Shown one piece after another: positions 1-64,000 of a DNA stretch of 64,000 nucleotides. How positions within the stretch are numbered: position 1 is the stretch's first letter; every line of letters starts with the position of its first letter. The stretch comes from Prolixibacteraceae bacterium (GTDB lineage: Bacteria; Bacteroidota; Bacteroidia; Bacteroidales; Prolixibacteraceae): contig JAQUIJ010000006.1 in assembly GCA_028683385.1 (NCBI GenBank), forward strand, positions 124,001 to 188,000. Reading direction: 5' to 3'. Both the position numbers and the translations under genes were made by a program. The notes beneath the pieces are model-generated. The model ran no database searches, was not told where the DNA came from, and saw only the letters and a list, made by a program, of their open reading frames with translations.

Positions 1-2063
1 ACTGGCTGGGATACGACGATGGAACAAGGGATGTTCCGAAGGGAGTGCCATCGGCTGATGTGTTTAAAGGACTTTATACCTGGAAAAGTATCGATGATTA
101 CATGCAAAAAACTACCGATCTGGTAAAGGTTTCGAAGCTGTTCAGTAACAATTGGGAGTCTAAATCAAAAGCCCCACTTCCTGATCAAAGTTTATCCATC
201 ACGCTGCAACGGCGTTTTGTTCTGGGAAAAGTTTCGTTAGGCAATATTTCTTCCTTTTCATACAATTCGTCAAGCGATTACCTGAAAGTTAACCGAGAGG
301 AATATCAGGATTATTCTGAATCACAAAACAGGGTGATTAAAGATTTCGATTTTCACGATCAGAAATCGAAAGAATCGACGAAAATTGGGTTCATCCATAA
401 CTGGAACTTGCTTTATGGCAACAACCAGAAACTTGAATTCAGGAACCTGGTGAATCAGATGGGTAATAAAACCACTAACATCAGAGATGGGGTAAATTAC
501 TACAATGTGGACACTATCCATGCGATTGACCTGCGCTACGAAAGTCGTTTTATTTATTCAGGACAGTTGGCCGGAGAGCAACATTTTAATCACGAACGAA
601 CCAAGTTTAACTGGATGGCTGGATATGGGTACACCAAAAATTCGCAACCCGACAACCGCCGACTGACTTTTATTCTGGATAATAATCAAAATGGCGATCA
701 TTACAATGAATACTTCCTTCGGATGCAAAATGTACCGAATGCTTATCTGGGCGGACGTTTGTGGCTAAACCTCAACGAGAATATTTACAATTACAAAGCC
801 GATCTTGAACACTTGTTCAAAATTTTCAATAGCAACGCCGACTATACTTTAAAAGCTGGAGTTTCATACGAACGCAAAAAACGTGAGTTTAGCTCTCGCT
901 TAATAGGAGCTGTTGCTTACAACAATCCACCCGATATTTTCTACAAGCCTGCCAGCGAGATTTTTTCAGAAGAAAATATCTATTTTGACCAAACAGCTCC
1001 ATTCAATCAGGACGGGATAACCTACCGTGATAATACTGCCGCGAAAGACAGTTACGATGGGGAAGACAAAATTTTGGCCGGTTACATCGGGTTAAAAATT
1101 CCAATTTCGAAAAAGATAAATGCATACGGTGGCGTGCGTTTCGAAAAGTTTAACCGGAAAATCAGCAATTTCTACGAAAAGACCGGGAATACCGACAACC
1201 TTGACATCGTTCGGGATACCATCAATTATTTCCCATCGATTAACCTGACTTACAACATCAACGATAAAAACCTGTTCCGCTTCTCATACGGCAAAACGAT
1301 TAATCGTCCGGAATTCAGGGAAATGTCGAATTTTGATTACCAGGACTTCGACATGTTCGCCATTATTCACGGGAACGATACGCTGAAAAGCGCCTACATT
1401 GATAATTACGACCTTCGTTACGAATGGTATCCTTCGGCAGGCGAAGTCGTTTCGTTAGCAGCTTTTTATAAAGATTTTACCGATCCGATTGAAGTATTCC
1501 TGATTCCAGCCGGAACGGGTTACGACTACAAACCTTTCAATACCGAAAAGGCCTATAGTATGGGGCTTGAACTGGATGCCCGCAAGCAATTCACCGAATT
1601 TGAACATTCAAGTGGATTCCTGAATTACCTAAAAAACCTGACCGTAATTTTCAACACTTCGCTCATAAAGAGCCAGATAAATACCTCACAGCAAGGCTTT
1701 GCCCGCGATAAGAAACGAATCATGCAAGGCCAGTCTCCCTACATCATTAACCTCGGGTTAAACTACACCAGTGAAGCGTCAAAATTTAATGTTGGCGTTA
1801 ATTTTAACCGGCTTGGGAAACGAATTGCCTATGTCGGAAACCCTCTGAACCCACATACCTGGGAACTTCCACGAAATTCACTTGACCTGACTATTCAAAA
1901 GGAATTGGGCAAACGAGTGACTTTTAAGGCTGGTGTTAAGGACATCCTGAATAATCCTGTACGTTTTGTTCAGTACTATGGAACGAACGATAACATTACA
2001 GTTGACACTTACAATTACACTCCAAACAGAAGCTTCTCTGCCGGTATTGTTGTGAAACTCTAA
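1..2063 (+). CDS. TonB-dependent outer-membrane receptor, 3' part (5' end outside window)
   Basis: The reading frame is open from base 3, so the gene begins upstream; a GTG at 45 is only an internal codon. The visible start reads LGYDDGTRDVPKGVPS, a stretch typical of the region just after the plug of Bacteroidota TonB-dependent receptors. About 670 residues of alternating hydrophobic and aromatic beta-strands follow, with receptor phrases such as NLFRFSYGKTINRPEFRE, and the protein ends in an aromatic/hydrophobic strand (FSAGIVVKL) as outer-membrane barrels do. The expected role is TonB-powered uptake of a ligand that cannot be identified here. The secreted repeat protein begins 75 bases downstream and is probably co-transcribed, so the pair may act on the same ligand (inference). 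Confidence 0.88.
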   Translation, partial: WLGYDDGTRDVPKGVPSADVFKGLYTWKSIDDYMQKTTDLVKVSKLFSNNWESKSKAPLPDQSLSITLQRRFVLGKVSLGNISSFSYNSSSDYLKVNREEYQDYSESQNRVIKDFDFHDQKSKESTKIGFIHNWNLLYGNNQKLEFRNLVNQMGNKTTNIRDGVNYYNVDTIHAIDLRYESRFIYSGQLAGEQHFNHERTKFNWMAGYGYTKNSQPDNRRLTFILDNNQNGDHYNEYFLRMQNVPNAYLGGRLWLNLNENIYNYKADLEHLFKIFNSNADYTLKAGVSYERKKREFSSRLIGAVAYNNPPDIFYKPASEIFSEENIYFDQTAPFNQDGITYRDNTAAKDSYDGEDKILAGYIGLKIPISKKINAYGGVRFEKFNRKISNFYEKTGNTDNLDIVRDTINYFPSINLTYNINDKNLFRFSYGKTINRPEFREMSNFDYQDFDMFAIIHGNDTLKSAYIDNYDLRYEWYPSAGEVVSLAAFYKDFTDPIEVFLIPAGTGYDYKPFNTEKAYSMGLELDARKQFTEFEHSSGFLNYLKNLTVIFNTSLIKSQINTSQQGFARDKKRIMQGQSPYIINLGLNYTSEASKFNVGVNFNRLGKRIAYVGNPLNPHTWELPRNSLDLTIQKELGKRVTFKAGVKDILNNPVRFVQYYGTNDNITVDTYNYTPNRSFSAGIVVKL

Positions 2064-2138
2064 TGTGCTGTTAATATGAATAATAAACAAAACAACAATA
2101 GAAAAAAGATTGCTTTTTTGAACATTAAAATTCAAATT

Positions 2139-5100
2139 ATGAAGAAAATTTTACTTTCACTTATTGTATCGTTGTTGATTACTTTTGGAGCTTCGGCCCA
2201 AAGCATTAACGACAGCTTTTTCGATCACGTCAATTACATTGGCGCTTTCGACGGTACTTTCAACTGGACTGCCGGATGGGCTGAATGGTCACCGGTTGAT
2301 AAAGTTTATGCCGATGCTACCTTAACTAAAGGTAACGGACAGTTTGCCTATGCAACCGGAACGCACATCACAGCTGATGAAACCTGGACTGGAGTGATTA
2401 AACTCAATGGTTGGGTTTATGTTGATGAAGGTGCAACCTTAACCATTCAGGCCGGAACAATTATCCGTGGTACTGAAAAGAGTGCGGTTATTGTTCAACG
2501 CGGTGGTAAAATAAACGCAGTCGGAACAAGTACCAATCCTATCGTATTCACAAGCAACTTACCTGCTGGTCTTCGCACTACAAGTAGCTGGGGAGGATTG
2601 GTTTTGTGCGGAAAAGCAACCAATAACATTTCTGGCGGTGTTGGTACTGCCGAAGGTGGTATCACTTCACAATACGGTGGAACCGATGACAACGACAACT
2701 CAGGAACTTTAAAATATGTACGTATCGAGTTTGCCGGTTACGAAATTGCCACCGGATCTGAAATTAACGGATTAACGCTATGCTCTGTAGGTCGGGCAAC
2801 TACAATCGACCATATTCAGGTTTCCTATTCGGGCGATGATGCCTACGAATGGTTTGGCGGAACTGTAAATGCCAAATACCTGATTTCGTACAAAACTGAA
2901 GACGACGATTTTGATACCGATAATGGTTTCCGTGGTATGGTTCAATATGGTGTTGTTCTTCGTACCAATGATATTGTTGATACTGATGCTGCTAATACGT
3001 TCGAATCGGACAACGATGCTGCCGGAAGTACTGCTGAACCTTTTACTCATGCTGTTTTTAGTAATATTAGCGCTTTTGGTCCTGCGATTACTGCGACCAA
3101 CCCAGCTACTTTGCAAGCTAAACATGCCGATGGTTCAGGATTCCGTATCCGTCGTAATTCGCGTTTGCAGATTTATAATACAGCCATTTTAGGATGGGGC
3201 AAGGGCGTTCGTATCGAATCGGATGGCACACAAACTGCTGCACAATCTGACTTGATGACCATTCAAAATTGTATCATCGCTGGTATCCGTGGCGATAATT
3301 TCATTCAGGATGCCAATGCAACCGTGATGACTGCTGCTACGATGGAAACCTGGTTTAAAGCTGCTACACGCAAAAACCAAGTTCTCGCAGCCAATGCCGA
3401 CGTAAAAATCACCGATCCTTTCAATTTTGCCAGCCCTAATTTTCAGCCAGCAACAGGCTCCCCTGTTCTGAACGCGTCTTACTGGTATGCCGGAACAACT
3501 AATAACACAGAAGCTTCAATCGATAACAGCTTTTTTGACCATGTCAATTACATTGGTGCTTTCGATGGATCGTACAACTGGACTACTGGCTGGACCGAAT
3601 GGGATCCGGTTAACAAAGCTTATGCTGATGCAACTACAACCAAAGGTAACGGACAGTTTGCCATGGCAACCGGTACTCACATTACTGCCAATGAAACCTG
3701 GAGTGGAGTGATTAAACTTGATGGTTGGGTGTATGTTGACGCAGGTGCAACACTTACAATTAATGCCGGAACAGTAATTCGTGGTACTGAAAAAAGTGCT
3801 TTGATTGTTCAACGTGGTGGTAAAATCAATGCGGTTGGAACAAGCACAAATCCAATCGTCTTCACCTCGAATCAGGCAGCGGGACTTCGCACAACCAGTA
3901 ACTGGGGTGGAGTAGTGCTTTGTGGAAATGCAACCAATAACATTTCTGGCGGTGTTGGTACTGCTGAAGGTGGTATCACCTCGCAATACGGTGGAACCGA
4001 TGACAACGACAACTCAGGAAAGTTACAATACGTCCGTATTGAATTTGCCGGTTACGAAATTGCGACAGGTTCAGAAATTAACGGTTTAACTCTATGCTCT
4101 GTAGGTCGGGCAACTACGATCGACCACATTCAGGTTTCATACTCAGGTGACGATGCTTACGAATGGTTTGGTGGAACTGTAAATGCGAAATACCTGATTT
4201 CGTACAAAACCGAAGATGACGATTTTGATACTGATAATGGTTTCCGTGGAATGGTTCAATATGGTGTTGCTCTTCGGATCAACGATATTGTTGACACCGA
4301 CGCTGCCAACACTTTTGAATCTGACAATGATGCTGCCGGAAGTACTGCATTGCCATTTACCCACGCAGTTTTCAGCAACATCAGTGCTTTTGGTCCTGCG
4401 ATTACTGCAACCAACCCTGCTTCTTTACAAGCTAAACATGCCGATGGTTCAGGATTCCGCATTCGCCGTAATTCACGTTTGCAGATATACAACACTGCTA
4501 TTTTAGGCTGGGGCAAAGGTCTTCGTATCGAATCGGATGGCACCCAAACTGCTGCAAATTCTGATTTGATGACCATTCAAAACTGTATCATGGCTGGTAT
4601 TCGTGGCGATAATTTCATTCAGGATGCTAATGCAACTGTGATGACTGCTGCAACCATGGAAGCCTGGTATAAAGCTGCCACACGTAAGAATCAGTTATTT
4701 ACAGCCAATGCCGATGTAAAAATCACCGATCCTTTCAATTTTACCAGTCCAAACTTCCAACCAGCAACCGGTTCTCCTGTTTTGAATGCTTCATACTGGT
4801 ATTCAGGAACAACTAATACGACTGAAGCATCGATTAACAATAGTTTTTTCGATCATGTAAAATACGTTGGCGCTTTCGATGGAACTACGAACTGGACTAC
4901 TGGCTGGGCTGAATGGGATCCGGTCAACAAAGTTTATGCTGATGCAACAACAACTAAAGGTAACGGACAGTTTGCAATGGCAACCGGTACTCACATTACA
5001 GCAAACGAAACCTGGAGCGGAACCGTTAAGCTTGATGGTTGGGTTTATGTTGACGCAGGTGCAACCCTGACAATTAGTGCAGGAACAGTTATTCGCGGTA

Positions 5101-6401
5101 CCGAAAAAAGTGCCCTGATCGTTCAGCGTGGTGGTAAAATCAATGCGGTTGGAACAAGCACTAACCCAATTGTATTTACTTCTAATCAGGCTGCCGGACT
5201 TCGCACAACCAGTAACTGGGGTGGTGTCGTGCTTTGTGGAAATGCAAAAAATAACATTGCAGGTGGTGTTGGTACTGCCGAAGGTGGTATTACCTCACAA
5301 TACGGTGGAACTGATGATAGCGACAACTCCGGAACATTACAATATGTCCGTATCGAGTTTGCCGGATACGAAATTTCTACCGGATCTGAAATTAACGGAT
5401 TAACCCTTTGCTCGGTTGGAAACGGAACCACGCTTGATCACATTCAGGTAAGCTACTCGGGTGACGATGCTTACGAATGGTTTGGTGGATCAGTAAATGC
5501 CAAATACCTGATTTCGTACAAAACGGAAGACGACGACTTTGATACTGATAACGGTTTCCGTGGAATGATTCAATATGCTGTTGCACTTCGTACAAACGAT
5601 ATTGTTGACACCGATGCTGCCAATGCTTTCGAATCGGATAACGATGCCGCCGGAAGTACAGCCGAGCCTTTTACTCATGCAGTATTCAGCAACGTTAGTG
5701 CCTTCGGCCCGGCAATAACTGCAACAAATCCTGCAACACTTCAGGCTAAACATGCCGATGGTTCAGCCATGCGATTACGTCGTAATACTCGTTTACAAAT
5801 TTATAATACGGCTTTCCTTGGTTGGGGAAAAGGCCTTCGTTTGGAGTCTGATGGTAGCCAAACTGCTGCAAACACCGACTTGCTAACCGTTCAAAATTGT
5901 ATTATGGCTGGTATCCGTGGCGATAACTTCATTCAGGATGCAAATGCAACCGTAATGACTGCCGCAACAATGGAAGCCTGGTACAAAGCAACTAAACGCA
6001 CGAATCAGCTATTTACAAACAATACTGATGTAAAAATTGCTGATCCTTTCAATTTTGCCAGTCCAAACTTCCAGCCTGCTACCGATTCACCAGTTCAGAA
6101 TGCATCTTACTGGGTTATTACAGCCGTGGAACCAACGATTGCCAACGAAGCCAATTTGGTGAGTTATCCAAATCCATTCTCCGGAAGTACAAACATTGAA
6201 CTTCAACTTGAAAAAAGTTCGTATGTACGAATTGTTGTAACCGACATTTCAGGCCGTACAGTAGCTAATCTTCAGGAAGGAAATTTAACTGAAGGAACAC
6301 ACCGTTTCGAATTCGACGGTTCTGCTCTTCCGAAGGGAATGTATATCGCCAAAGTGATTACATCTGATTCTCAGAAATCGGTTAAAATGATTTCCAAGTA
6401 A
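2139..6401 (+). CDS. Secreted three-unit repeat protein with type IX secretion sorting tail
   Basis: The ATG at 2139 is chosen over an in-frame ATG at 2076 because it opens a clean signal peptide (MKKILLSLIVSLLITFGASAQ). The mature protein has three consecutive units of about 438 residues, each beginning NSFFDHV.Y.GAFDG and containing a beta-solenoid-like stretch (GATLTI.AGT.IRGTEKSA) with acidic DDNDNSG and DDDFDTDNGF motifs that could bind calcium (inference). The last ~85 residues (YPNPFSGSTNIELQL ... KSVKMISK) match a type A Por sorting domain, so the protein is expected to cross the outer membrane by the type IX system and be anchored or released. It follows a TonB receptor at short distance. 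Substrate and enzymatic activity, if any, are unknown. Confidence 0.85.
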   Translation: MKKILLSLIVSLLITFGASAQSINDSFFDHVNYIGAFDGTFNWTAGWAEWSPVDKVYADATLTKGNGQFAYATGTHITADETWTGVIKLNGWVYVDEGATLTIQAGTIIRGTEKSAVIVQRGGKINAVGTSTNPIVFTSNLPAGLRTTSSWGGLVLCGKATNNISGGVGTAEGGITSQYGGTDDNDNSGTLKYVRIEFAGYEIATGSEINGLTLCSVGRATTIDHIQVSYSGDDAYEWFGGTVNAKYLISYKTEDDDFDTDNGFRGMVQYGVVLRTNDIVDTDAANTFESDNDAAGSTAEPFTHAVFSNISAFGPAITATNPATLQAKHADGSGFRIRRNSRLQIYNTAILGWGKGVRIESDGTQTAAQSDLMTIQNCIIAGIRGDNFIQDANATVMTAATMETWFKAATRKNQVLAANADVKITDPFNFASPNFQPATGSPVLNASYWYAGTTNNTEASIDNSFFDHVNYIGAFDGSYNWTTGWTEWDPVNKAYADATTTKGNGQFAMATGTHITANETWSGVIKLDGWVYVDAGATLTINAGTVIRGTEKSALIVQRGGKINAVGTSTNPIVFTSNQAAGLRTTSNWGGVVLCGNATNNISGGVGTAEGGITSQYGGTDDNDNSGKLQYVRIEFAGYEIATGSEINGLTLCSVGRATTIDHIQVSYSGDDAYEWFGGTVNAKYLISYKTEDDDFDTDNGFRGMVQYGVALRINDIVDTDAANTFESDNDAAGSTALPFTHAVFSNISAFGPAITATNPASLQAKHADGSGFRIRRNSRLQIYNTAILGWGKGLRIESDGTQTAANSDLMTIQNCIMAGIRGDNFIQDANATVMTAATMEAWYKAATRKNQLFTANADVKITDPFNFTSPNFQPATGSPVLNASYWYSGTTNTTEASINNSFFDHVKYVGAFDGTTNWTTGWAEWDPVNKVYADATTTKGNGQFAMATGTHITANETWSGTVKLDGWVYVDAGATLTISAGTVIRGTEKSALIVQRGGKINAVGTSTNPIVFTSNQAAGLRTTSNWGGVVLCGNAKNNIAGGVGTAEGGITSQYGGTDDSDNSGTLQYVRIEFAGYEISTGSEINGLTLCSVGNGTTLDHIQVSYSGDDAYEWFGGSVNAKYLISYKTEDDDFDTDNGFRGMIQYAVALRTNDIVDTDAANAFESDNDAAGSTAEPFTHAVFSNVSAFGPAITATNPATLQAKHADGSAMRLRRNTRLQIYNTAFLGWGKGLRLESDGSQTAANTDLLTVQNCIMAGIRGDNFIQDANATVMTAATMEAWYKATKRTNQLFTNNTDVKIADPFNFASPNFQPATDSPVQNASYWVITAVEPTIANEANLVSYPNPFSGSTNIELQLEKSSYVRIVVTDISGRTVANLQEGNLTEGTHRFEFDGSALPKGMYIAKVITSDSQKSVKMISK
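2202..3515 (+). repeat. Internal unit 1 of the triplicated secreted protein
   Basis: A 1314-base coding unit (438 codons) starting at SINDSFF directly after the signal peptide and ending in the NTEA linker before unit 2. Encoded residues are nearly identical to unit 2, while many third codon positions differ. Confidence 0.85.
3516..4829 (+). repeat. Internal unit 2 of the triplicated secreted protein
   Basis: Exactly 1314 bases like unit 1, starting at SIDNSFF. It differs from unit 1 mostly at synonymous sites and a few residues (for example VVLRTND becomes VALRIND). Confidence 0.85.
4830..6113 (+). repeat. Internal unit 3 of the triplicated secreted protein
   Basis: Starts at SINNSFF and ends at NASYW, where the sequence passes into the sorting domain. 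It is somewhat more divergent than units 1 and 2 (SAMRLRRNTRLQ in place of SGFRIRRNSRLQ). Confidence 0.85.
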
Positions 6402-6423
6402 GGAAGAATATAAATCGAAAATG

Positions 6424-6468
6424 GAGCTTCATTGGCCCGGAGTCCTCGGGGCTGATGAAGCTCTTTTT
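6424..6468 (+). terminator. Rho-independent terminator after the repeat protein
   Basis: GAGCTTCAT (6424-6432) pairs with ATGAAGCTC (6455-6463) around a GC-rich loop and runs into five T residues. It lies 23 bases after the stop codon. Confidence 0.75.
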
Positions 6469-6526
6469 AAAAATGTAACTTAACCGGAATAATTCATTCC
6501 GGAATTTTAAATAAAAGAATTGCACC

Positions 6527-7006
6527 ATGAAGAAGCTCAGTTTGTTAATAGTCATGATCGGCTTTTTTGCATTTGTGGCCAAGGCTCAGGAGTTGAAGGA
6601 AATAAACGGTATTTATTATGCCGATAGCGTTGCCTATACCGGGAAATATGTGACTCATTTTCCCAATGGCAAAATTAAACTCGAAATGAACCTCGAAAAT
6701 GGCATGAAGAATGGCACTGTAAATGTTTACTTCGAGAATGGCCAGTTAAATGAAGTCCGGTCGTACAAAAACAACCTGATGCACGGATCGTGGATTACCT
6801 ACAACGAACAAAAGGTTCTGATTGGTCTGGCAAATTATAAAGACGGGCAGAAACACGGAACCTGGATGATCTGGGATGCGAACGGAAACCTGCTTTACGA
6901 GTTGCATTACGATTTGGGCGAGAAGGTTGGGATTTGGCGAAATTTTGGCAAGAACGGTGAGATAATCAGCGAACGCGAATATCCGGAGAAACCTGTAAAG
7001 AAATAG
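6527..7006 (+). CDS. Exported MORN-type (YwqK-like) repeat protein
   Basis: 159 residues opening with a signal peptide (MKKLSLLIVMIGFFAFVAKAQ). The rest consists of repeated units of about 23 residues of the MORN_2 type: HFPNGKIKLEMNLENGMKNG, YFENGQLNEVRSYKNNLMHG, YKDGQKHGTWMIWDANGN and the last around LGEKVGIWRNFGKNGE. Such repeats form extended beta-sheet surfaces; many are labelled YwqK-family antitoxin by homology, but no toxin partner is visible and the signal peptide argues for an envelope role. The gene stands alone, with a terminator in front of it. Function is unassigned. Confidence 0.78.
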   Translation: MKKLSLLIVMIGFFAFVAKAQELKEINGIYYADSVAYTGKYVTHFPNGKIKLEMNLENGMKNGTVNVYFENGQLNEVRSYKNNLMHGSWITYNEQKVLIGLANYKDGQKHGTWMIWDANGNLLYELHYDLGEKVGIWRNFGKNGEIISEREYPEKPVKK

Positions 7007-7177
7007 TCAGGTTATTTTAGTTCCATTTTCTGAAATTAAGAAATGCTTGCGGTTAAAATGAGGCGAATCGGCCAAATTCAAGGCAGAAAAGAGTTGTTTG
7101 TAATTTTTCTGTAATCAAAGGAATAGGTTGGATTTCGAAGATCTGCTGTTTGTAACAATATTTTAATTGATGCTTAA

Positions 7178-7207
7178 TTGCCCTTTAATTGGGTGGCGGT
7201 ACTTTTG
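7178..7207 (+). promoter_or_regulatory. Bacteroidota housekeeping-type promoter
   Basis: TTG (7178-7180), 19 bases, then TACTTTTG (7200-7207), matching TTG-N19-TAnnTTTG. It is 39 bases upstream of the ATG at 7247. Confidence 0.6.
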
Positions 7208-7246
7208 AAAGTATTAATCGGAGATAATAAACAAATAAATACAGTC

Positions 7247-7594
7247 ATGAAAAAAGTAATTTTCGCCCTTCTTGTAGCATTTGCAACAACAAGCGCATTC
7301 GCTGAAAAAACAGATTCTAAAGCAGATTCAAAGTCAGAAGCAATTGTACTTTCTTTAAGCGGAAACGTCATTGATGAGGTTTCAGGTGAAGCTTTGGTTG
7401 GCGTGGAAGTTAAAGTTGACGGTTCGGACCAAAAAGCTTATACCGATTTTGATGGCCATTTTGTAATCGACAATGTAAAATCAGGCGATTGCAAATTAGT
7501 TGCCAGCTACACTTCGTACAATAAAAATGAAAAAACATTTACAATGAATGCCAAGAACAATCAGGTAAAGATTGAACTTCAGGCATCAAAATAG
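7247..7594 (+). CDS. Small exported protein with carboxypeptidase-regulatory-like fold
   Basis: The ATG at 7247 gives a 115-residue protein with a signal peptide (MKKVIFALLVAFATTSAFA). After a short charged linker, residues ~37-112 form one CarboxypepD_reg-like beta-sandwich, recognisable by SGNVIDEVSGEALVGVEVKV, YTDFDGHFVIDNVKSGDC and the closing VKIELQ strand. This domain is common at the N-terminus of SusC receptors; here it stands alone as a secreted or periplasmic protein. An in-frame TTG at 7178 is rejected as start because it is the -33 element of the predicted promoter. A clear promoter and terminator frame it as a single-gene unit. Its partner is unknown. Confidence 0.78.
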   Translation: MKKVIFALLVAFATTSAFAEKTDSKADSKSEAIVLSLSGNVIDEVSGEALVGVEVKVDGSDQKAYTDFDGHFVIDNVKSGDCKLVASYTSYNKNEKTFTMNAKNNQVKIELQASK

Positions 7595-7637
7595 AACGAA
7601 TTGTCCCCAATAATATTGGTTGTACTCATCAGATTCA

Positions 7638-7668
7638 AACCTCTTCGATGACCCGGAGAGGTTTTTTT
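7638..7668 (+). terminator. Rho-independent terminator
   Basis: AACCTCT (7638-7644) pairs with AGAGGTT (7657-7663) and is followed by a T run. It separates the small exported gene from the convergent regulator. Confidence 0.75.
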
Positions 7669-7701
7669 GTGCCCATCACTTTGCTGAAGTAAGGCGGTTG
7701 T

Positions 7702-8376
7702 CTAACTTTTCAGCAACTGGTTCATTTGGTTTTTGTCCAGAATCTTGATGCAACGGCGGTCAGTTTCAATTAATCCTTCCTGGCACATCTCACCCAAAGT
7801 ACGCGCTAACGAAGGTCGGGTTACGCCAAACATTTCGGCTAATTGTCCCTGCGACTGCTGAATCTCGACCGTTTGAAGCCGGTCGCCCGCCTTTTCGAGC
7901 AGGTAATGCGCAATTTTCTGCTTGATGGTTTTAAAGGAAAGAAACTTCAGCTTTTGCGATAAGAACTGCGCCCGCGTTGAAATCGTATTCAGGTAATTAT
8001 TCAGGATCAAGGTATTCATTTGCAGTAGTTTCACAAACTCAGGCTTCGGAATGGAAACCATTTCGACATCCGTTGTGGCCGAAACGGTTACCGGAAACCT
8101 GTTTTGCATTCCAAATAAAAAGGCCGTTGCTAAAGGCTGAGGCGCAGATAAATCTTCAATTTTGATGGTTTTTCCTGAATAATCGTTCATCTCGGCTTTT
8201 ACACTTCCTAACTGAATAATCAGTAGCCGGTCGCAAACTTCGCCGCCCATTACAATTAAATCGTTTTTCTGGTATGTTTTAACTTGAAAATGAATCTGTG
8301 TAAAAAGCTTAGCCATTTCTTCGGGAGAAATACCACGAAAGATGGGCGACTGACAAAGGATTTCGGGTTGAATCAT
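7702..8376 (-). CDS. Crp/Fnr-family regulator, probable HcpR-type nitrosative-stress activator
   Basis: 224 residues from the ATG at 8376 (MIQPEILCQSPIF); an upstream in-frame ATG at 8418 would add 14 unrelated residues lying in repeat sequence. Residues ~15-120 form a cyclic-nucleotide-binding-like beta-barrel (VMGGEVCDRLLIIQLGSV), followed by a long dimer helix and a Crp-type helix-turn-helix (~172-203: QGQLAEMFGVTRPSLARTLG). There is no N-terminal FNR-type cysteine cluster, so oxygen sensing by an iron-sulfur cluster is unlikely. It is divergent from a ferredoxin-like gene and hcp, the arrangement of HcpR regulators, which respond to NO. A perfect palindrome lies between the two. The specific HcpR assignment rests on context. 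Confidence 0.8.
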   Translation of the reverse strand: MIQPEILCQSPIFRGISPEEMAKLFTQIHFQVKTYQKNDLIVMGGEVCDRLLIIQLGSVKAEMNDYSGKTIKIEDLSAPQPLATAFLFGMQNRFPVTVSATTDVEMVSIPKPEFVKLLQMNTLILNNYLNTISTRAQFLSQKLKFLSFKTIKQKIAHYLLEKAGDRLQTVEIQQSQGQLAEMFGVTRPSLARTLGEMCQEGLIETDRRCIKILDKNQMNQLLKS

Positions 8377-8401
8377 AGCTAAATTGTTAAGCGTTTTTTT
8401 C

Positions 8402-8464
8402 TTGCCACAAAAACACAAAGGTACTAAGTTGCACTAAAAATTAATCTTTGAGCCTTTGTGGCAA
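8402..8464. repeat. Intergenic inverted repeat of the CACAAAG type
   Basis: TTGCCACAAA (8402-8411) is the exact inverse of TTTGTGGCAA (8455-8464); the interior holds more CACAAAG/CTTTG words. It resembles dispersed intergenic repeats common in Bacteroidota. It lies just upstream of the regulator's start. Confidence 0.5.
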
Positions 8465-8486
8465 ATCTTTGTTTTTTCTTTCACTT

Positions 8487-8502
8487 TGTAACATTGGTTA
8501 CA
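8487..8502. promoter_or_regulatory. Crp/Fnr-type operator palindrome
   Basis: TGTAAC-ATTG-GTTACA is a perfect 6+6 inverted repeat with a 4-base spacer, the geometry of Crp/Fnr/HcpR operators. Its centre (8494.5) is about 41 bases upstream of the start site expected from the -7 motif at 8524, the class II activation position. Confidence 0.7.
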
Positions 8503-8523
8503 TTTCAAACAACCGAATGACTG

Positions 8524-8531
8524 TACTTTTG
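8524..8531 (+). promoter_or_regulatory. -7 element of the ferredoxin/hcp promoter
   Basis: TACTTTTG matches TAnnTTTG, 26 bases before the ATG at 8558. No TTG is found 19-21 bases upstream; the operator half-site occupies that position, as expected of an activator-dependent promoter. Confidence 0.55.
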
Positions 8532-8557
8532 TTTCAGAAAAATACAAAATTACTCAG

Positions 8558-9436
8558 ATGATACGCGAAATTGTAAATATAGACGAAGAATTGTGCAACG
8601 GATGTGGTGTTTGTGTCCCGAATTGCCACGAAGGTGCATTGCAAATTATAGATGGAAAAGCCAGGCTCATTAGCGAATTGATGTGTGACGGATTGGGAGC
8701 CTGCCTTGGCCATTGCCCCGAAGGAGCGATTACCATTGAAAAACGCGAAGCCGACGAATACGACGAAGTGGTTGTGGTGAAACAAATCATCCCGAAAGGC
8801 AAAAATACATTGGTAGCTCACATGAAACACCTGAAAGAGCATGGTGAAACCGTATTCCTGAAACAGGCTGTTGGCTACCTGAAAATGCATGCCAGCGAAA
8901 TTCCGTTCAGTGTTGAAGAGGTAATTGCCGAAGTTCATTCTACAAAAGTTGAATCATCAGGTTGCGCCAGTGGAGGGTGCCCGGGTTCACAAGCTGTCAG
9001 TTTTGAGCCGCAGAACCTTCGCTTTGCTCCGGCAACGGCTACAACTGAAGCGCCTTCTGCTCTCCGTCAGTGGCCAGTTCAAATGCATTTAATTAATCCT
9101 GCTGCTTCAAGTTTCCAGGGAACCGATTTGCTTTTGGCAGCCGATTGCGTGGCCTTCAGCTTAGGTAATTTTCACACCAAACATTTGGCCGGAAAGTCAT
9201 TGGTTATTGCCTGTCCCAAACTCGATCAGGGAAAAGAAATATACGTGGAGAAAATTCGCCGCCTCATCGACGAAGCCCGTGTGAATACCATTACTGTGAT
9301 GATGATGGAAGTTCCATGTTGCGGAGGTTTGTCGCAATTGGTTAAAATGGCTTCTGCTCAGGCATCCCGCAAAGTTCCAGTGAAGGAAATCATTGTCAGC
9401 ATCAAAGGCGAAATTCTGGACGAAAGCTGGGTATAG
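8558..9436 (+). CDS. 4Fe-4S ferredoxin-like electron-transfer protein paired with hcp
   Basis: 292 residues. Cys13/16/19/23 form a classic CxxCxxCxxxC cluster motif; a second, altered motif has Cys43, Cys49 and Cys53 (CX5CX3CP). The C-terminal two thirds carry more cysteine motifs (SGCASGGCPG, VIACPKLDQ, EVPCCGGLSQL) that could hold another cluster or metal. Proteins of this kind sit next to hcp in many anaerobes and are thought to pass electrons to the hybrid-cluster protein; here it takes the place that Hcr has in enterobacteria (inference). It is divergent from the Crp/Fnr regulator, with operator and -7 element directly upstream. hcp follows after 300 bases of repeat-like spacer. Confidence 0.82.
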   Translation: MIREIVNIDEELCNGCGVCVPNCHEGALQIIDGKARLISELMCDGLGACLGHCPEGAITIEKREADEYDEVVVVKQIIPKGKNTLVAHMKHLKEHGETVFLKQAVGYLKMHASEIPFSVEEVIAEVHSTKVESSGCASGGCPGSQAVSFEPQNLRFAPATATTEAPSALRQWPVQMHLINPAASSFQGTDLLLAADCVAFSLGNFHTKHLAGKSLVIACPKLDQGKEIYVEKIRRLIDEARVNTITVMMMEVPCCGGLSQLVKMASAQASRKVPVKEIIVSIKGEILDESWV

Positions 9437-9736
9437 ATCCAGTTCAAAGTTTCAGGTTCCAAGTTGTTGCAAGATTCGGGTTTGAGGTTCAAATTCCCCG
9501 AAGGGGATAAATATCAATAACCCGGGGTAAACGACGAAGGAGGTCAACCCCGGGACAAGATGCAACAAAGTCAACCGTCCGCGAGTAGCCGCCCTACAAG
9601 GGCTTTCCCTTATTTCGAACGAAATGGCAACCAATCTATTCAGAATTTTGATCCAAAAGCATTCAGAAATTATCAATTAAAATTTTAATAATCAATTGAG
9701 AAACTGGTTTGTGAGATTTCGCAAACGGTCCTTCTC
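9437..9736. repeat. Repeat-rich spacer between ferredoxin-like gene and hcp
   Basis: No gene is supported. The stretch holds GTTCAAAGTTTCAGGTTCC-like words (9441-9460), TCCCC-GAA-GGGGA (around 9495-9508), and CCCGGGGT (9521-9528) inverse to ACCCCGGG (9547-9554). The mix resembles dispersed intergenic repeats of Bacteroidota. No promoter motif for hcp was recognised, so hcp may rely on read-through from 8524. Confidence 0.55.
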
Positions 9737-11431
9737 ATGTCAAAAAAAATAACTATGGATATGTTTTGTTTTCAATGTCAGGAAGCAGCCAAAGGAATTG
9801 GTTGCTCGGTAAAAGGTGTGTGCGGAAAGGACAGCAATGTGGCCAACCTTCAGGATACTTTATTATTTGTGCTGAAGGGTGTTGCAGCCTTAAACAGCGA
9901 ATTGCGCAAAGCCGGATTGGCCGAAGCCAAGGTAAATAAAGTGATTTTCGACGGTCTGTTCAGCACCATCACCAACGCAAATTTCGATGATGTGGCTTTC
10001 TCGATCCGCATCAAAAAAACGCTGAACGTTCGCGACGAATTGCGTTCGAAAGCTGAAGCTGCCGGAATTGCGTTGCCAACGCACGAATCGGTGAACTGGT
10101 CGGCATCAACCACCGAAGAGTTTGAAGCCAAAGCCGCTGAAGTTGGTGTTTTAAGTGAAAAAAACGAAGACATTCGCTCACTGAAAGAGCTGATTATTTA
10201 TGGGTTGAAAGGTCTGGCAGCTTATGCCGAGCATGCCTTTAACCTCAACCATGAAAGTGAAGAGATTTTTGCTTTTACTGAACGTGCGCTGGCCGCTACC
10301 ACACAGGATTTATCGGCCGACGAATTGGTTGCTCTAACTCTTGAAACCGGAAAATTCGGAGTTGACGTAATGGCTTTGCTCGATAAAGCCAACACCACCA
10401 GCTACGGAAATCCGGAAATGACCAAAGTAAACATTGGCGTCCGTAAAAATCCGGCAATCCTGATTTCAGGTCACGATTTGCGCGATTTGGAAGACCTTTT
10501 GGTGCAGACCGAAGGAACCGGAGTGGATGTTTACACGCACAGCGAAATGCTGCCAGCGAATTATTATCCGGCTTTCAAGAAATACAAAAACCTGGTGGGT
10601 AACTACGGAAATGCGTGGTGGAAGCAAAAGGAAGAATTTGAAAGCTTCAACGGACCAATCCTGTTCACGACCAACTGTATTGTTCCGCCAATGGAAAAAG
10701 CGGGATACCGTGACCGAATTTATACCACAGGAGCAAGCGGATTGCCAGGTGCTGTGCATTTCCCTGACCGCAAGCCAGGACAGCGTAAAGATTTCCACGC
10801 GATTATTGAGCACGCTAAAATTTGTGGTGCACCTACCGAAATCGAAACCGGTGAAATCATTGGCGGTTTCGCGCACAACCAGGTTTTCGAACTGGCCGGA
10901 CCAATTGTTGAAGCCGTTAAATCGGGTGCAATCCGCAAATTCTTTGTGATGGCAGGTTGCGATGGTCGCATGAAAGATCGTGATTATTACACCCAATTTG
11001 CCGAAAAATTACCAACTGATACGGTGATCCTGACAGCAGGTTGTGCCAAATATCGTTACAACAAATTGCCATTAGGCGATATCAACGGAATTCCACGAGT
11101 GATCGATGCCGGACAGTGTAACGACTCCTATTCGCTGGCTGTTGTGGCTTTGAAACTGAAAGAAATTTTTGAATTGGAAGACATCAACGAATTACCAATT
11201 GCTTACAATATTGCGTGGTATGAGCAAAAAGCAGTCATCGTATTGTTGGCACTGCTTTCCCTTGGAGTGAAAAACATTCACCTCGGCCCGACATTACCAG
11301 CCTTTTTATCGCCCAATGTGGTAAATGTTTTGGTACAAAACTTTGGTATCGCCGGAATTCAAACCGTTGATGAAGATTTGAGATTGTTCCTTCAAACCGA
11401 GAAAGAACTGGAAGAAGAATTTGAGAAATAG
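9737..11431 (+). CDS. hcp: Hydroxylamine reductase / hybrid-cluster protein
   Basis: 564 residues, normal for the family. The N-terminal cluster cysteines are Cys11, Cys14, Cys23 and Cys29 ([15 protein letters not shown]...GVC). Hybrid-cluster motifs follow in order: [52 protein letters not shown] and [12 protein letters not shown], which supply the His, Glu and Cys ligands. Hcp reduces hydroxylamine in vitro and is regarded as an NO reductase or S-nitrosylase in anaerobic nitrosative stress. The cytoplasmic enzyme would take electrons from the upstream ferredoxin-like protein. The operator-bearing promoter 5' of that gene probably drives both; a terminator follows. Confidence 0.95.
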
Positions 11432-11460
11432 TGACTTATTGTTTTGGTGGATTGTTTTTG

Positions 11461-11496
11461 AAAACCTCTGGATCGCTTTTGATTCGGAGGTTTTTT
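11461..11496 (+). terminator. Rho-independent terminator after hcp
   Basis: AAAACCTC (11461-11468) pairs with GAGGTTTT (11487-11494) and continues into six T residues. Confidence 0.8.
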
Positions 11497-11625
11497 GCAT
11501 TTTAGTAAGAAATCCGCTAAACGTATAATTTCCAACGCTAAACTTAAATTTTCTTGCGTCAAAATATCAATCACAAAACCTTGTTAAAAATGTTTATTTT
11601 TAAATATTTAAACAAACAATAGGTT

Positions 11626-11973
11626 ATGATATTATTTAGATTTGATTTGAGCATTGAATCACATCCAGGAGTAACTGAAAATGAAATTGATAATTCGTTA
11701 AAGGAATTTAATGTTGATCTTAAGAAACTCTGTGAACTTCTTGGCTTATCACTTGAGGTAAATTCTTTTCATCGACATCACTGTGATTGTGATGAAGTAA
11801 GACAAGTCTATATTAATGGATTGCATTATAAGATCTCTCGAACTTTAAGAAATATTAGGAATTACCATTTCATGGCAAAAATAGTTGAGGGTTACATTGA
11901 GCTAATTTTCAATAATGAAGATTTTAACAACCTTGAATACAAGTATAAATTACAACTACCTAATGATAAATAA
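11626..11973 (+). CDS. Hypothetical 115-residue protein
   Basis: I do not recognise this protein. It begins MILFRFDLSIESHPGVTENE, has no signal peptide or membrane segment, contains a His/Cys/Asp cluster (SFHRHHCDCDEV, ~residues 48-59) that could bind a metal, and ends in beta-like stretches. Codon use is clearly more AT-rich than in the neighbours, which suggests acquisition or weak constraint. It stands alone, with a terminator upstream and about 390 AT-rich bases downstream. No promoter matching the Bacteroidota consensus was found. It could be a true small gene or a chance frame; length and start context favour a gene moderately. Confidence 0.5.
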   Translation: MILFRFDLSIESHPGVTENEIDNSLKEFNVDLKKLCELLGLSLEVNSFHRHHCDCDEVRQVYINGLHYKISRTLRNIRNYHFMAKIVEGYIELIFNNEDFNNLEYKYKLQLPNDK

Positions 11974-12361
11974 AGTTATAAGATAAGTGGTTCTTTTCTT
12001 CAAAAATCAGACATTTAAATCACTACTTTCCAAACTTTTTTTCTTTCTGTCGAAATTAGACTAACATTCAGCTTTTTATAATGTGCTGATTTACTTGACA
12101 TTAAAAATTATTTTAAAAATAATTAAAAATTTTAGTACTTTGTGTTGCATAGAACCATTTAAAGTTCGTATGTTTGTAAAGCCAATAACAATGTAAGAGA
12201 AGGTAGAAGTTTTAAAAGAGTTCTTTGGATTCTGTAACGAAACTGAAAACCCATCGTCTTACCAACAGAGAAAACAAGAAAACAGTATCAGAAAACAAGA
12301 AAACGTGTTCAGAAAACAAAAACAGAAAACAGAAACAAACTAACAAACAAATCTCAAAGCC
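11974..12361. other. AT-rich intergenic region and long A-rich leader
   Basis: 12090-12135 is almost pure A/T with a nearly palindromic AAATTATTTTAAAAATAATT; a TACTTTG word at 12136-12142 may be a -7 element but lacks a spaced TTG. 12265-12350 is a G-poor leader with at least six AGAAAAC words, and the pattern runs into the first codons of the next gene. Confidence 0.45.
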
Positions 12362-12748
12362 ATGAGAACAACAAACAACATTCAGAAAACAGAAAACAAG
12401 CCAATTAAAAAAACAATTAGCAAGATGTTCGCCATCATTATTAGTCTGGTATTGATTAGTTTTACGGTAAGCGCTCAGGGATTCTGGAAGCAAATACTTG
12501 TAAACAATACCTACGGAAAAATGGCCGAAATGATGGTTGAACAGAAAAATGCAGATGATCAGCTTTTGAAAGCTAACGTTCATTCTCCTGAAACTACGGT
12601 CACAATGCCAGCTGGCAATACTGGAATTGCAACGGAAATGACTTTTGAACGCTACTTCGGTTCTCAATGGGGTGTCAGTCAGAATATTTTTGGGACACAT
12701 TCACCAATGATCGATTGGAAAATGGATCAATCAAGCCAGAATAACTGA
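12362..12748 (+). CDS. Small exported or membrane-anchored protein of unknown function
   Basis: 128 residues. A basic N-terminus of about 21 residues precedes a hydrophobic segment (MFAIIISLVLISFTVSAQG), which reads as a long signal peptide with possible cleavage after SAQ or as an anchor. The remaining ~85 residues are polar with no recognised domain (SQWGVSQNIFGTHSPMIDWK near the end). The PadR gene starts 51 bases downstream and a PspC gene follows, so the three probably form an envelope-stress unit (inference). An internal ATG at 12425 would give a conventional signal peptide and is a reasonable alternative start. Confidence 0.55.
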   Translation: MRTTNNIQKTENKPIKKTISKMFAIIISLVLISFTVSAQGFWKQILVNNTYGKMAEMMVEQKNADDQLLKANVHSPETTVTMPAGNTGIATEMTFERYFGSQWGVSQNIFGTHSPMIDWKMDQSSQNN

Positions 12749-12784
12749 TCCTGATTTTAAGGAGAGATTAAATAAAAAGATTTT

Positions 12785-12792
12785 AAAGGAGG
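12785..12792 (+). promoter_or_regulatory. Unusually strong Shine-Dalgarno sequence
   Basis: AAAGGAGG lies 7 bases before the ATG at 12800. Bacteroidota rarely use such sites, and it fixes the start of the PadR gene. Confidence 0.7.
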
Positions 12793-12799
12793 AAAAACA

Positions 12800-13129
12800 A
12801 TGGATCTCAACAATACAAAAGCTCAAATGCGCAAGGGCGTTCTCGAATACTGCATCCTGCTGGTAATCGACGGTAAACCTTTGTACGCAAGCGACATCAT
12901 TGAGGAATTGAAAAACTCGAAGATGATTGTCGTGGAAGGAACTTTATACCCGTTACTCACCCGTTTGAAAAATGACGGACTACTGGCTTACAAATGGGAA
13001 GAATCGACCCAGGGACCACCACGTAAATATTACGAACTTACTGAAGAAGGACGTTTTTTCCTGAACGAAATGGGTGCTTCGTGGGACGAGTTGGTCGAAG
13101 CTGTCAAGACGATAAAAGAACATAAATAG
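12800..13129 (+). CDS. PadR-family transcriptional regulator
   Basis: 109 residues forming one winged helix-turn-helix of the PadR_1 type: KGVLEYCILLVIDG, YASDIIEEL, VVEGTLYPLLTRLKNDGLL and the wing PPRKYYELTEEGRFFL, followed by a short C-terminal helix for dimer contact. PadR proteins of this short class commonly repress adjacent membrane-protein genes and release DNA on binding small molecules or under membrane stress. It starts behind a strong ribosome site, lies 45 bases before the PspC gene and is very likely co-transcribed with it, so it should be the local repressor of the unit. The effector is unknown. Confidence 0.9.
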   Translation: MDLNNTKAQMRKGVLEYCILLVIDGKPLYASDIIEELKNSKMIVVEGTLYPLLTRLKNDGLLAYKWEESTQGPPRKYYELTEEGRFFLNEMGASWDELVEAVKTIKEHK

Positions 13130-13174
13130 GTTGATTTCAGTATAAGTTAATCAAAAACGGAAAAACCTCAGAAA

Positions 13175-14788
13175 ATGAAAAAGACATTTACAATAAACAT
13201 AAGCGGAAGCATCTTCCATATCGATGACGACGCTTTCGAAAAACTCCAGAAATACCTGCATATGCTGAATAAGCATTTCGGACCAGCCATCGAGGGTCAG
13301 GAAATACTTCAGGATATTGAAGCGCGAATTGCAGAGTTGTTTCTCGAAAAAACCAGCAATAAAGTTGAAGTGATTACCGATTTCATGGTCGACGAAGTGA
13401 TTGCCCGAATGGGTAAACCCGAAGACTTCATGGAGCAAGAGGAGGAATCAGAAAAAACTCAGCCCGAGGCAACATCTCAGGAAGAAGAACCCAAAGTCCG
13501 CCGAAGGTTGTACCGCGATGGAGACAATCGTGTGCTTGGTGGTGTTTGTTCCGGAATGGGAGCCTACTTTAACATCGACATGGTAATGATGAGAGTAATC
13601 TTCTTTTTGCTCTTTTTCCTGATCGGGCCTTTTAACCTGTTGTTGTATTTTATCCTCTGGATTGTTGTACCTAAAGCAAAAACTACCGCCCAGCGACTCG
13701 AAATGCGAGGTAAAGAGGCGACAATCTCTAACATTGAGAAGTCGATTAAAGAAGAGGTAAACGAAGTTGGTGAAAGCTACAACAAGTTCGCCAATGCGAA
13801 AAACGAAAAAGGAGTTTCACGTATCGATAGTTTTGGCGAAGTCGTAGGCAGCGTGTTGCGTGTAGTACTTCGCGTAATCGTTCTCATATTTGGTGCAGTT
13901 CTTATCATCGGAGGAATAGCCAGCCTGATTGGCTTTATAGCCTCAATGGCTATTGGGAATTCTTTTATGCATGGAGGGCCATGGAACTTTGGTTCGGGTT
14001 CGAATGTCGATATGTCTGCATTGCTAAATAACTTCGTTAGTCCGGGAGCTTATGCCATTTCACTAATTGCAATTTCCATTTTGGCAGGAATTCCGATCTT
14101 ACTTATTCTTTTTATCGGAACGAAACTTTTATTCCGCTATAAAACCAATAACCGGATGATCGGGTTGGGCGCCTTTGGCCTTTGGTTAGCTGCTCTAATT
14201 GTTCTAACCGTTGTTGCAGTGAATCAGGTTAGTAATTTCGGAAAACAAACCAGTCAGACTGTAACTCAAAAGGTAGAATGTACTCAGTGTAAAACGTTGT
14301 ATCTGGAAACCGCAGATGATCTTTACGAGTCGTTAATTGATAATGAAATTTCGCTTGATCGGATGAAAATTGCTACAGTCAATGGGAAAGACAAGCTGCT
14401 TGGACATCCACGCTTCACCATCGAAAAAAGCAGTTCAGGCGAATATTTACTGCTGATCAAAAAACAATCGCGGGGAAGTAGCACTGTTGACGCTCAAAAG
14501 AATGTGGAAGAGATTGAGTATAATTTTGTCCAGAAAGATTCAACACTTCGTTTCGATCCTTATTATATGCTAAAGGATGAGGCCAGATGGCGTAACCAGG
14601 AGATTTTCTTAACCCTGAAAGTTCCGGAAGGAAAATCAGTTTACCTGAATCAGAAAATGGCCAGTATTATCTCCGACATTCAAAATACTGAAAACATGTG
14701 GGACGGTGATATGGTTGGCAAAACATGGACGATGACCGCCGATGGATTATCACTGAAAAAAGAGATTCCGTTGACGATAAAGAAGTAA
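13175..14788 (+). CDS. PspC-domain inner-membrane protein
   Basis: 537 residues. The N-terminal ~90 residues form the helical domain that precedes PspC in Bacteroidota (FTINISGSIFHIDDDAFEKL, ILQDIEARIAELF). An acidic linker follows, then a PspC domain (~108-170: RRLYRDGDNRVLGGVCSGMG and a membrane hairpin ending in ILWIVVPKAK). Further membrane segments lie around residues 225-265, 285-312 and 325-350, then a periplasmic C-terminal half with beta-type sequence. PspC proteins act in envelope-stress responses. It is preceded by the PadR gene and terminated by a strong hairpin. Whether it is a sensor or effector cannot be told from sequence. Confidence 0.88.
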   Translation: MKKTFTINISGSIFHIDDDAFEKLQKYLHMLNKHFGPAIEGQEILQDIEARIAELFLEKTSNKVEVITDFMVDEVIARMGKPEDFMEQEEESEKTQPEATSQEEEPKVRRRLYRDGDNRVLGGVCSGMGAYFNIDMVMMRVIFFLLFFLIGPFNLLLYFILWIVVPKAKTTAQRLEMRGKEATISNIEKSIKEEVNEVGESYNKFANAKNEKGVSRIDSFGEVVGSVLRVVLRVIVLIFGAVLIIGGIASLIGFIASMAIGNSFMHGGPWNFGSGSNVDMSALLNNFVSPGAYAISLIAISILAGIPILLILFIGTKLLFRYKTNNRMIGLGAFGLWLAALIVLTVVAVNQVSNFGKQTSQTVTQKVECTQCKTLYLETADDLYESLIDNEISLDRMKIATVNGKDKLLGHPRFTIEKSSSGEYLLLIKKQSRGSSTVDAQKNVEEIEYNFVQKDSTLRFDPYYMLKDEARWRNQEIFLTLKVPEGKSVYLNQKMASIISDIQNTENMWDGDMVGKTWTMTADGLSLKKEIPLTIKK

Positions 14789-14827
14789 AATTCTCACAAA
14801 AAATATTGAATCCTGAATAGGATTTAA

Positions 14828-14864
14828 CAGAAGGTTGGCCATAATCGGCCAACCTTCTGCTTTT
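14828..14864. terminator. Strong hairpin between convergent genes
   Basis: CAGAAGGTTGGCC (14828-14840) and GGCCAACCTTCTG (14847-14859) form a perfect 13-bp stem with a 6-base loop, followed by TTTT on the plus strand. It ends the PspC unit and may also stop minus-strand transcripts. Confidence 0.85.
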
Positions 14865-14873
14865 GATACTGTT

Positions 14874-16223
14874 CTAAAAAATCATCGAAAATACCGTTTC
14901 TTTCCCCGGAATCGATCTTACCTGAAGGCTTCCGCCATGCAACCTCATAATCTGACGTGAGAGGCTAAGCCCAATTCCGGAGCCATTTTCGCGGGTAGTA
15001 AAAAACGGGACAAATACCTGTTCCATAATCTCATCAGGTATTCCGGACCCATTATCGGCCACCGTAATTTCCGGTCGGTTATTATTGGCCACTTTTACCA
15101 TTATCCTGATTAATCCATCAGTTCTTCCGTTCAAGGCTTCCAGTGCATTTTTTAAAAGATTGAGTAACACTTGGGAAATCAGGTTTTCATCGGCAAAAAG
15201 TTCAAGTTCAGGTGGATTAACGTTAACTGCCAGTTTAACCTTATCGCTGTTTTCAAGCGACGAATACAATACTTTCATGCGGTTAACCAGTTCTTCAACC
15301 TTGAATATTTTTTGATCAGGTTTTGGTACCCGTGTCAGTTTACGGTACGACTCTACAAACTGGATTAATCCGTTGCCCTGTTCGCCAATTACACCTAGTC
15401 CGCGAGCCGTAGTGCTGATTGTCTTTTCGTCGATTTGTTCCCGAAGCACTAATTTGCCATCGACAGTAAAAAGCTTGCTCAGGCTTTCCGAAAGTGAAGT
15501 GATCGGAGCTATCGAATTCATGATTTCGTGCATCAGTACGCGAATCAACTTCATCCACGAATCCAGCTCTTTTTCATCAAGTTCGTTCCGGATATCCTGA
15601 ACCGACAGCAACAGTAATTCATCGGTTTGTGTTTTAAACGAAGTTGCTTTCAGCGATAATTCAATCGTTCCGCGTTCGCTGGTTACCGAAACAAGCTTTT
15701 GTTCGAAGGGTTTAATTTGCTGAACAGCTTGAAAAAGGGTTCGGCTGATTCGATCCAACTGATTAATATGGGTCAATACATCGAGTCCAAGCATCCGTCT
15801 TACAGCCGAGTTGGCATGTAACACAAATCCTTTGGAATTGCTGGTAATAATACCTGTCCCCACGTTTTCGAGTATGGTTTGAAAATACTGTTCGCGCTGC
15901 TGATTCTCTATTTTGAGTTGTTTGATCTGTTCGTTGATCTTGTTTAATCCATCGAACAATTCGCGGATTGGTTTGCCCGAAATTTGAGTCGGAAAAATCA
16001 ATGTAGAATCGTTATTCTGGATAGATTCCAGGAAATAGCTCATTTTCCGGTTTGTGGTATTGAGTAGCTGGATCAGGTTAATTACCACCGGAATGATAGC
16101 GGCTACACAAATAAAAGCAATGAAATTGGATTCGGACGCAACGGCGAGACCAGCACCCAATGCAGCCGCAACCAGCAATACCACCCTGAAAATAATCTGG
16201 ACATAGAAGTTTCGGCTGATCAT
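14874..16223 (-). CDS. Membrane sensor histidine kinase (NtrB-like partner)
   Basis: 449 residues. Two N-terminal membrane segments (~11-30 and ~33-55) leave almost no periplasmic loop, so the signal is probably sensed in the membrane or cytoplasm. A coiled stretch and a PAS-like domain (~115-210) precede an HisKA-type helix with the phosphoacceptor in MHEIMNSIAP (His232). The ATPase domain has the N box around Asn359 (NLLKNALEAL), G1 DNGSGIP (390-396) and G2 GSGIGL (414-419). The start codon overlaps the stop of the response-regulator gene in an ATGA, so the two are translationally coupled. By position it phosphorylates that sigma-54 activator, whose likely targets are the transporter genes starting at 17761. 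Confidence 0.93.
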   Translation of the reverse strand: MISRNFYVQIIFRVVLLVAAALGAGLAVASESNFIAFICVAAIIPVVINLIQLLNTTNRKMSYFLESIQNNDSTLIFPTQISGKPIRELFDGLNKINEQIKQLKIENQQREQYFQTILENVGTGIITSNSKGFVLHANSAVRRMLGLDVLTHINQLDRISRTLFQAVQQIKPFEQKLVSVTSERGTIELSLKATSFKTQTDELLLLSVQDIRNELDEKELDSWMKLIRVLMHEIMNSIAPITSLSESLSKLFTVDGKLVLREQIDEKTISTTARGLGVIGEQGNGLIQFVESYRKLTRVPKPDQKIFKVEELVNRMKVLYSSLENSDKVKLAVNVNPPELELFADENLISQVLLNLLKNALEALNGRTDGLIRIMVKVANNNRPEITVADNGSGIPDEIMEQVFVPFFTTRENGSGIGLSLSRQIMRLHGGSLQVRSIPGKETVFSMIF

Positions 16224-17584
16224 TGACCTGATTTTTTGATTTTGTTGTAAAGGGTCTGTCGGGTTATACCGAGCTGCTCGGCGGCGGCGCTAAGGTTTCC
16301 ATTGTTTTTTTCAATCGCGAGGTTAATCATCTGTCGTTCCATTTCTTCGAGCGTCATTTCGGGAGTAATATTTTTTCCTGAAGCGACTGGTCTCATAAAG
16401 AAATCTTCGGACTTTAGCACATGATTGTCGCTCAGGATAACTGCTTTTTCGATCGTGTGCTGCAATTCGCGGATATTTCCGGGCCACGAGTATCCTAACA
16501 GCTTGTCCTGGGCTTGTTGATTGATCTTCAGATTGGGTTTGTTGTATTTTGATGCGTACTTTTTCAGGAAGAAATCGGCCAGCACCAGCACATCGGTTCC
16601 ACGCTCACGCAAAGGTGGAACTTCAATTTGTATGGTATTGATACGGTAAAGCAAGTCTTCGCGGAAAAGCCCTTCGTGTACCATGCTTTCGAGGTTTTTA
16701 TTGGTCGCGCAAATCAGTCGGATATCAACCGGAACAGTTTGATTGGAACCTATACGCGAAATTTGCCTGTTCTGTATGGCTGCCAATAGTTTAGCCTGAA
16801 GGTGAAACGATAGGTTGCCAATTTCATCGAGAAACAAACTGCCTTTATCGGCTACTTCGAATTTTCCGGGACGACTTTCACGGGCATCCGTAAAAGCGCC
16901 TTTCACATGTCCAAAGAGCTCGCTTTCGAACAATGTTTCGGTAATGGCGCCCATATCAACGCTAACCAATATTTCGCTCGACCGACCCGATAACCGGTGT
17001 ATTTCCTGGGCAATCAATTCTTTTCCTGTTCCGTTTTCGCCGGTAATCAGCACGTTAGCTTCTGTTTTGGCGACCTTCCGAACCAGATTCAATACACTCA
17101 TGAGTCGTGGCGACGAACCCACAATGTATTTCTGCTCGCGGTTAATCTCGCTTTTCAGTCCCTTTTCTTTTTCTTTCAACTGGCTCACTTCTTTTTTCGA
17201 CAAATTAAGTTGAAGAGCCGATTTCAATGTCGCCAGTAATTTGGCGTTGTCCCAGGGTTTCAGAACAAAATCGGTAGCCCCGGCTTTCAGTGCTTTTACG
17301 GTAAGTTCAACATCGCCATAAGCGGTAATCATGACAACCGAAATCTCCGGATTGGTTTCCTTAATTCGGGTAAGCCAGTAAATACCTTCGTTTCCGGTAT
17401 TGATCCCAGCTTTGAAATTCATATCCAGAATCGCCAGATTGTATTCATTCTGGCGCAATTCCGATGGAATCAGGTTCGGATCAGACAGTGTAGTGATGGA
17501 CTGAAATTCAGGAGAGAGAAGGATCTCCAATGCACTTAAAATGCTCTTATTGTCGTCAACAATCAGGACGTTCCCTTTAGCCAT
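16220..17584 (-). CDS. NtrC-family sigma-54-dependent response regulator
   Basis: 454 residues with three domains. The receiver (1-125) has Asp10/Asp11, phosphoacceptor Asp54 (AILDMNF), Thr87 and Lys109. The AAA+ sigma-54 activator domain (~154-380) has Walker A GENGTGKE (182-189), the sigma-54-contacting loop as GAFTDA (229-234) rather than textbook GAFTGA, and Walker B LFLDE. A Fis-type helix-turn-helix closes the protein (GNLSAAAEQLGITRQTLYNK). It would activate RNA polymerase carrying RpoN by binding upstream palindromes. Two 17-bp palindromes lie 45-84 bases from its own start in the divergent spacer, so it may regulate both itself and the tolC unit. It is the first gene of a two-gene operon with the kinase. 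Confidence 0.94.
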   Translation of the reverse strand: MAKGNVLIVDDNKSILSALEILLSPEFQSITTLSDPNLIPSELRQNEYNLAILDMNFKAGINTGNEGIYWLTRIKETNPEISVVMITAYGDVELTVKALKAGATDFVLKPWDNAKLLATLKSALQLNLSKKEVSQLKEKEKGLKSEINREQKYIVGSSPRLMSVLNLVRKVAKTEANVLITGENGTGKELIAQEIHRLSGRSSEILVSVDMGAITETLFESELFGHVKGAFTDARESRPGKFEVADKGSLFLDEIGNLSFHLQAKLLAAIQNRQISRIGSNQTVPVDIRLICATNKNLESMVHEGLFREDLLYRINTIQIEVPPLRERGTDVLVLADFFLKKYASKYNKPNLKINQQAQDKLLGYSWPGNIRELQHTIEKAVILSDNHVLKSEDFFMRPVASGKNITPEMTLEEMERQMINLAIEKNNGNLSAAAEQLGITRQTLYNKIKKSGQ

Positions 17585-17628
17585 TTTTTATTCAAAGATA
17601 AAAGTCGATTGATATGAAGTCAACTGGT

Positions 17629-17668
17629 TGTAAAAATATTTTACACAACGGTGTCAATTATTTTTACC
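17629..17668. promoter_or_regulatory. Paired 17-bp palindromes, candidate activator sites A1 and A2
   Basis: TGTAAAAATATTTTACA (17629-17645, perfect) and TGTCAATTATTTTTACC (17652-17668, imperfect), centres 23 bp apart. The second centre is 62 bp upstream of the GG of the -24 element at 17722. The same layout recurs at 27002-27040 and 46980-47018. Confidence 0.7.
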
Positions 17669-17720
17669 TGAAAATTCAAAATAGAATTAATATATACTCA
17701 TTACCAATAAGTTAAAATTA

Positions 17721-17736
17721 TGGCATTATTCTGGCA
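17721..17736 (+). promoter_or_regulatory. Candidate sigma-54 promoter of the tolC unit
   Basis: TGGCATTATTCTGGCA: GG (17722-17723), ten bases, GC (17734-17735), compared with TGGCAC-N5-TTGCA. A start about 12 bases after the GC would leave a leader of ~14 bases before the ATG at 17761. Confidence 0.68.
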
Positions 17737-17760
17737 CAGCATTTACCAAACAATTAAACA

Positions 17761-19098
17761 ATGATGCACAAAAATTTGACGTTTTTTTTCATTTTTTTAA
17801 TAGTAACGGGAAATACACTCGTGGCTCAGAACACCTGGAACTTAGCCCGATGTATTTCCTTTTCACTTGAAAACAACATTGGGTTGAAAAAAATGGAAAT
17901 CGAAAAGACGATTGCTTCAGAAGACCTGAACCAGTCAAAACGAGATCTTTTACCAGGAATCAGCGCTTCATCGCGAGCCGGAATTAGTTTTGGACGTTCG
18001 ATTGACCCCAATACCAACGGCATTATTAACACTGAGTTTTTTAACAACAGTTACGATCTTGGTACTTCGATGACCCTTTTTAACGGGTTTAAACTCCTGA
18101 ACCAGGTTGAATATCAGAAATTCAGAAAAAGAGCCACCGAACTTAACCGCATAAATGCTGTTGACGACCTGGCTTTTAGCGTGATGAATTCGTATTTTGA
18201 TGTGCTTTACTACAAGGGAATGTTAAAAATTGCTGAGGAGCAGGTAGAAACATCGCGCATTAATCTGAAGAAAATAAACAAACAAGTAGAACTGGGAATG
18301 AAATCGAAAACCGATCTGCTTGAAATGAGTGCCAATTTCGAAACCGAAGAATTACGCCGCATTCAGGTAGAAAATAGTCTGAAAACCGCTACTCTCCAGT
18401 TGAAACAGCGCATGAACCTGACCGATACCACCGCAATGGTTTTAGATGAAGAACAAAGTCCGTTGGTAATTTCCGCGAAACCCGATCAGCAAAGCCTTTT
18501 TTCGTCTTACACGCAATGGTCTCCCTACTATCAGTCGTTTGAAGCGCAATTGAAAGCAAGCCGAAAATCGTTAGCAATTAGCCGATCACAGCTATATCCT
18601 TCGCTAAGTGCCAACGCATCAATGGGAACCGGTTTCTACGAAACCACCAAAGATGATGCCGGGAAAACTATTGCATTCAGGACCCAATTGGAAAATAACC
18701 GAAACAAATATGTTGGTGGTTCGCTCAATATTCCGATTTTTAGTCGTTGGGCTGTACGTTCCGACATCAAGAAAGCTAAGCTGCAGTTGGAGCAGGCCCA
18801 GAATACGCTCGATGAAGAAAAACAAAAGCTGTATTTTGAGATGGCCAACAATCTAAACGATCTGGAAGCTCTTGAGAAAGAATACAATCAGTACCTGAAG
18901 CAGCAGGAAGCCGATCAACTTGCTTTTCAGGCATCGGAGCGAAAATTTGAACAGGGTTTAGTTAGTGTTGTCGATTTCTACATTGCTAAAAACCGACTGG
19001 CTAATTCGGCTAGCCAGGTTCTAAATGCCCGGTTGCATTGGGAAATAAAGAAAAAAGCGCTCGATTTTTACTCCGGAAAACGATTCTGGGAGCAGTAG
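17761..19098 (+). CDS. TolC-family outer-membrane efflux protein
   Basis: 445 residues with a signal peptide (~1-22). Two repeated halves rich in long amphipathic helices follow the OEP pattern: LARCISFSLENNIGLKKMEIEK at the N-terminus, a strand region (SRAGISFGRSIDPN) and NQVEYQKFRKRATELNRINA; the second half has SLNIPIFSRWAVRSDIKKAK and closes with VVDFYIAKNRLANSASQVL. Such proteins form trimeric channels through outer membrane and periplasm. The adaptor and ATPase genes follow on the same strand, so it should be the exit duct of a MacAB-type tripartite system. A sigma-54-like promoter with paired upstream sites precedes it. Confidence 0.92.
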   Translation: MMHKNLTFFFIFLIVTGNTLVAQNTWNLARCISFSLENNIGLKKMEIEKTIASEDLNQSKRDLLPGISASSRAGISFGRSIDPNTNGIINTEFFNNSYDLGTSMTLFNGFKLLNQVEYQKFRKRATELNRINAVDDLAFSVMNSYFDVLYYKGMLKIAEEQVETSRINLKKINKQVELGMKSKTDLLEMSANFETEELRRIQVENSLKTATLQLKQRMNLTDTTAMVLDEEQSPLVISAKPDQQSLFSSYTQWSPYYQSFEAQLKASRKSLAISRSQLYPSLSANASMGTGFYETTKDDAGKTIAFRTQLENNRNKYVGGSLNIPIFSRWAVRSDIKKAKLQLEQAQNTLDEEKQKLYFEMANNLNDLEALEKEYNQYLKQQEADQLAFQASERKFEQGLVSVVDFYIAKNRLANSASQVLNARLHWEIKKKALDFYSGKRFWEQ

Positions 19099-19234
19099 CA
19101 TGGAGCAGAGAGCAAAGAGCCCAGAGGAAAACGGAGAGTGAATTCCGGATTCCGAAAAGCAAAAAAAATAATAAAAAACGGTTTTCGATACCGGAACTTG
19201 AAACTTGAATTTTTGAACTTGAAACTATACGATC
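19099..19234. repeat. Spacer with short dispersed repeats
   Basis: Between tolC and the adaptor lie GAGCAGAGAGCAAAGAGC-like words (19103-19120) and direct repeats of GAACTTGAAACTTGAA (19195-19226). These resemble low-complexity intergenic repeats of Bacteroidota; a related word in inverse orientation is at 9441-9460. No gene. Confidence 0.45.
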
Positions 19235-20491
19235 ATGGGAATGGATAAAGTTATTGAAAAGCAAAAGGGGTTGAGACCCAAACACATCATCTGGATTGTT
19301 GGGGGATTGGTATTTGCCTTTTTGTTGTATAAAGTTGTTTTTACCGAAAGTGGATCAACTTTCAGAGCCGAAAAAGATAAGCTGACCATCAGCACAGTGG
19401 AAGACGGTTTGTTTAACGACTACATTACAGTTATTGGGCAGGTAGAACCAATTTCAACCATTTTTCTGGATGCCGAAGAAGGTGGAAAAGTTGAAGAAAA
19501 ACTGATTGAAGAAGGTGAGATGGTGAAAAAAGGCGATATTATCCTGAAGCTGAGGAACAACGACCTCAACCTGAGTATCATGAATAGCGAATCGAGCATG
19601 GCCTACCAAACCAATGAGCTCCGCAATACACAGATACAAATGGAACAGCAGAAAATACAGAATAAGCAGCAGTTGCTCTCGATTGATTATGAACTCGTGC
19701 GGTTATCGAGAAATTATGAGCAGCAGAAAGCATTGTATAATGACGGGTTAATCGCCAAAGAAGATTTTCTGAAAGCCGAAGAAGATTATCTCAAATCGAA
19801 GAAAAACCGCGATCTCATTTATATGAAACTGGTTCAGGATTCAATCTTTCGCGAAAATCAAAAACTACAGATGGATCAAAGCCTCGGTAATATGCACCTT
19901 AACCTGAAAGTAGTTCAACAGCGTCGTGAAGACCTGAATGTAAAAGCACCGGTTGACGGACAGCTCGGTTTACTTAATGCCGAAATTGGTGAATCAATCA
20001 ACAAAGGGCAACGGATTGGACAGATAAACATTCTCGGTAATTTCAAGGTAAACGCTAAAATCGACGAACACTATATCGACAGGGTTGTCCGCGGATTAAC
20101 AGCTGCACTCGACCGCAACGGCACCAACTTTAACCTCACCGTGAAAAAAGTATATCCTGAAGTTCGTGATGGTCAATTCGAAATTGATCTGATATTCGAT
20201 GGTACCACTCCCGACAACATCCGCACCGGACAGACTTACCACATCAAACTCGAACTGGGCGAATCAGGTAAAGCAGTATTACTGTCTCGCGGAGGGTTCT
20301 TCCAGAGCACTGGTGGGCAATGGGTCTTTGTACTGAATCAGGACGGAACTGAAGCAACCAAGCGAAACATCAAAATAGGCAAACAGAATCCGCAGTATTA
20401 CGAAGTACTGGAAGGTCTAAATGCCGGCGAAAAGGTAATCACTTCGGGCTACGAAATGTTTGGGACAAACGACCGGATTGTGCTGAAGTAG
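19235..20491 (+). CDS. Periplasmic adaptor (HlyD/MacA-type membrane-fusion protein)
   Basis: 418 residues with one N-terminal membrane anchor (~17-37). A first lipoyl half-motif (VEEKLIEEGEMVKKGDIILK) is followed by a coiled-coil hairpin (~105-205, rich in Gln, Lys and Leu) and the second lipoyl half (VKAPVDGQLGLLNAEIGESI). A beta-barrel and membrane-proximal domain end in EGLNAGEKVITSGYEMFG. This is the normal order for adaptors linking inner-membrane permeases to TolC. It is the only adaptor in the locus and would have to serve all eleven permeases or only some of them. An element carrying a four-helix-bundle gene separates it from the first ATPase. Confidence 0.9.
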   Translation: MGMDKVIEKQKGLRPKHIIWIVGGLVFAFLLYKVVFTESGSTFRAEKDKLTISTVEDGLFNDYITVIGQVEPISTIFLDAEEGGKVEEKLIEEGEMVKKGDIILKLRNNDLNLSIMNSESSMAYQTNELRNTQIQMEQQKIQNKQQLLSIDYELVRLSRNYEQQKALYNDGLIAKEDFLKAEEDYLKSKKNRDLIYMKLVQDSIFRENQKLQMDQSLGNMHLNLKVVQQRREDLNVKAPVDGQLGLLNAEIGESINKGQRIGQINILGNFKVNAKIDEHYIDRVVRGLTAALDRNGTNFNLTVKKVYPEVRDGQFEIDLIFDGTTPDNIRTGQTYHIKLELGESGKAVLLSRGGFFQSTGGQWVFVLNQDGTEATKRNIKIGKQNPQYYEVLEGLNAGEKVITSGYEMFGTNDRIVLK

Positions 20492-20504
20492 CGGAACGGT
20501 GACT

Positions 20505-21029
20505 GGAGAAGGGAGACCCGAGAACGAAATCAAGAAAAGGGAAACTGGAAAACGATGGATATTTTTTCATAAATTTCAGTTACTAACTTTAAAATATCTA
20601 GTATGAACACGAGAATTGAAAAATTTGAAGATCTTGATGTTTGGCAAAACGCAATATCGTTAAGTGTTGATGTTTATAGCAGATTCCAGAATTGTAAAGA
20701 TTATTCGTTAAAAGATCAGATTTGCCGAGCATCCGTCTCCGTTCCATCCAACATAGCCGAAGGTTTTGAAAGGCAGTATAATAAAGAGTTTATTCAATAT
20801 TTATTTGTTGCTAAAGGTTCAGCAGGAGAAGTCCGCACTCAATTATTAATTGCCTTTAAGTTAGGCTTGTTAAGCGAGTCAGATTACCAGTTTTTATTGG
20901 AGAATAACCGAAAAATATCAGCACAATTATACAATTTAATCAAAATCCGGAAAGAACGATTTAGTTAATAACTTAAGAAAAGGCTCTGCATTCCGGTCTC
21001 CGGTCTTCGGTCTCCGGTCTCCCTTTTCC
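20505..21029 (+). mobile_element. Inverted-repeat element carrying a four-helix-bundle (IVS-type) gene
   Basis: The left arm (20505-20527) begins GGAGAAGGGAGACCCGAGA; the right arm (21006-21029) in inverse complement begins GGAAAAGGGAGACCGGAGA. The arms enclose one gene of the 23S-rRNA intervening-sequence protein family. The element sits between the adaptor and the first ATPase of what should be one operon. Mobility is inferred from structure; no target duplication was identified. Confidence 0.55.
20603..20968 (+). CDS. Four-helix-bundle protein (23S rRNA intervening-sequence family)
   Basis: 121 residues with family hallmarks in order: FEDLDVWQNAISLSVDVY, DYSLKDQICRASVSVPSNIA followed by EG, FIQYLFVAKGSAGEVRTQL and a final helix SAQLYNLIKI. 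The family is named from proteins encoded inside intervening sequences of 23S rRNA genes; structures are pentameric four-helix bundles and the function is unknown. Many copies occur in intergenic repeats of Bacteroidota, as here. It lies inside a transporter operon but is not expected to take part in transport. Matching inverted arms on both sides suggest it travelled as a unit. Confidence 0.88.
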   Translation: MNTRIEKFEDLDVWQNAISLSVDVYSRFQNCKDYSLKDQICRASVSVPSNIAEGFERQYNKEFIQYLFVAKGSAGEVRTQLLIAFKLGLLSESDYQFLLENNRKISAQLYNLIKIRKERFS

Positions 21030-21044
21030 ATATTCCAATTTTAT

Positions 21045-21743
21045 ATGATACGTACAGTAAACCTTAACAAAGTATTCCGCACCGAAGAGATTGAAACCAG
21101 TGCGTTGAACAACGTAAACCTTCATATAAAGAAGGGCGAATTTGTAGCCATCATGGGACCTTCGGGCTGCGGCAAGTCAACCTTGCTCAACATCATTGGC
21201 TTGTTGGACAACCCAAGTACAGGCGAGTATTATTTCGATAACCAGGAGGTTGGCGCTTTTAAAGAGCGAAACCGTACTTTACTCCGGAAAGGCAACATCG
21301 GCTTCGTTTTCCAGAGTTTTAACCTCATCGACGAACTCAATGTGTACGAAAACGTCGAGCTTCCGCTTATTTACCTAAAAATGAGTGCCAGAGAGCGCAA
21401 AGAGATGGTTGAGAAGGTACTCGATCGCATGCAGATTGGACACCGTAAAAAACATTTTCCGCAGCAATTATCCGGAGGACAGCAGCAGCGTGTTGCCATT
21501 GCCCGCGCCGTAGTCGCCAACCCAAAACTGATCCTTGCCGATGAGCCTACCGGTAACCTCGACTCGAAAAACGGGCTTGAAGTCATGAACCTGCTCACCG
21601 AATTGAATCGTGAAGGAACAACCATAGTAATGGTAACCCACTCGATGCACGACTCTGAATTTGCCCACCGCGTGATTAACCTTTTTGACGGACAGGTAAT
21701 TACCGAAGAAGTGAAAAATAAAATGGGCGAAGTGCTGATCTAA
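21045..21743 (+). CDS. MacB/LolD-type ABC transporter ATPase 1
   Basis: 232 residues, a complete nucleotide-binding domain: Walker A GPSGCGKST (38-46), Q-loop Gln90, signature LSGGQ (142-146) with Arg149 after it, Walker B ILADE with Asp166/Glu167, D-loop Asp173 (GNLDS) and H-loop His199. All catalytic positions are canonical. The short length and the GLLDNPSTGEYYFDNQEV stretch place it with ATPases that drive FtsX-fold mechanotransmission permeases. It would work as a homodimer beneath a permease. It is the better candidate for the main motor of the eleven permeases, since ATPase 2 has altered residues. Confidence 0.94.
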   Translation: MIRTVNLNKVFRTEEIETSALNNVNLHIKKGEFVAIMGPSGCGKSTLLNIIGLLDNPSTGEYYFDNQEVGAFKERNRTLLRKGNIGFVFQSFNLIDELNVYENVELPLIYLKMSARERKEMVEKVLDRMQIGHRKKHFPQQLSGGQQQRVAIARAVVANPKLILADEPTGNLDSKNGLEVMNLLTELNREGTTIVMVTHSMHDSEFAHRVINLFDGQVITEEVKNKMGEVLI

Positions 21744-21761
21744 TACTGGTCTGAACAATGA

Positions 21762-21798
21762 TTGTTGCGATTACCTGATTAACAGGATTTGCGACAAC
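21762..21798. repeat. Hairpin element
   Basis: TTGTTGCGATTACCTG faces CAGGATTTGCGACAA in inverse orientation, an imperfect stem of about 15 bp. The CAGGAT words recall the arms at 31957 and 49494. Confidence 0.5.
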
Positions 21799-21876
21799 CA
21801 GGAATAATCAAAGTCCATCACAGAAATCAAACGAGTCAAAACTGGGTTCGATCTTTCCGGAGTTGATACAATATGC

Positions 21877-21892
21877 TGGCAATCTGGTTGCA
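21877..21892 (+). promoter_or_regulatory. Sigma-54-like sequence without the paired upstream sites
   Basis: TGGCAATCTGGTTGCA has GG-N10-GC and a perfect TTGCA, closer to the -12 consensus than the other three candidates. The paired 17-bp palindromes are absent and its last base touches a permease relic, so it may be chance or a decayed promoter. Confidence 0.35.
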
Positions 21893-21918
21893 ATCCGGTT
21901 GAAGCGCTGTAGTACGAA
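21892..21918 (+). pseudogene. Relic of a permease 3' end
   Basis: The codons read N-P-V-E-A-L-stop-Y-E, the terminal motif of the local permeases with one in-frame stop. AATCCGGTTGAAGCGCT is identical to the tail of permease 1. No other permease coding sequence was recognised around it. Confidence 0.6.
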
Positions 21919-21986
21919 AGAGACTGTATCAAAAGTGATTATGGTTTTTCAAAAACTTACAATTTGAAAGTACCGACAATGTAAAA

Positions 21987-22065
21987 CCCCTAAATCCCCT
22001 GAGGGGGCGGCTTTGAAGTCCCCTTCAGGGGAGGTTTGCCTGCCAGCCGCAGGCAGGGAGGGGTG
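21987..22065. repeat. Gene-less copy of the CCCCTGAAGGGG repeat
   Basis: It begins CCCCTAAATCCCCTGAGGGG, contains CCCCTTCAGGGG and a nested GCCTGC/GCAGGC hairpin, and ends GGGAGGGGTG. The outer words match the arms of the DUF559-bearing element at 38633-39092, so this looks like a solo, MITE-like member of that family. Confidence 0.6.
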
Positions 22066-22153
22066 AAATGAAGTTGAACTTACAATTTGAAAATTGCATT
22101 TGTGAAATTTTGACTTTTGATACAACCTCGAAAAAACTGATAAACAAAACACC

Positions 22154-24466
22154 ATGGGAAATCATTTTAAAATATACCTTAAACATCTTAAAAAGAATAA
22201 GATATACACCTTTGTTACCATCTTCGGATTTGCTGTTTCGCTCATGTTCGTGTTTCTGCTGGGCATTTACATCAAACAAGAGTTGTCGGTCGATCAGTTT
22301 CATGCAAACAAGAACCGCATTTACCGGCTTAGTCACGATAACGCCGCAGCGTTCGGGCCAGCAATTGCTGAAACACTCAAAAATCAATATCCTGAAATTG
22401 AAACTTTTACCCGGATATACGAAAATGGTGGAAATGCAAAATTCAGGGGAAATGAGCTCACGCGCTTTAAATACATGCTTGTCGACTCGTCGTTTTTCTC
22501 CATGTTTTCGTTTAGCCTGAAGGAAGGAAGCGCAACACAAGTGTTGGCCACCAAAAATTCGGTTGTACTTAGCGAATCGTTTGCACGGAAAATATACGGA
22601 AGCGAAAGTCCTGTCGGGAAATCGTTTACAATGAACAAGCTGGATTTTTTGGTTACTGGTGTAGCTCAAGACTTTCCGGAGAATACACAATTCGAGAAAT
22701 ACGATGCCATCCTGAATTTCAGGGCACTGGCAGATATCTGGGGCTGGAAAGAGCTGCTTACCTCAAACGACAATAGCTCATTTGGCCTTTATCTGATGGT
22801 GAAACCGGGAACCGACTTGCCCTCGAAGACGCCTCAAATTCTCGCTCAATTCAAAAAAGACTATTGGCTTTATACCCAAAATTTTGCGAAAACATTGAAG
22901 TTAGAACCGCTTACCGAAGTGTATTTCAGCAAAGAAGCATCGCCAGCAATCAAGCAAAACAGCCGGGTAGCCATTTTCCTCTTCGGAGGAATTGCTATCC
23001 TGATTCTTGTGATTGCCATCATCAATTACATTAACCTGACGGTTGCACAAGCCGGCTTCAGAAGTAAGGAAACAGCTATAAAGAAACTGATGGGAGGATC
23101 GAAAGGGATGCTCTTGCGTCAACACATCAGCGAATCGGTGGCACTTAGCTTTTTTGCCACGATCATCGCAATTGCATTAGCTTTTTTGGCTGAGCCATTT
23201 TTTAATGCGCAAATGGATTGTCAGCTAAACCTCAAATCGCAGATCAATATTGCTCTCCTGATCCAAATTATGGGTATAGTTATCGCTATTGGCTTTGTTT
23301 CAGGAATTATTCCGGCGTTTGTTGTCAATAAATTAAATCCGGTTGAGGTGGTGAAAGGGAACGTGCTCCGTACCAGCAAAAAGGGATATACCAAAGCGCT
23401 TATCGCTTTTCAGTATGGGATAGCCATCGTTTTACTCGTTTGCACCTGGACCATTGCACGCCAGTCGCAGTTTTTACAGAACTACGACCTGGGCTACAAC
23501 CGCGACAACTTGTTCTGGATGGAAAATACGGTTGAAGCTTCGCAAAAAGATGCCTTTCGGAATGTGATGAAAGCCATTCCGGGTGTTACCGAGGTTTCGT
23601 TTTGCCGCGGAACCCCAATCGATGGTGGCAGCAACCAATCGTTCAACTACAAAGAGAAACCTGTCAGTTTTCAAGAGTTTGTTGTTGACAGCGCTTATTT
23701 TGGTTTATTGGGCATGAAGGTAGAATCTACCGGCTCAGCGTATAGTAAAAATGGCGTATGGATTAATAAAGCCGCCATTCAGCAATTGGAACTGGAGAAC
23801 AAACCTGTTACTGCACCATTTTATAAAGATAATTTGCCTGTATTGGGCATAGTTAAGGACTTTAATTTCAGGTCTCTGCGCACCAAAATCGGACCGCTTA
23901 TCATCAGGCAACTCCAGCCGAATGAACACGCCTGGAAAATTCTTGTGAAGCTCGACGGCACTAACCTGGGACAAACAGTCGACAAAATTAAAAAAGCACA
24001 AGCATCGTTTACCGGCGGTATTCCTATGGATTCGGGCTTTATCGACAACGAAGTGAATCAATGGTATGAGCGAGAAGTCAAACAGTCGCGGCTGATCGGG
24101 GCTTTTACCCTGTTATCGATCATCATCTCGTCGATGGGAATTTTTGCCATGTCGCTGTACTACATTCAGCAAAAGATAAAAGAAATAGGTATTCGTAAAG
24201 TAAATGGTGCCAAAATTTCGGAAGTCATGGTTTTGCTAAACAAGGACTTTGTAAAATGGGTAGTCATTGCTTTTGGATTTGCCACACCCATTGCATTCTA
24301 TGCCATGAACAAATGGCTCGAAAACTTCGCTTACAAAACCACGCTCAGTTGGTGGATATTTGCTTTGGCTGGTTTGCTGGCGTTGGGAATTGCCCTGCTA
24401 ACAGTGAGTTGGCAAAGTTGGCGGGCGGCTACGAGGAATCCGGTTGAAGCGCTCCGCTACGAGTAA
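22154..24466 (+). CDS. Double-FtsX ABC permease 1
   Basis: 770 residues. The layout, shared by all eleven, is membrane helix 1 (~17-40), a large periplasmic MacB_PCD-like domain, three helices (~280-305, ~330-350, ~365-395), then a second half: helix ~425-445, a second periplasmic domain and three helices near the C-terminus. One chain thus holds two fused FtsX units of the lipoprotein-export/MacB type. Cytoplasmic coupling motifs are FRSKETAIKKLMGGS in half 1 and KEIGIRKVNGAK (from residue 676) in half 2. The C-terminal ~95 residues belong to the shared cassette and end NPVEALRYE. It is the first permease behind ATPase 1, after a spacer full of relics. Substrate unknown. Confidence 0.9.
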   Translation: MGNHFKIYLKHLKKNKIYTFVTIFGFAVSLMFVFLLGIYIKQELSVDQFHANKNRIYRLSHDNAAAFGPAIAETLKNQYPEIETFTRIYENGGNAKFRGNELTRFKYMLVDSSFFSMFSFSLKEGSATQVLATKNSVVLSESFARKIYGSESPVGKSFTMNKLDFLVTGVAQDFPENTQFEKYDAILNFRALADIWGWKELLTSNDNSSFGLYLMVKPGTDLPSKTPQILAQFKKDYWLYTQNFAKTLKLEPLTEVYFSKEASPAIKQNSRVAIFLFGGIAILILVIAIINYINLTVAQAGFRSKETAIKKLMGGSKGMLLRQHISESVALSFFATIIAIALAFLAEPFFNAQMDCQLNLKSQINIALLIQIMGIVIAIGFVSGIIPAFVVNKLNPVEVVKGNVLRTSKKGYTKALIAFQYGIAIVLLVCTWTIARQSQFLQNYDLGYNRDNLFWMENTVEASQKDAFRNVMKAIPGVTEVSFCRGTPIDGGSNQSFNYKEKPVSFQEFVVDSAYFGLLGMKVESTGSAYSKNGVWINKAAIQQLELENKPVTAPFYKDNLPVLGIVKDFNFRSLRTKIGPLIIRQLQPNEHAWKILVKLDGTNLGQTVDKIKKAQASFTGGIPMDSGFIDNEVNQWYEREVKQSRLIGAFTLLSIIISSMGIFAMSLYYIQQKIKEIGIRKVNGAKISEVMVLLNKDFVKWVVIAFGFATPIAFYAMNKWLENFAYKTTLSWWIFALAGLLALGIALLTVSWQSWRAATRNPVEALRYE

Positions 24467-24540
24467 AAAGCCTATCTAGCTCTCCCGAAGAGGGGAAGAA
24501 CCGGAAGCAACAAATAATAATGAATAAATGAACAATAGCC

Positions 24541-26871
24541 ATGAAAACTATCTTATTGACATTTAGAAAACTCAAAAAAAGCAAAACAGCCACATTACTT
24601 GGAATTGCAGGTCTGGTAACGGGGTTGGTTTGTGTGCTCTACATCTTTTTCTGGGTAAACGATGAAACGCGATACGACCGTTTCCACAAGAATATCGACC
24701 GTATTTTTGTGGTTCATGCTTATTTGGAAGGAGGGACAAAAACGGTAAACTTCAATGGTTGCCCCCCTGCGGTTTCCCCTGCATTGAAAGCGGAATATCC
24801 TGAAGTCGAAAGCACTTGCCGGTATATCCCTGCCTATTCTAAATTTCTGATCACTGCTGAAGGGAAAAAAAACGTACTGAATACCGCTTTTTCGGACAAC
24901 TCCCTTTTTGATATTTTCACTTTGCCATTTATTTATGGAAATCAGGGGGATCCAAACGTTAAAAATCAGATCGTGTTAACCAAAACAGCTTCTGCTGGTA
25001 TTTTCGGGGATATGAACCCTGTTGGGAAAATGGTTCGCTTCAATAATTCGCAAGACCTTGTTGTTGCAGGAGTTATCGACGATATTCCACACAATTCGAC
25101 TATACAATTCGACGCTGTTCTCCCACTCGAAAATCTTGGGGTACTTTATGGCCAAACCAACAACAATTATTTGAACACTTGGTACAACAACAGTTTTACC
25201 ACCTTTGGGTTACTTTCGTCTCCTTCTGGTTTTGAAAAAATCGCCACATCCATCACGCGCCGGATACAAAAAGATATTCCTGAATCAACCAATTACCTGA
25301 GAGCTTATCTTTTTAAAAATGGTTATTTATACGAACAAAAGCATATCAGCAATGTAAGGATTTTCAGTCTTATTGCACTTTTGGTGCTGTTTGCAGCAAC
25401 CCTCAATTTCATCAACCTGATTACCGCAAAGTCGACCAAACAGGCCAAAGAAACCGGACTGCGCAAATCGATCGGGGCTACACGCGGCAACATCATCAAG
25501 CTAATTTATTCCGATGTTGCCATACTCTGCCTGCTGGCATTCGTCTTGGCATTTTTTGTTGCCATTGTTGGATTGCCGTTGTTTAATCAAATGATTGGCA
25601 AACAAATCGAATATTCAGCCCTGTTTTCGCCTAAGCCTATCGCAATAATGGTTCTGGCCTATTTAGTAACCACTTTTCTCGCCGGAAGTTACCCCGCCTT
25701 TTTCCTGTCTTCTTTCAAAATAACAGAAACACTTACCTCTAATTTCCACTCCGTAAAAAGCAGGGGAATCTTCAGGAACTCACTTTTGGTAACCATTTTT
25801 ATGGTTTCAATCATTCTGCTCACTTCAACCATTGTAATTTCCAAACAGACTCTTTTTCTGCAAAAGATGGATATTGGGTTTAACAAAGATCAACTCATTT
25901 ATGTCAATCTCGACGGAAAACTTCAGGAAAAAGCAAAATCGCTGAAAGAGGAAATAGGGCGCTCGGCTGGAGTATCCTCGTCAACCATTACCGATTTCCT
26001 TCCTGTATTTGTTGGCAACAACGGTGAAGGCTGGGGTTGGGAAGGCAAAGACGCCAATTTCAAACCATTGGTAACCACTTGCAGCACCGATGAAGACATG
26101 ATCAAAACGCTGGAAGCAAAACTCATAGAAGGCAACTATTTTAGTAACGACCGCCAAGGGATTGTAATCAACAAAGCCTTTGCCGATGTGATTGGCTGGA
26201 AAAACTTCGTCGGAAAAACATTGAACGCATATGGCCAGACCCACCAGGTGGTAGGTGTCATCAATAATATCGAATACAACTCCCTGGCCGAAAGCTGCCG
26301 ACCAATGGTTATCGGTCAAATAAACGAACAATCAGCGAGATACCTGATCATAAAAGCAAACAGCAACCAGATGGACAAGACCATCAAATCGATCAGTAAA
26401 ATTTGTGAGGACATTGAGCCCGATTTCCCTGTAAGCTATGGTTTTGTTGATCAGGAATACGCAAAATTGTATGCATCGGAAACCAACCTCAAACAATTGG
26501 TGGGTGTCTTCTCAGGTTTCACGATAATCGTATTGTGCCTTGGTCTTCTGGGAGTAGTCATGTTCATGGCCGAACAGAAAACAAAAGAGATTGGGGTACG
26601 CAAATGCCTGGGTGAGCAAGAAACTTCGATTATCATGCGATTGGTCAGACCGCTTTTACTTTCAGGAATAGGAGCCAGTGCAATTGCCATTCCGGCAACA
26701 TGGTATGCCATGAACCGCTGGCTTGAGAATTTTGCCAATAAAACTACGCTTAGTTGGTGGATTTTTGTCATGGCAGTTTTAATCGTGCTGGGAATTGCCT
26801 TGCTAACAGTTAGCTGGCAAAGCTGGAAAGCAGCAACACGAAACCCGGTGGAAGCGCTCCGCTACGAGTAA
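24541..26871 (+). CDS. Double-FtsX ABC permease 2
   Basis: 776 residues from the ATG at 24541. The half 1 coupling motif is STKQAKETGLRKSIGATRG. Half 2 begins with a divergent KEIGVRKCLGEQETS and a divergent next helix, but from about WYAMNRWLENFANKTTLS onwards it matches the shared cassette and ends NPVEALRYE. The junction inside the last ~60 residues makes it look like a mosaic, so a conversion tract probably covered only the extreme 3' end. It lies 74 bases after permease 1 and is the last gene before the second sigma-54-like control region, so it probably ends the tolC unit. Confidence 0.9.
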   Translation: MKTILLTFRKLKKSKTATLLGIAGLVTGLVCVLYIFFWVNDETRYDRFHKNIDRIFVVHAYLEGGTKTVNFNGCPPAVSPALKAEYPEVESTCRYIPAYSKFLITAEGKKNVLNTAFSDNSLFDIFTLPFIYGNQGDPNVKNQIVLTKTASAGIFGDMNPVGKMVRFNNSQDLVVAGVIDDIPHNSTIQFDAVLPLENLGVLYGQTNNNYLNTWYNNSFTTFGLLSSPSGFEKIATSITRRIQKDIPESTNYLRAYLFKNGYLYEQKHISNVRIFSLIALLVLFAATLNFINLITAKSTKQAKETGLRKSIGATRGNIIKLIYSDVAILCLLAFVLAFFVAIVGLPLFNQMIGKQIEYSALFSPKPIAIMVLAYLVTTFLAGSYPAFFLSSFKITETLTSNFHSVKSRGIFRNSLLVTIFMVSIILLTSTIVISKQTLFLQKMDIGFNKDQLIYVNLDGKLQEKAKSLKEEIGRSAGVSSSTITDFLPVFVGNNGEGWGWEGKDANFKPLVTTCSTDEDMIKTLEAKLIEGNYFSNDRQGIVINKAFADVIGWKNFVGKTLNAYGQTHQVVGVINNIEYNSLAESCRPMVIGQINEQSARYLIIKANSNQMDKTIKSISKICEDIEPDFPVSYGFVDQEYAKLYASETNLKQLVGVFSGFTIIVLCLGLLGVVMFMAEQKTKEIGVRKCLGEQETSIIMRLVRPLLLSGIGASAIAIPATWYAMNRWLENFANKTTLSWWIFVMAVLIVLGIALLTVSWQSWKAATRNPVEALRYE

Positions 26872-26900
26872 TCAGGGCTTCACTTCGAGTGAAACTCGGG
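26872..26900. repeat. Decayed stop-codon-adjacent hairpin
   Basis: Directly after the permease 2 stop comes TCAGGGCTTCACT and then TTCACT-TCG-AGTGAA (26879-26893). It resembles the longer hairpins at 39164 and 46926 but has lost pairing in its outer part. Confidence 0.5.
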
Positions 26901-26913
26901 CTAAACGAGTGCG

Positions 26914-26935
26914 AATGGAAGCGCTGATGTACGAA
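26914..26935 (+). pseudogene. Relic of a permease 3' end
   Basis: AATGGAAGCGCTGATGTACG reads M-E-A-L-M-Y-E in one frame, aligning with the VEALRYE terminus. It follows the decayed hairpin after permease 2. Confidence 0.5.
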
Positions 26936-27001
26936 TTTATTAAATGATTAACGTATCCAAAATATCATGGACCATCATAAAATCAAAGTTCAGATCATTA
27001 C

Positions 27002-27040
27002 TGACAAATTTCTTTACGATTTCTGTAAAATATTTTGACA
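27002..27040. promoter_or_regulatory. Paired 17-bp palindromes, candidate activator sites B1 and B2
   Basis: TGACAAATTTCTTTACG (27002-27018) and TGTAAAATATTTTGACA (27024-27040), centres 22 bp apart; the second centre is 62 bp before the GG at 27094. B2 closely matches A1 upstream of tolC. Confidence 0.65.
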
Positions 27041-27092
27041 GATAAAAAAGTAAAATTATCGATTTATATTGATTGTCAGGGTATTAATATTG

Positions 27093-27108
27093 TGGTATGG
27101 TTCTGGTA
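27093..27108 (+). promoter_or_regulatory. Candidate sigma-54 promoter of the permease 3 unit
   Basis: TGGTATGGTTCTGGTA aligns without gaps to the tolC site (TGGYATNNTTCTGGYA). The -12 dinucleotide is GT instead of GC, so alone it would be weak evidence; its fixed position after the paired palindromes supports it. The ATG is at 27162. Confidence 0.5.
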
Positions 27109-27161
27109 TTTCCAGATGGACAATTATACAAAAGCAAACAGAAAACAACAGACTCAAAGCC

Positions 27162-29540
27162 ATGATTAAACATTTTTTCATTAATATTTTTCGTAATATC
27201 CGACATAATAAGGTTTTTACGATCATTAACCTCGCCAATTTGGTGATCGGTTTTGCTGTCTTCATTTTATTTAGTGTGTTGATAAGTCATGAACTCAACT
27301 TCGACAAGTTCAACACGAACTATGATAATATTTATCGGGTTCAGACCCGCCAGGAAGATTCTTATCCAACAAATTTTTGCACCTACAGTCCTGCTGCCTT
27401 TCGGTTCCATTTAATGGCCGATGTGCCTGAGGTTGAAAAGGTGTTGTTGATGCGCGAAGTTTCTGGTGGAGCCAAAGGTTCGGGGCAGTTTTTTACACTT
27501 CCTGATGGCAGCCAGTTTTACCAACTAAACGGTTACTGGAGCGAAAATTCAATCTTCGATATTTTCACGATTAACCTGAAAGAAGGAAATAAGTCGACCG
27601 CGCTGACCGAACCAGGTACCATTGCCCTTTCAGAAACTTTGTCGAAAAAGATTTTCCCCGAAGGAAATGCTCTTGGGAAACAAGTAATTGTAGGAAAACG
27701 ATTTCCAGTAACTGTTTCTGCTGTATATACTGATTTTCCTCAAAACTCAAACCTTAAACCAACCTACCTGGTATCGATGCCCACTTATCCGGGATTAAGC
27801 GGCGAACTCGCGTATGGTGAAAACTGGACCAACATTTCTTTCGACAACTATGTATTGCTAAAAAAAGGTGCCGACCCCAAACTCGTTGATGCTAAAATAA
27901 AAAATGCATTTAAGGATGTAAAAAACTTTGAAAAAAGTTCGCCCTACCTGCATCCGCTTTCGAAATTGCATATCTCGCCCAACAGCCAGCCCGATGTAAT
28001 TATCGGATTGGCAATACTTTCGCTCGCAGCCTTTCTGGTACTTATTCTTGCATGCGTCAATTACGTCAATCTTTCACTGGCCAATTCAACCCAACGGGCT
28101 ACCGAAATCGGGATTAAGAAGGTTATCGGATCTTCAAAAAAGCTCCTTGCAACCCAATTTTTGGCAGAAACCATCCTGCACACCTTGTTTGCTACTGTAC
28201 TGGCACTCTTTGTTGCGCAAGCTTCCTTCCCTCTACTGAACCGTATCCTGAATAAAAACATTGATTTCTCGTTATGGAACAATGCACAACTACTGATCTT
28301 CATTTCGTTGGTGAGTCTACTGGTGGGGATTCTCTCAGGATTATATCCTTCGCTGGTCATTTCGTCCTACAATCCGGTTAAAGTACTGAAGGGCAAAGTG
28401 TTCAGCAACGGCGGAAACTCAATTAGTATTAAAAAAATCTTGGTGGCGGCGCAATTTTCCATCTCACTTTTTATGCTCATCGTTAGTTTTATCCTTTATA
28501 ACCATGTTAATTTTATCCTGAATAAGGATTTGGGCTTCGAGAATAAGAAGATTCTGTACACCGAGATTAATCCTCGCGATAAGATGCCATTCGAAACGGT
28601 AAAAACCAGGATGTTACAGCATCCTGAAATCGCTGATATTTCCTTTTCAAGCACTATTCCCTTTATCGGCAATATTGGAGGATATGTTACCTGGGAAGGA
28701 GCCGCACCAGACGAAAAAGAAATGATCAGCCGTAACTATGTAAATTACGATTTTATTCCGACCTATAACCTGAAAATGGCTTATGGCCGTAATTTCTCAA
28801 AAGAATATCCCGCCGATAATAAAGCCTGTATTATCAACGAAACGGCATTGAAAGTTTTTGGATGGAGCGATCCGGTTGGGAAACTGATTTATCTGGAAGG
28901 AAGACCGTTTCCAGTTGTTGGTGTTGTAAAGGATTTTCATCCCTATTCGGTACACAACCCAATTCCAACCTACATCATGTTCCTGAATAACAATGTAATT
29001 TCAGGATCAACCCTGCTTACCGTAAGATTTACTGGAGATGAACAGAAAGCCAGAGCTCTGGTTACCAGAGAGCTGGATACTATTTTTCCAAACGATCCAT
29101 TCGAATTTAAAGATTTTAGTATCGCTTTTTATCTCGATGCTGCAATCGAATTCTGGCAATCGATGAAAAGCATGTTCATTTTTTTTGCTGTGGTTACCCT
29201 GCTCATTTCAACCATCGGGCTCTTTGGTCTGATTCTGTTTACGGTTAAGCGCCGGACCAAAGAAATTGGTGTTCGAAAAGTTTTGGGAAGTTCGGTAGGG
29301 TCTGTTTATTGGCAGCTCTCCACAGAGGTTATCGGTATGCTTGGGTTCGCTATTTTGGTTGGTTGCCCTGCTGCAATATACATCTACAAAACCATGCCTG
29401 GAGCTTATAAAGAACCACTTACAATTTCCGAATTTCTGATTGCCATTGCTTTGGTGGCCGTAATTGCTTTCATTACCATCAGTTACCATGTACTGAAAGT
29501 TGCTGTGAGCAATCCGGTGAAAGCGCTGCGGTATGAGTAG
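27162..29540 (+). CDS. Double-FtsX ABC permease 3 (no shared cassette)
   Basis: 792 residues; the ATG at 27162 (MIKHFFINIFRNIRHNK) is preferred over an upstream GTG-type extension that would start inside the promoter. Coupling motifs are STQRATEIGIKKVIGSS in half 1 and RRTKEIGVRKVLGSSVGSV in half 2. The last ~85 residues differ wholly from permease 1 (final helix region ISYHVLKVAVSNPVKALRYE), so it escaped, or predates, the C-terminal homogenisation. It is the first gene of the second control region and might be the founding member of that unit (inference). A relic and a decayed hairpin lie upstream. Confidence 0.9.
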   Translation: MIKHFFINIFRNIRHNKVFTIINLANLVIGFAVFILFSVLISHELNFDKFNTNYDNIYRVQTRQEDSYPTNFCTYSPAAFRFHLMADVPEVEKVLLMREVSGGAKGSGQFFTLPDGSQFYQLNGYWSENSIFDIFTINLKEGNKSTALTEPGTIALSETLSKKIFPEGNALGKQVIVGKRFPVTVSAVYTDFPQNSNLKPTYLVSMPTYPGLSGELAYGENWTNISFDNYVLLKKGADPKLVDAKIKNAFKDVKNFEKSSPYLHPLSKLHISPNSQPDVIIGLAILSLAAFLVLILACVNYVNLSLANSTQRATEIGIKKVIGSSKKLLATQFLAETILHTLFATVLALFVAQASFPLLNRILNKNIDFSLWNNAQLLIFISLVSLLVGILSGLYPSLVISSYNPVKVLKGKVFSNGGNSISIKKILVAAQFSISLFMLIVSFILYNHVNFILNKDLGFENKKILYTEINPRDKMPFETVKTRMLQHPEIADISFSSTIPFIGNIGGYVTWEGAAPDEKEMISRNYVNYDFIPTYNLKMAYGRNFSKEYPADNKACIINETALKVFGWSDPVGKLIYLEGRPFPVVGVVKDFHPYSVHNPIPTYIMFLNNNVISGSTLLTVRFTGDEQKARALVTRELDTIFPNDPFEFKDFSIAFYLDAAIEFWQSMKSMFIFFAVVTLLISTIGLFGLILFTVKRRTKEIGVRKVLGSSVGSVYWQLSTEVIGMLGFAILVGCPAAIYIYKTMPGAYKEPLTISEFLIAIALVAVIAFITISYHVLKVAVSNPVKALRYE

Positions 29541-29619
29541 TCTGGAACTAGGATTGAATGAAAGCTTTGATTTGAAAAGATATAACAGAAAATAATTATA
29601 CCAAGGAGAATTGGAAATC

Positions 29620-31956
29620 ATGAATTTACACAACATTAAGCTGGCAATCCGGAATTTGAGGAAACACAAGTTGTACAGTGTTTTAAGTATAACCGGTTTT
29701 TCGGTTGGCTTTGCAGTCTGCATCTTTATTGCACTGTTTGTGTACAACGAACTGTCGATGGATAAATGGTTCCCCGAATCCAAAAACATCGTCAGGGTTT
29801 ATGATCCGAAAGAAAACAATTGCAATCTGGACATTGTTCTGAATCAGCAGTTTAAAGAGAAGTATCCTGAAATAAGGTTTGCCTGTCCGCTCGAACAGAT
29901 AAGCGATGTGGAAATTGCGGCTAAAAGCGGCATGAATTTCACCCGCTTCACCGGGTTGATTTCGACTACCAACGATTTCTTCAAGGTATTTCCGGTCAAA
30001 ATCGTTTCTTCTGTTGGTAGTCTTCCGTTTGAAGGAAAAGAAGCGATCCTGATTACCAAGTCGTTTGCTAAGATTTTATTTCCGAACGAAGATCCATTGG
30101 GAAAACCGATTACTGTTTTCGATTTCATCAATGGCCAGGTTACTGGTGTTATCGAAGATTTCCCGAAAAGCTCCAGCATTCAGGCCAAAGTACTGATTAA
30201 TGCCGAAAATCCTGATTTCCGGTTGTCGCAAAGTTGCAACGACGGAAGGTGCTGGAACCCAATCAACCATTTTCTGGTACTTCAGCCACAAACCGAATTT
30301 GCTGCCTTGGCGAAAAAGATGACTGCCGACATTCCGAAAGATCATCCTGAAATAAAGGCAATTGCCCTTCAAAAGTTGACCGACATTTATCTTTCAACAC
30401 CGATAAACGGAAACGGGAATCTTTCCGGAAACCTTTCGCTACTGTTTATTTTCCTGTCGGTTGGTCTGGTCGTTCTGGTACTTTCCATCATCAATTTTCT
30501 GAATTTTTACGTGTCGCTGCAATACACCAAACTGAAAGAAATCGGAATAAAAAAGATCAATGGCGCCAGTTTCAAAAACCTGCTGCGTTTTTCGTTGGCC
30601 GAGGTTTCGGTAAGTATCCTGATTTCGGTTGCCATCTCACTGGTATTGTTTCTCGTTTTTCTGCCTTTTGCCAATCAGCTATTCCAGCGTAATCTGGAAG
30701 CAAATTGGCTGTTACGCCCCGCCTTATTATCTGCATTAATACTAATTACTGCGGTAATTATCCTGATTAACAGCCTGGCGCCAATCTCCATTTTATCGCG
30801 GTTCAACGCGAGTTCGTTTCTCACTAAAATGAAAATTGGTGGAAATCATCAAACCGGTCGCCGAATACTTACTTTAACGCAATTCGCTGCATCCATCGTT
30901 TTGCTGGCGGTCGTATTTTCGCTAAACAAGCAAATTTCGTATGCCAAACATGCCGATTTGGGTTTCAGTAAAGAACAATTGCTACTTCTCAAATTGCCCA
31001 TTGGGTTTAAAAGTCAGGATGCCTTCAAGCAAAAGATAAAAGAATTGCCACTTTGCGAAAGTGTATCACTAAGCCGCGGGGTTCCCGGTTCTGTACACCT
31101 TTACATGGGCGATGGAAAATCAGACAAATCAATAACCTATCAAAGCCTTTATGTTGACGAGGACTTCTTTAAAACCATGGGTATTACAATGAAATCGGGG
31201 CGTACGTTTCTTTCGGGCGACATGGGAAATGCCTGTATCATGAATGAAGAAGCGATGAAGCAAAACGAATGGGCTGACTTTGAAGGGAAACGGTTTATGA
31301 ACGGGCGCGATGGTGGGTTTCAGGTGGTGGGCATCACTGCCGATTTCCATATCGAATCGATGCACACCAAGATAAAACCCGCTTGCCTGATGGCTGCTGC
31401 TAACGATAAACACGATGACCTTAGGGATATTTCAATCCGGCTAACTCCTGGTAATTTGGGTCAGCAAATGGATCAACTTAAACTTGCATGGAAGTCTTTT
31501 ATTCCGGACGAACCCATGAATTTTTCGTTTTACGACGAGCAATTTAATGCCATGTATCAGAAAGACGAACGGTTGGGTAAAGCCATTGGAATTGCCTCGA
31601 TTATTGCCCTGGTTCTAACTTTTATGGGAATTCTTGGACAGGCATTCCAGATCAGCATGAACCGCACCAAAGAAATTGGCATCCGGAAAGTAAACGGTGC
31701 CAGAGTTTCCGACATACTTTCCTACATGAACAAAGAATTCCTGATTTGGGTGGCCGTTTCGTTGGTTCTGGCTATTCCATTGTCTATGTACCTGATCAAT
31801 AAATGGCTCGAAGACTTTGCCTATAAAACCGAAATTGGTTGGTTAACGTATGTTGCATCAGGATTAATTATGCTGGTAACTGTAATTTCGACGGTCACCC
31901 TTCAAAGTTGGAAGGCTGCCACGCGAAACCCGGTGGAAGCGCTGAGGCACGAATAG
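29620..31956 (+). CDS. Double-FtsX ABC permease 4
   Basis: 778 residues from the ATG at 29620, which has an AAGGAG ribosome site at 29603-29608, uncommon in this window. Half 1 coupling motif: YTKLKEIGIKKINGASFKN. Half 2: RTKEIGIRKVNGARVSDIL. The C-terminus is related to the shared cassette but clearly diverged (KTEIGWLTYVASGLIMLV) until the last residues SWKAATRNPVEAL, and it closes in RHE rather than RYE. It therefore shows an intermediate state between cassette and non-cassette members. A GxxExxY element begins immediately after the stop codon. Confidence 0.9.
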   Translation: MNLHNIKLAIRNLRKHKLYSVLSITGFSVGFAVCIFIALFVYNELSMDKWFPESKNIVRVYDPKENNCNLDIVLNQQFKEKYPEIRFACPLEQISDVEIAAKSGMNFTRFTGLISTTNDFFKVFPVKIVSSVGSLPFEGKEAILITKSFAKILFPNEDPLGKPITVFDFINGQVTGVIEDFPKSSSIQAKVLINAENPDFRLSQSCNDGRCWNPINHFLVLQPQTEFAALAKKMTADIPKDHPEIKAIALQKLTDIYLSTPINGNGNLSGNLSLLFIFLSVGLVVLVLSIINFLNFYVSLQYTKLKEIGIKKINGASFKNLLRFSLAEVSVSILISVAISLVLFLVFLPFANQLFQRNLEANWLLRPALLSALILITAVIILINSLAPISILSRFNASSFLTKMKIGGNHQTGRRILTLTQFAASIVLLAVVFSLNKQISYAKHADLGFSKEQLLLLKLPIGFKSQDAFKQKIKELPLCESVSLSRGVPGSVHLYMGDGKSDKSITYQSLYVDEDFFKTMGITMKSGRTFLSGDMGNACIMNEEAMKQNEWADFEGKRFMNGRDGGFQVVGITADFHIESMHTKIKPACLMAAANDKHDDLRDISIRLTPGNLGQQMDQLKLAWKSFIPDEPMNFSFYDEQFNAMYQKDERLGKAIGIASIIALVLTFMGILGQAFQISMNRTKEIGIRKVNGARVSDILSYMNKEFLIWVAVSLVLAIPLSMYLINKWLEDFAYKTEIGWLTYVASGLIMLVTVISTVTLQSWKAATRNPVEALRHE

Positions 31957-32429
31957 TCTGAATCAGGATTTACAGGATGAAATGATTAACAAGATTGAAG
32001 AAGATATGGAAAATCAAATAGAAGATAAACAGACTTACAAAATAATTGGATGTGCAATGAAAGTGCACAACACTCTTGGTAATGGATTTCAGGAGGTGAT
32101 TTACCAGCGATGCCTTGCGATTGAACTTGAGCGAAATAACATTGAATTTTTACGTGAACAAGAGTTACCAATCTTTTATGAAGGTATTCATGTAGGAACA
32201 CGAAGGGCTGATTTCATTGTCGCTGGCGAAGTTATGGTTGAACTAAAAGCCATTATAAAATTGGAAGAAGTTCACTTGGCACAAGCGCTGAATTATCTTA
32301 CTGCCTACCAGATAGACAAAGGATTACTGATCAATTTAGGTTCATCAAGTCTAGAAGTTAAACGATTATTTCGTAAACACTAATTCGCTTATCCTGAAAA
32401 TCCTTAAATCCTATTTATCCTGATTCAGA
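31957..32429 (+). mobile_element. Inverted-repeat element carrying a GxxExxY gene (copy 1)
   Basis: The left arm TCTGAATCAGGATTTACAGG (from 31957) starts on the base after the permease 4 stop. The right arm (32408-32429) in inverse complement reads TCTGAATCAGGATAAATAGG, identical over the first 13 bases. The element splits permease 4 from ATPase 2. The same outer arm forms the gene-less hairpin at 49494-49585. Confidence 0.6.
32006..32383 (+). CDS. GxxExxY-family protein (PD-(D/E)XK nuclease-like), copy 1
   Basis: 125 residues from the ATG at 32006; an in-frame ATG at 31982 would start inside the element's left arm. The family signature is GNGFQEVIY (GxxExxY), followed by the nuclease-like core RRADFIVAGEVMVELKA with the Asp...Glu-x-Lys spacing of the PD-(D/E)XK_3 fold, and LAQALNYLTAYQIDKGLLIN at the end. 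Function is not established; the fold suggests nucleic-acid cleavage. A second copy, clearly homologous but diverged, is at 41657. Codon use is more AT-rich than in the permeases. Its place within inverted arms argues for a selfish unit. Confidence 0.82.
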   Translation: MENQIEDKQTYKIIGCAMKVHNTLGNGFQEVIYQRCLAIELERNNIEFLREQELPIFYEGIHVGTRRADFIVAGEVMVELKAIIKLEEVHLAQALNYLTAYQIDKGLLINLGSSSLEVKRLFRKH

Positions 32430-32448
32430 CAACATTAAAACTCAAAAT

Positions 32449-33141
32449 ATGATACACTTAAACAACATCGACAAGTATTACGATTCAAAGTTTCAACGGA
32501 CATTCGTTCTGAAAGCTGTTAATCTGGAAGTAAAAGAAGGTGAATTCGTCAGCATTATGGGCCCCAGCGGCTCAGGTAAGTCAACTTTGCTGAATATTAT
32601 CGGGCTGCTGGACGCGCCGTCGGCTGGTGAATATTCGCTGTATGATAAATCGGTTCTCGACCTGAAGGAAAAAGCAAAGGTTGATTACCACCGCAATTTC
32701 ATGGGCTTCATTTTTCAGGCTTACCACCTGATTGAAGAAATGACCGTTTACGAGAACATTGAAACTCCGCTTATTTACAAAGGAGTAAAAAGCCGCGACC
32801 GACAGGCTATGGTGGCCGATCTGCTCGACCGTTTTAACATGGTGGCCAAAAAAGATCTCTTTCCGCAACAACTTTCCGGAGGACAACAGCAACTGGTTGG
32901 TATTGCCCGTGCTATTATTGGTAAACCCAAACTTTTGCTGGCCGATGAGCCAACCGGAAACCTGCAATCGGTTCAAGGCGAAATGATCATGGAAACGCTT
33001 CAGCAACTAAACAACGAAGGAATGACTATCATTCAGGTAACCCACAACGAAAAGTTCGCCGAATACGGGAAACGGATCATCAGGCTGGAAGATGGAATTA
33101 TCAGGAAAGACGTTGCAAGCAAGATTGTGTTTTCGATATAA
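32449..33141 (+). CDS. MacB/LolD-type ABC transporter ATPase 2, with altered D-loop
   Basis: 230 residues that align gap-free with ATPase 1 through the motifs: Walker A GPSGSGKST (38-46), Gln90, LSGGQ (142-146), Asp166/Glu167, His199. Three positions differ: Arg149 after the signature is Leu (QQQLVGIARA), Ala151 is Gly, and the D-loop Asp173 is Gln (GNLQS). The D-loop Asp normally contacts the Walker A of the opposite subunit, so this ATPase may cycle poorly as a homodimer, or be regulatory, or pair with ATPase 1 (inference). It stands in the middle of the array with permeases on both sides. Confidence 0.92.
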   Translation: MIHLNNIDKYYDSKFQRTFVLKAVNLEVKEGEFVSIMGPSGSGKSTLLNIIGLLDAPSAGEYSLYDKSVLDLKEKAKVDYHRNFMGFIFQAYHLIEEMTVYENIETPLIYKGVKSRDRQAMVADLLDRFNMVAKKDLFPQQLSGGQQQLVGIARAIIGKPKLLLADEPTGNLQSVQGEMIMETLQQLNNEGMTIIQVTHNEKFAEYGKRIIRLEDGIIRKDVASKIVFSI

Positions 33142-33211
33142 AAATTGTCCGGAATGGTGATTAATCTATTGGCAGGGTTACCAAAGATTCTCTGAACCAA
33201 AGAATCAAATT

Positions 33212-33820
33212 ATGAAAACAGAGCAACTTAAAATCGCGAAAGCAATCTCTTTTATTGGCCATCCATTGCTGACGATACCATTATTTGTCGCAGTAATGAT
33301 GTTTGCTTTTGAAGATTTTGAGAAAGCTCTACTTAACTCAGCGTTGATTATTGAGTGTATCTTCCTGCCATTATTTCTGCGGATGTATATCAAATCAAGA
33401 AATGGAACCTACACCAATTTCGACGTCTCAGACGGGATACAACGAAAAACGCTGTTCACTTTTATCATCCCGTTAATGGTCGTTGTAACATTCATTTTGT
33501 TCAAGACCAGTCCGGCTTCAAACCTCAGTTTAAGTGTATTGTTTGGAACTATACTTGCTATTATCTCGCAGATTATCAATTTGTTTATAAAGAGCTCGCT
33601 TCATGTATCACTGAATATTTATCTCTCTGCTCTGGTTATGACAGCTGATCTCCGAATTGGGATTGCTGTTTTTCTCTTCTCGGGATTAATTGCCTGGTCG
33701 AGAATTGCATTGGGACGGCATACCTGGAAAGAAGTGGTATTTGGCAGTTGTATCGGATTGATAATAAGCGCAACTATGCTTTATGCTGAAGGATTTTTAA
33801 ACCAATTAACAAAGCCATAA
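33212..33820 (+). CDS. PAP2-like integral membrane phosphatase
   Basis: 202 residues with about six membrane helices. PAP2-type motifs are partly kept: a Ser-x-His element (SSLHVSLN, His131) and SRIALGRHTWKE with Ser163, Arg164, His170 and Glu174, where Asp is usual at the last position. Motif 1 (Lys...Arg-Pro) is not obvious, although basic residues occur at SDGIQRKT. The family dephosphorylates lipid phosphates such as undecaprenyl-PP. It lies between ATPase 2 and permease 5, 16 bases before the latter, so it is co-transcribed; an envelope-lipid link to the transporter is inference. Activity is uncertain because of the altered motifs. Confidence 0.7.
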   Translation: MKTEQLKIAKAISFIGHPLLTIPLFVAVMMFAFEDFEKALLNSALIIECIFLPLFLRMYIKSRNGTYTNFDVSDGIQRKTLFTFIIPLMVVVTFILFKTSPASNLSLSVLFGTILAIISQIINLFIKSSLHVSLNIYLSALVMTADLRIGIAVFLFSGLIAWSRIALGRHTWKEVVFGSCIGLIISATMLYAEGFLNQLTKP

Positions 33821-33836
33821 GCTAAAAATCTGAATC

Positions 33837-36197
33837 ATGCAAAACATATTTAAATCAACTTATCGAAATTTCGTTCGCAAACCAATGACTAACCTGATCA
33901 ATTTAGGTGGACTAGCGATTAGTTTGGCTTTGGTGATCATCCTGTCGGTTTATTCGTACAGCGAACTGACTACAGACAATTACCACAAAAATGTCGACCG
34001 GGTTTACCTGTTTTCTGACGTGAATAATTTACCCCGGATTTATACTCCGGGAGTGTTGAAAGACAATATTGACCTGAGTGTGCCAAGTGTGGAATCGACC
34101 GTTCGCATTGCCGGAACCTGGGAAGCGCCTGTTTTTCAGGTATCAGGAAAAGATCCCATTACTTCGGACCTGATTTTTGCCGATGAAGATTTCTTCAAAC
34201 TCTTTACTTACAAAGTAGTTGAAGGGAATCCGGAATTGGCGCTGAAAGAGCCAATGACCGTGGTGATCACACAGGCTTTGTCAGGGAAGCTTTTTGGGAA
34301 AGAAAGTGCGACTGGCAAAATACTGAAATTGAATAACGAAAAAGAACTAACCATCAAGGCGGTGATTGAGGATCCGGAGGCCAATTCAAGCCTTTCGTTC
34401 AGTGCATTAACATCGATGGCTACCCGAAAAATGGTCATGCCCAACGAAGCCGAGTTTAAAGTGTGGCCATTCTGCCTTTTCCAAACATTTGTTATGCTGA
34501 AAGAGGGAACAAATCCCGACGAAACAGCCCAAAAGATTGCTGCTCTTTTCCCCAACGAGATGCGCACGAAAGAAACGGCCGCCCGATTAACGCCACTCAA
34601 AAAACTATACTTTTCGCAATTCGCCTTATTTAACGGTAATTATATACATTTTGGAGATCAGAAAAAAGTGATGATTTTGATGCTGGTTGCGGCATTGGTA
34701 CTAATTATCGCTCTGGTAAACTTCATCAATATTTCGGCTTCACAATGGCTCGAACGACTTAGGCAAACCGGTGTGATGAAAGTCAATGGGGCAAGTCGGG
34801 CAAATTTGCTTTTTCAGGTTATTTCCGAAGCTTTCCTGTTCTTCCTGATTTCGCTGTTTTTTGCAATCATGCTGATTCGCATTTTTATGCCTTTCATTTG
34901 CAATTATACCGGAATTCAGTTTGATCAGCAACTAATTTATTCCTATAGATTTTTAGGTATTGCTGTTGCCATAACTCTGGTTTTAAGTTTAATTTTTAGC
35001 ATCATTCCTGCCCTTCGCATATCGTCGTCAAATGCAATTGAAAGTCTACGTCGCAGGATTGAACCGCGCGCTAAAAATTTAGTTTCAGGCGGAATTCTGG
35101 TTACTGCTCAATTTACCATTGCCATCGTTTTAATTGCCTTTACGGTTTTAGTTCAAAAACAGGTCAACTTCGGAAGCAGCAATTTAGGTATCAATCAGGA
35201 CAATGTCATCGGAATTAAATTAACTCCCGAACTGATGGGTAAAAGAGAGGTTTTAAAGAAATTACTTCTCGAATGGCCTTCAGTAGGAAAAATCTCTTTT
35301 TCGCAATATTATCCCGGTCAACCACTTTCGTATTGGGAAACCAAAATGGATGCAGACGGCGAGCCCAAACAATTGAGCTACGACACTTTTGGTGCCGATG
35401 CCGGCTTTTTCGAAACAATGGGACTGCAACTTATTTCAGGGCGGTTTTATTCCGAAAACCTTTCGACCGATGCCAATAAGGTAGTGGTGAACGAAAGCTT
35501 CGCCCGCGAGAATAAACTACAAAATCCGCTTGGAGTTAAATTTTTCAGCATGAACGGCAGTGTTTGCGAAATCATTGGCGTAATCAAAGATTTTCATTAC
35601 AAGCCAGTAAATAAACCCATTTTGCCTTTGGCGATCCGGAACGAACCATTTGCTTCGTACTGCCTGGTGAATCTCCAGACGTCGGATTATTCGGCATTGA
35701 ACAACGCCATTCTGGATATAAAGAAAAGCGCCACCAGTTTGTCTCCTTCCTTCCCGGTCGAAATCAGTTTTCTCGACCAGGCAATTGAGAACCTATATCA
35801 ATCTGAATTACAATTCCGCCGTACATTTTCGCTGTTTGCCGGGTGCGCCATTGTAATTTGTTGTCTGGGCATTTTAGCCATGTCGTTGTTTGCCTGCCAG
35901 CGCCGTATCAAGGAAATCGGTATCCGAAAGGTGAATGGAGCTCGAATTTCTGAAGTCATGACCATGCTCAACCGCGACTTTGTGAAATGGGTAGCCATCG
36001 CCTTTGTAATTGCCACGCCTATTGCATACTACACCATGTACAAATGGCTCGAAAGCTTTGCCTACAAAACACCACTTAGTTGGTGGATTTTCGCCTTGGC
36101 AGGTTTGCTGGCGTTAGGAATTGCGTTGCTAACCGTGAGTTGGCAAAGTTGGAAAGCTGCAACAAAGAACCCAGTAGAGGCTTTGAGGTATGAATAA
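33837..36197 (+). CDS. Double-FtsX ABC permease 5
   Basis: 786 residues. The half 1 coupling motif is unusual (RLRQTGVMKVNGASRAN; Met replaces the first basic residue). Half 2 is RRIKEIGIRKVNGARISEV. The C-terminal ~95 residues are the full shared cassette, close to permeases 6 and 10 even at third codon positions (TTTGCTGGCGTTAGGAATTG), ending NPVEALRYE. The start lies 16 bases after the PAP2-like gene and permease 6 begins 22 bases after the stop, so these three are tightly coupled. Confidence 0.9.
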   Translation: MQNIFKSTYRNFVRKPMTNLINLGGLAISLALVIILSVYSYSELTTDNYHKNVDRVYLFSDVNNLPRIYTPGVLKDNIDLSVPSVESTVRIAGTWEAPVFQVSGKDPITSDLIFADEDFFKLFTYKVVEGNPELALKEPMTVVITQALSGKLFGKESATGKILKLNNEKELTIKAVIEDPEANSSLSFSALTSMATRKMVMPNEAEFKVWPFCLFQTFVMLKEGTNPDETAQKIAALFPNEMRTKETAARLTPLKKLYFSQFALFNGNYIHFGDQKKVMILMLVAALVLIIALVNFINISASQWLERLRQTGVMKVNGASRANLLFQVISEAFLFFLISLFFAIMLIRIFMPFICNYTGIQFDQQLIYSYRFLGIAVAITLVLSLIFSIIPALRISSSNAIESLRRRIEPRAKNLVSGGILVTAQFTIAIVLIAFTVLVQKQVNFGSSNLGINQDNVIGIKLTPELMGKREVLKKLLLEWPSVGKISFSQYYPGQPLSYWETKMDADGEPKQLSYDTFGADAGFFETMGLQLISGRFYSENLSTDANKVVVNESFARENKLQNPLGVKFFSMNGSVCEIIGVIKDFHYKPVNKPILPLAIRNEPFASYCLVNLQTSDYSALNNAILDIKKSATSLSPSFPVEISFLDQAIENLYQSELQFRRTFSLFAGCAIVICCLGILAMSLFACQRRIKEIGIRKVNGARISEVMTMLNRDFVKWVAIAFVIATPIAYYTMYKWLESFAYKTPLSWWIFALAGLLALGIALLTVSWQSWKAATKNPVEALRYE

Positions 36198-36219
36198 ATA
36201 AAACTAAGGATCTAAGGTC

Positions 36220-38628
36220 ATGTTGAAACATTACATCAAAATAGCATTTCGCAATCTATTCAGGCAAAAAAGACTTGCACTGATTAATATATTGGGCCTA
36301 TCCATTGGGCTCGCTTGTTTCAGCTTATTTTCGCTATTTACTGTCAACGAGTTTAGTTTCGACCGCTTTAATGCCAAAGCATCGCGCATTTACCGTGTAT
36401 ATGACTGGTGGTCATTCAGCGACCGCCAGGGAAGCGAACCTTCGTCGGCCACCCCGCTTGGCCCAGCGATGAAGCAGGATTTAGCCGAGGTGGAGGATTT
36501 TGTACGCATTAATTCGGCAGGTGAAAAACTCATTCGCACCGGGAATCAAATCAACCGTATCAAAGTATCGTTTGCCGATCCGCAGTTGTTCTCAATTTTT
36601 ACATTTCCGCTGATAGAAGGAAATGCTGCTACGGCCCTCGAGTCGCCCAAACACATTGTTTTAACCCGTGACAAGGCCATTCAGCTATTCGGAAAAACTG
36701 ATGTGGTCGGAAGAACAGTGGAAATAAGAACCGGTGATCAGTTCGAACCTTTTGAAGTCGGTGCTGTGGCTGAAAACATTCCGGTTAACTCAAGTATCCG
36801 GTTTGACATTCTTGGAAACTTCAATTATGTTTTAAACTCTGATTATGGAAGAGCCAGCATTAACGACTGGAACATGACAATTGGTATTTCGGTGTACGTT
36901 TTGTTGCACGAAAAAAGTAAACTGATGAACGAAACTGCACGTTTGGCCGAATTCCGACAAAAATATTTTCCGGGTGAAACAGAAAAAAACAATGATGGAA
37001 GTCCAACAAACGGATTTGGTCTTCAGCCCTTGCCTGATGTTCACACCGGCGTCAACATTGACAAGTGGGGAGCTTCCGATCCAAAAAACAGCTGGATATT
37101 GATCAGCATTGCCATTGGAGTTTTACTCATTGCATGCATCAACTTCATCACACTGGCCATCAGCCGCTCCGCCGGAAGGTCAAAAGAAGTCGGAATCCGG
37201 AAAGTTATTGGTGGACACCGGTATCAACTGATTTACCAGTTTCTGTCTGAATCATTGTTGCTGAGTGTGATTTCCGCAGTTATCGGACTAATTCTCGGTT
37301 ATGCCTTGTTGCCCTTTTTCAACGAACTTTCTGGCCGGTCATTGTCGTTTTCATTCAGCCAATATCCCGAAATGATCGGTATTCTTTCAGGAATAGTGCT
37401 GTTGGTTGGGTTAATTTCAGGCATTTATCCGGCATTGGCAATCTCTGGATTTCAGCCTTCAGAAGTGTTGAAAAGAAAACTCCGGTTCTCAGGATCCAAT
37501 TTCTTTACCAAATCGCTGGTCTCTTTTCAGTTTGTGCTTTCCATTGGGCTAATTATTTCGATGGTTGTAATTATGCGTCAGCTGGCATTTATGCGCTCGA
37601 AAGATCTTGGGTTTTACAAAGAAAACGTGGTGATGATTGACACACAAAGTCTTGACATACAGAAGAACTATCCGGTCTTTAAACAAACCCTAAAGTCGGA
37701 AAGCAGCCTACTGGGAATTGCGGGATCGGTTATCGGGCTTGGAAACGGGGAAGGACAAATGGGCCGGGGATATAAGTTTGAAAACAGAGTAGAGACCGTT
37801 ATCGAATATCCAATCGACTATGATTTTCTTGAAGTTTTAGGCATGCAGCTTGTTGCAGGCCGTAATTTTAATCCTGAAATAGCTTCCGATGCGATAAGTT
37901 CTGTAATTGTAAACGAAACGTTGGTTCGGAACGCCCTTGGCACCAATCCTGAAGAAGCGCTGGGTAAAGAATTCACAAGCGGGAAAGAGGGTAATCGAAA
38001 AGTAATCATCGGGGTAACCCGTGATTTTAATTTCGAGGATTTAACCCGAACCGTTCGCTCTCAGATGTTTCTGTTTCCGTCCAATTTTAAACCCAATGCG
38101 CTGTTTGTACGAATTAATCCGGGAGATCCGTCAAAAGCCCTTGCAGTATTAACCGCAGCCTGGAAAACCATTTCATCCGACTTGCCCATTAAATATAGCT
38201 TTCTGGATCAGAAATTTGACGATTTCTACCAAAAGGAAAAACGATGGAGCAACATTGTTGCCTGGGCTGGTGGAATCTGCATCTTTCTGGCCTGCATGGG
38301 CTTGGTAGGCCTCACATCGCTGGCTGTCATTAACCGATCGACCGAAATAGGTATCCGCAAAGTAAACGGCGCTCGCATTTCGGAAGTGATGGCCATGCTT
38401 AACCGCGACTTCGTAAAATGGGTAGCCATTGCCTTTGTAATAGCCACACCCATTGCCTGGTATGCCATGCACAAATGGCTCGAAAGTTTTGCCTACAAAA
38501 CAGAACTTAGCTGGTGGATTTTTGCCCTGGCAGGTTTGCTGGCGTTGGGAATTGCACTGCTGACCGTGAGTTGGCAAAGTTGGAAAGCAGCCACAAGGAA
38601 TCCGGTGGAAGCGCTGAAATATGAATAA
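36220..38628 (+). CDS. Double-FtsX ABC permease 6
   Basis: 802 residues, the longest of the set. Half 1 motif GRSKEVGIRKVIGGHRYQL; half 2 motif RSTEIGIRKVNGARISEVM, where the preceding residues (NRSTE) differ from the KTKE of most others although everything after follows the cassette. It ends NPVEALKYE, a Lys variant of the terminal motif. A DUF559-bearing element starts 5 bases after the stop, so the reading frame itself was not interrupted. Confidence 0.9.
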   Translation: MLKHYIKIAFRNLFRQKRLALINILGLSIGLACFSLFSLFTVNEFSFDRFNAKASRIYRVYDWWSFSDRQGSEPSSATPLGPAMKQDLAEVEDFVRINSAGEKLIRTGNQINRIKVSFADPQLFSIFTFPLIEGNAATALESPKHIVLTRDKAIQLFGKTDVVGRTVEIRTGDQFEPFEVGAVAENIPVNSSIRFDILGNFNYVLNSDYGRASINDWNMTIGISVYVLLHEKSKLMNETARLAEFRQKYFPGETEKNNDGSPTNGFGLQPLPDVHTGVNIDKWGASDPKNSWILISIAIGVLLIACINFITLAISRSAGRSKEVGIRKVIGGHRYQLIYQFLSESLLLSVISAVIGLILGYALLPFFNELSGRSLSFSFSQYPEMIGILSGIVLLVGLISGIYPALAISGFQPSEVLKRKLRFSGSNFFTKSLVSFQFVLSIGLIISMVVIMRQLAFMRSKDLGFYKENVVMIDTQSLDIQKNYPVFKQTLKSESSLLGIAGSVIGLGNGEGQMGRGYKFENRVETVIEYPIDYDFLEVLGMQLVAGRNFNPEIASDAISSVIVNETLVRNALGTNPEEALGKEFTSGKEGNRKVIIGVTRDFNFEDLTRTVRSQMFLFPSNFKPNALFVRINPGDPSKALAVLTAAWKTISSDLPIKYSFLDQKFDDFYQKEKRWSNIVAWAGGICIFLACMGLVGLTSLAVINRSTEIGIRKVNGARISEVMAMLNRDFVKWVAIAFVIATPIAWYAMHKWLESFAYKTELSWWIFALAGLLALGIALLTVSWQSWKAATRNPVEALKYE

Positions 38629-38632
38629 TTTT

Positions 38633-39092
38633 CACCCCAAACCCCTGAAGGGGCTTAACTAAGGAATGAGATGAGTATAAGCAATCAGGGTTCAATGTTC
38701 TGCAACGCTAAGCCAATTATTTTTGAAAGGGCAAAGGCAATGCGTGAGAATATGACTCAAGCAGAAAAATCGGTTTGGGAACTATTGAAATCGAATAAAA
38801 TGCTGGGATTAAGATTTAAACCTCAACATCCGATTGACATATTTATAGCAGATTTTTATTGTCATTCTTTAAAGCTGGTCATTGAGATTGACGGTGGAAT
38901 ACATAAATCAGTTGATCAAAGAGAATATGACATTGGGCGCGAGGCAGAATTAGAATACTGGGGAATCAAAGTAATCCGATTCACAAATGAAGAAGTTGAA
39001 AGTAATATTGATCAAATACAAAGTGAAATCGAACGAATTTGTACCGAACGAGGATCAGAGCTTCAAAGTCCCCTTCAGGGGATTTAGGGGTG
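38633..39092 (+). mobile_element. Inverted-repeat element carrying a DUF559 gene
   Basis: The left arm CACCCCAAACCCCTGAAGGG (from 38633) matches the inverse complement of the right arm (39067-39092; CACCCCTAAATCCCCTGAAG). Each arm can also fold on itself through CCCCTGAAGGGG. The gene's last codons lie within the right arm. A permease relic follows 27 bases later. Confidence 0.6.
38671..39087 (+). CDS. DUF559-family endonuclease-like protein
   Basis: 138 residues. The DUF559 core is clear: ERAKAMRENMTQAEKSVWEL, LGLRFKPQHPIDIFIADFYC, LKLVIEIDGGIH, and YWGIKVIRFTNEEVESNID. DUF559 has a very-short-patch-repair-like PD-(D/E)XK fold; Asp in FIADFYC and Glu-x-Asp in IEIDGG occupy the catalytic strand positions. 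Such genes are widespread in repeat-flanked intergenic positions of Bacteroidota; their function is not settled. The C-terminal SPLQGI is encoded by the right inverted arm of the element, so the repeat supplies the stop codon. Confidence 0.85.
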   Translation: MSISNQGSMFCNAKPIIFERAKAMRENMTQAEKSVWELLKSNKMLGLRFKPQHPIDIFIADFYCHSLKLVIEIDGGIHKSVDQREYDIGREAELEYWGIKVIRFTNEEVESNIDQIQSEIERICTERGSELQSPLQGI

Positions 39093-39118
39093 ATTAGAGC
39101 TGGGTATCAACCACTCAA

Positions 39119-39148
39119 AACCCAGTGGAAGCGCTGAGGTATGAATAA
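39119..39148 (+). pseudogene. Relic of a permease 3' end with intact terminus
   Basis: AACCCAGTGGAAGCGCTGAG and the next ten bases read N-P-V-E-A-L-R-Y-E-stop, a complete copy of the permease terminus without the rest of a gene. It lies between the DUF559 element and permease 7. Confidence 0.7.
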
Positions 39149-39163
39149 CGAATAGTCACGGAT

Positions 39164-39198
39164 TAGTCAGGGTTTCACTTGAAGTGAAGCCCTGACTA
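39164..39198. repeat. Hairpin of the TAGTCAGG family
   Basis: TAGTCAGGGTTTCACTT (39164-39180) is inverse to AAGTGAAGCCCTGACTA (39182-39198) with one mismatch. It lies 21 bases before permease 7. Related hairpins occur at 26872 and 46926. Confidence 0.7.
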
Positions 39199-39218
39199 CC
39201 AAACCAAATACAGAAAAT

Positions 39219-41609
39219 ATGAGCATCAAAAACAACCTGTTGGTCAGCTTCAGGCACCTGAAAACCGACAAAACGAACACACTGATCAACCTGACCGGAT
39301 TAATCCTTGGGCTGGGAATCGTAGCTGTAGTACTGGTATTTGTGTTGAACGAACTGGGCTACAACCGTTCGTTTGCTAACCGCGACCGGATTTATCGTAT
39401 CATCAATCAAAATGAGAACGATAACAACAGGTGGGCAAATACTCCGTTTGTAGCGGGCGAAACCGTGGCCAATCAATTTGCTGAAGTGGAAGCTTACGTG
39501 CATCAATACAACATCGGCAACATGGACGTAAAAAGTGGAGCCGAATTCGTTGAAGAAAAGAATATGCTGTGTACCGAAAGCTCCTTCTTTAATGTTTTTG
39601 GGGTGAGTTTAATCCAGGGAACGCTTTCCGGATTCGATCAGGCCAAGGGGAAAATCGTATTGGGCGAAACAATTGCACGAAAATATTTTGGCACCGAAAA
39701 CCCGGTCGGCAAAATCTTCACTTTACGCAGTAAGGGCGTGGAAAGTCCGATGGAAGTAGTCGCTGTTTTCAAAGACCTGCCAATGAATTCCACGATCAAA
39801 GCTTCGATGATTGCCAATGTCGATTTTGGCTTGGAAAACCTGTCGCAAAATATCATTTCAGTCGGCGAAAAGCCAAGTATTCAGGAAATGAAAGACTCGT
39901 GGAATGGTGGAGTATTTTTCACCAACTACCTTCTCCTGAAAAAATGGACTTCGGTTGCTGCGTTCGAAACAAAACTGAACCAATTAGGAATTGCACAGTC
40001 GGATAAAGACAACAAACTGAATTTCTCGCTCCAGTCGCTAAACGATATTTATTTCGGATCAGATAAAATTGTGGACAACAATCGCGGCGACAAAGGCAAC
40101 CAATCCATGTTGTTTATTTTGGCTTCGGTAGGATTTCTAATCCTGATCGTCGCCTGCATCAACTACCTCAACCTGACTTCGGCACAGGCATTGACACAAA
40201 CCAAAGCGCTGGCTGTGCGGAAAGTGTGCGGTGCGCCACGCTTCGACCTGATCCGGCAAATGGTTCAGGAATCGGTATTGGTGTCGCTCGTAGCGTTGCC
40301 TTTTGCCTTGTTGGCAGGGCATTTCGCATTGCCGTACATCAGTCGGTTGCTTGGAAAATCGTACGGCCTCACCCTTACCAACCAATTTCTGGTCAGCTTG
40401 CTCATCCTGATCCTGATTACCGTGGCAACCGGAGCTTTATCGGGTTTTTTGGTGGCTGTTAAAATCACCTCTTTCAGGCTGGTCGAAACCCTTAAAGGAC
40501 AACATACTTCCGCCGGAAACAAACACAGTCTTCGCAAAGCAATGGTGGTCTTTCAGATTTCGGTATTTATTGTACTGATTGCCGTGATGGCTTTGGTACA
40601 AAAACAGGTTCATTACGCCTTCAACAAAGATCTTGGAATCGAAAAAGAAGGTTTGCTCCGGGTTTCGCTGGGCGACCACGATTACAAACTATTTAGTCAG
40701 GAAATCCGGAAAAACCCGAATGTGGTTCAGGTAAGTGGGGCATTATGGATTCCGCCTCACAAAGGGAAAATGTATATGTCGATCCCACGGGTTGACAACA
40801 AAAGCGAAATGGTTAAAGTAAACGGCCTTTTTGTTGACTATGGGTTTGCCCAGACTATGGGCATGAAATTCGTGATGGGTGCCGACTTCGACGCAGAAAA
40901 GAACAATTCAGGTGTTTTGGTAAACGAATCGGCGGTTAAAGCCCTCGGCCTGAAAGAAGTTATTGGCGAACAAACCGCTTTTGGACCGGTGGTGGGTGTG
41001 GTCAAAGATTTTAATATGTACTCGATTCACGAAGCGATTACGCCCATGCTGATTGGACTCGACCCAACCATGTGCCGCGAAATTGCCATTAAAATGCGAA
41101 CCGAAAACATGCCGGAAACCATCGAATTCCTGAAGAAAACCTGGAAATCGACCGGCGGAACTACCGCTTTCGACTTCGATTTTACAAACGTCATGCTGAA
41201 CCAGATTTACGAGTCAGACATCCGTTTCTCGAAAACCATCGGGCTTTTGGCCGTTATTGCCATCCTTATTGCAAGTCTTGGTCTGTTCGGCTTGTCGCTG
41301 CTCATCAGTCGGCAAAAAACCAAGGAAATTGGCATCCGGAAAGTGACCGGCGCACGCATTGGCGAAATTGTCCTATTCCTTAACCGCGATTTTGTGATTT
41401 GGGTAAGCCTGGCTTTTGCGATTTCAACGCCCATTGCCTGGTATGCCATGCACCGCTGGCTCGAAAGCTTCGCCTACAAAACCTCGCTAAGCTGGTGGAT
41501 TTTCGCCCTGGCAGGTTTGCTGGCGTTAGGAATTGCTTTGCTTACCGTGAGCTGGCAAAGCTGGAAAGCCGCAACAAAAAATCCGGTTGAGGCGCTGAGG
41601 TATGAATAG
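39219..41609 (+). CDS. Double-FtsX ABC permease 7
   Basis: 796 residues. Half 1 coupling motif QTKALAVRKVCGAPRFDLI, in which Leu-Ala replaces the usual Glu-Ile/Thr-Gly, so the conserved Glu is lost. Half 2 KTKEIGIRKVTGARIGEIV diverges slightly from the cassette (ISTPIAWYAMHRW) and then joins it fully, ending NPVEALRYE. A relic and a hairpin are upstream, and the left arm of the second GxxExxY element begins on the base after the stop codon. Confidence 0.9.
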   Translation: MSIKNNLLVSFRHLKTDKTNTLINLTGLILGLGIVAVVLVFVLNELGYNRSFANRDRIYRIINQNENDNNRWANTPFVAGETVANQFAEVEAYVHQYNIGNMDVKSGAEFVEEKNMLCTESSFFNVFGVSLIQGTLSGFDQAKGKIVLGETIARKYFGTENPVGKIFTLRSKGVESPMEVVAVFKDLPMNSTIKASMIANVDFGLENLSQNIISVGEKPSIQEMKDSWNGGVFFTNYLLLKKWTSVAAFETKLNQLGIAQSDKDNKLNFSLQSLNDIYFGSDKIVDNNRGDKGNQSMLFILASVGFLILIVACINYLNLTSAQALTQTKALAVRKVCGAPRFDLIRQMVQESVLVSLVALPFALLAGHFALPYISRLLGKSYGLTLTNQFLVSLLILILITVATGALSGFLVAVKITSFRLVETLKGQHTSAGNKHSLRKAMVVFQISVFIVLIAVMALVQKQVHYAFNKDLGIEKEGLLRVSLGDHDYKLFSQEIRKNPNVVQVSGALWIPPHKGKMYMSIPRVDNKSEMVKVNGLFVDYGFAQTMGMKFVMGADFDAEKNNSGVLVNESAVKALGLKEVIGEQTAFGPVVGVVKDFNMYSIHEAITPMLIGLDPTMCREIAIKMRTENMPETIEFLKKTWKSTGGTTAFDFDFTNVMLNQIYESDIRFSKTIGLLAVIAILIASLGLFGLSLLISRQKTKEIGIRKVTGARIGEIVLFLNRDFVIWVSLAFAISTPIAWYAMHRWLESFAYKTSLSWWIFALAGLLALGIALLTVSWQSWKAATKNPVEALRYE

Positions 41610-42090
41610 TCTTGAACTATGATTTGATTGATTATTTGAATACTATGATTTAAAAAATGATAGAAAACAACTATACCAATGATAAATATCCGCTTTCTGA
41701 TCTGACGGGTAAGGTTATCAAGTGTGCCATTGAGGTTCATAAACATCTTGGTAACGGTTTTCAGGAAGTAATTTATCAACGAGCTCTGGCTATTGAATTT
41801 GGTCTTCAGAATATTCCTTTCGAAAGAGAATTCGAAATGCCTCTTTTTTATAAAGGTGAGCCGATTGGAACAAGACGTATCGATTTTTTTGTTGACGGGA
41901 AAGTGATGGTTGAACTAAAAGCAATTATTCAACTCGAAGACGTGCACTTAGCTCAGGCAATTAACTACCTGGAAGCATATAAAATGGAAGTCGGGTTGCT
42001 TATCAACTTTGGGAGCAAAAGTTTGGAATTTAAAAGGGTTATGAATAAAAAATCAAAGTCTTCATGAAATCAGACCAATCAAAGTTCAGA
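41610..42090 (+). mobile_element. Inverted-repeat element carrying a GxxExxY gene (copy 2)
   Basis: The left arm (41610-41650) begins TCTTGAACTATGATTTGATT; the right arm (42051-42090) in inverse complement begins TCTGAACTTTGATTGGTCTG. Hand alignment gives about three quarters identity over ~40 bases. The arms differ from those of copy 1, so the two GxxExxY genes travel in different repeat types. A permease relic lies just beyond the right arm. Confidence 0.55.
41657..42067 (+). CDS. GxxExxY-family protein (PD-(D/E)XK nuclease-like), copy 2
   Basis: 136 residues with the signature GNGFQEVIYQRALAIEF and the core TRRIDFFVDGKVMVELKAII, then LAQAINYLEAYKMEVGLLIN. It is a diverged paralogue of the gene at 32006: same length class, same order of motifs, many substitutions between motifs. 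The final codons (SKSSS and stop) fall inside the right inverted arm, as with the DUF559 gene. A role in the transporter is not expected. Confidence 0.83.
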   Translation: MIENNYTNDKYPLSDLTGKVIKCAIEVHKHLGNGFQEVIYQRALAIEFGLQNIPFEREFEMPLFYKGEPIGTRRIDFFVDGKVMVELKAIIQLEDVHLAQAINYLEAYKMEVGLLINFGSKSLEFKRVMNKKSKSS

Positions 42091-42104
42091 CGATTAAGCT
42101 GACA

Positions 42105-42134
42105 GCAACCAGAAACCCGATAAACTACGAATAG
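42105..42134 (+). pseudogene. Relic of a permease 3' end with internal deletion
   Basis: The codons read A-T-R-N-P-I-N-Y-E-stop, compared with ATRNPVEALRYE in intact permeases; the centre is shortened. It lies 15 bases after the GxxExxY element and 27 bases before permease 8. Confidence 0.6.
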
Positions 42135-42160
42135 AAAGAAACGAAGAAATTTATACAGCT

Positions 42161-44563
42161 ATGAATTCAATTAAATTGGCCTACCGCAGATTATTCAAAA
42201 AAGGAGAACACACGGTTACACGTATTATTTCGTTAGCAGCCGGATTGGCCTTTGGTATTTTACTTTTATCCGAAGTGTTTTACTACTACAGTTACGATGG
42301 TTTTTATCCCGAGGCCAACCGGATTTATACCGTTAACGAAAGTTTTAAAAGCGATAAATCGTCGGATAAAATGACGAGCTATCCGCGTGTAAGTGGAGCT
42401 GTTGCTCCCGGATTAAAAGCTGAAGTACCGGGTATTGAAGCCGCCTGTAGGTTAAATTCTATTGGTTCTAACGTATTTTATACTGAAAATAAGAAAAGCT
42501 ACGAAGCCGAATTCTCCTTTACCGATGAGCATCTTTTCGAGGTACTGCCGCGGCCTGTCGTTAGCGGAAATCCTGAAGAGATACTGAAAGTGCCTATGAA
42601 TTGTATGGTTTCGACTAAAATTGCCGAACAAATTGGCGGCGATGTTGTGGGAAAAGTGATTTCACTAAAGAAGTATCCGGATAAGAAATTAACCATTTCA
42701 GGAGTATTTAAAGCATTGCCCCAAAATACAAACTACGAGTACGATGTACTTATTTCCATGGCATCTACCACGCAGTTTTTTTCGTGGGATGGCTCAATCA
42801 ACTGGCTGGGTAACGACAGGTATTTTGCCTGCGTCAAACTGGCACCCGGTGTGAAACCCGAAACGCTTGCCCCCGCTGTTCGGGCGATGCAGGTAAAATA
42901 TCAGGACATTGAAAAATTGGAAAAAGAACAGGGAGGTACTGTTTTAAATTACACGTTTAAGCCAATCCGAAAAATACATACCGATAATGTAAAAGACATG
43001 ATCATTATCCTCAGCACCATTGCAATTTCGGTGCTGTTTGTTTCGCTTATGAATTACATCCTGCTCACCTTAAGCGCCCTGGTAAACCGGGCAAAAACAT
43101 CGGCTATACACAAAACCTGCGGCGCTCAGGCACGCAATCTTCAGCAATTAATTTTTACCGAAACTTTTTTGCTGTTTTTTATTTCGATTATAGGAGCTCT
43201 CTTAATTATTTTGGCCATAAAACCTCTTGCCGAATCGCAATTGCAACACAAATTATCTTCCTCATTAAATCCTTATGTAATCTGGCCCATATTGGGAATT
43301 ATTGCGCTATTGGTGGTTGTAACCAGCTATTTGTCCGGTCGTTTTTTTTCGCGCATTCCGGTGGCAACAGCTTTTCGGAACTACAAACAGAAAAAGAACA
43401 ACTGGAAGCTGGCATTACTTTCTGCGCAGTTTATCGGGGCTTCGTTTATTCTTACCATGATGGTTATTGTGACCATGCAATACAACAACATGAAGAATGC
43501 CGACCACGGATACCGAACCAAGGGCGTATATTTTGGATCGACCACAGGCATGGATGGCAGTAAAGTTTCGACTGTTTTAAATGAGTTGAGAGCCATGCCC
43601 GAAGTGGAAACCGTGGGACTTGGAGAAGAGCTGCCGACAGATGGCGCTTCAGGCAATAATGTTTATTCACTCGACGGGAAGAGAGACTTATTCAATGTTG
43701 CCGACTTTTATTCCGCTGATGAAAACTACCTTTCTATTTTTAATATTCGTGTTTCATCAGGGCATAATTTTTCACCCAAAAATACGGGTACAAATGATGT
43801 GTTAATTAGTGAAAAAGGAGCAGCGCTGTTAAGACTTAACAATGGCTGGACCGATGGAATAGTTGGGAAACAAATTACGGTAAGCCAACATGGCTCCACA
43901 AATATCTGTGGTGTTTTTCCCGATTTTATCATTAATTCTATGGCAAATCCCGATTCGCGGCCTTCGGTATTTTTCTATATGCCCGAAGAAAAATTTGAGC
44001 AATTAAAAATAGCAAAACCATCCGTTTCATTTAATATCCTGATAAAAGTTCACGAAGGTTCAGAAGCCGGAATGCTGAAAAAAATAACCACTGCATTTAA
44101 TCTGGGCATGCCTCAGAATGATGCCGTTGTTAAAAGTCTTGAAGCCGAACTTCAAAACAATTATGCAACTGAAAAAGGATTCCGAAATGCAATGATGGCA
44201 GGGAATGTGGTGATCTTACTCATCACGGTTATCGGGTTGTTGGGCTATACCACGAACGAGGCCAGCCGGCGCCGCAAAGAACTGGCTATTCGCAGAATCA
44301 GTGGCGCCAATTTATCGAATATCCTGAGGGCGTTTATTCTCGATTTGGAATACATTGCTATTCCGGCTGTTCTGATTGGTTTGATTGGCGCCTGGGTTAC
44401 CATCAATCGGTGGATGCAGAATTTCGCTGCAAAAATACCTCTTGACTGGGGAATATTTGCTCTTTGCAGCCTTTCGATTCTGCTTTTGGTAGCAGTGATT
44501 GCAGCCGTAAACTATTACCGTACGGCATCGAAAAACCCGGTGGAGGCACTGAGGTATGAATGA
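42161..44563 (+). CDS. Double-FtsX ABC permease 8 (no shared cassette)
   Basis: 800 residues. Both coupling motifs are unusual: NRAKTSAIHKTCGAQARNL in half 1 (no Glu) and RRRKELAIRRISGANLSNI in half 2 (Glu-Leu-Ala in place of Glu-Ile-Gly). The C-terminal region (NRWMQNFAAKIPLDWGIFAL then YYRTASKNPVEALRYE) differs from the cassette except in the terminal nine residues. It is the most divergent member inside the array and a candidate for a distinct substrate or an unconverted older copy. The GTTACGATGGTTTTTATCC region around 42291 lies in helix-1-proximal coding sequence and shows nothing regulatory. Confidence 0.88.
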   Translation: MNSIKLAYRRLFKKGEHTVTRIISLAAGLAFGILLLSEVFYYYSYDGFYPEANRIYTVNESFKSDKSSDKMTSYPRVSGAVAPGLKAEVPGIEAACRLNSIGSNVFYTENKKSYEAEFSFTDEHLFEVLPRPVVSGNPEEILKVPMNCMVSTKIAEQIGGDVVGKVISLKKYPDKKLTISGVFKALPQNTNYEYDVLISMASTTQFFSWDGSINWLGNDRYFACVKLAPGVKPETLAPAVRAMQVKYQDIEKLEKEQGGTVLNYTFKPIRKIHTDNVKDMIIILSTIAISVLFVSLMNYILLTLSALVNRAKTSAIHKTCGAQARNLQQLIFTETFLLFFISIIGALLIILAIKPLAESQLQHKLSSSLNPYVIWPILGIIALLVVVTSYLSGRFFSRIPVATAFRNYKQKKNNWKLALLSAQFIGASFILTMMVIVTMQYNNMKNADHGYRTKGVYFGSTTGMDGSKVSTVLNELRAMPEVETVGLGEELPTDGASGNNVYSLDGKRDLFNVADFYSADENYLSIFNIRVSSGHNFSPKNTGTNDVLISEKGAALLRLNNGWTDGIVGKQITVSQHGSTNICGVFPDFIINSMANPDSRPSVFFYMPEEKFEQLKIAKPSVSFNILIKVHEGSEAGMLKKITTAFNLGMPQNDAVVKSLEAELQNNYATEKGFRNAMMAGNVVILLITVIGLLGYTTNEASRRRKELAIRRISGANLSNILRAFILDLEYIAIPAVLIGLIGAWVTINRWMQNFAAKIPLDWGIFALCSLSILLLVAVIAAVNYYRTASKNPVEALRYE

Positions 44564-44613
44564 AAAGGAACTGTGATTGAAATTGGCCTTAAAACCAGTA
44601 ATAAAAATTCGCT

Positions 44614-46929
44614 ATGGTAAAACTCAAAATTATTGTCCGAAATCTTTTACGACAAAAGCTGAATTCCGGGGTTATTGTTATCAGTCTGGCAATTGGAATG
44701 GCGTGCATCAACCTGATCGCCCTTTTCATAACCCGCGAGTTAAATACCGATAGTTTTCAAATTCAAAAGAACCGGATTTATGCATTGAAATGCGACGATC
44801 CATGGGTTAAGTCCGGGAAAATGTATCACTGCCGGGTTGGTTCGGTTGAATACATGAAGGCCAATTTTGCTCAGATCGAAGATTTTTGCAGAGTGAGTCC
44901 GGCTTCAGCACAAAAAGTGGTTGTAAACAACGAAACTTATTTTGACCGTCCCGGAATAATAGCCACTTCCCGAAATTTTTTCAATTTTTTCAGCTATCAA
45001 CTTCTGACAAAGAATCCAAAAACTTCGTTGGCGGCAGATAATGATCTGGTTATTTCGGAAGATTTAGCCATAAAATACTTTGGACCCGGTAATGCTGTTG
45101 GCCAAATAATAACCCTGGTGGGTGGCGGGAAAGAAGAACAAATGGTCGTTTCTGGGATTTTCAGAAAACCTGTTGAAAATTCGCAGATAAAATTTGAAAT
45201 GGTTCGCCCCATCAAAGAACAAGATAGTCGCTGTTTCGTCAGATTATCCAGCGGTGCCAGTCCAGCGGATGTTGAAAACCTGTTTGCGTCAAATAAAGCC
45301 TCTATTCCTTCGATTAACGACGGAAAACCAGGTCAGTATTATCTGCAATCGTTTCAAAATGCTTATTTCGATACATCACGGCATATCAGTTTCGAAGCCA
45401 GCCGTGACAAAAAGGATTTGTGGATTGCATTGATGATAGGACTGGTCATTATCACGATTGCTTCGTTCAATTATCTTGGATTGGTAAACAACAAATTAAT
45501 CGAAAAAAGCAAGGCTTTTGCCATCCAGCGGGTAAATGGCGTATCAAAATTCGGGTTGGTGTTAAACTTCATGAGTGAAAGTCTGCTGCTGGTTGGTATT
45601 TCATTTGTGCTGAGCTTGTTTTTGATGCTCTGGATGTCACCCTTTTTTAATGGATTGACAGGCACAACTATTTCAGTCGCCTCCGTATTTCGGCCACGGG
45701 AATTTTTTATTCTCCTTGCCATTGTTGGCTTGCTGCTATTTATCACCTTGCTGTTTGTAATTTTCCGAGTTCGTGGAAAAGTGAAAATCAATGTTTTGAA
45801 ACCTGGTGGAAACCAAATTGGGAAACGGGTTCAATTACCTGCTTTCAACATTTTTCAACTGGCCAGTTCCCTGGTGCTCATCATTTTTTCGATCATCATT
45901 ATCAAGCAAATCAATTACATTTCGCAAAAGCCAATTGGGCTCGACAAGCAGGTCATTGAAGTTAAAATTCCGGGACAATTTGCCGATAAGATTTCTGTAT
46001 TTAAGCAAGAATTAAAAGCGAATTCATCCATCAGTTCTGTTTCCGTTGCCAATGCTTCACCGGTGCTGGAACACTTCCTTCTTTTGTTGCACTACGATGA
46101 AAATGGAACCGATAAACAATACTCGCCAGCCGGTTTTACCGGAGATGAAAACTATATTTCGACACTTGGTATTCAGGTTTTGGAAGGAACCGGGTTCTCC
46201 GGAAATCCAGAGGCCGACAAAAATAAATGCCTGATAAATGAATCACTGGCCGAAATGTTTCCAACTCAAAACTTAATCGGGAAAGGAGTGCCCGGGATGG
46301 AAGACCGAATTGTGACAGGTATTGTAAAGGATTTTCATTATTCCAGTTTAAAATCGCTGGTTGAACCTGCTTTCATAGCATTTGATCCGAAAGGACTTCA
46401 CCTGATGGTTAAAGCATCTGAAAATCAAATTGCTCAGGCACACGAAGCAATTGCTGAAACCTGGAAGCAATTGATTCCCGATTATCCGTTGAACATGGAG
46501 ACTATCGGCGACCGGTACGATTGGCTTCATCGTGAAAATCAAAATTATCTTCAGTTGATTGGCGCCTGTTGTATTATCAGTGTCTTTTTGTCGATGATCG
46601 GATTATTTGCCATCTCGTTTCAAAGTAGCCGATACCGAACCAAAGAAATCGGCATTCGAAAAGTAAACGGAGCCAAAATTTCTGAAGTGATGGCCATGCT
46701 CAATAAAGACTTTGTGAAATGGGTGGCCCTAGCCTTCATCATCGCCACGCCCATTGCATATTACGCCATGAACAGTTGGCTTGAAAACTTTGCCTACAAG
46801 ACCAACTTGAGTTGGTGGATTTTTGCTCTTGCTGGAATACTTGCACTGGGAATTGCCCTTCTAACAGTAAGTTGGCAAAGCTGGAAAGCAGCAACGAGAA
46901 ACCCGGTGGAAGCGCTCCGCTACGAGTAG
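44614..46929 (+). CDS. Double-FtsX ABC permease 9
   Basis: 771 residues. The half 1 coupling motif EKSKAFAIQRVNGVSKFGL again lacks the usual Glu-Ile-Gly. The half 2 motif YRTKEIGIRKVNGAKISEV opens a complete cassette with small differences (NSWLENFAYKTNLS, LAGILALG), ending NPVEALRYE. The TAG stop is part of the stem of a perfect 15-bp hairpin that follows at once, which probably ends this transcription unit before the third control region. Confidence 0.9.
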   Translation: MVKLKIIVRNLLRQKLNSGVIVISLAIGMACINLIALFITRELNTDSFQIQKNRIYALKCDDPWVKSGKMYHCRVGSVEYMKANFAQIEDFCRVSPASAQKVVVNNETYFDRPGIIATSRNFFNFFSYQLLTKNPKTSLAADNDLVISEDLAIKYFGPGNAVGQIITLVGGGKEEQMVVSGIFRKPVENSQIKFEMVRPIKEQDSRCFVRLSSGASPADVENLFASNKASIPSINDGKPGQYYLQSFQNAYFDTSRHISFEASRDKKDLWIALMIGLVIITIASFNYLGLVNNKLIEKSKAFAIQRVNGVSKFGLVLNFMSESLLLVGISFVLSLFLMLWMSPFFNGLTGTTISVASVFRPREFFILLAIVGLLLFITLLFVIFRVRGKVKINVLKPGGNQIGKRVQLPAFNIFQLASSLVLIIFSIIIIKQINYISQKPIGLDKQVIEVKIPGQFADKISVFKQELKANSSISSVSVANASPVLEHFLLLLHYDENGTDKQYSPAGFTGDENYISTLGIQVLEGTGFSGNPEADKNKCLINESLAEMFPTQNLIGKGVPGMEDRIVTGIVKDFHYSSLKSLVEPAFIAFDPKGLHLMVKASENQIAQAHEAIAETWKQLIPDYPLNMETIGDRYDWLHRENQNYLQLIGACCIISVFLSMIGLFAISFQSSRYRTKEIGIRKVNGAKISEVMAMLNKDFVKWVALAFIIATPIAYYAMNSWLENFAYKTNLSWWIFALAGILALGIALLTVSWQSWKAATRNPVEALRYE

Positions 46930-46962
46930 TCAGGTTTTCACTAGCAATGAAAACCTGACTAC
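46926..46962. terminator. Perfect hairpin overlapping the permease 9 stop codon
   Basis: GTAGTCAGGTTTTCA (46926-46940) pairs perfectly with TGAAAACCTGACTAC (46948-46962) around a 7-base loop. No T run follows, so termination is plausible but unproven; it may act as an mRNA 3' stabiliser. Same family as 39164-39198. Confidence 0.6.
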
Positions 46963-46979
46963 ATCTAAACAAACCTAAG

Positions 46980-47018
46980 TGACAAACATTTTAACAAAAA
47001 CTGTCAATTTATTGGACA
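46980..47018. promoter_or_regulatory. Paired 17-bp palindromes, candidate activator sites C1 and C2
   Basis: TGACAAACATTTTAACA (46980-46996) and TGTCAATTTATTGGACA (47002-47018), centres 22 bp apart. The second centre is 62 bp before the GG at 47072, as in the other two regions. Confidence 0.65.
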
Positions 47019-47070
47019 TAAATTCAAATATCCTTTTGCTAAATGACTTACAAACAGTATATTATGTGTA

Positions 47071-47086
47071 TGGTACGATTTCTGAA
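47071..47086 (+). promoter_or_regulatory. Candidate sigma-54 promoter of the permease 10 unit
   Basis: TGGTACGATTTCTGAA keeps the -24 half well (TGG-AC-G) but has GA instead of GC at -12. A start ~12 bases further would leave a leader of ~15 bases to the ATG at 47112, as in the tolC unit. Confidence 0.5.
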
Positions 47087-47111
47087 TACTTGAACTATAA
47101 ATACATTAGCC

Positions 47112-49490
47112 ATGATAAATTATAGCCTTAGATTGATTTTCAGGAACTTTAAACGAAATAAAAGTACTTTCTTCATAAACCTGATTGGTTTATCAACTGC
47201 TTTTGCCTGTGCTATCCTTATTTTTCTTTGGGTAAACGATGAAAAGCAAATCGATAAATTCCATCAGTTCGACAAACAACTATACCAGGTGATGGAGAAT
47301 CATCATTCGCCTGAAGGTATTTTTACACAAGCCTGGACGCCCGATTTGCTGGGTCGGTCGTTTGCCGCTGAAATGCCTGAAGTGAAAATGGAAACTTCGG
47401 TTATGCCTGCCTCATTGCTGGGTGATTTTTCGCTAAGTACCGGAGATCAGAAAACCAAAGCCGCGGGCCAATTTGCCGATTATAATTTCTTCAAAGTTTT
47501 CTCTTTCGGTCTAACTCAGGGCGATCCCTCGCAAGTGCTCCGGCCTAAAAACGCCATTGTTATTTCCCGAAAGCTGGCCCATACACTTTTTGGCACCACA
47601 GAAAATGTGATCGGGAAAACCATCGATTGGGAACTCCTGAATTTTAAATATCAGGCTGTAGTTTCTGGGGTTTTTGAGGAAGTACCGGAAAACTCGACCA
47701 TGCAATTTGACTTTGCTTTAAACTACGATAGCTGGATGGAATTATCGGAAAAAGTGGGACGGAAAATTCAGTGGGGCAACCATGCTCCGTGTACTTACCT
47801 TGTGCTTAATAAGGGAGTTGACGTCGCTAATTTTAATGCAAAAATTGAGAACTTTCACAAAACCAAGTTCAACGGATCGAACATTACCATGTTTGCAGTG
47901 CCCTATTCCAGCCAATACCTCAATGGCACCTACGAAAATGGGGTGCAGACCGGAGGAAGAAACAGTTACGTAAAGCTGTTCACCTTAATCGCACTTTTTA
48001 TCCTGCTGATAGCCGGAATAAACTACATGAATTTGTCGACCGCGCGCGCAACGCGAAGATTTAAAGAAATCGGTGTAAAAAAAGTTGTTGGAAGCGGGCG
48101 TTTGCCGCTGGCTTTACAGTTTATTGCCGAATCGGCTATTTTGTCGTTTTTCGCTCTTATTTTCTCCGTCGCAATGGTTCTGGCTTTGCTGCCACTATTC
48201 AACCAAATCACAGGGAAACACCTGCTATTTACATTTACGCTGCTTCATCTTTTAGCTGTTTTGGGGGCAAGCCTGCTGATGGCAGTTGTGACCAGCCTTT
48301 ACCCGGCAATTTATCTTTCCGGAGTCAGCGCTTTCCGCAGCTTGAAAGGGAAACAAATCAATTCGGCGACCGAATTATGGGCACGAAAAGGTCTGGTCGT
48401 TTTTCAGTTTGTTGTATCGTTTGTTCTGATCAGTTCGGTTTTGCTGGTGTATAAACAAGTTGAGTTTATTCAAAGTAAAAATCTGGGCTACAACCGGTTC
48501 AACTTAATCTATTTCAATAAGGAAGGCGGAATTGCTGAGCAGGAAAATGCGTTCTTGGCAGAGGCCCGAAAAATTAACGGAGTTGAAAACATTTCAAGTA
48601 TTGGCGGAAGTCTGCTTGGCCGGTCAGCAAGTACCTACGACGTTGGATGGGAAGGCAAACCTGCCGATGCCAGTATTCGATTCGAGGTACTTCCGGTGAA
48701 TTATCAAATGATTGAAACCCTTGAAATAGGATTGGCCGAGGGTCGCAGCTATTCTTCGGATTTTGGGAATGAAGACGATAAAATCATGCTAAACCAATCA
48801 GCTGTTGAAGTAATGGGAATCAAGGATCCGGTAGGAAAAATAATCCGTTTCTGGGGATCAGAAAAACAGATCATTGGTGTGTTGGAAGATTTCAACTTTG
48901 AATCACTTCACCAAAAAATAGGTCCGTTGCTATTCTATTATAATCCAACGAAAACTCTTGATGTTATGGCCCGAATTCAGGCCGGGCATGAAAAACAGGC
49001 CCTTGCCGAACTCGGGAAACTATATTCGAAGTTTAATCCCGGCTTTTCATTCGACTATCATTTTATGGATGCCGCTTTTCAGTCTCAATATGAAGCAGAA
49101 ACTCGCGTGGCTGTTTTGTCTCGTTATTTTGCCGGACTGGGAATTTTAATTTCATGCCTCGGATTATTCGGATTGGCTGCCTTTGCTGCCGAACAAAGGT
49201 TAAAAGAAATAGGTATCCGCAAAGTAAACGGGGCTCGCATCTCAGAAGTAATGACCATGCTCAACAGCGAGTTTATAAAATGGGTAGCCGTCGCTTTTGT
49301 CATTGCCACGCCAATCGCATTTTATATCCTGAACAAATGGCTCGAAAGCTTTGCCTACAAAACACCACTTAGTTGGTGGATTTTCGCCTTGGCTGGTTTG
49401 CTGGCGTTAGGAATTGCGCTGCTAACGGTTAGTTGGCAAAGCTGGAAAGCCGCCACGAGAAACCCGGTGGAGGCGTTGAGGTACGAATAA
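47112..49490 (+). CDS. Double-FtsX ABC permease 10
   Basis: 792 residues. Half 1 motif TRRFKEIGVKKVVGSGRLP is canonical. Half 2 QRLKEIGIRKVNGARISEVM leads into the complete cassette (YILNKWLESFAYKTPLS), which shares long runs with permease 5, including silent positions, and ends NPVEALRYE. It is the first gene of the third control region. A gene-less inverted-repeat element separates it from permease 11. Confidence 0.9.
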   Translation: MINYSLRLIFRNFKRNKSTFFINLIGLSTAFACAILIFLWVNDEKQIDKFHQFDKQLYQVMENHHSPEGIFTQAWTPDLLGRSFAAEMPEVKMETSVMPASLLGDFSLSTGDQKTKAAGQFADYNFFKVFSFGLTQGDPSQVLRPKNAIVISRKLAHTLFGTTENVIGKTIDWELLNFKYQAVVSGVFEEVPENSTMQFDFALNYDSWMELSEKVGRKIQWGNHAPCTYLVLNKGVDVANFNAKIENFHKTKFNGSNITMFAVPYSSQYLNGTYENGVQTGGRNSYVKLFTLIALFILLIAGINYMNLSTARATRRFKEIGVKKVVGSGRLPLALQFIAESAILSFFALIFSVAMVLALLPLFNQITGKHLLFTFTLLHLLAVLGASLLMAVVTSLYPAIYLSGVSAFRSLKGKQINSATELWARKGLVVFQFVVSFVLISSVLLVYKQVEFIQSKNLGYNRFNLIYFNKEGGIAEQENAFLAEARKINGVENISSIGGSLLGRSASTYDVGWEGKPADASIRFEVLPVNYQMIETLEIGLAEGRSYSSDFGNEDDKIMLNQSAVEVMGIKDPVGKIIRFWGSEKQIIGVLEDFNFESLHQKIGPLLFYYNPTKTLDVMARIQAGHEKQALAELGKLYSKFNPGFSFDYHFMDAAFQSQYEAETRVAVLSRYFAGLGILISCLGLFGLAAFAAEQRLKEIGIRKVNGARISEVMTMLNSEFIKWVAVAFVIATPIAFYILNKWLESFAYKTPLSWWIFALAGLLALGIALLTVSWQSWKAATRNPVEALRYE

Positions 49491-49493
49491 AAA

Positions 49494-49585
49494 TGTCAGA
49501 ATCAGGATTTATCGGATAAAAGGATGAATAGGATTTGAAAAGATATCCTGAAAATCTTTAAATCTGGTTAATCCTGATTCTGACA
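49494..49585. repeat. Gene-less inverted-repeat element (92 bp)
   Basis: TGTCAGAATCAGGATT (49494-49509) is the perfect inverse of AATCCTGATTCTGACA (49570-49585); the interior contains further pairing GGAT/ATCC words. The outer arm matches the element carrying GxxExxY copy 1 at 31957, so this looks like a deletion derivative. It lies 4 bases after the permease 10 stop. Confidence 0.65.
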
Positions 49586-49621
49586 ATATATAAAGTTTAA
49601 GACAATTTAAACGATACTGCC

Positions 49622-51970
49622 ATGTTCAGAAATTTTCTAAAAATCGCCCTGCGCTACCTATGGCGCAACAAAACCTACAGCATTCTGAATTTTGTGTGCT
49701 TAACTTTTGGACTAACCTGCGCCATTGTTGCGGTGCTCCATATTTCGAATGCCTTTAGCTACGACAAATTCCATAAGAACTACAACCGTTTACATTCGGT
49801 TGAAGCTTATGTAACTTACTTCAATGGCGACAAGTTTCCCAAGCAATATTTGTCGTCGTCGCTCACCGATGTGCTGAAAACCAACGCTCCTGAAATTGAA
49901 GAAATGACCCGCGTGGCCGAACGCGACTTCGATTTTGTAAGCGGTGATAAAACTTTCCACGAAAGCGGCTACTTTGCCGACAACAATTTTTTCAGCGTCT
50001 TTTCGTTCCCGCTTTTACACGGCAACGAGAAGGTATTGAGCGACCTAAATTCTATGGCTATTTCAGAAAATATGGCTTTGAAACTTTTCGAAACCACCGA
50101 TTGCGTGGGCAAAACAGTGATCCTAAAAAACGGAACTAAAGAAGACGCATTCACTGTTTCTGGAGTATTTAAGCGAGTTCCACGGCAATCGTTCCTGCAA
50201 TTCGATTTTGTCATTCCGTTCAACCGCTTTTTAGCCGACAACACCTGGGCGCTCGAAACCGGTTCGTCGTCAAACCTGACCTGGGCTTTGCTGAAAGAAA
50301 ATGCCGATAGCAAAATGATCGAGGCCAAAATCAAAAACCTGATCAAAACGCAGGAATCAACCTTGAATCAGGAACTTTTCCTTTTCCCGCTGAAGGATAA
50401 AATCATGTATTCTTATGCGGCGGGAAAACGTGTTTGGCGCGAAATGCGGAATGTAGTCATTGTGGGTGCTGTTGGATTTGCCATTTTGCTGATCGCCTGC
50501 TTCAACTTCATCAACCTGGCCATTGCCCTAAATATCCGGAGATACCGTGAGGCCGGAATCAAGAAAGTTTCCGGATCAGGAAAATCAGGCATTGTTCTGC
50601 AATTTTTAGGCGAAACATTTATCCTGACCTTTATTAGTCTGGCCAGTGCCATTTTGCTGGTGAAGTTATTGCTTCCCGGGTTTAACACCATGTTTCACAA
50701 CGACATTCGGTTCGACTTGCTCGACGGAAAAATGGTGTTGTTCTTCATTGCTATAACTGCTTTTACAAGTCTGGCATCGGGGTTATTACCAGCCTTGTAC
50801 CTGGCATCGTCAAATCCAATCAATGTGCTGAAAGGAACACTGGCAACCAGCCACAGTTACAGCAAATTCAGGCAAAGCCTCATAGTATTCCAGTTCGTTA
50901 TCCCCATTATCCTGATCATTAGCATGATGGTTATCAAAACTCAGGACAAATACATGCGCGAATTCGATTTGGGTGTCGATAAAGACAAGCTGGTCATTCT
51001 GAATAACACCGAAAACCTGCAGAAACATGCCAATGCTGTAAAAACCGAATTACAGGGCATTCCTGAAATCAGTGCGGTGAGTTACACCAACTGTATTCCG
51101 GCTCGCGGAACTCGCCCAACCAGCGAAGTAAGCTGGGACGGGAAAGATGCTTCGGAAAAGCTGCATTTCTGGTGCATCAACGCCGATTTCGACTACAGCA
51201 AAGCAGTGAATATCAACACCACCGAAGGACGATTTTTCAACCCGTCATTCCCAACCGATTCGGCCAGCTATATGATCAATGATGTTGCTGCCAGCGTGAT
51301 GAAATACAAAAATCCGGTTGGCTCGCAAATCACGGTGGAAGGTAAAAAAGGCGTAATTATCGGCGTTTTCAAAGATTTTCATGCCATCGATCTGGCTGGC
51401 CCAATTGTTCCAACGATTATTCGGATTAAGCCTCAGGAATGCAATACACTGCTTATCAGGTGCGCATCAGGAAATTTCCCAACTATGGCCAACAATATCC
51501 GAAAAGTATTCCGTAAATATGAACCGGAAGCCATTTTTCAGCCTGTTTTGTACCGCGATCTGGCTTCGTATTCCGAACTAAGTATGCCATCCAACCTGGT
51601 TGGACTGGCATTCATTATTGCTTTGGCGCTGGCTTGTATGGGTTTGTTCGGACTGGCATCGTTTACCTCCGAAAGCCGTACCAAGGAAATCGGAATCCGC
51701 AAAGCCAACGGCGCCACAACCCACTCCATCGTCAGGTTATTGCTTTCCAGCTACACCAAGTGGCTGATTATATCCATATTGATTGTCACGCCATTTGCGT
51801 TTTTGCTTGGCCAAATTTTCCTCGGGAATTTTTATTTCCGTACCGCTATGCCTATGTGGGCATTCGTTCTGGGGCCGACAATTGCAGCATTTGTAGCACT
51901 TTCAACCGTAAGCTCGCAAACCTGGAGCGCCGCCAGCCGCAACCCCGTGAAATCGCTGAGGTATGAATAG
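49622..51970 (+). CDS. Double-FtsX ABC permease 11 (no shared cassette)
   Basis: 782 residues. Half 1 motif IRRYREAGIKKVSGSGKSG; half 2 SRTKEIGIRKANGATTHSI. After that motif the C-terminus is unrelated to the cassette (LGNFYFRTAMPMWAFVLG) and ends NPVKSLRYE. As the last permease of the array it has the most independent 3' end, which fits conversion acting mainly among interior copies. The DUF4097 gene follows 101 bases downstream with no visible terminator, so the two are probably co-transcribed. Confidence 0.9.
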   Translation: MFRNFLKIALRYLWRNKTYSILNFVCLTFGLTCAIVAVLHISNAFSYDKFHKNYNRLHSVEAYVTYFNGDKFPKQYLSSSLTDVLKTNAPEIEEMTRVAERDFDFVSGDKTFHESGYFADNNFFSVFSFPLLHGNEKVLSDLNSMAISENMALKLFETTDCVGKTVILKNGTKEDAFTVSGVFKRVPRQSFLQFDFVIPFNRFLADNTWALETGSSSNLTWALLKENADSKMIEAKIKNLIKTQESTLNQELFLFPLKDKIMYSYAAGKRVWREMRNVVIVGAVGFAILLIACFNFINLAIALNIRRYREAGIKKVSGSGKSGIVLQFLGETFILTFISLASAILLVKLLLPGFNTMFHNDIRFDLLDGKMVLFFIAITAFTSLASGLLPALYLASSNPINVLKGTLATSHSYSKFRQSLIVFQFVIPIILIISMMVIKTQDKYMREFDLGVDKDKLVILNNTENLQKHANAVKTELQGIPEISAVSYTNCIPARGTRPTSEVSWDGKDASEKLHFWCINADFDYSKAVNINTTEGRFFNPSFPTDSASYMINDVAASVMKYKNPVGSQITVEGKKGVIIGVFKDFHAIDLAGPIVPTIIRIKPQECNTLLIRCASGNFPTMANNIRKVFRKYEPEAIFQPVLYRDLASYSELSMPSNLVGLAFIIALALACMGLFGLASFTSESRTKEIGIRKANGATTHSIVRLLLSSYTKWLIISILIVTPFAFLLGQIFLGNFYFRTAMPMWAFVLGPTIAAFVALSTVSSQTWSAASRNPVKSLRYE

Positions 51971-52071
51971 GCCAACTATTTCATATAAAAACAATACAAA
52001 ATGCAACGGAAGGAAAAATATTGCGTCTTTATTTCCGACAGCCTCATTTAAACAATTTAAAAAGACTCGCT

Positions 52072-53070
52072 ATGAAAATTTTGACTACTATGAAAATGTT
52101 CTCATTCGTTGCCATGATCATATCCATGTTTTCGTTGAATGGATTTGCGAAGGATGACCAGCCTACTATAACAAAGACCTTTGAGATGAAAGAGCCTGGC
52201 TCGCTCAACGCCTCATCGTCGGGTGGAGGAGTAAAAGTGGAAACACACGATCAACCACAGGTAATTATACAGGCATTTGTGCGAAAAAACAATAATCTTT
52301 TAGCGCCAAACGACCCGATGGTAAAAGAAGTTTTGGAAGCATTCGATGTAAATTTTTCAAAAAGTGGTTCTGCCGTTACCGCAATTGTTGAACGCAAGTC
52401 GCGCATGAACTTCTGGAATAATGTAGGTATTTCGTTAACCATTCTTGTTCCGAAGGAAATGTCGTGCAAGGTTTCGTCAAGCGGAGGTGGTGTGAAAATC
52501 TCAGGAGTGAAGGGAACACACGATTTCTCCAGCAGTGGTGGTGGTGTACACCTCGAAAATGTAAGCGGCACTACTGAAGCCAGCTCTTCAGGAGGTGGAG
52601 TGCACGCAACAAACCAAAATGGCGACGTGCGTTTAAGTTCAAGCGGAGGCGGTGTTACCATAGATGATTCCCGGGGAACCGTTTATGCACATAGTTCAGG
52701 AGGAGGAGTAACCGTGAAGAATTTTAAAGGAAACGTGGATGCCAGCAGCAGTGGAGGCGGAGTTCATGTTTCAGGAGAATGTGCTTCGGTAAAAGCCAAA
52801 TCCAGCGGCGGTTCAGTTCATGCCGATATCTGGAATTTAAGCAAGGAATTAAACCTTGAATCCAGTGGTGGAGGTGTTGATGCGGTTATTCACAATGGCA
52901 AAAAACTTGGCCTCGATCTGGATTTGCAATCCGATCGGGTAAACATTGAGCTTCAGAATTTTTCCGGAAAATCGGAGAAAAACCGAGTAAAAGGAACAAT
53001 GAATAATGGCGGAATTCCTGTTTATATGCATGCTTCCGGAGGAAGTGTAAATGTGCAGTTCGAAGAATAG
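52072..53070 (+). CDS. Exported DUF4097-type beta-solenoid protein with SSGGGV repeats
   Basis: 332 residues from the ATG at 52072, giving a signal peptide that ends near SLNGFAKDD; an ATG at 52090 is an alternative. The body has about ten SSGGGV or SGGSV repeats spaced 17-20 residues apart from residue ~50 to the end (for example SSSGGGVHLENVSG, SSSGGGVTIDDSRG), the pattern of a putative adhesin-like beta-solenoid in which each repeat makes one turn. It is probably periplasmic or on the cell surface. It closes the permease 10-11 unit, so it may be a target, receptor or cargo of that transporter (inference). A bidirectional terminator follows. Confidence 0.78.
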   Translation: MKILTTMKMFSFVAMIISMFSLNGFAKDDQPTITKTFEMKEPGSLNASSSGGGVKVETHDQPQVIIQAFVRKNNNLLAPNDPMVKEVLEAFDVNFSKSGSAVTAIVERKSRMNFWNNVGISLTILVPKEMSCKVSSSGGGVKISGVKGTHDFSSSGGGVHLENVSGTTEASSSGGGVHATNQNGDVRLSSSGGGVTIDDSRGTVYAHSSGGGVTVKNFKGNVDASSSGGGVHVSGECASVKAKSSGGSVHADIWNLSKELNLESSGGGVDAVIHNGKKLGLDLDLQSDRVNIELQNFSGKSEKNRVKGTMNNGGIPVYMHASGGSVNVQFEE

Positions 53071-53241
53071 AAGGCATCGGAAACTTTGCTTACTGAAGCT
53101 TACTGATTTGGTGGAACTTTTCACTTTGCAGAGCACTGGTGTTGTTGTTTATTGAACACCTAAGTTTTAATGAAGGGATTCGTTTGAAGAAGTCCGTTTG
53201 GCTCGCACTGCAATTGTTTGGAAGAATCACACATAATTGAA

Positions 53242-53279
53242 AAAAGCGAAGAATCATGATTTGATGATTCTTCGCTTTT
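53242..53279. terminator. Bidirectional terminator between convergent units
   Basis: AAAAGCGAAGAATCAT (53242-53257) pairs perfectly with ATGATTCTTCGCTTTT (53264-53279), a 16-bp stem with a 6-base loop whose A and T ends serve both strands. It lies between the DUF4097 gene and the minus-strand isomerase. Confidence 0.88.
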
Positions 53280-53304
53280 CCTAATTTTTGACCTTACTTT
53301 CTAC

Positions 53305-54210
53305 TCAGGCTTTTTCCCACTGTTCTTTCATCAATTTTACTGCAGCGGGTAAGGTTATTTTTGAATCGCCAACAGAGCCACATTCAAAACTCACGTAATC
53401 CTGATAACCGATTTCTTTCAGGCCCCGGAATCCATTGATGTAATTATCGGCTTCGCCATCTTCTCCCGGCATTTTACGTCGTTTGCGGCTTGCAATGTGC
53501 ACATGGTGCAGGTAATCGCCGGCAGCCAAAAATGCGGCACGATCGTTGGTTTCTTCCCAGGTCATGTGCCAGAAATCGCCCATAACGGCGGCTCCGGCTG
53601 AATTTACATCGCGAATAATAGATGCACCGTCGGCAACCTGTCGGCAGAAATAGCATTCCTGACGATTCAACGGTTCGAGCAAAATGCGGGTTTTATGCTG
53701 AAGCGCAAAGTCGCCCAATTCTTTCATTTGCCCAAGCAAAAGTTCACGGGCTTCTTTGTCAGGCAACGACTTTTGGTTGTTAAATGCGGGTACGAAAATC
53801 AACCCAGTTGAACCAAGTGCTCCGGCAGCTTCAATAATAACCTTCATCGAATCCATGCATTTTTTCTGAATGGCAGGATCATCGGCAATTAGCCAACCTT
53901 CGAATCCGGCGCAAATAGCGCTAACCGTAATTTTTCGGTTTTGCAGGGCTTTTTGTATTTCTTCCACTCTTTTTTCTAGTCCGCCACCCCAAGGTTCAAA
54001 ACCAACAATTCCCAACGACTCCATGAAATCGAGCTTTTCGGCAAGTGTTTTACCCGGGGCAACTCCTTCCTGACATGAAATCCGTAATTCAACGGTTTTA
54101 TTTTGCGAGGAGTTCGATTCGCTTTTGAACGACGAGAAAAAGCCGCCTGATGCTGCTAATGCAGCACCAGAAACGGCTGTTTCGATAAAAGATCTTCTGT
54201 TAAGAGGCAT
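53305..54210 (-). CDS. Tat-exported sugar phosphate isomerase/epimerase-like TIM-barrel protein
   Basis: 301 residues beginning with a twin-arginine signal (NRRSFIETAVSGAALAASGG). The mature part is an AP-endonuclease-2-type TIM barrel of the hydroxypyruvate isomerase/IolE class: FMESLGIVGFEPWGGG, VSAICAGFEGWL, RILLEPLNRQECYF, VMGDFWHMTWEE, LHHVHIASRKRR and YVSFECG. Conserved Glu, Asp and His residues in these strands would bind a divalent metal. It starts 3 bases after the upstream oxidoreductase stop, so the two are coupled and probably modify the same sugar or polyol in the periplasm. The substrate cannot be named. Confidence 0.88.
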   Translation of the reverse strand: MPLNRRSFIETAVSGAALAASGGFFSSFKSESNSSQNKTVELRISCQEGVAPGKTLAEKLDFMESLGIVGFEPWGGGLEKRVEEIQKALQNRKITVSAICAGFEGWLIADDPAIQKKCMDSMKVIIEAAGALGSTGLIFVPAFNNQKSLPDKEARELLLGQMKELGDFALQHKTRILLEPLNRQECYFCRQVADGASIIRDVNSAGAAVMGDFWHMTWEETNDRAAFLAAGDYLHHVHIASRKRRKMPGEDGEADNYINGFRGLKEIGYQDYVSFECGSVGDSKITLPAAVKLMKEQWEKA

Positions 54211-54213
54211 ACC

Positions 54214-55623
54214 TTATCGTGTTTGGTTACCCTGCGGCGTTCCTGCAATGTGAATAAATTCGGGCAGTTTAAATTCTTTCCCTGCACCGTAGCCTTCTTT
54301 GGCAGCCGCCATACTTTTGGTCATGTCAATATCTTTTGGCATTAGATCGAGTGGCGAAGAAGTCATTTCATCCCAGGTAACTTTCTTTCCGCTGTAAGCC
54401 GATTCACGCCCCATGATGGCAGCCATGTTGGCCACAGCCGTTTCGGATGCCTGTTCAATCGGTTTTCCGGCGCGGATATGGTTAATCCAGTTCACGTGTT
54501 CCAACGTGTATGGGTCGGTTTGTTTGAACTTAGTTTTTTCCGCTTCGTAGTCGAATTTCCATATTTCGTTGCCTTTCAGGTCTTTGATGATGTGTCCATC
54601 GGAAGTCCACGAACCTTTGGTGCCCTGGATAAATTCCCATACGCCACCTTCTGTTCCGTTGATCTGGCGGCAGGTGCTGTGAATGTGAATGCCGTTTTCC
54701 ATTTCAAAATCGATGCTGAAATTGTCGAACTGGTTACCGGTAACACGGCGCTGGCGTGAGCCAAACCCAAGTGCTGATTTTGGTTTTAAGCCCGAAAACC
54801 AAGTGAATACATCCAGGTTATGAACGTGCTGTTCAACAATATGGTCACCTGAAAGCCATCCCCAGTTTACCCAGTCGCGTATCATCCATTCCAGATCCGA
54901 CCATTGCGGGTTGCGGTCCTTGTACCAAAGCATACCACCACACCAATAAACTGTTCCGCCGGTTATTTCGCCGATAGCCCCGTTCATGATTTGTTCGTAT
55001 GAAGCTACATAGTCGCGTTTATGGTGACGTTGCGTTCCTGTTACCACGCAAAGGCCTTTTGCTTCGGCTTGCTTGGCAGTGGCCACAATGGTGCGGTAAC
55101 TTACAGGATCAACGCAAATTGGTTTTTCGAGGAAGCAATGCTTGCCTTTTTCAACTGCATACTTGAAAATTTCGGCGCGGAAATTGGGTGGTGTAGCTGT
55201 AATAATCACATCCACGTCGCTATCAATAACTTTCTGAAAAGCGTCAAGTCCTATGAATTTTTTGTCGGCTGCAATATCTATATTTTTCTCTTTTTTCAGT
55301 TTTTCAGCTAAACTTTCCAGGCGGTCAACGTAAGTATCGCCTAAAGCAACGATAGTAACATTATCGGCGGCGTTGAGGAAATTAAACGCTGCGCCAGAGC
55401 CACGCCCGCCACAGCCGATTACCCCTGCTCTCAGTGGTTTGCCGTCAGTAGCTTTATCAACCAGGTTGGGTAAGTAATAAGAGCCAGCCTCTTTTAATGG
55501 CTGTGTTTTTGGAGTACTGCTGCACGATGCCAACGCTGCAACACTTCCTGTACCAATTGCGCCCAATGCCCCGGCCAAAGCCGAGCTTTTCAAGAATGAA
55601 CGTCTGTCAACACCTTTTTTCAT
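54214..55623 (-). CDS. Tat-exported Gfo/Idh/MocA-family oxidoreductase
   Basis: 469 residues. The N-terminus has a twin-arginine motif (DRRSFLKSSALAG) and a lipobox-like LASC followed by Ser, so it may be a Tat-exported lipoprotein. The Rossmann start is AGVIGCGGRGSGAAFNFL; the family motif EKPICVDP (Lys in CFLEKP) and a C-terminal alpha/beta domain with GGMLWYKDRNPQW and DWVNWGWLSGDHIVEQHVHNLD follow. Exported members usually keep a tightly bound NAD(P). It is the middle gene of a minus-strand operon (34 bases after the cytochrome fusion gene, 3 before the isomerase). Likely role: periplasmic oxidation of a sugar or cyclitol. Confidence 0.92.
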   Translation of the reverse strand: MKKGVDRRSFLKSSALAGALGAIGTGSVAALASCSSTPKTQPLKEAGSYYLPNLVDKATDGKPLRAGVIGCGGRGSGAAFNFLNAADNVTIVALGDTYVDRLESLAEKLKKEKNIDIAADKKFIGLDAFQKVIDSDVDVIITATPPNFRAEIFKYAVEKGKHCFLEKPICVDPVSYRTIVATAKQAEAKGLCVVTGTQRHHKRDYVASYEQIMNGAIGEITGGTVYWCGGMLWYKDRNPQWSDLEWMIRDWVNWGWLSGDHIVEQHVHNLDVFTWFSGLKPKSALGFGSRQRRVTGNQFDNFSIDFEMENGIHIHSTCRQINGTEGGVWEFIQGTKGSWTSDGHIIKDLKGNEIWKFDYEAEKTKFKQTDPYTLEHVNWINHIRAGKPIEQASETAVANMAAIMGRESAYSGKKVTWDEMTSSPLDLMPKDIDMTKSMAAAKEGYGAGKEFKLPEFIHIAGTPQGNQTR

Positions 55624-55656
55624 AGTTATTAGTTTTTAATATGGATAATTAGTTAT

Positions 55657-57207
55657 CTATTGAACTTTAATTGAATTGTCCGGTTCACAAACAACCCTGA
55701 AGCCGATGCCTTTAACATCGGAATACCACCAGATGCTTTTGGGCTGTTGTGGGTCAGTTTTCAGCCATGCATCGTGCTGGCTGTGGCTGCGGGCGGCAGC
55801 ACGCACGTCTGCGGCATCCGAAGTATAATTGCCTCCGCGTACGACCCATTCCTCACCTTCGGTTGCGAGTGGGTTAGTCACTTTACCGCTGTTTTGGGCA
55901 TAGGCGTCTGGTGCATAGCGGTCGGCACAATATTCCATTACGTTGCCCAACATATTTTTCAGTCCGAACGGATTTGACTTGACCTCTTCAGGCAGATGCG
56001 TTTTGCCTTTGCCATTGTTTTCATAAATGATGTACTGCGAAATCGGTTCAGTTTCGGGGTTCGAGATTTTACGCCATAATCCTTTGTTGGAGAATTTATT
56101 CGGTTTACCGTCAAAGAAATATGGTGTTTCCGTGCCACCTCGTGCTGCATATTCCCATTCCGCTTCAGTGGGCAGTCGGTATTTTTTGCCGGTTTTCTTC
56201 GAAAGCCATTGGCAGAAGGTTTCCGCTGCATAATGGGTCATGGTGATTGCCGGGCGATTGCCAAATCCCCAGTTCTGGTCGGGTCGCCCGTAAGGTGGAG
56301 TTGGGCCGGAAATGGCGTCTACATTTGGATTGCTGTTGTTGGCATAAATCTGTTCGGGCGGGGTGCGTCCTTCGCTCATTGTGTTGCCGTAAAATGCCCA
56401 GTACTGTTCCCAGGTTGTTTCCACTTCGGCCATGAAAAACGGGCTGACTGTAACCTGGCGAACCGGCGATTCGTCAGCTTGGTGGAAAGGTTCTTTTTCA
56501 GGGCTGCCCATGCCGAAGGTTCCGCCTTTGATGGCTATCATCTTGAAGGATACTGATGTGCCTGGAATTTGCTCGGTGTAGTCGGCAAACGTTGTTATGC
56601 TGGCTGGTTGTTCAAAAACGACTTTCAAACTGTCGGTGCCGTCGTTTTGTCCCGGTATGCCGGTCATCTTGCCGTGTTTGTATTTCGGGTTATAATGTCC
56701 GGCGTCGAGGTGGCAACTGATGCACTGCAAATCCAGTTTCTTCTCGTTATTTTCGTAGTAAAGGTGGGCAGCTATGCCTGCGTCCACTAAATCTTTCGGA
56801 AACAGGTTTTGGTGGCAATGCTTGCACGATGCATTCGGGATATATTTTACGGCATGTTCCAGTTCGGACTTCATCTCCCAGTTAAATTCAGCCGAATCTT
56901 TGAAGAGATAACCGTAAAGATCGTTTATACCAAGTTTAGTTTTTGCTAGAAGGTAGCCTTGTCCTTTGGGCGGAAGGTGACATTCGACACAATGAACCTT
57001 GATCCCGCTTTTGTTGTCGAAGTGAGACGACAATTTCCAGGAATCGAAAACGTGTGGATGAACGTGACACGCGGCACAAGACTCGTCGGTTGAAGTATAT
57101 TCGATCACTTTATTTCCGGAAATGGTAATCAGAATTCCTACGACGAATGCGCAGAATAATAGGAGGAAGAGATGTTTACGAAAGAAATCTCCTGTCTTTT
57201 TTAGCAT
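55657..57207 (-). CDS. NapC/NrfH-like tetraheme cytochrome fused to an SUMF1/FGE-like domain
   Basis: 516 residues. One N-terminal membrane anchor (~12-31) precedes four haem-binding CxxCH motifs at residues 44-48 (CAACH), 73-77 (CVECH), 128-132 (CKHCH) and 162-166 (CISCH), the arrangement of quinol-oxidising NapC/NrfH proteins. From ~215 to 510 follows a complete formylglycine-generating-enzyme-like domain (GGTFGMGSPEKEPFHQADESP, YRLPTEAEWEYAARGG, GLKNMLGNVMEYCADRY, VVRGGNYTS, GIGFRVVCE). The fusion joins periplasmic electron transfer to an FGE fold; the FGE part may be enzymatic or a binding module. It heads the minus-strand operon with the two Tat proteins and could supply electrons for, or take them from, the oxidoreductase (inference). 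Confidence 0.88.
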   Translation of the reverse strand: MLKKTGDFFRKHLFLLLFCAFVVGILITISGNKVIEYTSTDESCAACHVHPHVFDSWKLSSHFDNKSGIKVHCVECHLPPKGQGYLLAKTKLGINDLYGYLFKDSAEFNWEMKSELEHAVKYIPNASCKHCHQNLFPKDLVDAGIAAHLYYENNEKKLDLQCISCHLDAGHYNPKYKHGKMTGIPGQNDGTDSLKVVFEQPASITTFADYTEQIPGTSVSFKMIAIKGGTFGMGSPEKEPFHQADESPVRQVTVSPFFMAEVETTWEQYWAFYGNTMSEGRTPPEQIYANNSNPNVDAISGPTPPYGRPDQNWGFGNRPAITMTHYAAETFCQWLSKKTGKKYRLPTEAEWEYAARGGTETPYFFDGKPNKFSNKGLWRKISNPETEPISQYIIYENNGKGKTHLPEEVKSNPFGLKNMLGNVMEYCADRYAPDAYAQNSGKVTNPLATEGEEWVVRGGNYTSDAADVRAAARSHSQHDAWLKTDPQQPKSIWWYSDVKGIGFRVVCEPDNSIKVQ

Positions 57208-57491
57208 AGATGGTTTAGTTTTATTAGTATATCATTTTCGTGATATTCAAAATTAACAAAAATACGAGCATTGCAATAGCCTGTTTTATTTCAATAGTCA
57301 ATTGGGAACAATATTCCATGATATAAATAGATTTGTCCATATCCTGGATGGCAATAAAGCAAAATTTGATGGAATCACAGGTGAGCTTTTTTCTAAAAAT
57401 CGCGTCAAAAAACAAATATTGAAAAAGTCATTGTTCATACTCTGAAAAGGAATATATCTTTGAGCTTGTCAAAACAAATAAACCAACAACC
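57208..57491. other. Divergent promoter region
   Basis: No gene. On the minus strand TATTTTTG (57257-57264) fits a -7 element for the cytochrome operon but lacks a well-spaced TTG. On the plus strand there is a full promoter at 57431-57462. The rest is AT-rich without recognised sites. Confidence 0.5.
57431..57462 (+). promoter_or_regulatory. Bacteroidota housekeeping-type promoter
   Basis: TTG (57431-57433), 21 bases, TATCTTTG (57455-57462). It lies 29 bases before the ATG at 57492. Confidence 0.6.
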
Positions 57492-58586
57492 ATGACTCTG
57501 GAACAAATAGCTGCAAAATTTCAATTGGAAGGAACTGTCGATCGCGTTGAACCGATGGGAGAGGGGTTCATCAACGATACTTTTATTATTCGTACTAAAG
57601 AACGCGAAAATCCTGATTATCTTCTTCAGCGCAAAAATAAACGGATTTTCCATCCCATCCCTGCAATGATGGACAACATCGAAAAGGTTTGCACACACAT
57701 TAAAAAGAAAGTTTCTGAAAAGAACGGAGATCCGATGCGCGAAGCCATGACCCTTGTTCGGGCAATTGATGGCAAATTGTATTTTCAGGATGAAGACGAT
57801 GAATTTTGGGCTGTTTGTGTTTTTATTAGCGATACCATTGCCTATCAATCGGCCAAAACTCCGGAATTGGCTTTTCAGGGCGGAAAGGGAATCGGAATGT
57901 TCCAGGCGATGGTTTCCGATTTGACAGAACCGCTCACCGATATTTTGCCCGGATTCCATAATATTCGTTACCGGTTTAATCAGTGGGATGCAGTTCTTGC
58001 GAAAGATCCGGTTGGCCGAAAAGCAAAACTGGCCAAGGAAATTGCCTGGGTTGAGAGTCGTCGCGACGAGATGCTCGACTTCTGGAAGTTGGTTGAATCG
58101 GGTGAAATTCCGACAAGGGTCACCCACAACGATACTAAAATCAATAATATTCTGTTCGATTTGAATGGTGAAGTTTTATGCGTGATTGATCTGGATACCG
58201 TTTTAAATAGCACTTGCCTGAATGATTTTGGCGATGCCATGCGTTCGTACACCAATACCGGAGCCGAAGACGATGAAAATCTGGACGCTGTTTCGTGTGA
58301 TATTTCGATTTTTGAAGGTTTTACTAAAGGCTATCTTTCTCAGGCAAAAAGTTTCCTGACAGATATAGAACTGGAATATCTTGCCTTTTCGGCCAAGTAT
58401 ATCACTTACGAGCAGGTTTTGCGCTTTCTGATGGATTACATTGATGGCGACAACTATTATAAAATCAAAAGTCCGGATCACAATTATCAACGAACCGTGG
58501 CTCAGTATAAATTGCTGACCAGCATGGAGGAACAATATGATGAAATGTGCCGGATTGTGCGCACTGTTGCTGCTGAGTTGGATTAA
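57492..58586 (+). CDS. Aminoglycoside-phosphotransferase-fold sugar kinase (NahK-like)
   Basis: 364 residues. Kinase-fold motifs: GEGFINDTFIIRTK (nucleotide loop), YLLQRKNKRIF (Lys strand), catalytic loop THNDTKINNILFD with Asp and Asn, and metal-binding VIDLDT. Similar proteins in Bacteroidota resemble N-acetylhexosamine 1-kinase, which makes sugar 1-phosphates for salvage; the exact sugar is inferred from similarity only. It has its own promoter, is divergent from the oxidoreductase operon, and is followed by a CBM9-like gene whose possible upstream start would overlap its 3' end. The neighbourhood (isomerase, oxidoreductase, SusC system) fits glycan use. Confidence 0.85.
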   Translation: MTLEQIAAKFQLEGTVDRVEPMGEGFINDTFIIRTKERENPDYLLQRKNKRIFHPIPAMMDNIEKVCTHIKKKVSEKNGDPMREAMTLVRAIDGKLYFQDEDDEFWAVCVFISDTIAYQSAKTPELAFQGGKGIGMFQAMVSDLTEPLTDILPGFHNIRYRFNQWDAVLAKDPVGRKAKLAKEIAWVESRRDEMLDFWKLVESGEIPTRVTHNDTKINNILFDLNGEVLCVIDLDTVLNSTCLNDFGDAMRSYTNTGAEDDENLDAVSCDISIFEGFTKGYLSQAKSFLTDIELEYLAFSAKYITYEQVLRFLMDYIDGDNYYKIKSPDHNYQRTVAQYKLLTSMEEQYDEMCRIVRTVAAELD

Positions 58587-58659
58587 TCAGCATGCAGAAG
58601 TTGACAGTTACAAAACAAACATTCAACCCTCGGAGAAATCTGAATCAAAAAACGAAACA

Positions 58660-59304
58660 ATGAAAGTCCATCAACTACTCGAAGGTTTTTCAAATCCGCC
58701 ATTGGAACTGATTTCCGAGACGCTCGATCTGGAAATTGAACCTCTAAAACTCGATGTGGTGAACTGGGACGAGTTTCCCTATCATCCTGAAGTAACTGTG
58801 CAAATGGCATACAATGAGGAGGAACTTTTTCTTCAATACAAAGTTTCAGAGCAATCAGTAAAAGCGGAAGTTGTTAAAAGCAATGGTCGCGTCTGGACCG
58901 ATAGCTGTGTTGAATTTTTCCTTTCGCCAGACGGGAATGACGAATATTATAACCTTGAAATGAATTGTATTGGAACAGCTTTATTGGGCTTTCGGAAGAA
59001 AGGTGATCCTACGGTTCATGCTTCGGAAGAACAAATTAGCTCTATTCGCCGGATTTCGTCACTTGGGAATTCGCCTTTTCCGGAGCTGAAAAAACAGATT
59101 GAATGGCAGATTACTGTTGCGGTACCTTGGAATGTTTTCTTTAAACACAACTTAAATCCAGTTTCAGGAACAAAAATGCGCGGAAATTTTTACAAATGTG
59201 GCGATGAACTAAGCGTTCCTCATTTCGTTTCGTGGACCAAAATAAAAACTGAAAAACCGAGCTTTCATAATCCTGAATTTTTTGGTGGGCTGGAGTTTGA
59301 GTAG
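58660..59304 (+). CDS. CBM9-like carbohydrate-binding family protein
   Basis: 214 residues from the ATG at 58660, matching the usual compact family form: ISETLDLEIEPLKLDVVNWD, VWTDSCVEFFLSPDGNDEYY, NLEMNCIGTALLG, EEQISSIRRISSLG, MRGNFYKCGDEL and FHNPEFFGGLEFE. The fold is a beta-sandwich related to carbohydrate-binding module 9. An in-frame ATG at 58537 would overlap the kinase gene by 50 bases but would add MMKCAGLCALLLLSWINQHA, which looks like a signal peptide; if real, the protein would be exported. Start choice is therefore open. Function in sugar metabolism is inferred from the family and the adjoining kinase. Confidence 0.82.
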   Translation: MKVHQLLEGFSNPPLELISETLDLEIEPLKLDVVNWDEFPYHPEVTVQMAYNEEELFLQYKVSEQSVKAEVVKSNGRVWTDSCVEFFLSPDGNDEYYNLEMNCIGTALLGFRKKGDPTVHASEEQISSIRRISSLGNSPFPELKKQIEWQITVAVPWNVFFKHNLNPVSGTKMRGNFYKCGDELSVPHFVSWTKIKTEKPSFHNPEFFGGLEFE

Positions 59305-59383
59305 CATAGGACGAAGAACAGAGGGTAAAGAGTTTAGAGAAATAATTTCGCTATTATTGTATTCCGGTAACTGATCAAGAAAA

Positions 59384-59929
59384 ATGGAACTGACCGACGA
59401 AACATTGATAGCAGGTATAAAGAGGGATGATTATTCGAGCTATAATCAGCTTTTTATGCGCTATTACAGTCGGCTTTGTGCTTTTGTTCTTAACCTGACC
59501 CAAAACTACAGCGCTTCTGAAGATGTAGTTCAGGAACTTTTTATCCGACTTTGGATTCAGCGTGGAAAGCTTGAGATTACAGAAAACATCTCCGGATATT
59601 TATACAAGTCTTCGAAGAATGCTGCCCTCAACTACCTTCGGGCGGAGAAAAGCCGACAAAAGTCGATTCAAAACATGCATGTTCAGGAGTGGCACACCGA
59701 CGAAAACCTGATTGAACAAATTGAATTCAGTGCGGCGCTAAATCAATGTATTGGTCAATTGCCCGAACGAAGCCGCGATGTATTTATGAAAAGCCGTTTC
59801 GACGGCCTCAAACAACAGGAAATATCAGACCAGTTGGGCATTTCGGTAAAAACCATCAAAAACCAAATCTGGAAATCGCTGCAATTTCTGAAAGCCTGCT
59901 TAGAGCTACATGACGCGTTTGAACATTGA
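59384..59929 (+). CDS. ECF RNA polymerase sigma factor (Bacteroidota FecI-like)
   Basis: 181 residues. Region 2: YNQLFMRYYSRLCAFVLNLT, ASEDVVQELFIRLWIQRGKL and SGYLYKSSKNAALNYLR. Region 4: ALNQCIGQLPERSRDVFMKS and LKQQEISDQLGISVKTIKNQ, a complete helix-turn-helix. It is the usual first gene of a sigma/FecR/SusC set, in which a ligand-loaded receptor signals through the anti-sigma factor to free this sigma factor and express the glycan-uptake genes. The FecR gene follows after 215 bases, longer than usual, with a hairpin repeat in between. Confidence 0.94.
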   Translation: MELTDETLIAGIKRDDYSSYNQLFMRYYSRLCAFVLNLTQNYSASEDVVQELFIRLWIQRGKLEITENISGYLYKSSKNAALNYLRAEKSRQKSIQNMHVQEWHTDENLIEQIEFSAALNQCIGQLPERSRDVFMKSRFDGLKQQEISDQLGISVKTIKNQIWKSLQFLKACLELHDAFEH

Positions 59930-60007
59930 GTGGAAGGCATGGTTCCAGGGGCAAAGGTCATGGAGTTGCGAGACCGAGGATTATAGTGTCTAAAGTGGCA
60001 GTCAGTC

Positions 60008-60027
60008 ATCCCGCTGAGTATCGGGAT
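60008..60027. repeat. Short hairpin repeat between sigma and anti-sigma genes
   Basis: ATCCCG (60008-60013) and CGGGAT (60022-60027) form a short inverted repeat of a type common in Bacteroidota spacers. Confidence 0.45.
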
Positions 60028-60144
60028 CTCATAATTAATAACTTCCGCCCATATTTTGTTTCCAACTAAATCTTTTTAAAAAAAGCCATTTCCCGATAGG
60101 ACCTTTTCTGTTTTGATGTGTCAGCAGTATAAATAAACTGAAAA

Positions 60145-61134
60145 ATGGAAGAGCAATTTCCGTTAGGAGAACATTTGGTTGATCATTTACTGAATGGAGA
60201 TCAGTCTTCTGTGGAAGATCATCAACTGGATGAATGGCAAAAGGCCAATCCTGAAAATATAAATGATTTAGGGAAGTATCAAAAAATATGGAAAGCAACT
60301 GCTGATGTTTCAACCCTAAAGAAATTCGACTCAGAAAAAGCATGGAGTATAGTTAACGCAGTACTCGAAAACAGAAAGATTCGCTCCAGACAATTTAAAA
60401 ACATAGCATTGGTGGTTTCAGGAATGGCTGCTACAGTGCTAATTTTCTTAAGCCTCACATTTTATACCGAGCTTTTTTCAACTTCAGGAGCTACAATTGA
60501 AATGACCACCACTTATGGAAGTCGATCCGAAGTGGTCCTTCCCGATGGTTCAGTCGTAAAGCTCAATGCCGGATCAAATCTTGAATACCACTTTGATAAA
60601 GTCAGCCAGACCAGGAAAGTAGATTTTAGTGGAGAAGCATTTTTTGAAGTTGCCAAAAGCAAAAAACCTTTTGTAATAGAAACAGTGGATGGGTTGAAAG
60701 TGAAAGTTCTGGGAACAAAATTTAATCTAAGTACTTATCCGGAGGATCGCACAGCCCAGACATCATTGTTTGAAGGAAAAGTTGAACTGAGCAAGAACGG
60801 ATCGACTCCTCTAATTTTAAACCCTGGAGAAATGGGCACCCTAGATAAAAAATCGAACGAAATAAAATATGCTGAAGGAGAGATATCGGAAACAACAAGC
60901 TGGATGCAAAACAAGCTGTACATGGAAAACATGTCGCTTCAGGATGTTTGCACCAAGATGGAACGGTGGTATGATGTTCAGATTACCCTCAGCGATAAAA
61001 GTCTGGGTGAAAAGATTCATTATACCGGAGTTTTAAAAGAACAAACCGTTTTGGATGTATTGAATGCCCTGTGTCAGTTGAGTTCAATCCAATATGAATT
61101 AAAAGGGAAAGAAATCATGATATCCGGAAAGTAA
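60145..61134 (+). CDS. FecR-family anti-sigma factor
   Basis: 329 residues. A cytoplasmic N-terminal ~85 residues (GEHLVDHLLNGDQSSVEDHQ) would bind the sigma factor; one membrane helix spans ~86-108. The periplasmic FecR domain follows (TTTYGSRSEVVLPDGSVVKL, NLEYHFDKVSQTRKVDFSGE, VKVLGTKFNLSTYP, LFEGKVEL), then a C-terminal DUF4974 domain (LYMENMSLQDVCTKMERWYD, IHYTGVLKEQTVLDVLNAL) that resembles an STN domain and probably contacts the receptor's STN domain. It lies between sigma and SusC genes in the standard order. Confidence 0.94.
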   Translation: MEEQFPLGEHLVDHLLNGDQSSVEDHQLDEWQKANPENINDLGKYQKIWKATADVSTLKKFDSEKAWSIVNAVLENRKIRSRQFKNIALVVSGMAATVLIFLSLTFYTELFSTSGATIEMTTTYGSRSEVVLPDGSVVKLNAGSNLEYHFDKVSQTRKVDFSGEAFFEVAKSKKPFVIETVDGLKVKVLGTKFNLSTYPEDRTAQTSLFEGKVELSKNGSTPLILNPGEMGTLDKKSNEIKYAEGEISETTSWMQNKLYMENMSLQDVCTKMERWYDVQITLSDKSLGEKIHYTGVLKEQTVLDVLNALCQLSSIQYELKGKEIMISGK

Positions 61135-61159
61135 TCTCCAGATTTTAGATAATGAAAAA

Positions 61160-61193
61160 CGGAAGATGTTTCAGCATCTCCCGTCAGTTTTTT
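61160..61193 (+). terminator. Terminator or attenuator between FecR and SusC genes
   Basis: CGGAAGATG (61160-61168) pairs with CATCTCCCG (61175-61183) with one mismatch, and a T run follows at 61188-61193. It would separate the regulatory genes from receptor expression. Confidence 0.65.
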
Positions 61194-61201
61194 AGATAAT
61201 A

Positions 61202-61228
61202 AAATTGAATGCTACGAACATTCAATTT
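61202..61228. repeat. Perfect hairpin in the SusC leader
   Basis: AAATTGAATG (61202-61211) and CATTCAATTT (61219-61228) pair perfectly around a 7-base loop, 30 bases before the SusC ATG. It could be an operator or an RNA hairpin. Confidence 0.45.
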
Positions 61229-61257
61229 GAGTAATTAACTAATTGCATTACAAATTT

Positions 61258-64000
61258 ATGAAAAAAAATTATGAATCAGGGAAAGGCGTATGCCATATTC
61301 CCAAAAAGCTCTTGCTGGTTATGAAACTAACTGCTTTTTTAATTGTGGTTCTTACAATGCAGGTTACGGCAACTGTTTATTCGCAGAATAAAAAGTTGTC
61401 GTTGAACATGCAGGGGAATTCCATCAAAGAAGTGCTTCAACAAATCGAAGCACAGTCTGAGTATCGCTTTATTTACGAGAACGAGAAAGTGAATCTCGAC
61501 ACCAAAGTAAGTATCCGGGTAACCGATGAAGTGGTTGACAATATTCTGAAACAGCTGTTCGAAAAAGATGGAATCAGTTATTCGATAACGAATAATAATC
61601 TGATCTTAATTAATCCATCCGACAAACAGTTGAAGAATTTTGGAAAAGAATCAATCAATTCGCAGCAGCAAAAATCAGTATCAGGTATAGTGACTGATTC
61701 TTCCGGCGGGTCGTTGCCTGGGGTTTCGGTTGTGGTAAAAGGTACTACCGTTGGTAGTATTACTGATGTCAATGGGAGCTATTCTCTTGCCAATGTTCCT
61801 ACAAATGCCACTTTGCAATTTTCGTTTGTTGGAATGAAAACACAGGAGATTGCCGTTGCCGGAAAAACTACAGTTAATGCCACTTTGATTGAAGAAGCGA
61901 TTGGTATTGACGAAGTTGTAGCTATCGGTTATGGAACACAGAAAAAGGTTAATCTAACTGGTTCTATTGCAACTGTAGGAGGCGATGAAATGATTAAACG
62001 CCCGGTAACCAACGCAGCGGCCATGTTGCAGGGAAATTTATCGGGTGTACAAATTACGCAGAACTCTGGTGAGCCAGGAAATGAAGGGATTTCAATTCGA
62101 ATCAGGGGAACGGGGACTTTCAGTAGTGCAGGATCTGATCCATTGGTACTTATCGATGGTGTTCAAGGAAAATTAGCTGATTTAAATCCGAACAACATTG
62201 AAAGCATTTCGGTACTGAAAGATGCGGCCTCTGCATCTATATATGGTTCGCGTGCTGCCAACGGGGTTATTTTGGTAACCACTAAAGTTGGGAAGGAAGG
62301 TAAAATTAGCATGGAATACAGTGGAAACTTTGGTATTCACACCCCGACTAAAATGTATGATCTGATCACAAACTCGGCCGAGTACATGGAATTGTTTAAC
62401 GAAGCAAAGATCAATTCAGGGTTCACTACAGGACTTTATACTCAGGATATGATAAATTCTTATCGTAATGCTACCGACCGGAATTTATATCCAAACACCA
62501 ATTGGCTTGATTTAATTTTTAGTCCCGCGCCCACACAGACTCATAACCTAAGTTTTAGCGGTGGAAGTAAAGGTACCAAATTCGATGTCTCTTTGGGGTA
62601 TGTCAACCAGAAAGGTGTTATGAAGGGATTTAACTACGAAAAGTATAACGTTCGGGTAAATCTGAGTTCAATGATAAACGATAAAATTAAGTTTGGAGGT
62701 AATTTTTCTGTAAAGAAAGGTATCCAGGCTCAACCAAGACAAGGTTCGCAAGATACTTTCGTTGCAGCAATGTCTCAGGCTCCAACTTACGGTCCTTACC
62801 TTGCTGACGGAAGTGGACGATATGCATTCAAGGCTTATGATTTTGAGCTCAACAACAAAAACCCTATAGCCATTATTGAAGAAAAGGTAAACAAAAATAC
62901 CGATGACTATGCTATTTCAACGCAGGGTTGGCTTGATGTCCAATTACTGAAAAACCTAAAATGGTACACGAAAGCTGCCATGAATCTGGATATCAGTAAA
63001 TCATACGATTTCAGACCACAGATTCCACTATACAACTTCCGGACAAATGCCTATATGACCTTGCTTGACGTTGGTGGTTCTGGATTGGTTGTGCGTGATG
63101 ACCAAAACGTGTACAAAAATCTGTACTCTTACCTGAGTTACGATAAAACATTTGGCGATCATAAAGTATTTGCCCAGGCTGGTTACAGCATGGAAGATAA
63201 TGTTAGTCAGTATCTGCAAGGTTACCGGAAGAATTATCCAAGTGATTTGCTCAGGCAAATTGACGCCGGAAGCCCTTCGGTTCAACAAACCAACGGTTCA
63301 CAGTACGAATGGGCAATTATGTCGTATTTCGGTCGTCTGGATTACAACTATAAAGAACGCTACCTTTTAGAAGCTAACATCAGGTACGATGGAACTTCAA
63401 GATTAGCTTCGGCAACCCGCTGGGGTGCATTCCCTTCTTTTTCAGCAGGGTGGAGAGCCAGTGAAGAAAACTTCATGAAAAGCCTTGACCTAAGTTGGTT
63501 AAATAACCTGAAATTGCGTGGTTCGTATGGTGAACTGGGTAACCAGAATATCGGAAATTATCCTTACCAGGCCATGCTAAATTTAACCGACAATTATTCT
63601 TTTGATAATGCCAGTTTATCTTCAGGTGTTGCTCAAACAGCATTGTCAAACAAAGCTATTATGTGGGAAACAACCAGTATTCTTGATTTTGGTCTTGATT
63701 TAACTGCTTTTAAAGGTTTAAATGTGACTTTTGACTGGTACAAAAAAAGAACTTCAGACATTCTAAGAGGTTCGCAGGTAACAGGCGTAGTTGGTTTAAA
63801 TCCTCCAACTGTTAACAACGGAACAATGGAAAATAAAGGTTTCGAATTGTCAGTCAATTACCAGAACAATGTGAAATCGGGTTATTTTGCCGGCTTGAAT
63901 TACAGCGCCGGATTTAATTTAGATCATTATAAAAACAAGCTCGTTGATTTCGGCGCCCGTGAAATAAGTGGATATTATCTGAGACAAGAAGGCCTTGAAT
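61258..64000 (+). CDS. SusC/RagA TonB-dependent receptor with STN domain, 5' part (3' end outside window)
   Basis: The frame is open from the ATG at 61258 to the window end (914 codons). A signal-like hydrophobic segment occurs at ~27-42 (KLTAFLIVVLTMQVTA); an internal ATG at 61321 would give a more typical signal peptide. Domains in order: STN (~47-92: LSLNMQGNSIKEVLQQIEAQ), CarboxypepD_reg-like (~140-222: SGIVTDSSGGSLPGVSVVVK), then the plug with SusC signatures DEVVAIGYGTQKKVNLTGSI, SIRIRGTGTFS, PLVLIDGV and VLKDAASASIYGSRAANGVI, then barrel strands. It imports a glycan or similar ligand and signals through FecR. A SusD partner is expected beyond the window. Confidence 0.93.
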   Translation, partial: MKKNYESGKGVCHIPKKLLLVMKLTAFLIVVLTMQVTATVYSQNKKLSLNMQGNSIKEVLQQIEAQSEYRFIYENEKVNLDTKVSIRVTDEVVDNILKQLFEKDGISYSITNNNLILINPSDKQLKNFGKESINSQQQKSVSGIVTDSSGGSLPGVSVVVKGTTVGSITDVNGSYSLANVPTNATLQFSFVGMKTQEIAVAGKTTVNATLIEEAIGIDEVVAIGYGTQKKVNLTGSIATVGGDEMIKRPVTNAAAMLQGNLSGVQITQNSGEPGNEGISIRIRGTGTFSSAGSDPLVLIDGVQGKLADLNPNNIESISVLKDAASASIYGSRAANGVILVTTKVGKEGKISMEYSGNFGIHTPTKMYDLITNSAEYMELFNEAKINSGFTTGLYTQDMINSYRNATDRNLYPNTNWLDLIFSPAPTQTHNLSFSGGSKGTKFDVSLGYVNQKGVMKGFNYEKYNVRVNLSSMINDKIKFGGNFSVKKGIQAQPRQGSQDTFVAAMSQAPTYGPYLADGSGRYAFKAYDFELNNKNPIAIIEEKVNKNTDDYAISTQGWLDVQLLKNLKWYTKAAMNLDISKSYDFRPQIPLYNFRTNAYMTLLDVGGSGLVVRDDQNVYKNLYSYLSYDKTFGDHKVFAQAGYSMEDNVSQYLQGYRKNYPSDLLRQIDAGSPSVQQTNGSQYEWAIMSYFGRLDYNYKERYLLEANIRYDGTSRLASATRWGAFPSFSAGWRASEENFMKSLDLSWLNNLKLRGSYGELGNQNIGNYPYQAMLNLTDNYSFDNASLSSGVAQTALSNKAIMWETTSILDFGLDLTAFKGLNVTFDWYKKRTSDILRGSQVTGVVGLNPPTVNNGTMENKGFELSVNYQNNVKSGYFAGLNYSAGFNLDHYKNKLVDFGAREISGYYLRQEGLE

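Follow-up and report, generated by a model that had tools for sequence, protein, structure and literature searches.

DarBCD consists of a separate double-FtsX permease, a HlyD-type adaptor and a MacB/LolD-type ATPase, and the accessible part of its report describes it with one DarB, one DarC and one DarD (PMC9055067). ADOP permeases have a duplicated FtsX architecture and no ATPase of their own; two Dyadobacter genomes carry 28 and 33 copies by RAST annotation, according to the accessible excerpt of PMC11573002. We analysed a stretch of 64,000 nucleotides from a Prolixibacteraceae bacterium (the window), in which a locus at 17761-53070 resembles both: its eleven intact permeases, each with eight helices, are accompanied by two ATPases, a single adaptor and a single TolC. 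It differs from DarBCD in having many permeases together with a TolC and a kinase/regulator pair, and from ADOP in that the array operon holds ATPases, an adaptor and TolC. The best NCBIfam models are DarD for both ATPases and DarC for the adaptor, yet the scores stay below the cut-offs of the DarBCD models (NF038008, NF038010, NF038007): 285 bits (ATP1) and 258 bits (ATP2) against 375 for DarD, 190 against 450 for DarC, and 57-98 against 700 for DarB in the six of eleven permeases scanned. ADOP (TIGR03434) is the best NCBIfam model for the permeases, at 171-283 bits against a cut-off of 622.3 (six of eleven scanned). Of the radical SAM enzyme that, with a precursor peptide, accompanies DarBCD, Pfam shows no trace among the 40 window proteins scanned.

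Contents and probable control of the locus

As originally predicted, eleven full-length permeases lie on the same strand, all of them uninterrupted single frames scoring above the Pfam cut-offs, and Pfam likewise identifies the two ATPase genes, the single HlyD-type adaptor and the single TolC (Table 1). The permeases had been called consecutive, which is not strictly so, as ATP2, a PAP2-like gene (below the Pfam cut-off), two GxxExxY (PDDEXK_3) genes and one DUF559 gene are interspersed; a 23S_rRNA_IVP gene lies 5' of ATP1. The OEP and HlyD genes, both above cut-off and encoded with inner membrane permeases, make up a tripartite gene set. The gene order that the original prediction proposed to look for in related genomes is there: relatives within the Prolixibacteraceae retain the locus and have as many as 20 permeases in it. 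The PadR and PspC/toast-rack genes are kept in several relatives, with identical order in a congener whose genome is closed (G012) and in G003, and the DUF4097 toast-rack gene is present too in the arrays of these two and of Draconibacterium. Among 80 fetched loci, which were selected via their adaptor, 75 have the OEP and 71 an ATPase.

Table 1. Features of the locus and its surroundings (window coordinates)
Feature	Position	Strand	Evidence or remarks
PadR-type regulator and PspC/toast-rack membrane protein, 5' of locus	12800..14788	+	Pfam PadR 8e-20, PspC 8e-21, Toast-rack 2e-25
Histidine kinase	14874..16223	-	PAS, HATPase_c (Pfam); two N-terminal membrane segments, few-residue loop
NtrC-type response regulator	16220..17584	-	Pfam Sigma54_activat 4e-66, Response_reg, HTH_8; receiver, AAA+, Fis HTH
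Two palindrome-like boxes, putative regulator sites	17629..17667	+	Alignment of 16 upstream regions
Sigma-54-type -24/-12 element TGGCATTATTCTGGCACA	17721..17738	+	Alignment of upstream regions
TolC-like outer membrane channel (OEP)	17761..19098	+	Pfam OEP 8e-55
HlyD/DarC-like periplasmic adaptor	19235..20491	+	Pfam HlyD_3; RND_mfp subfamily cut-off passed
ATPase 1 (ATP1)	21045..21743	+	Pfam ABC_tran 8e-37; Walker A/B intact, LSGGQQQR
Decayed tail remnant, 5' of P1	21892..21918	+	By eye; missed by tail search
P1	22154..24466	+	Constant tail 24179-24466
P2	24541..26871	+	Constant type limited to last ~62 codons (26683-26871)
P3	27162 or 27069..29540	+	Own, non-constant tail; start uncertain, TTG (823 codons) or later ATG (792)
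P4	29611..31956	+	Own tail except about last 20 codons (by eye); start uncertain, TTG or ATG three codons on
ATPase 2 (ATP2)	32449..33141	+	LSGGQQQL signature
P5	33837..36197	+	Constant tail 35910-36197
P6	36220..38628	+	Constant tail 38341-38628
Orphan permease tail without body, between DUF559 and P7	39096..39147	+	nhmmer E 1.6e-6
P7	39219..41609	+	Constant tail 41322-41609
P8	42161..44563	+	Own tail
P9	44614..46929	+	Constant tail 46642-46929
P10	47112..49490	+	Constant tail 49203-49490; AlphaFold2 model made
P11	49622..51970	+	Own tail
DUF4097 toast-rack protein, end of array	52021..53070	+	Pfam 3.6e-6

Upstream of the array, and divergent from it, lies a histidine kinase/response regulator pair (14874-17584). 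The promoter region is conserved: TGGCA is present in all 16 upstream regions aligned, 13 of which also have the -12 GC at the correct spacing, and the double box occurs a single time in this genome, here. The array is probably regulated by its neighbouring kinase/NtrC-type pair. The original prediction had overlooked this pair, together with the near-constant 3' tails and the intergenic tail remnants described below.

The permeases and their constant tail

Each permease has MacB_PCD and FtsX above the Pfam cut-offs, with two FtsX stretches, and none contains an ABC_tran domain in its own chain (11/11 in each case). An AlphaFold2 model of P10 (mean pLDDT 87.7) shows eight long helices of the membrane type together with two periplasmic domains, and Foldseek matches it to YbbAP, MacB and LolCDE, each with a probability of 1.00, and at lower rank to BceABS. 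This last match touches on a different reading of the locus, in which the permeases are sensors, not exporters, and their bodies report envelope threats via the ATPases to the adjacent kinase, in the style of BceAB-BceS. The kinase fits such a role, as it lies next to a transporter and is devoid of a periplasmic sensor domain by hydropathy in 12 of 12 orthologs, this one included, as in BceABS-type sensing; of the 80 fetched loci, 68 have a kinase hit and 68 a regulator hit. The operon, however, also encodes an adaptor and a TolC, which to our knowledge BceAB systems do not have. The P10 model departs from BceB in topology as well, with its eight helices and two periplasmic domains. In the accessible part of PMC5985334, BceB has ten helices and one extracellular domain, and the BceS response requires both BceB and active BceA. 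We consider a sensor role doubtful, though a serious possibility.

Seven of the eleven permeases carry a nearly constant C-terminal tail of up to ~95 residues, on bodies that share ~25% identity; the other four are members of the same array. The tail contains the coupling helix predicted to contact the ATPase, the last two membrane helices (TM7, TM8) and the C-terminal coupling helix, and at the coupling helix the amino-acid identity among unrelated bodies leaps from 0.33 to 0.83. By analogy with the anatomy of MacB, the constant tail would be the ATPase-docking part of the second half. Conservation of the coupling helix is 0.37-0.42 in the first half versus 0.52-0.76 in the second, and so moderate a value for the first half is not predicted by a simple shared-docking argument. 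Besides the tail remnants in the window, an orphan tail can be detected in the G012 genome, where it lies between ATP1 and P1.

Repeated tails, orphan tails and inserted nuclease-gene elements could also be read as signs of neutral expansion, in which unequal crossing-over caused by the tail repeats yields extra copies that lack functions of their own. That reading sits badly with bodies that are old and distinct, with frames intact in all eleven permeases and with low omega where it is measurable. Across 34 ortholog pairs with dS<1.5, which cover P3-P7 of the window, the median dN/dS is 0.082 and the maximum 0.148; beyond that limit lie P9 (dS 1.54) and P2 (dS 2.52), dS is saturated for P1, P8 and P10, and the 60-permease set contains no P11 ortholog above 31% body identity. 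Purifying selection thus acts on the permeases with measurable dN/dS, for which neutral expansion is disfavoured; we regard it as highly improbable. The expectation that the copies are selected holds to the same extent, for P3-P7, where the check for relaxed selection did not refute it.

Concerted evolution of the tail

The constant tail had gone unseen in the original prediction; it is the strongest clue to how the permease set is kept and renewed. Among 148 permeases the tail goes with the genus and the body with its own lineage. A tree of the tails requires 15 genus-label changes (shuffled mean 50.4) and 52 body-label changes (minimum 21, shuffled 61.4), and a tree of an equal-length body segment gives the reverse pattern, with 42 genus-label and 21 body-label changes. 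At fourfold sites, tails of unrelated bodies are 0.444 identical within a genus versus 0.353 between genera, a difference reached by none of 1000 genome-level permutations, and bodies are at ~0.30 in both. Of 23 ortholog pairs with a constant tail, nine have a higher pS in the tail than in the body at P<0.01 and the remaining 14 do not; a control segment shows such an excess in 0 of 23 pairs, and pairs without a constant tail in 0 of 11. Comparisons of related arrays reveal three places where shared DNA begins at the tail (gene fraction 0.88) next to unrelated bodies. The tails therefore evolve in concert, with shared DNA from the tail onward. In the genus of the window, tails are no closer within a genome than between genomes (0.474 versus 0.473 at fourfold sites, permutation p 0.12), which gives no direct view of conversion within a single genome. 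More distant Bacteroidales loci show a weaker tail effect (fourfold identity 0.417 versus 0.332 for bodies, tail amino-acid identity 0.40, 56 pairs).

Could the tails be alike solely through strong docking selection on amino acids, with favoured codons, and neither recombination nor cassette exchange? The amino-acid consensus of the tail is almost identical across the genera compared, and the tail segment coincides with the second-half coupling helices, judged from the P10 model and from MacB anatomy in the accessible part of PMC5985334. The silent sites argue otherwise, being alike within a genus beyond the level seen between genera or in bodies and, in the nine ortholog pairs above, more diverged in the constant tails than in their own bodies; the tail tree, too, tracks genus and not body. 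Docking selection alone is thus disfavoured and, in our judgement, very unlikely.

A proposed shared motor and its relation to known transporters

ATPases are scarce in relation to permeases. The seven named isolates' stretches contain one to three ATPases versus 7-20 permeases, with ATP1 adjoining permeases in all seven arrays. Each of the eight relatives searched has a single ATP2 (73-98% identity), which in Sunxiuqinia elliptica stands alone, ~100 kb from the array. The permeases 3' of ATP2 do not form one orthologous group between genera. The original prediction would have been contradicted by each permease having its own ATPase elsewhere, and the searches of two genomes gave no such contradiction. 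In the window genome, an ATP1 query gives 16 matches at E<=1e-25, the array ATPases being the top two (100 and 51%) and the next 47%. The G012 genome has ten full-length double permeases, all inside the array, with one ATP1 and one ATP2; an ATP2 query at E<=1e-45 finds six ATPases there, namely ATP2 (98%), ATP1 (51%) and four at 39-44%. Two further permeases of the window genome, with no ATPase beside them, lie on a conjugative element; a single off-array locus was found on such an element.

True orphan permeases, ADOP-like, would use some other ATPase or none. Many double permeases are indeed solitary: at 16 of 19 off-array loci examined the permease is without an adjacent LolD-type ATPase (one of the 16 ends at a contig end). 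The window genome also has two LolD-type ATPases without a permease neighbour (46% and 41% to ATP1), which could serve some permeases. On the other side, the second-half coupling helix is among the best-kept parts across unrelated bodies, two ATPases are unable to pair off with eleven permeases, and ATP1 keeps its place beside permeases in all seven arrays compared. We hold orphan permeases to be unlikely. The original idea of one motor with interchangeable permeases is supported in part: it fits the gene counts and the unlinked ATP2 in one species, and from these and the permeases without a neighbouring ATPase we infer the sharing itself. Neither the search for own ATPases nor the check for relaxed selection refuted it, which makes one shared motor the most economical reading.

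We therefore favour, with a probability of roughly 0.65, one MacB/DarBCD-like chassis that serves many swappable permeases, renewed by tail-anchored recombination. An expanding set of interchangeable permeases would take turns in using the TolC channel, the HlyD-type adaptor and ATP1/ATP2. Each permease is a fused pair of MacB-like halves; seated on an ATPase dimer, it would move its periplasmic domains with energy from ATP and so push its particular substrate into the adaptor-TolC duct that all of them share. The differing bodies would set the substrate, and the constant module (major coupling helix, TM7, TM8, minor coupling helix) would touch the ATPase, going by MacB anatomy. Recombination between gene copies would keep this module alike, so an incoming body, probably acquired through transfer (with a conjugative element, for instance), could undergo recombination at its tail, enter the array in frame and match the motor already there, and the sigma-54 promoter under its dedicated kinase/NtrC-type pair would switch the array. 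The more specific proposal of a cassette system, in which a constant tail, spread and kept alike through recombination, would be the socket to the shared motor and also the crossover point for swapping, adding or losing periplasmic bodies, conjugative elements also carrying bodies, we rate at even odds.

If this is true, an export or sensing repertoire can be changed without inventing a new pump, since one motor and duct would be given many specificities and the bodies would have a route between strains and species. Many 'orphan' duplicated permeases of Bacteroidota would then be bodies that use a resident motor, which is testable, and the natural chimaeras would mark the boundary between specificity and motor docking in MacB-type transporters.

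The locus resembles MacAB-TolC, a type VII ABC system working by mechanotransmission, in its MacB_PCD and FtsX domains, adaptor and TolC, and PDB entries of MacB match by sequence and fold; unlike it, the ATPase is unfused, the halves are fused into one eight-helix chain and there are many permeases per ATPase. YbbAP of E. coli, which Foldseek ranks first for the P10 model (E 1.3e-19), likewise has two MacB halves and two periplasmic domains per chain and a separate ATPase; YbbP, in the accessible part of PMC5985334, has two linking helices between its halves, of which the P10 model shows none. A functional analogy may exist with group II ECF transporters and MsmK-type ATPases, where, in the accessible sources, one motor is thought to serve several exchangeable parts. 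Those systems are importers and are not known to be homologous, nor are they known to have a constant recombining tail. The proposed cassettes would be comparable to integrons in changing gene content and to group II ECF transporters in sharing a motor, but would do so inside the reading frame of each transporter.

A many-permease array and its relatives

The window (C19:124001-188000 in a genome of 5.9 Mb and 54 contigs) holds eleven open frames on one strand, each scoring above the Pfam thresholds of MacB_PCD and FtsX and containing two FtsX stretches; P3 is 792 or 823 codons long, depending on the start codon. Beside them are a single OEP/TolC gene, a single gene for a HlyD-type adaptor and two for ABC ATPases, ATP1 and ATP2; the gene count of the original prediction is borne out by Pfam and the open frames. 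Interspersed among the permeases, numbered P1 to P11 in order, are ATP2, one DUF559 gene, two of the GxxExxY family and a PAP2-like gene that falls below its cut-off. An IVP gene lies 5' of ATP1 and a DUF4097 gene 3' of P11; a gene pair for a histidine kinase and its neighbour, an NtrC-type regulator, diverges from the TolC gene. The PAP2-like membrane protein gene is 88.8% identical between the window and G012, the closed genome of a congener, and sits on the other side of P5 there (ATP2-P5-PAP2, against ATP2-PAP2-P5 in the window). Outside the array, one frame joins a NapC/NirT-type cytochrome domain to an FGE-sulfatase-type domain, a pairing that seems unusual, and another encodes a protein with a type IX secretion C-terminal sorting domain.

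Features of the window (nucleotides) and of the P10 model (residues)
Feature	Position	Remark
Type IX sorting-domain protein	2076-6401	1441 residues
OEP/TolC	17761-19098	
HlyD-type adaptor	19235-20491	
Small-gene repeat element	20505-21029	
ATP1	21045-21743	LSGGQQQR
Gene-less repeat pair	21983-22040	
P1 to P11	22154-51970	+ strand, 770-802 codons each
Small-gene repeat element	31956-32430	
ATP2	32449-33141	LSGGQQQL
PAP2-like gene	33212-33820	
Small-gene repeat element	38632-39093	
Gene-less repeat pair	49494-49585	
NapC/NirT plus FGE-sulfatase frame	55657-57207	
P10, first-half helices	17-45, 284-313, 330-367, 377-403	
P10, first-half coupling helix	317-325	
P10, second-half helices	419-455, 661-695, 710-744, 755-781	
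P10, second-half coupling helix	697-705	
P10, last helix	785-790	
P10, periplasmic domains	57-271, 465-659	

The closest relatives of the adaptor (82-89% identity) come from records whose titles read Prolixibacteraceae or Bacteroidetes/Bacteroidota bacterium; next in line is Draconibacterium, which like Sunxiuqinia and Puteibacter belongs to the Prolixibacteraceae; plasmid records gave distant relatives only, at no more than 31.5% identity over part of the query. From 227 stretches encoding a relative, 80 loci selected by the adaptor were analysed. Their flanks extend no further than 10 kb or the end of the contig, so that the counts are lower bounds: an OEP in at least 75, an ATPase in at least 71, a kinase and a regulator in at least 68 each, two or more full permeases in at least 52, and full permeases outnumbering ATPases in at least 46. 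Stretches from seven named isolates were counted: Draconibacterium aestuarii (20 permeases, 3 ATPases), JC049 (17 and 2), Puteibacter (12 and 3, the array with ATP1 and ATP2 holding ten of the twelve), D. mangrovi (12 and 2), Sunxiuqinia elliptica (11, with ATP1 as the only ATPase of the stretch), D. sediminis (9 and 2) and D. orientale (7 and 2); fetched stretches of congeners, some of them cut by contig ends, contain 2-10 permeases. Among titles and abstract openings of the open-PMC literature, we recognised no account of this locus.

A constant C-terminal tail

An AlphaFold2 model of P10, built with 48 aligned permeases, has a mean pLDDT of 87.7 and a pTM of 0.85 and consists of two MacB-like halves, whose membrane and coupling helices we named by comparison with MacB; Foldseek returns YbbAP, MacB and LolCDE as the best matches. 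At the DNA level the bodies of the window permeases are saturated (36-44% identity), and the last 74 codons of P1, P5, P6, P7, P9 and P10 are mutually 71-87% identical, with P2 at 66-70% to these. Similarity begins about 95 codons upstream of the stop, or about 62 in P2. In 568 pairs with unrelated bodies from the genus of the window, identity rises sharply from 0.33 to 0.83 at residue 692 of P5; fourfold sites follow from residue 707 on, with an identity of 0.43-0.60 after about 0.3 before it. By the model, the constant stretch is the predicted second-half coupling helix, TM7, TM8 and the minor coupling helix. In MacB, the major coupling helix between TM2 and TM3 relays movements of the ATPase domains, which the C-terminal minor coupling helix likewise touches (PMC5985334).

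Proposed exchange of tails and bodies

A tail was called constant when it shared at least 65% identity with the tails of no fewer than three permeases whose bodies are unrelated to its own, which holds for 100 of the 148 full permeases sampled from 18 genomes and for seven of the eleven in the window. Fourfold identity between tails of unrelated bodies is 0.422 within a genome, 0.444 within a genus and 0.353 between genera, and that of the bodies about 0.30 throughout; the genus effect was reached in none of 1000 genome-level permutations. On the tail tree the genus label changes 15 times against a shuffled mean of 50.4. For the body-group label (74 rows) there are 52 changes, with 21 as the minimum and 61.4 after shuffling; on a tree of a body segment of equal length the figures are 42 for genus and 21 for body group. 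Silent-site divergence is greater in the tail than in the body at P<0.01 in nine of 23 constant-tail ortholog pairs with a body dS below 1.5, the other 14 showing no such excess; an 80-residue control segment gave 0/23 and pairs without a constant tail 0/11; sequences recur across pairs, which are not independent. The clearest case pairs P9 of G012 with an off-array permease on contig C9 of the window genome, Wc9_P2, whose bodies differ by 0.26 and whose tails differ by 0.74 at silent sites. Together, the genus-level silent-site signal and the ortholog-pair test support recombination of the tails. Gene conversion within a genome was rejected as the sole cause, as unrelated-body tails in the genus of the window show equal similarity within and between genomes; the tail effect is weaker in loci of more distant Bacteroidales.

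Individual junctions were sought in five array comparisons, using DNA blocks of at least 400 bases. Three cases, in two of the comparisons, have shared DNA that starts at fraction 0.88 of genes with unrelated bodies, which is the tail start: D. mangrovi P4 and D. sediminis P2 (identity 0.58 before and 0.73 after the point), D. mangrovi P8 and D. sediminis P5 (0.51 and 0.71), and D. aestuarii P11 and D. mangrovi P6 (0.29 and 0.80). Two further blocks start at fractions 0.66 and 0.78, where the bodies are related, and the remaining block ends are mostly intergenic or at gene ends. Between the window and G012, ATP1 and the DNA upstream of it match at 87%, the P1 bodies differ, and the match resumes over the final ~180 bases of P1 and the DNA behind them. 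At the end of the array the final permeases differ as far as their stop codon, beyond which identity is seen once more. A search with the tail over 0.77 Mb detected 24 pieces of it that belong to no full permease, and none in shuffled sequence; 18 were kept once four lying at contig ends and two weak matches short of the 3' end had been excluded.

Any such recombination may be driven by the GxxExxY and DUF559 nuclease genes, which in the window lie 3-47 bases 3' of permease stop codons; 11 of 70 GxxExxY matches in 16 genomes are inside array stretches. We considered this role and regard it as not proved, and a harbour for mobile elements explains the placement equally well, since the same genes are also found elsewhere with inverted repeats. 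The small GxxExxY (PDDEXK_3), DUF559 and 23S_rRNA_IVP genes lie between operon genes with imperfect inverted repeats around them; in the window and related genomes the flanking repeats beat every shuffle at 19 of 35 GxxExxY loci (from 70), six of six IVP loci (from eight) and five of 13 DUF559 loci (from 20 fetched and 28 matches), against a swapped-flank control with a 95th percentile of 11.5 and a maximum of 19.5. Such genes look like small mobile elements, presumably akin to rRNA intervening sequences.

As for where the bodies come from, the remaining two double permeases that the window genome has, on C9, stand among conjugation genes (P-loop_TraG, DUF4133, DUF4138, TraM, a T4SS coupling protein, a relaxase and ArdC), and the body of one is 94% identical to a permease of the G012 array. 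Carriage on a conjugative element is a single example, because 17 other off-array loci gave no match to the C9 TraG, DUF4133 or ArdC proteins. That element (L031, G000:C9:8001-27000, with L239 and L240) contains, beside its two double permeases, an orphan permease tail, a methyltransferase, an esterase-like gene and a type I restriction system. Among 34 ortholog pairs with dS below 1.5, omega has a median of 0.082 and a maximum of 0.148; it is 0.039-0.148 for P3, P4, P5, P6 and P7, 0.094 for P9 at dS 1.54 and 0.066 for P2 at dS 2.52, with P1, P8 and P10 saturated and P11 having no ortholog in the set.

Motors, control and comparison with known systems

Both array ATPases have intact Walker and signature motifs. 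With ATP1 as query the window genome yields 16 matches at E<=1e-25, the top two being the array ATPases and the third 47% identical; ATPases on C37 and C28 have no adjoining permease and may be partners of array permeases. In G012 all ten full-length double permeases are inside the array, and ATP2 finds six ATPases at E<=1e-45 (ATP2 at 98%, ATP1 at 51% and four at 39-44%). In a quickly built tree of 38 ATPases, the ATP1s and ATP2s form two sister clades (support 97-100) to which none of the three further window-genome ATPases in the tree belongs. This separation is not fully clean and is provisional, the tree having three long branches flagged unsure and omitting sequences without the LSGGQ letters or beyond the length limit, among them C45, C51 and C28 of the window genome. 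ATP2 is single-copy in all eight genomes searched (73-98% identity), and in Sunxiuqinia elliptica it is solitary, about 100 kb from the array. P5 was rejected as its dedicated partner: genera differ in the group of permease that follows ATP2, and the D. aestuarii relative of P5 is far from ATP2. Among 19 off-array double-permease loci, a selection from eight genomes, 16 have no adjoining LolD-type ATPase, one of them (L251) near a contig end. Off-array ATPase-permease pairs occur at L238 (G024), L258 (G022) and L250 (G028), the last adjoined by kinase and regulator matches as well.

By its position, the kinase/regulator pair would control the locus. All 12 kinases examined have two membrane segments joined by a loop of a few residues, a feature that we take to be BceS-type-like. 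An alignment of 16 upstream regions brings out two palindrome-like boxes and an element of sigma-54 type, with TGGCA in 16 of 16 and the -12 GC at the right distance in 13; a pattern scan finds the double box at a single site in the window genome. Single sigma-54 matches are meaningless, because a consensus scan of the window gave 121 against 112.7 expected, and what counts is the cross-species alignment.

We give a probability of roughly two in three to the reading that permeases with swappable bodies and a docking tail subject to recombination share one MacB/DarBCD-like chassis, a reading in which the sharing of motors and the substrates are inferred. Since the proteins scanned miss the curated cut-offs of both ADOP and DarBCD, we class the locus with neither of these but as a variant of the MacB-type tripartite systems.
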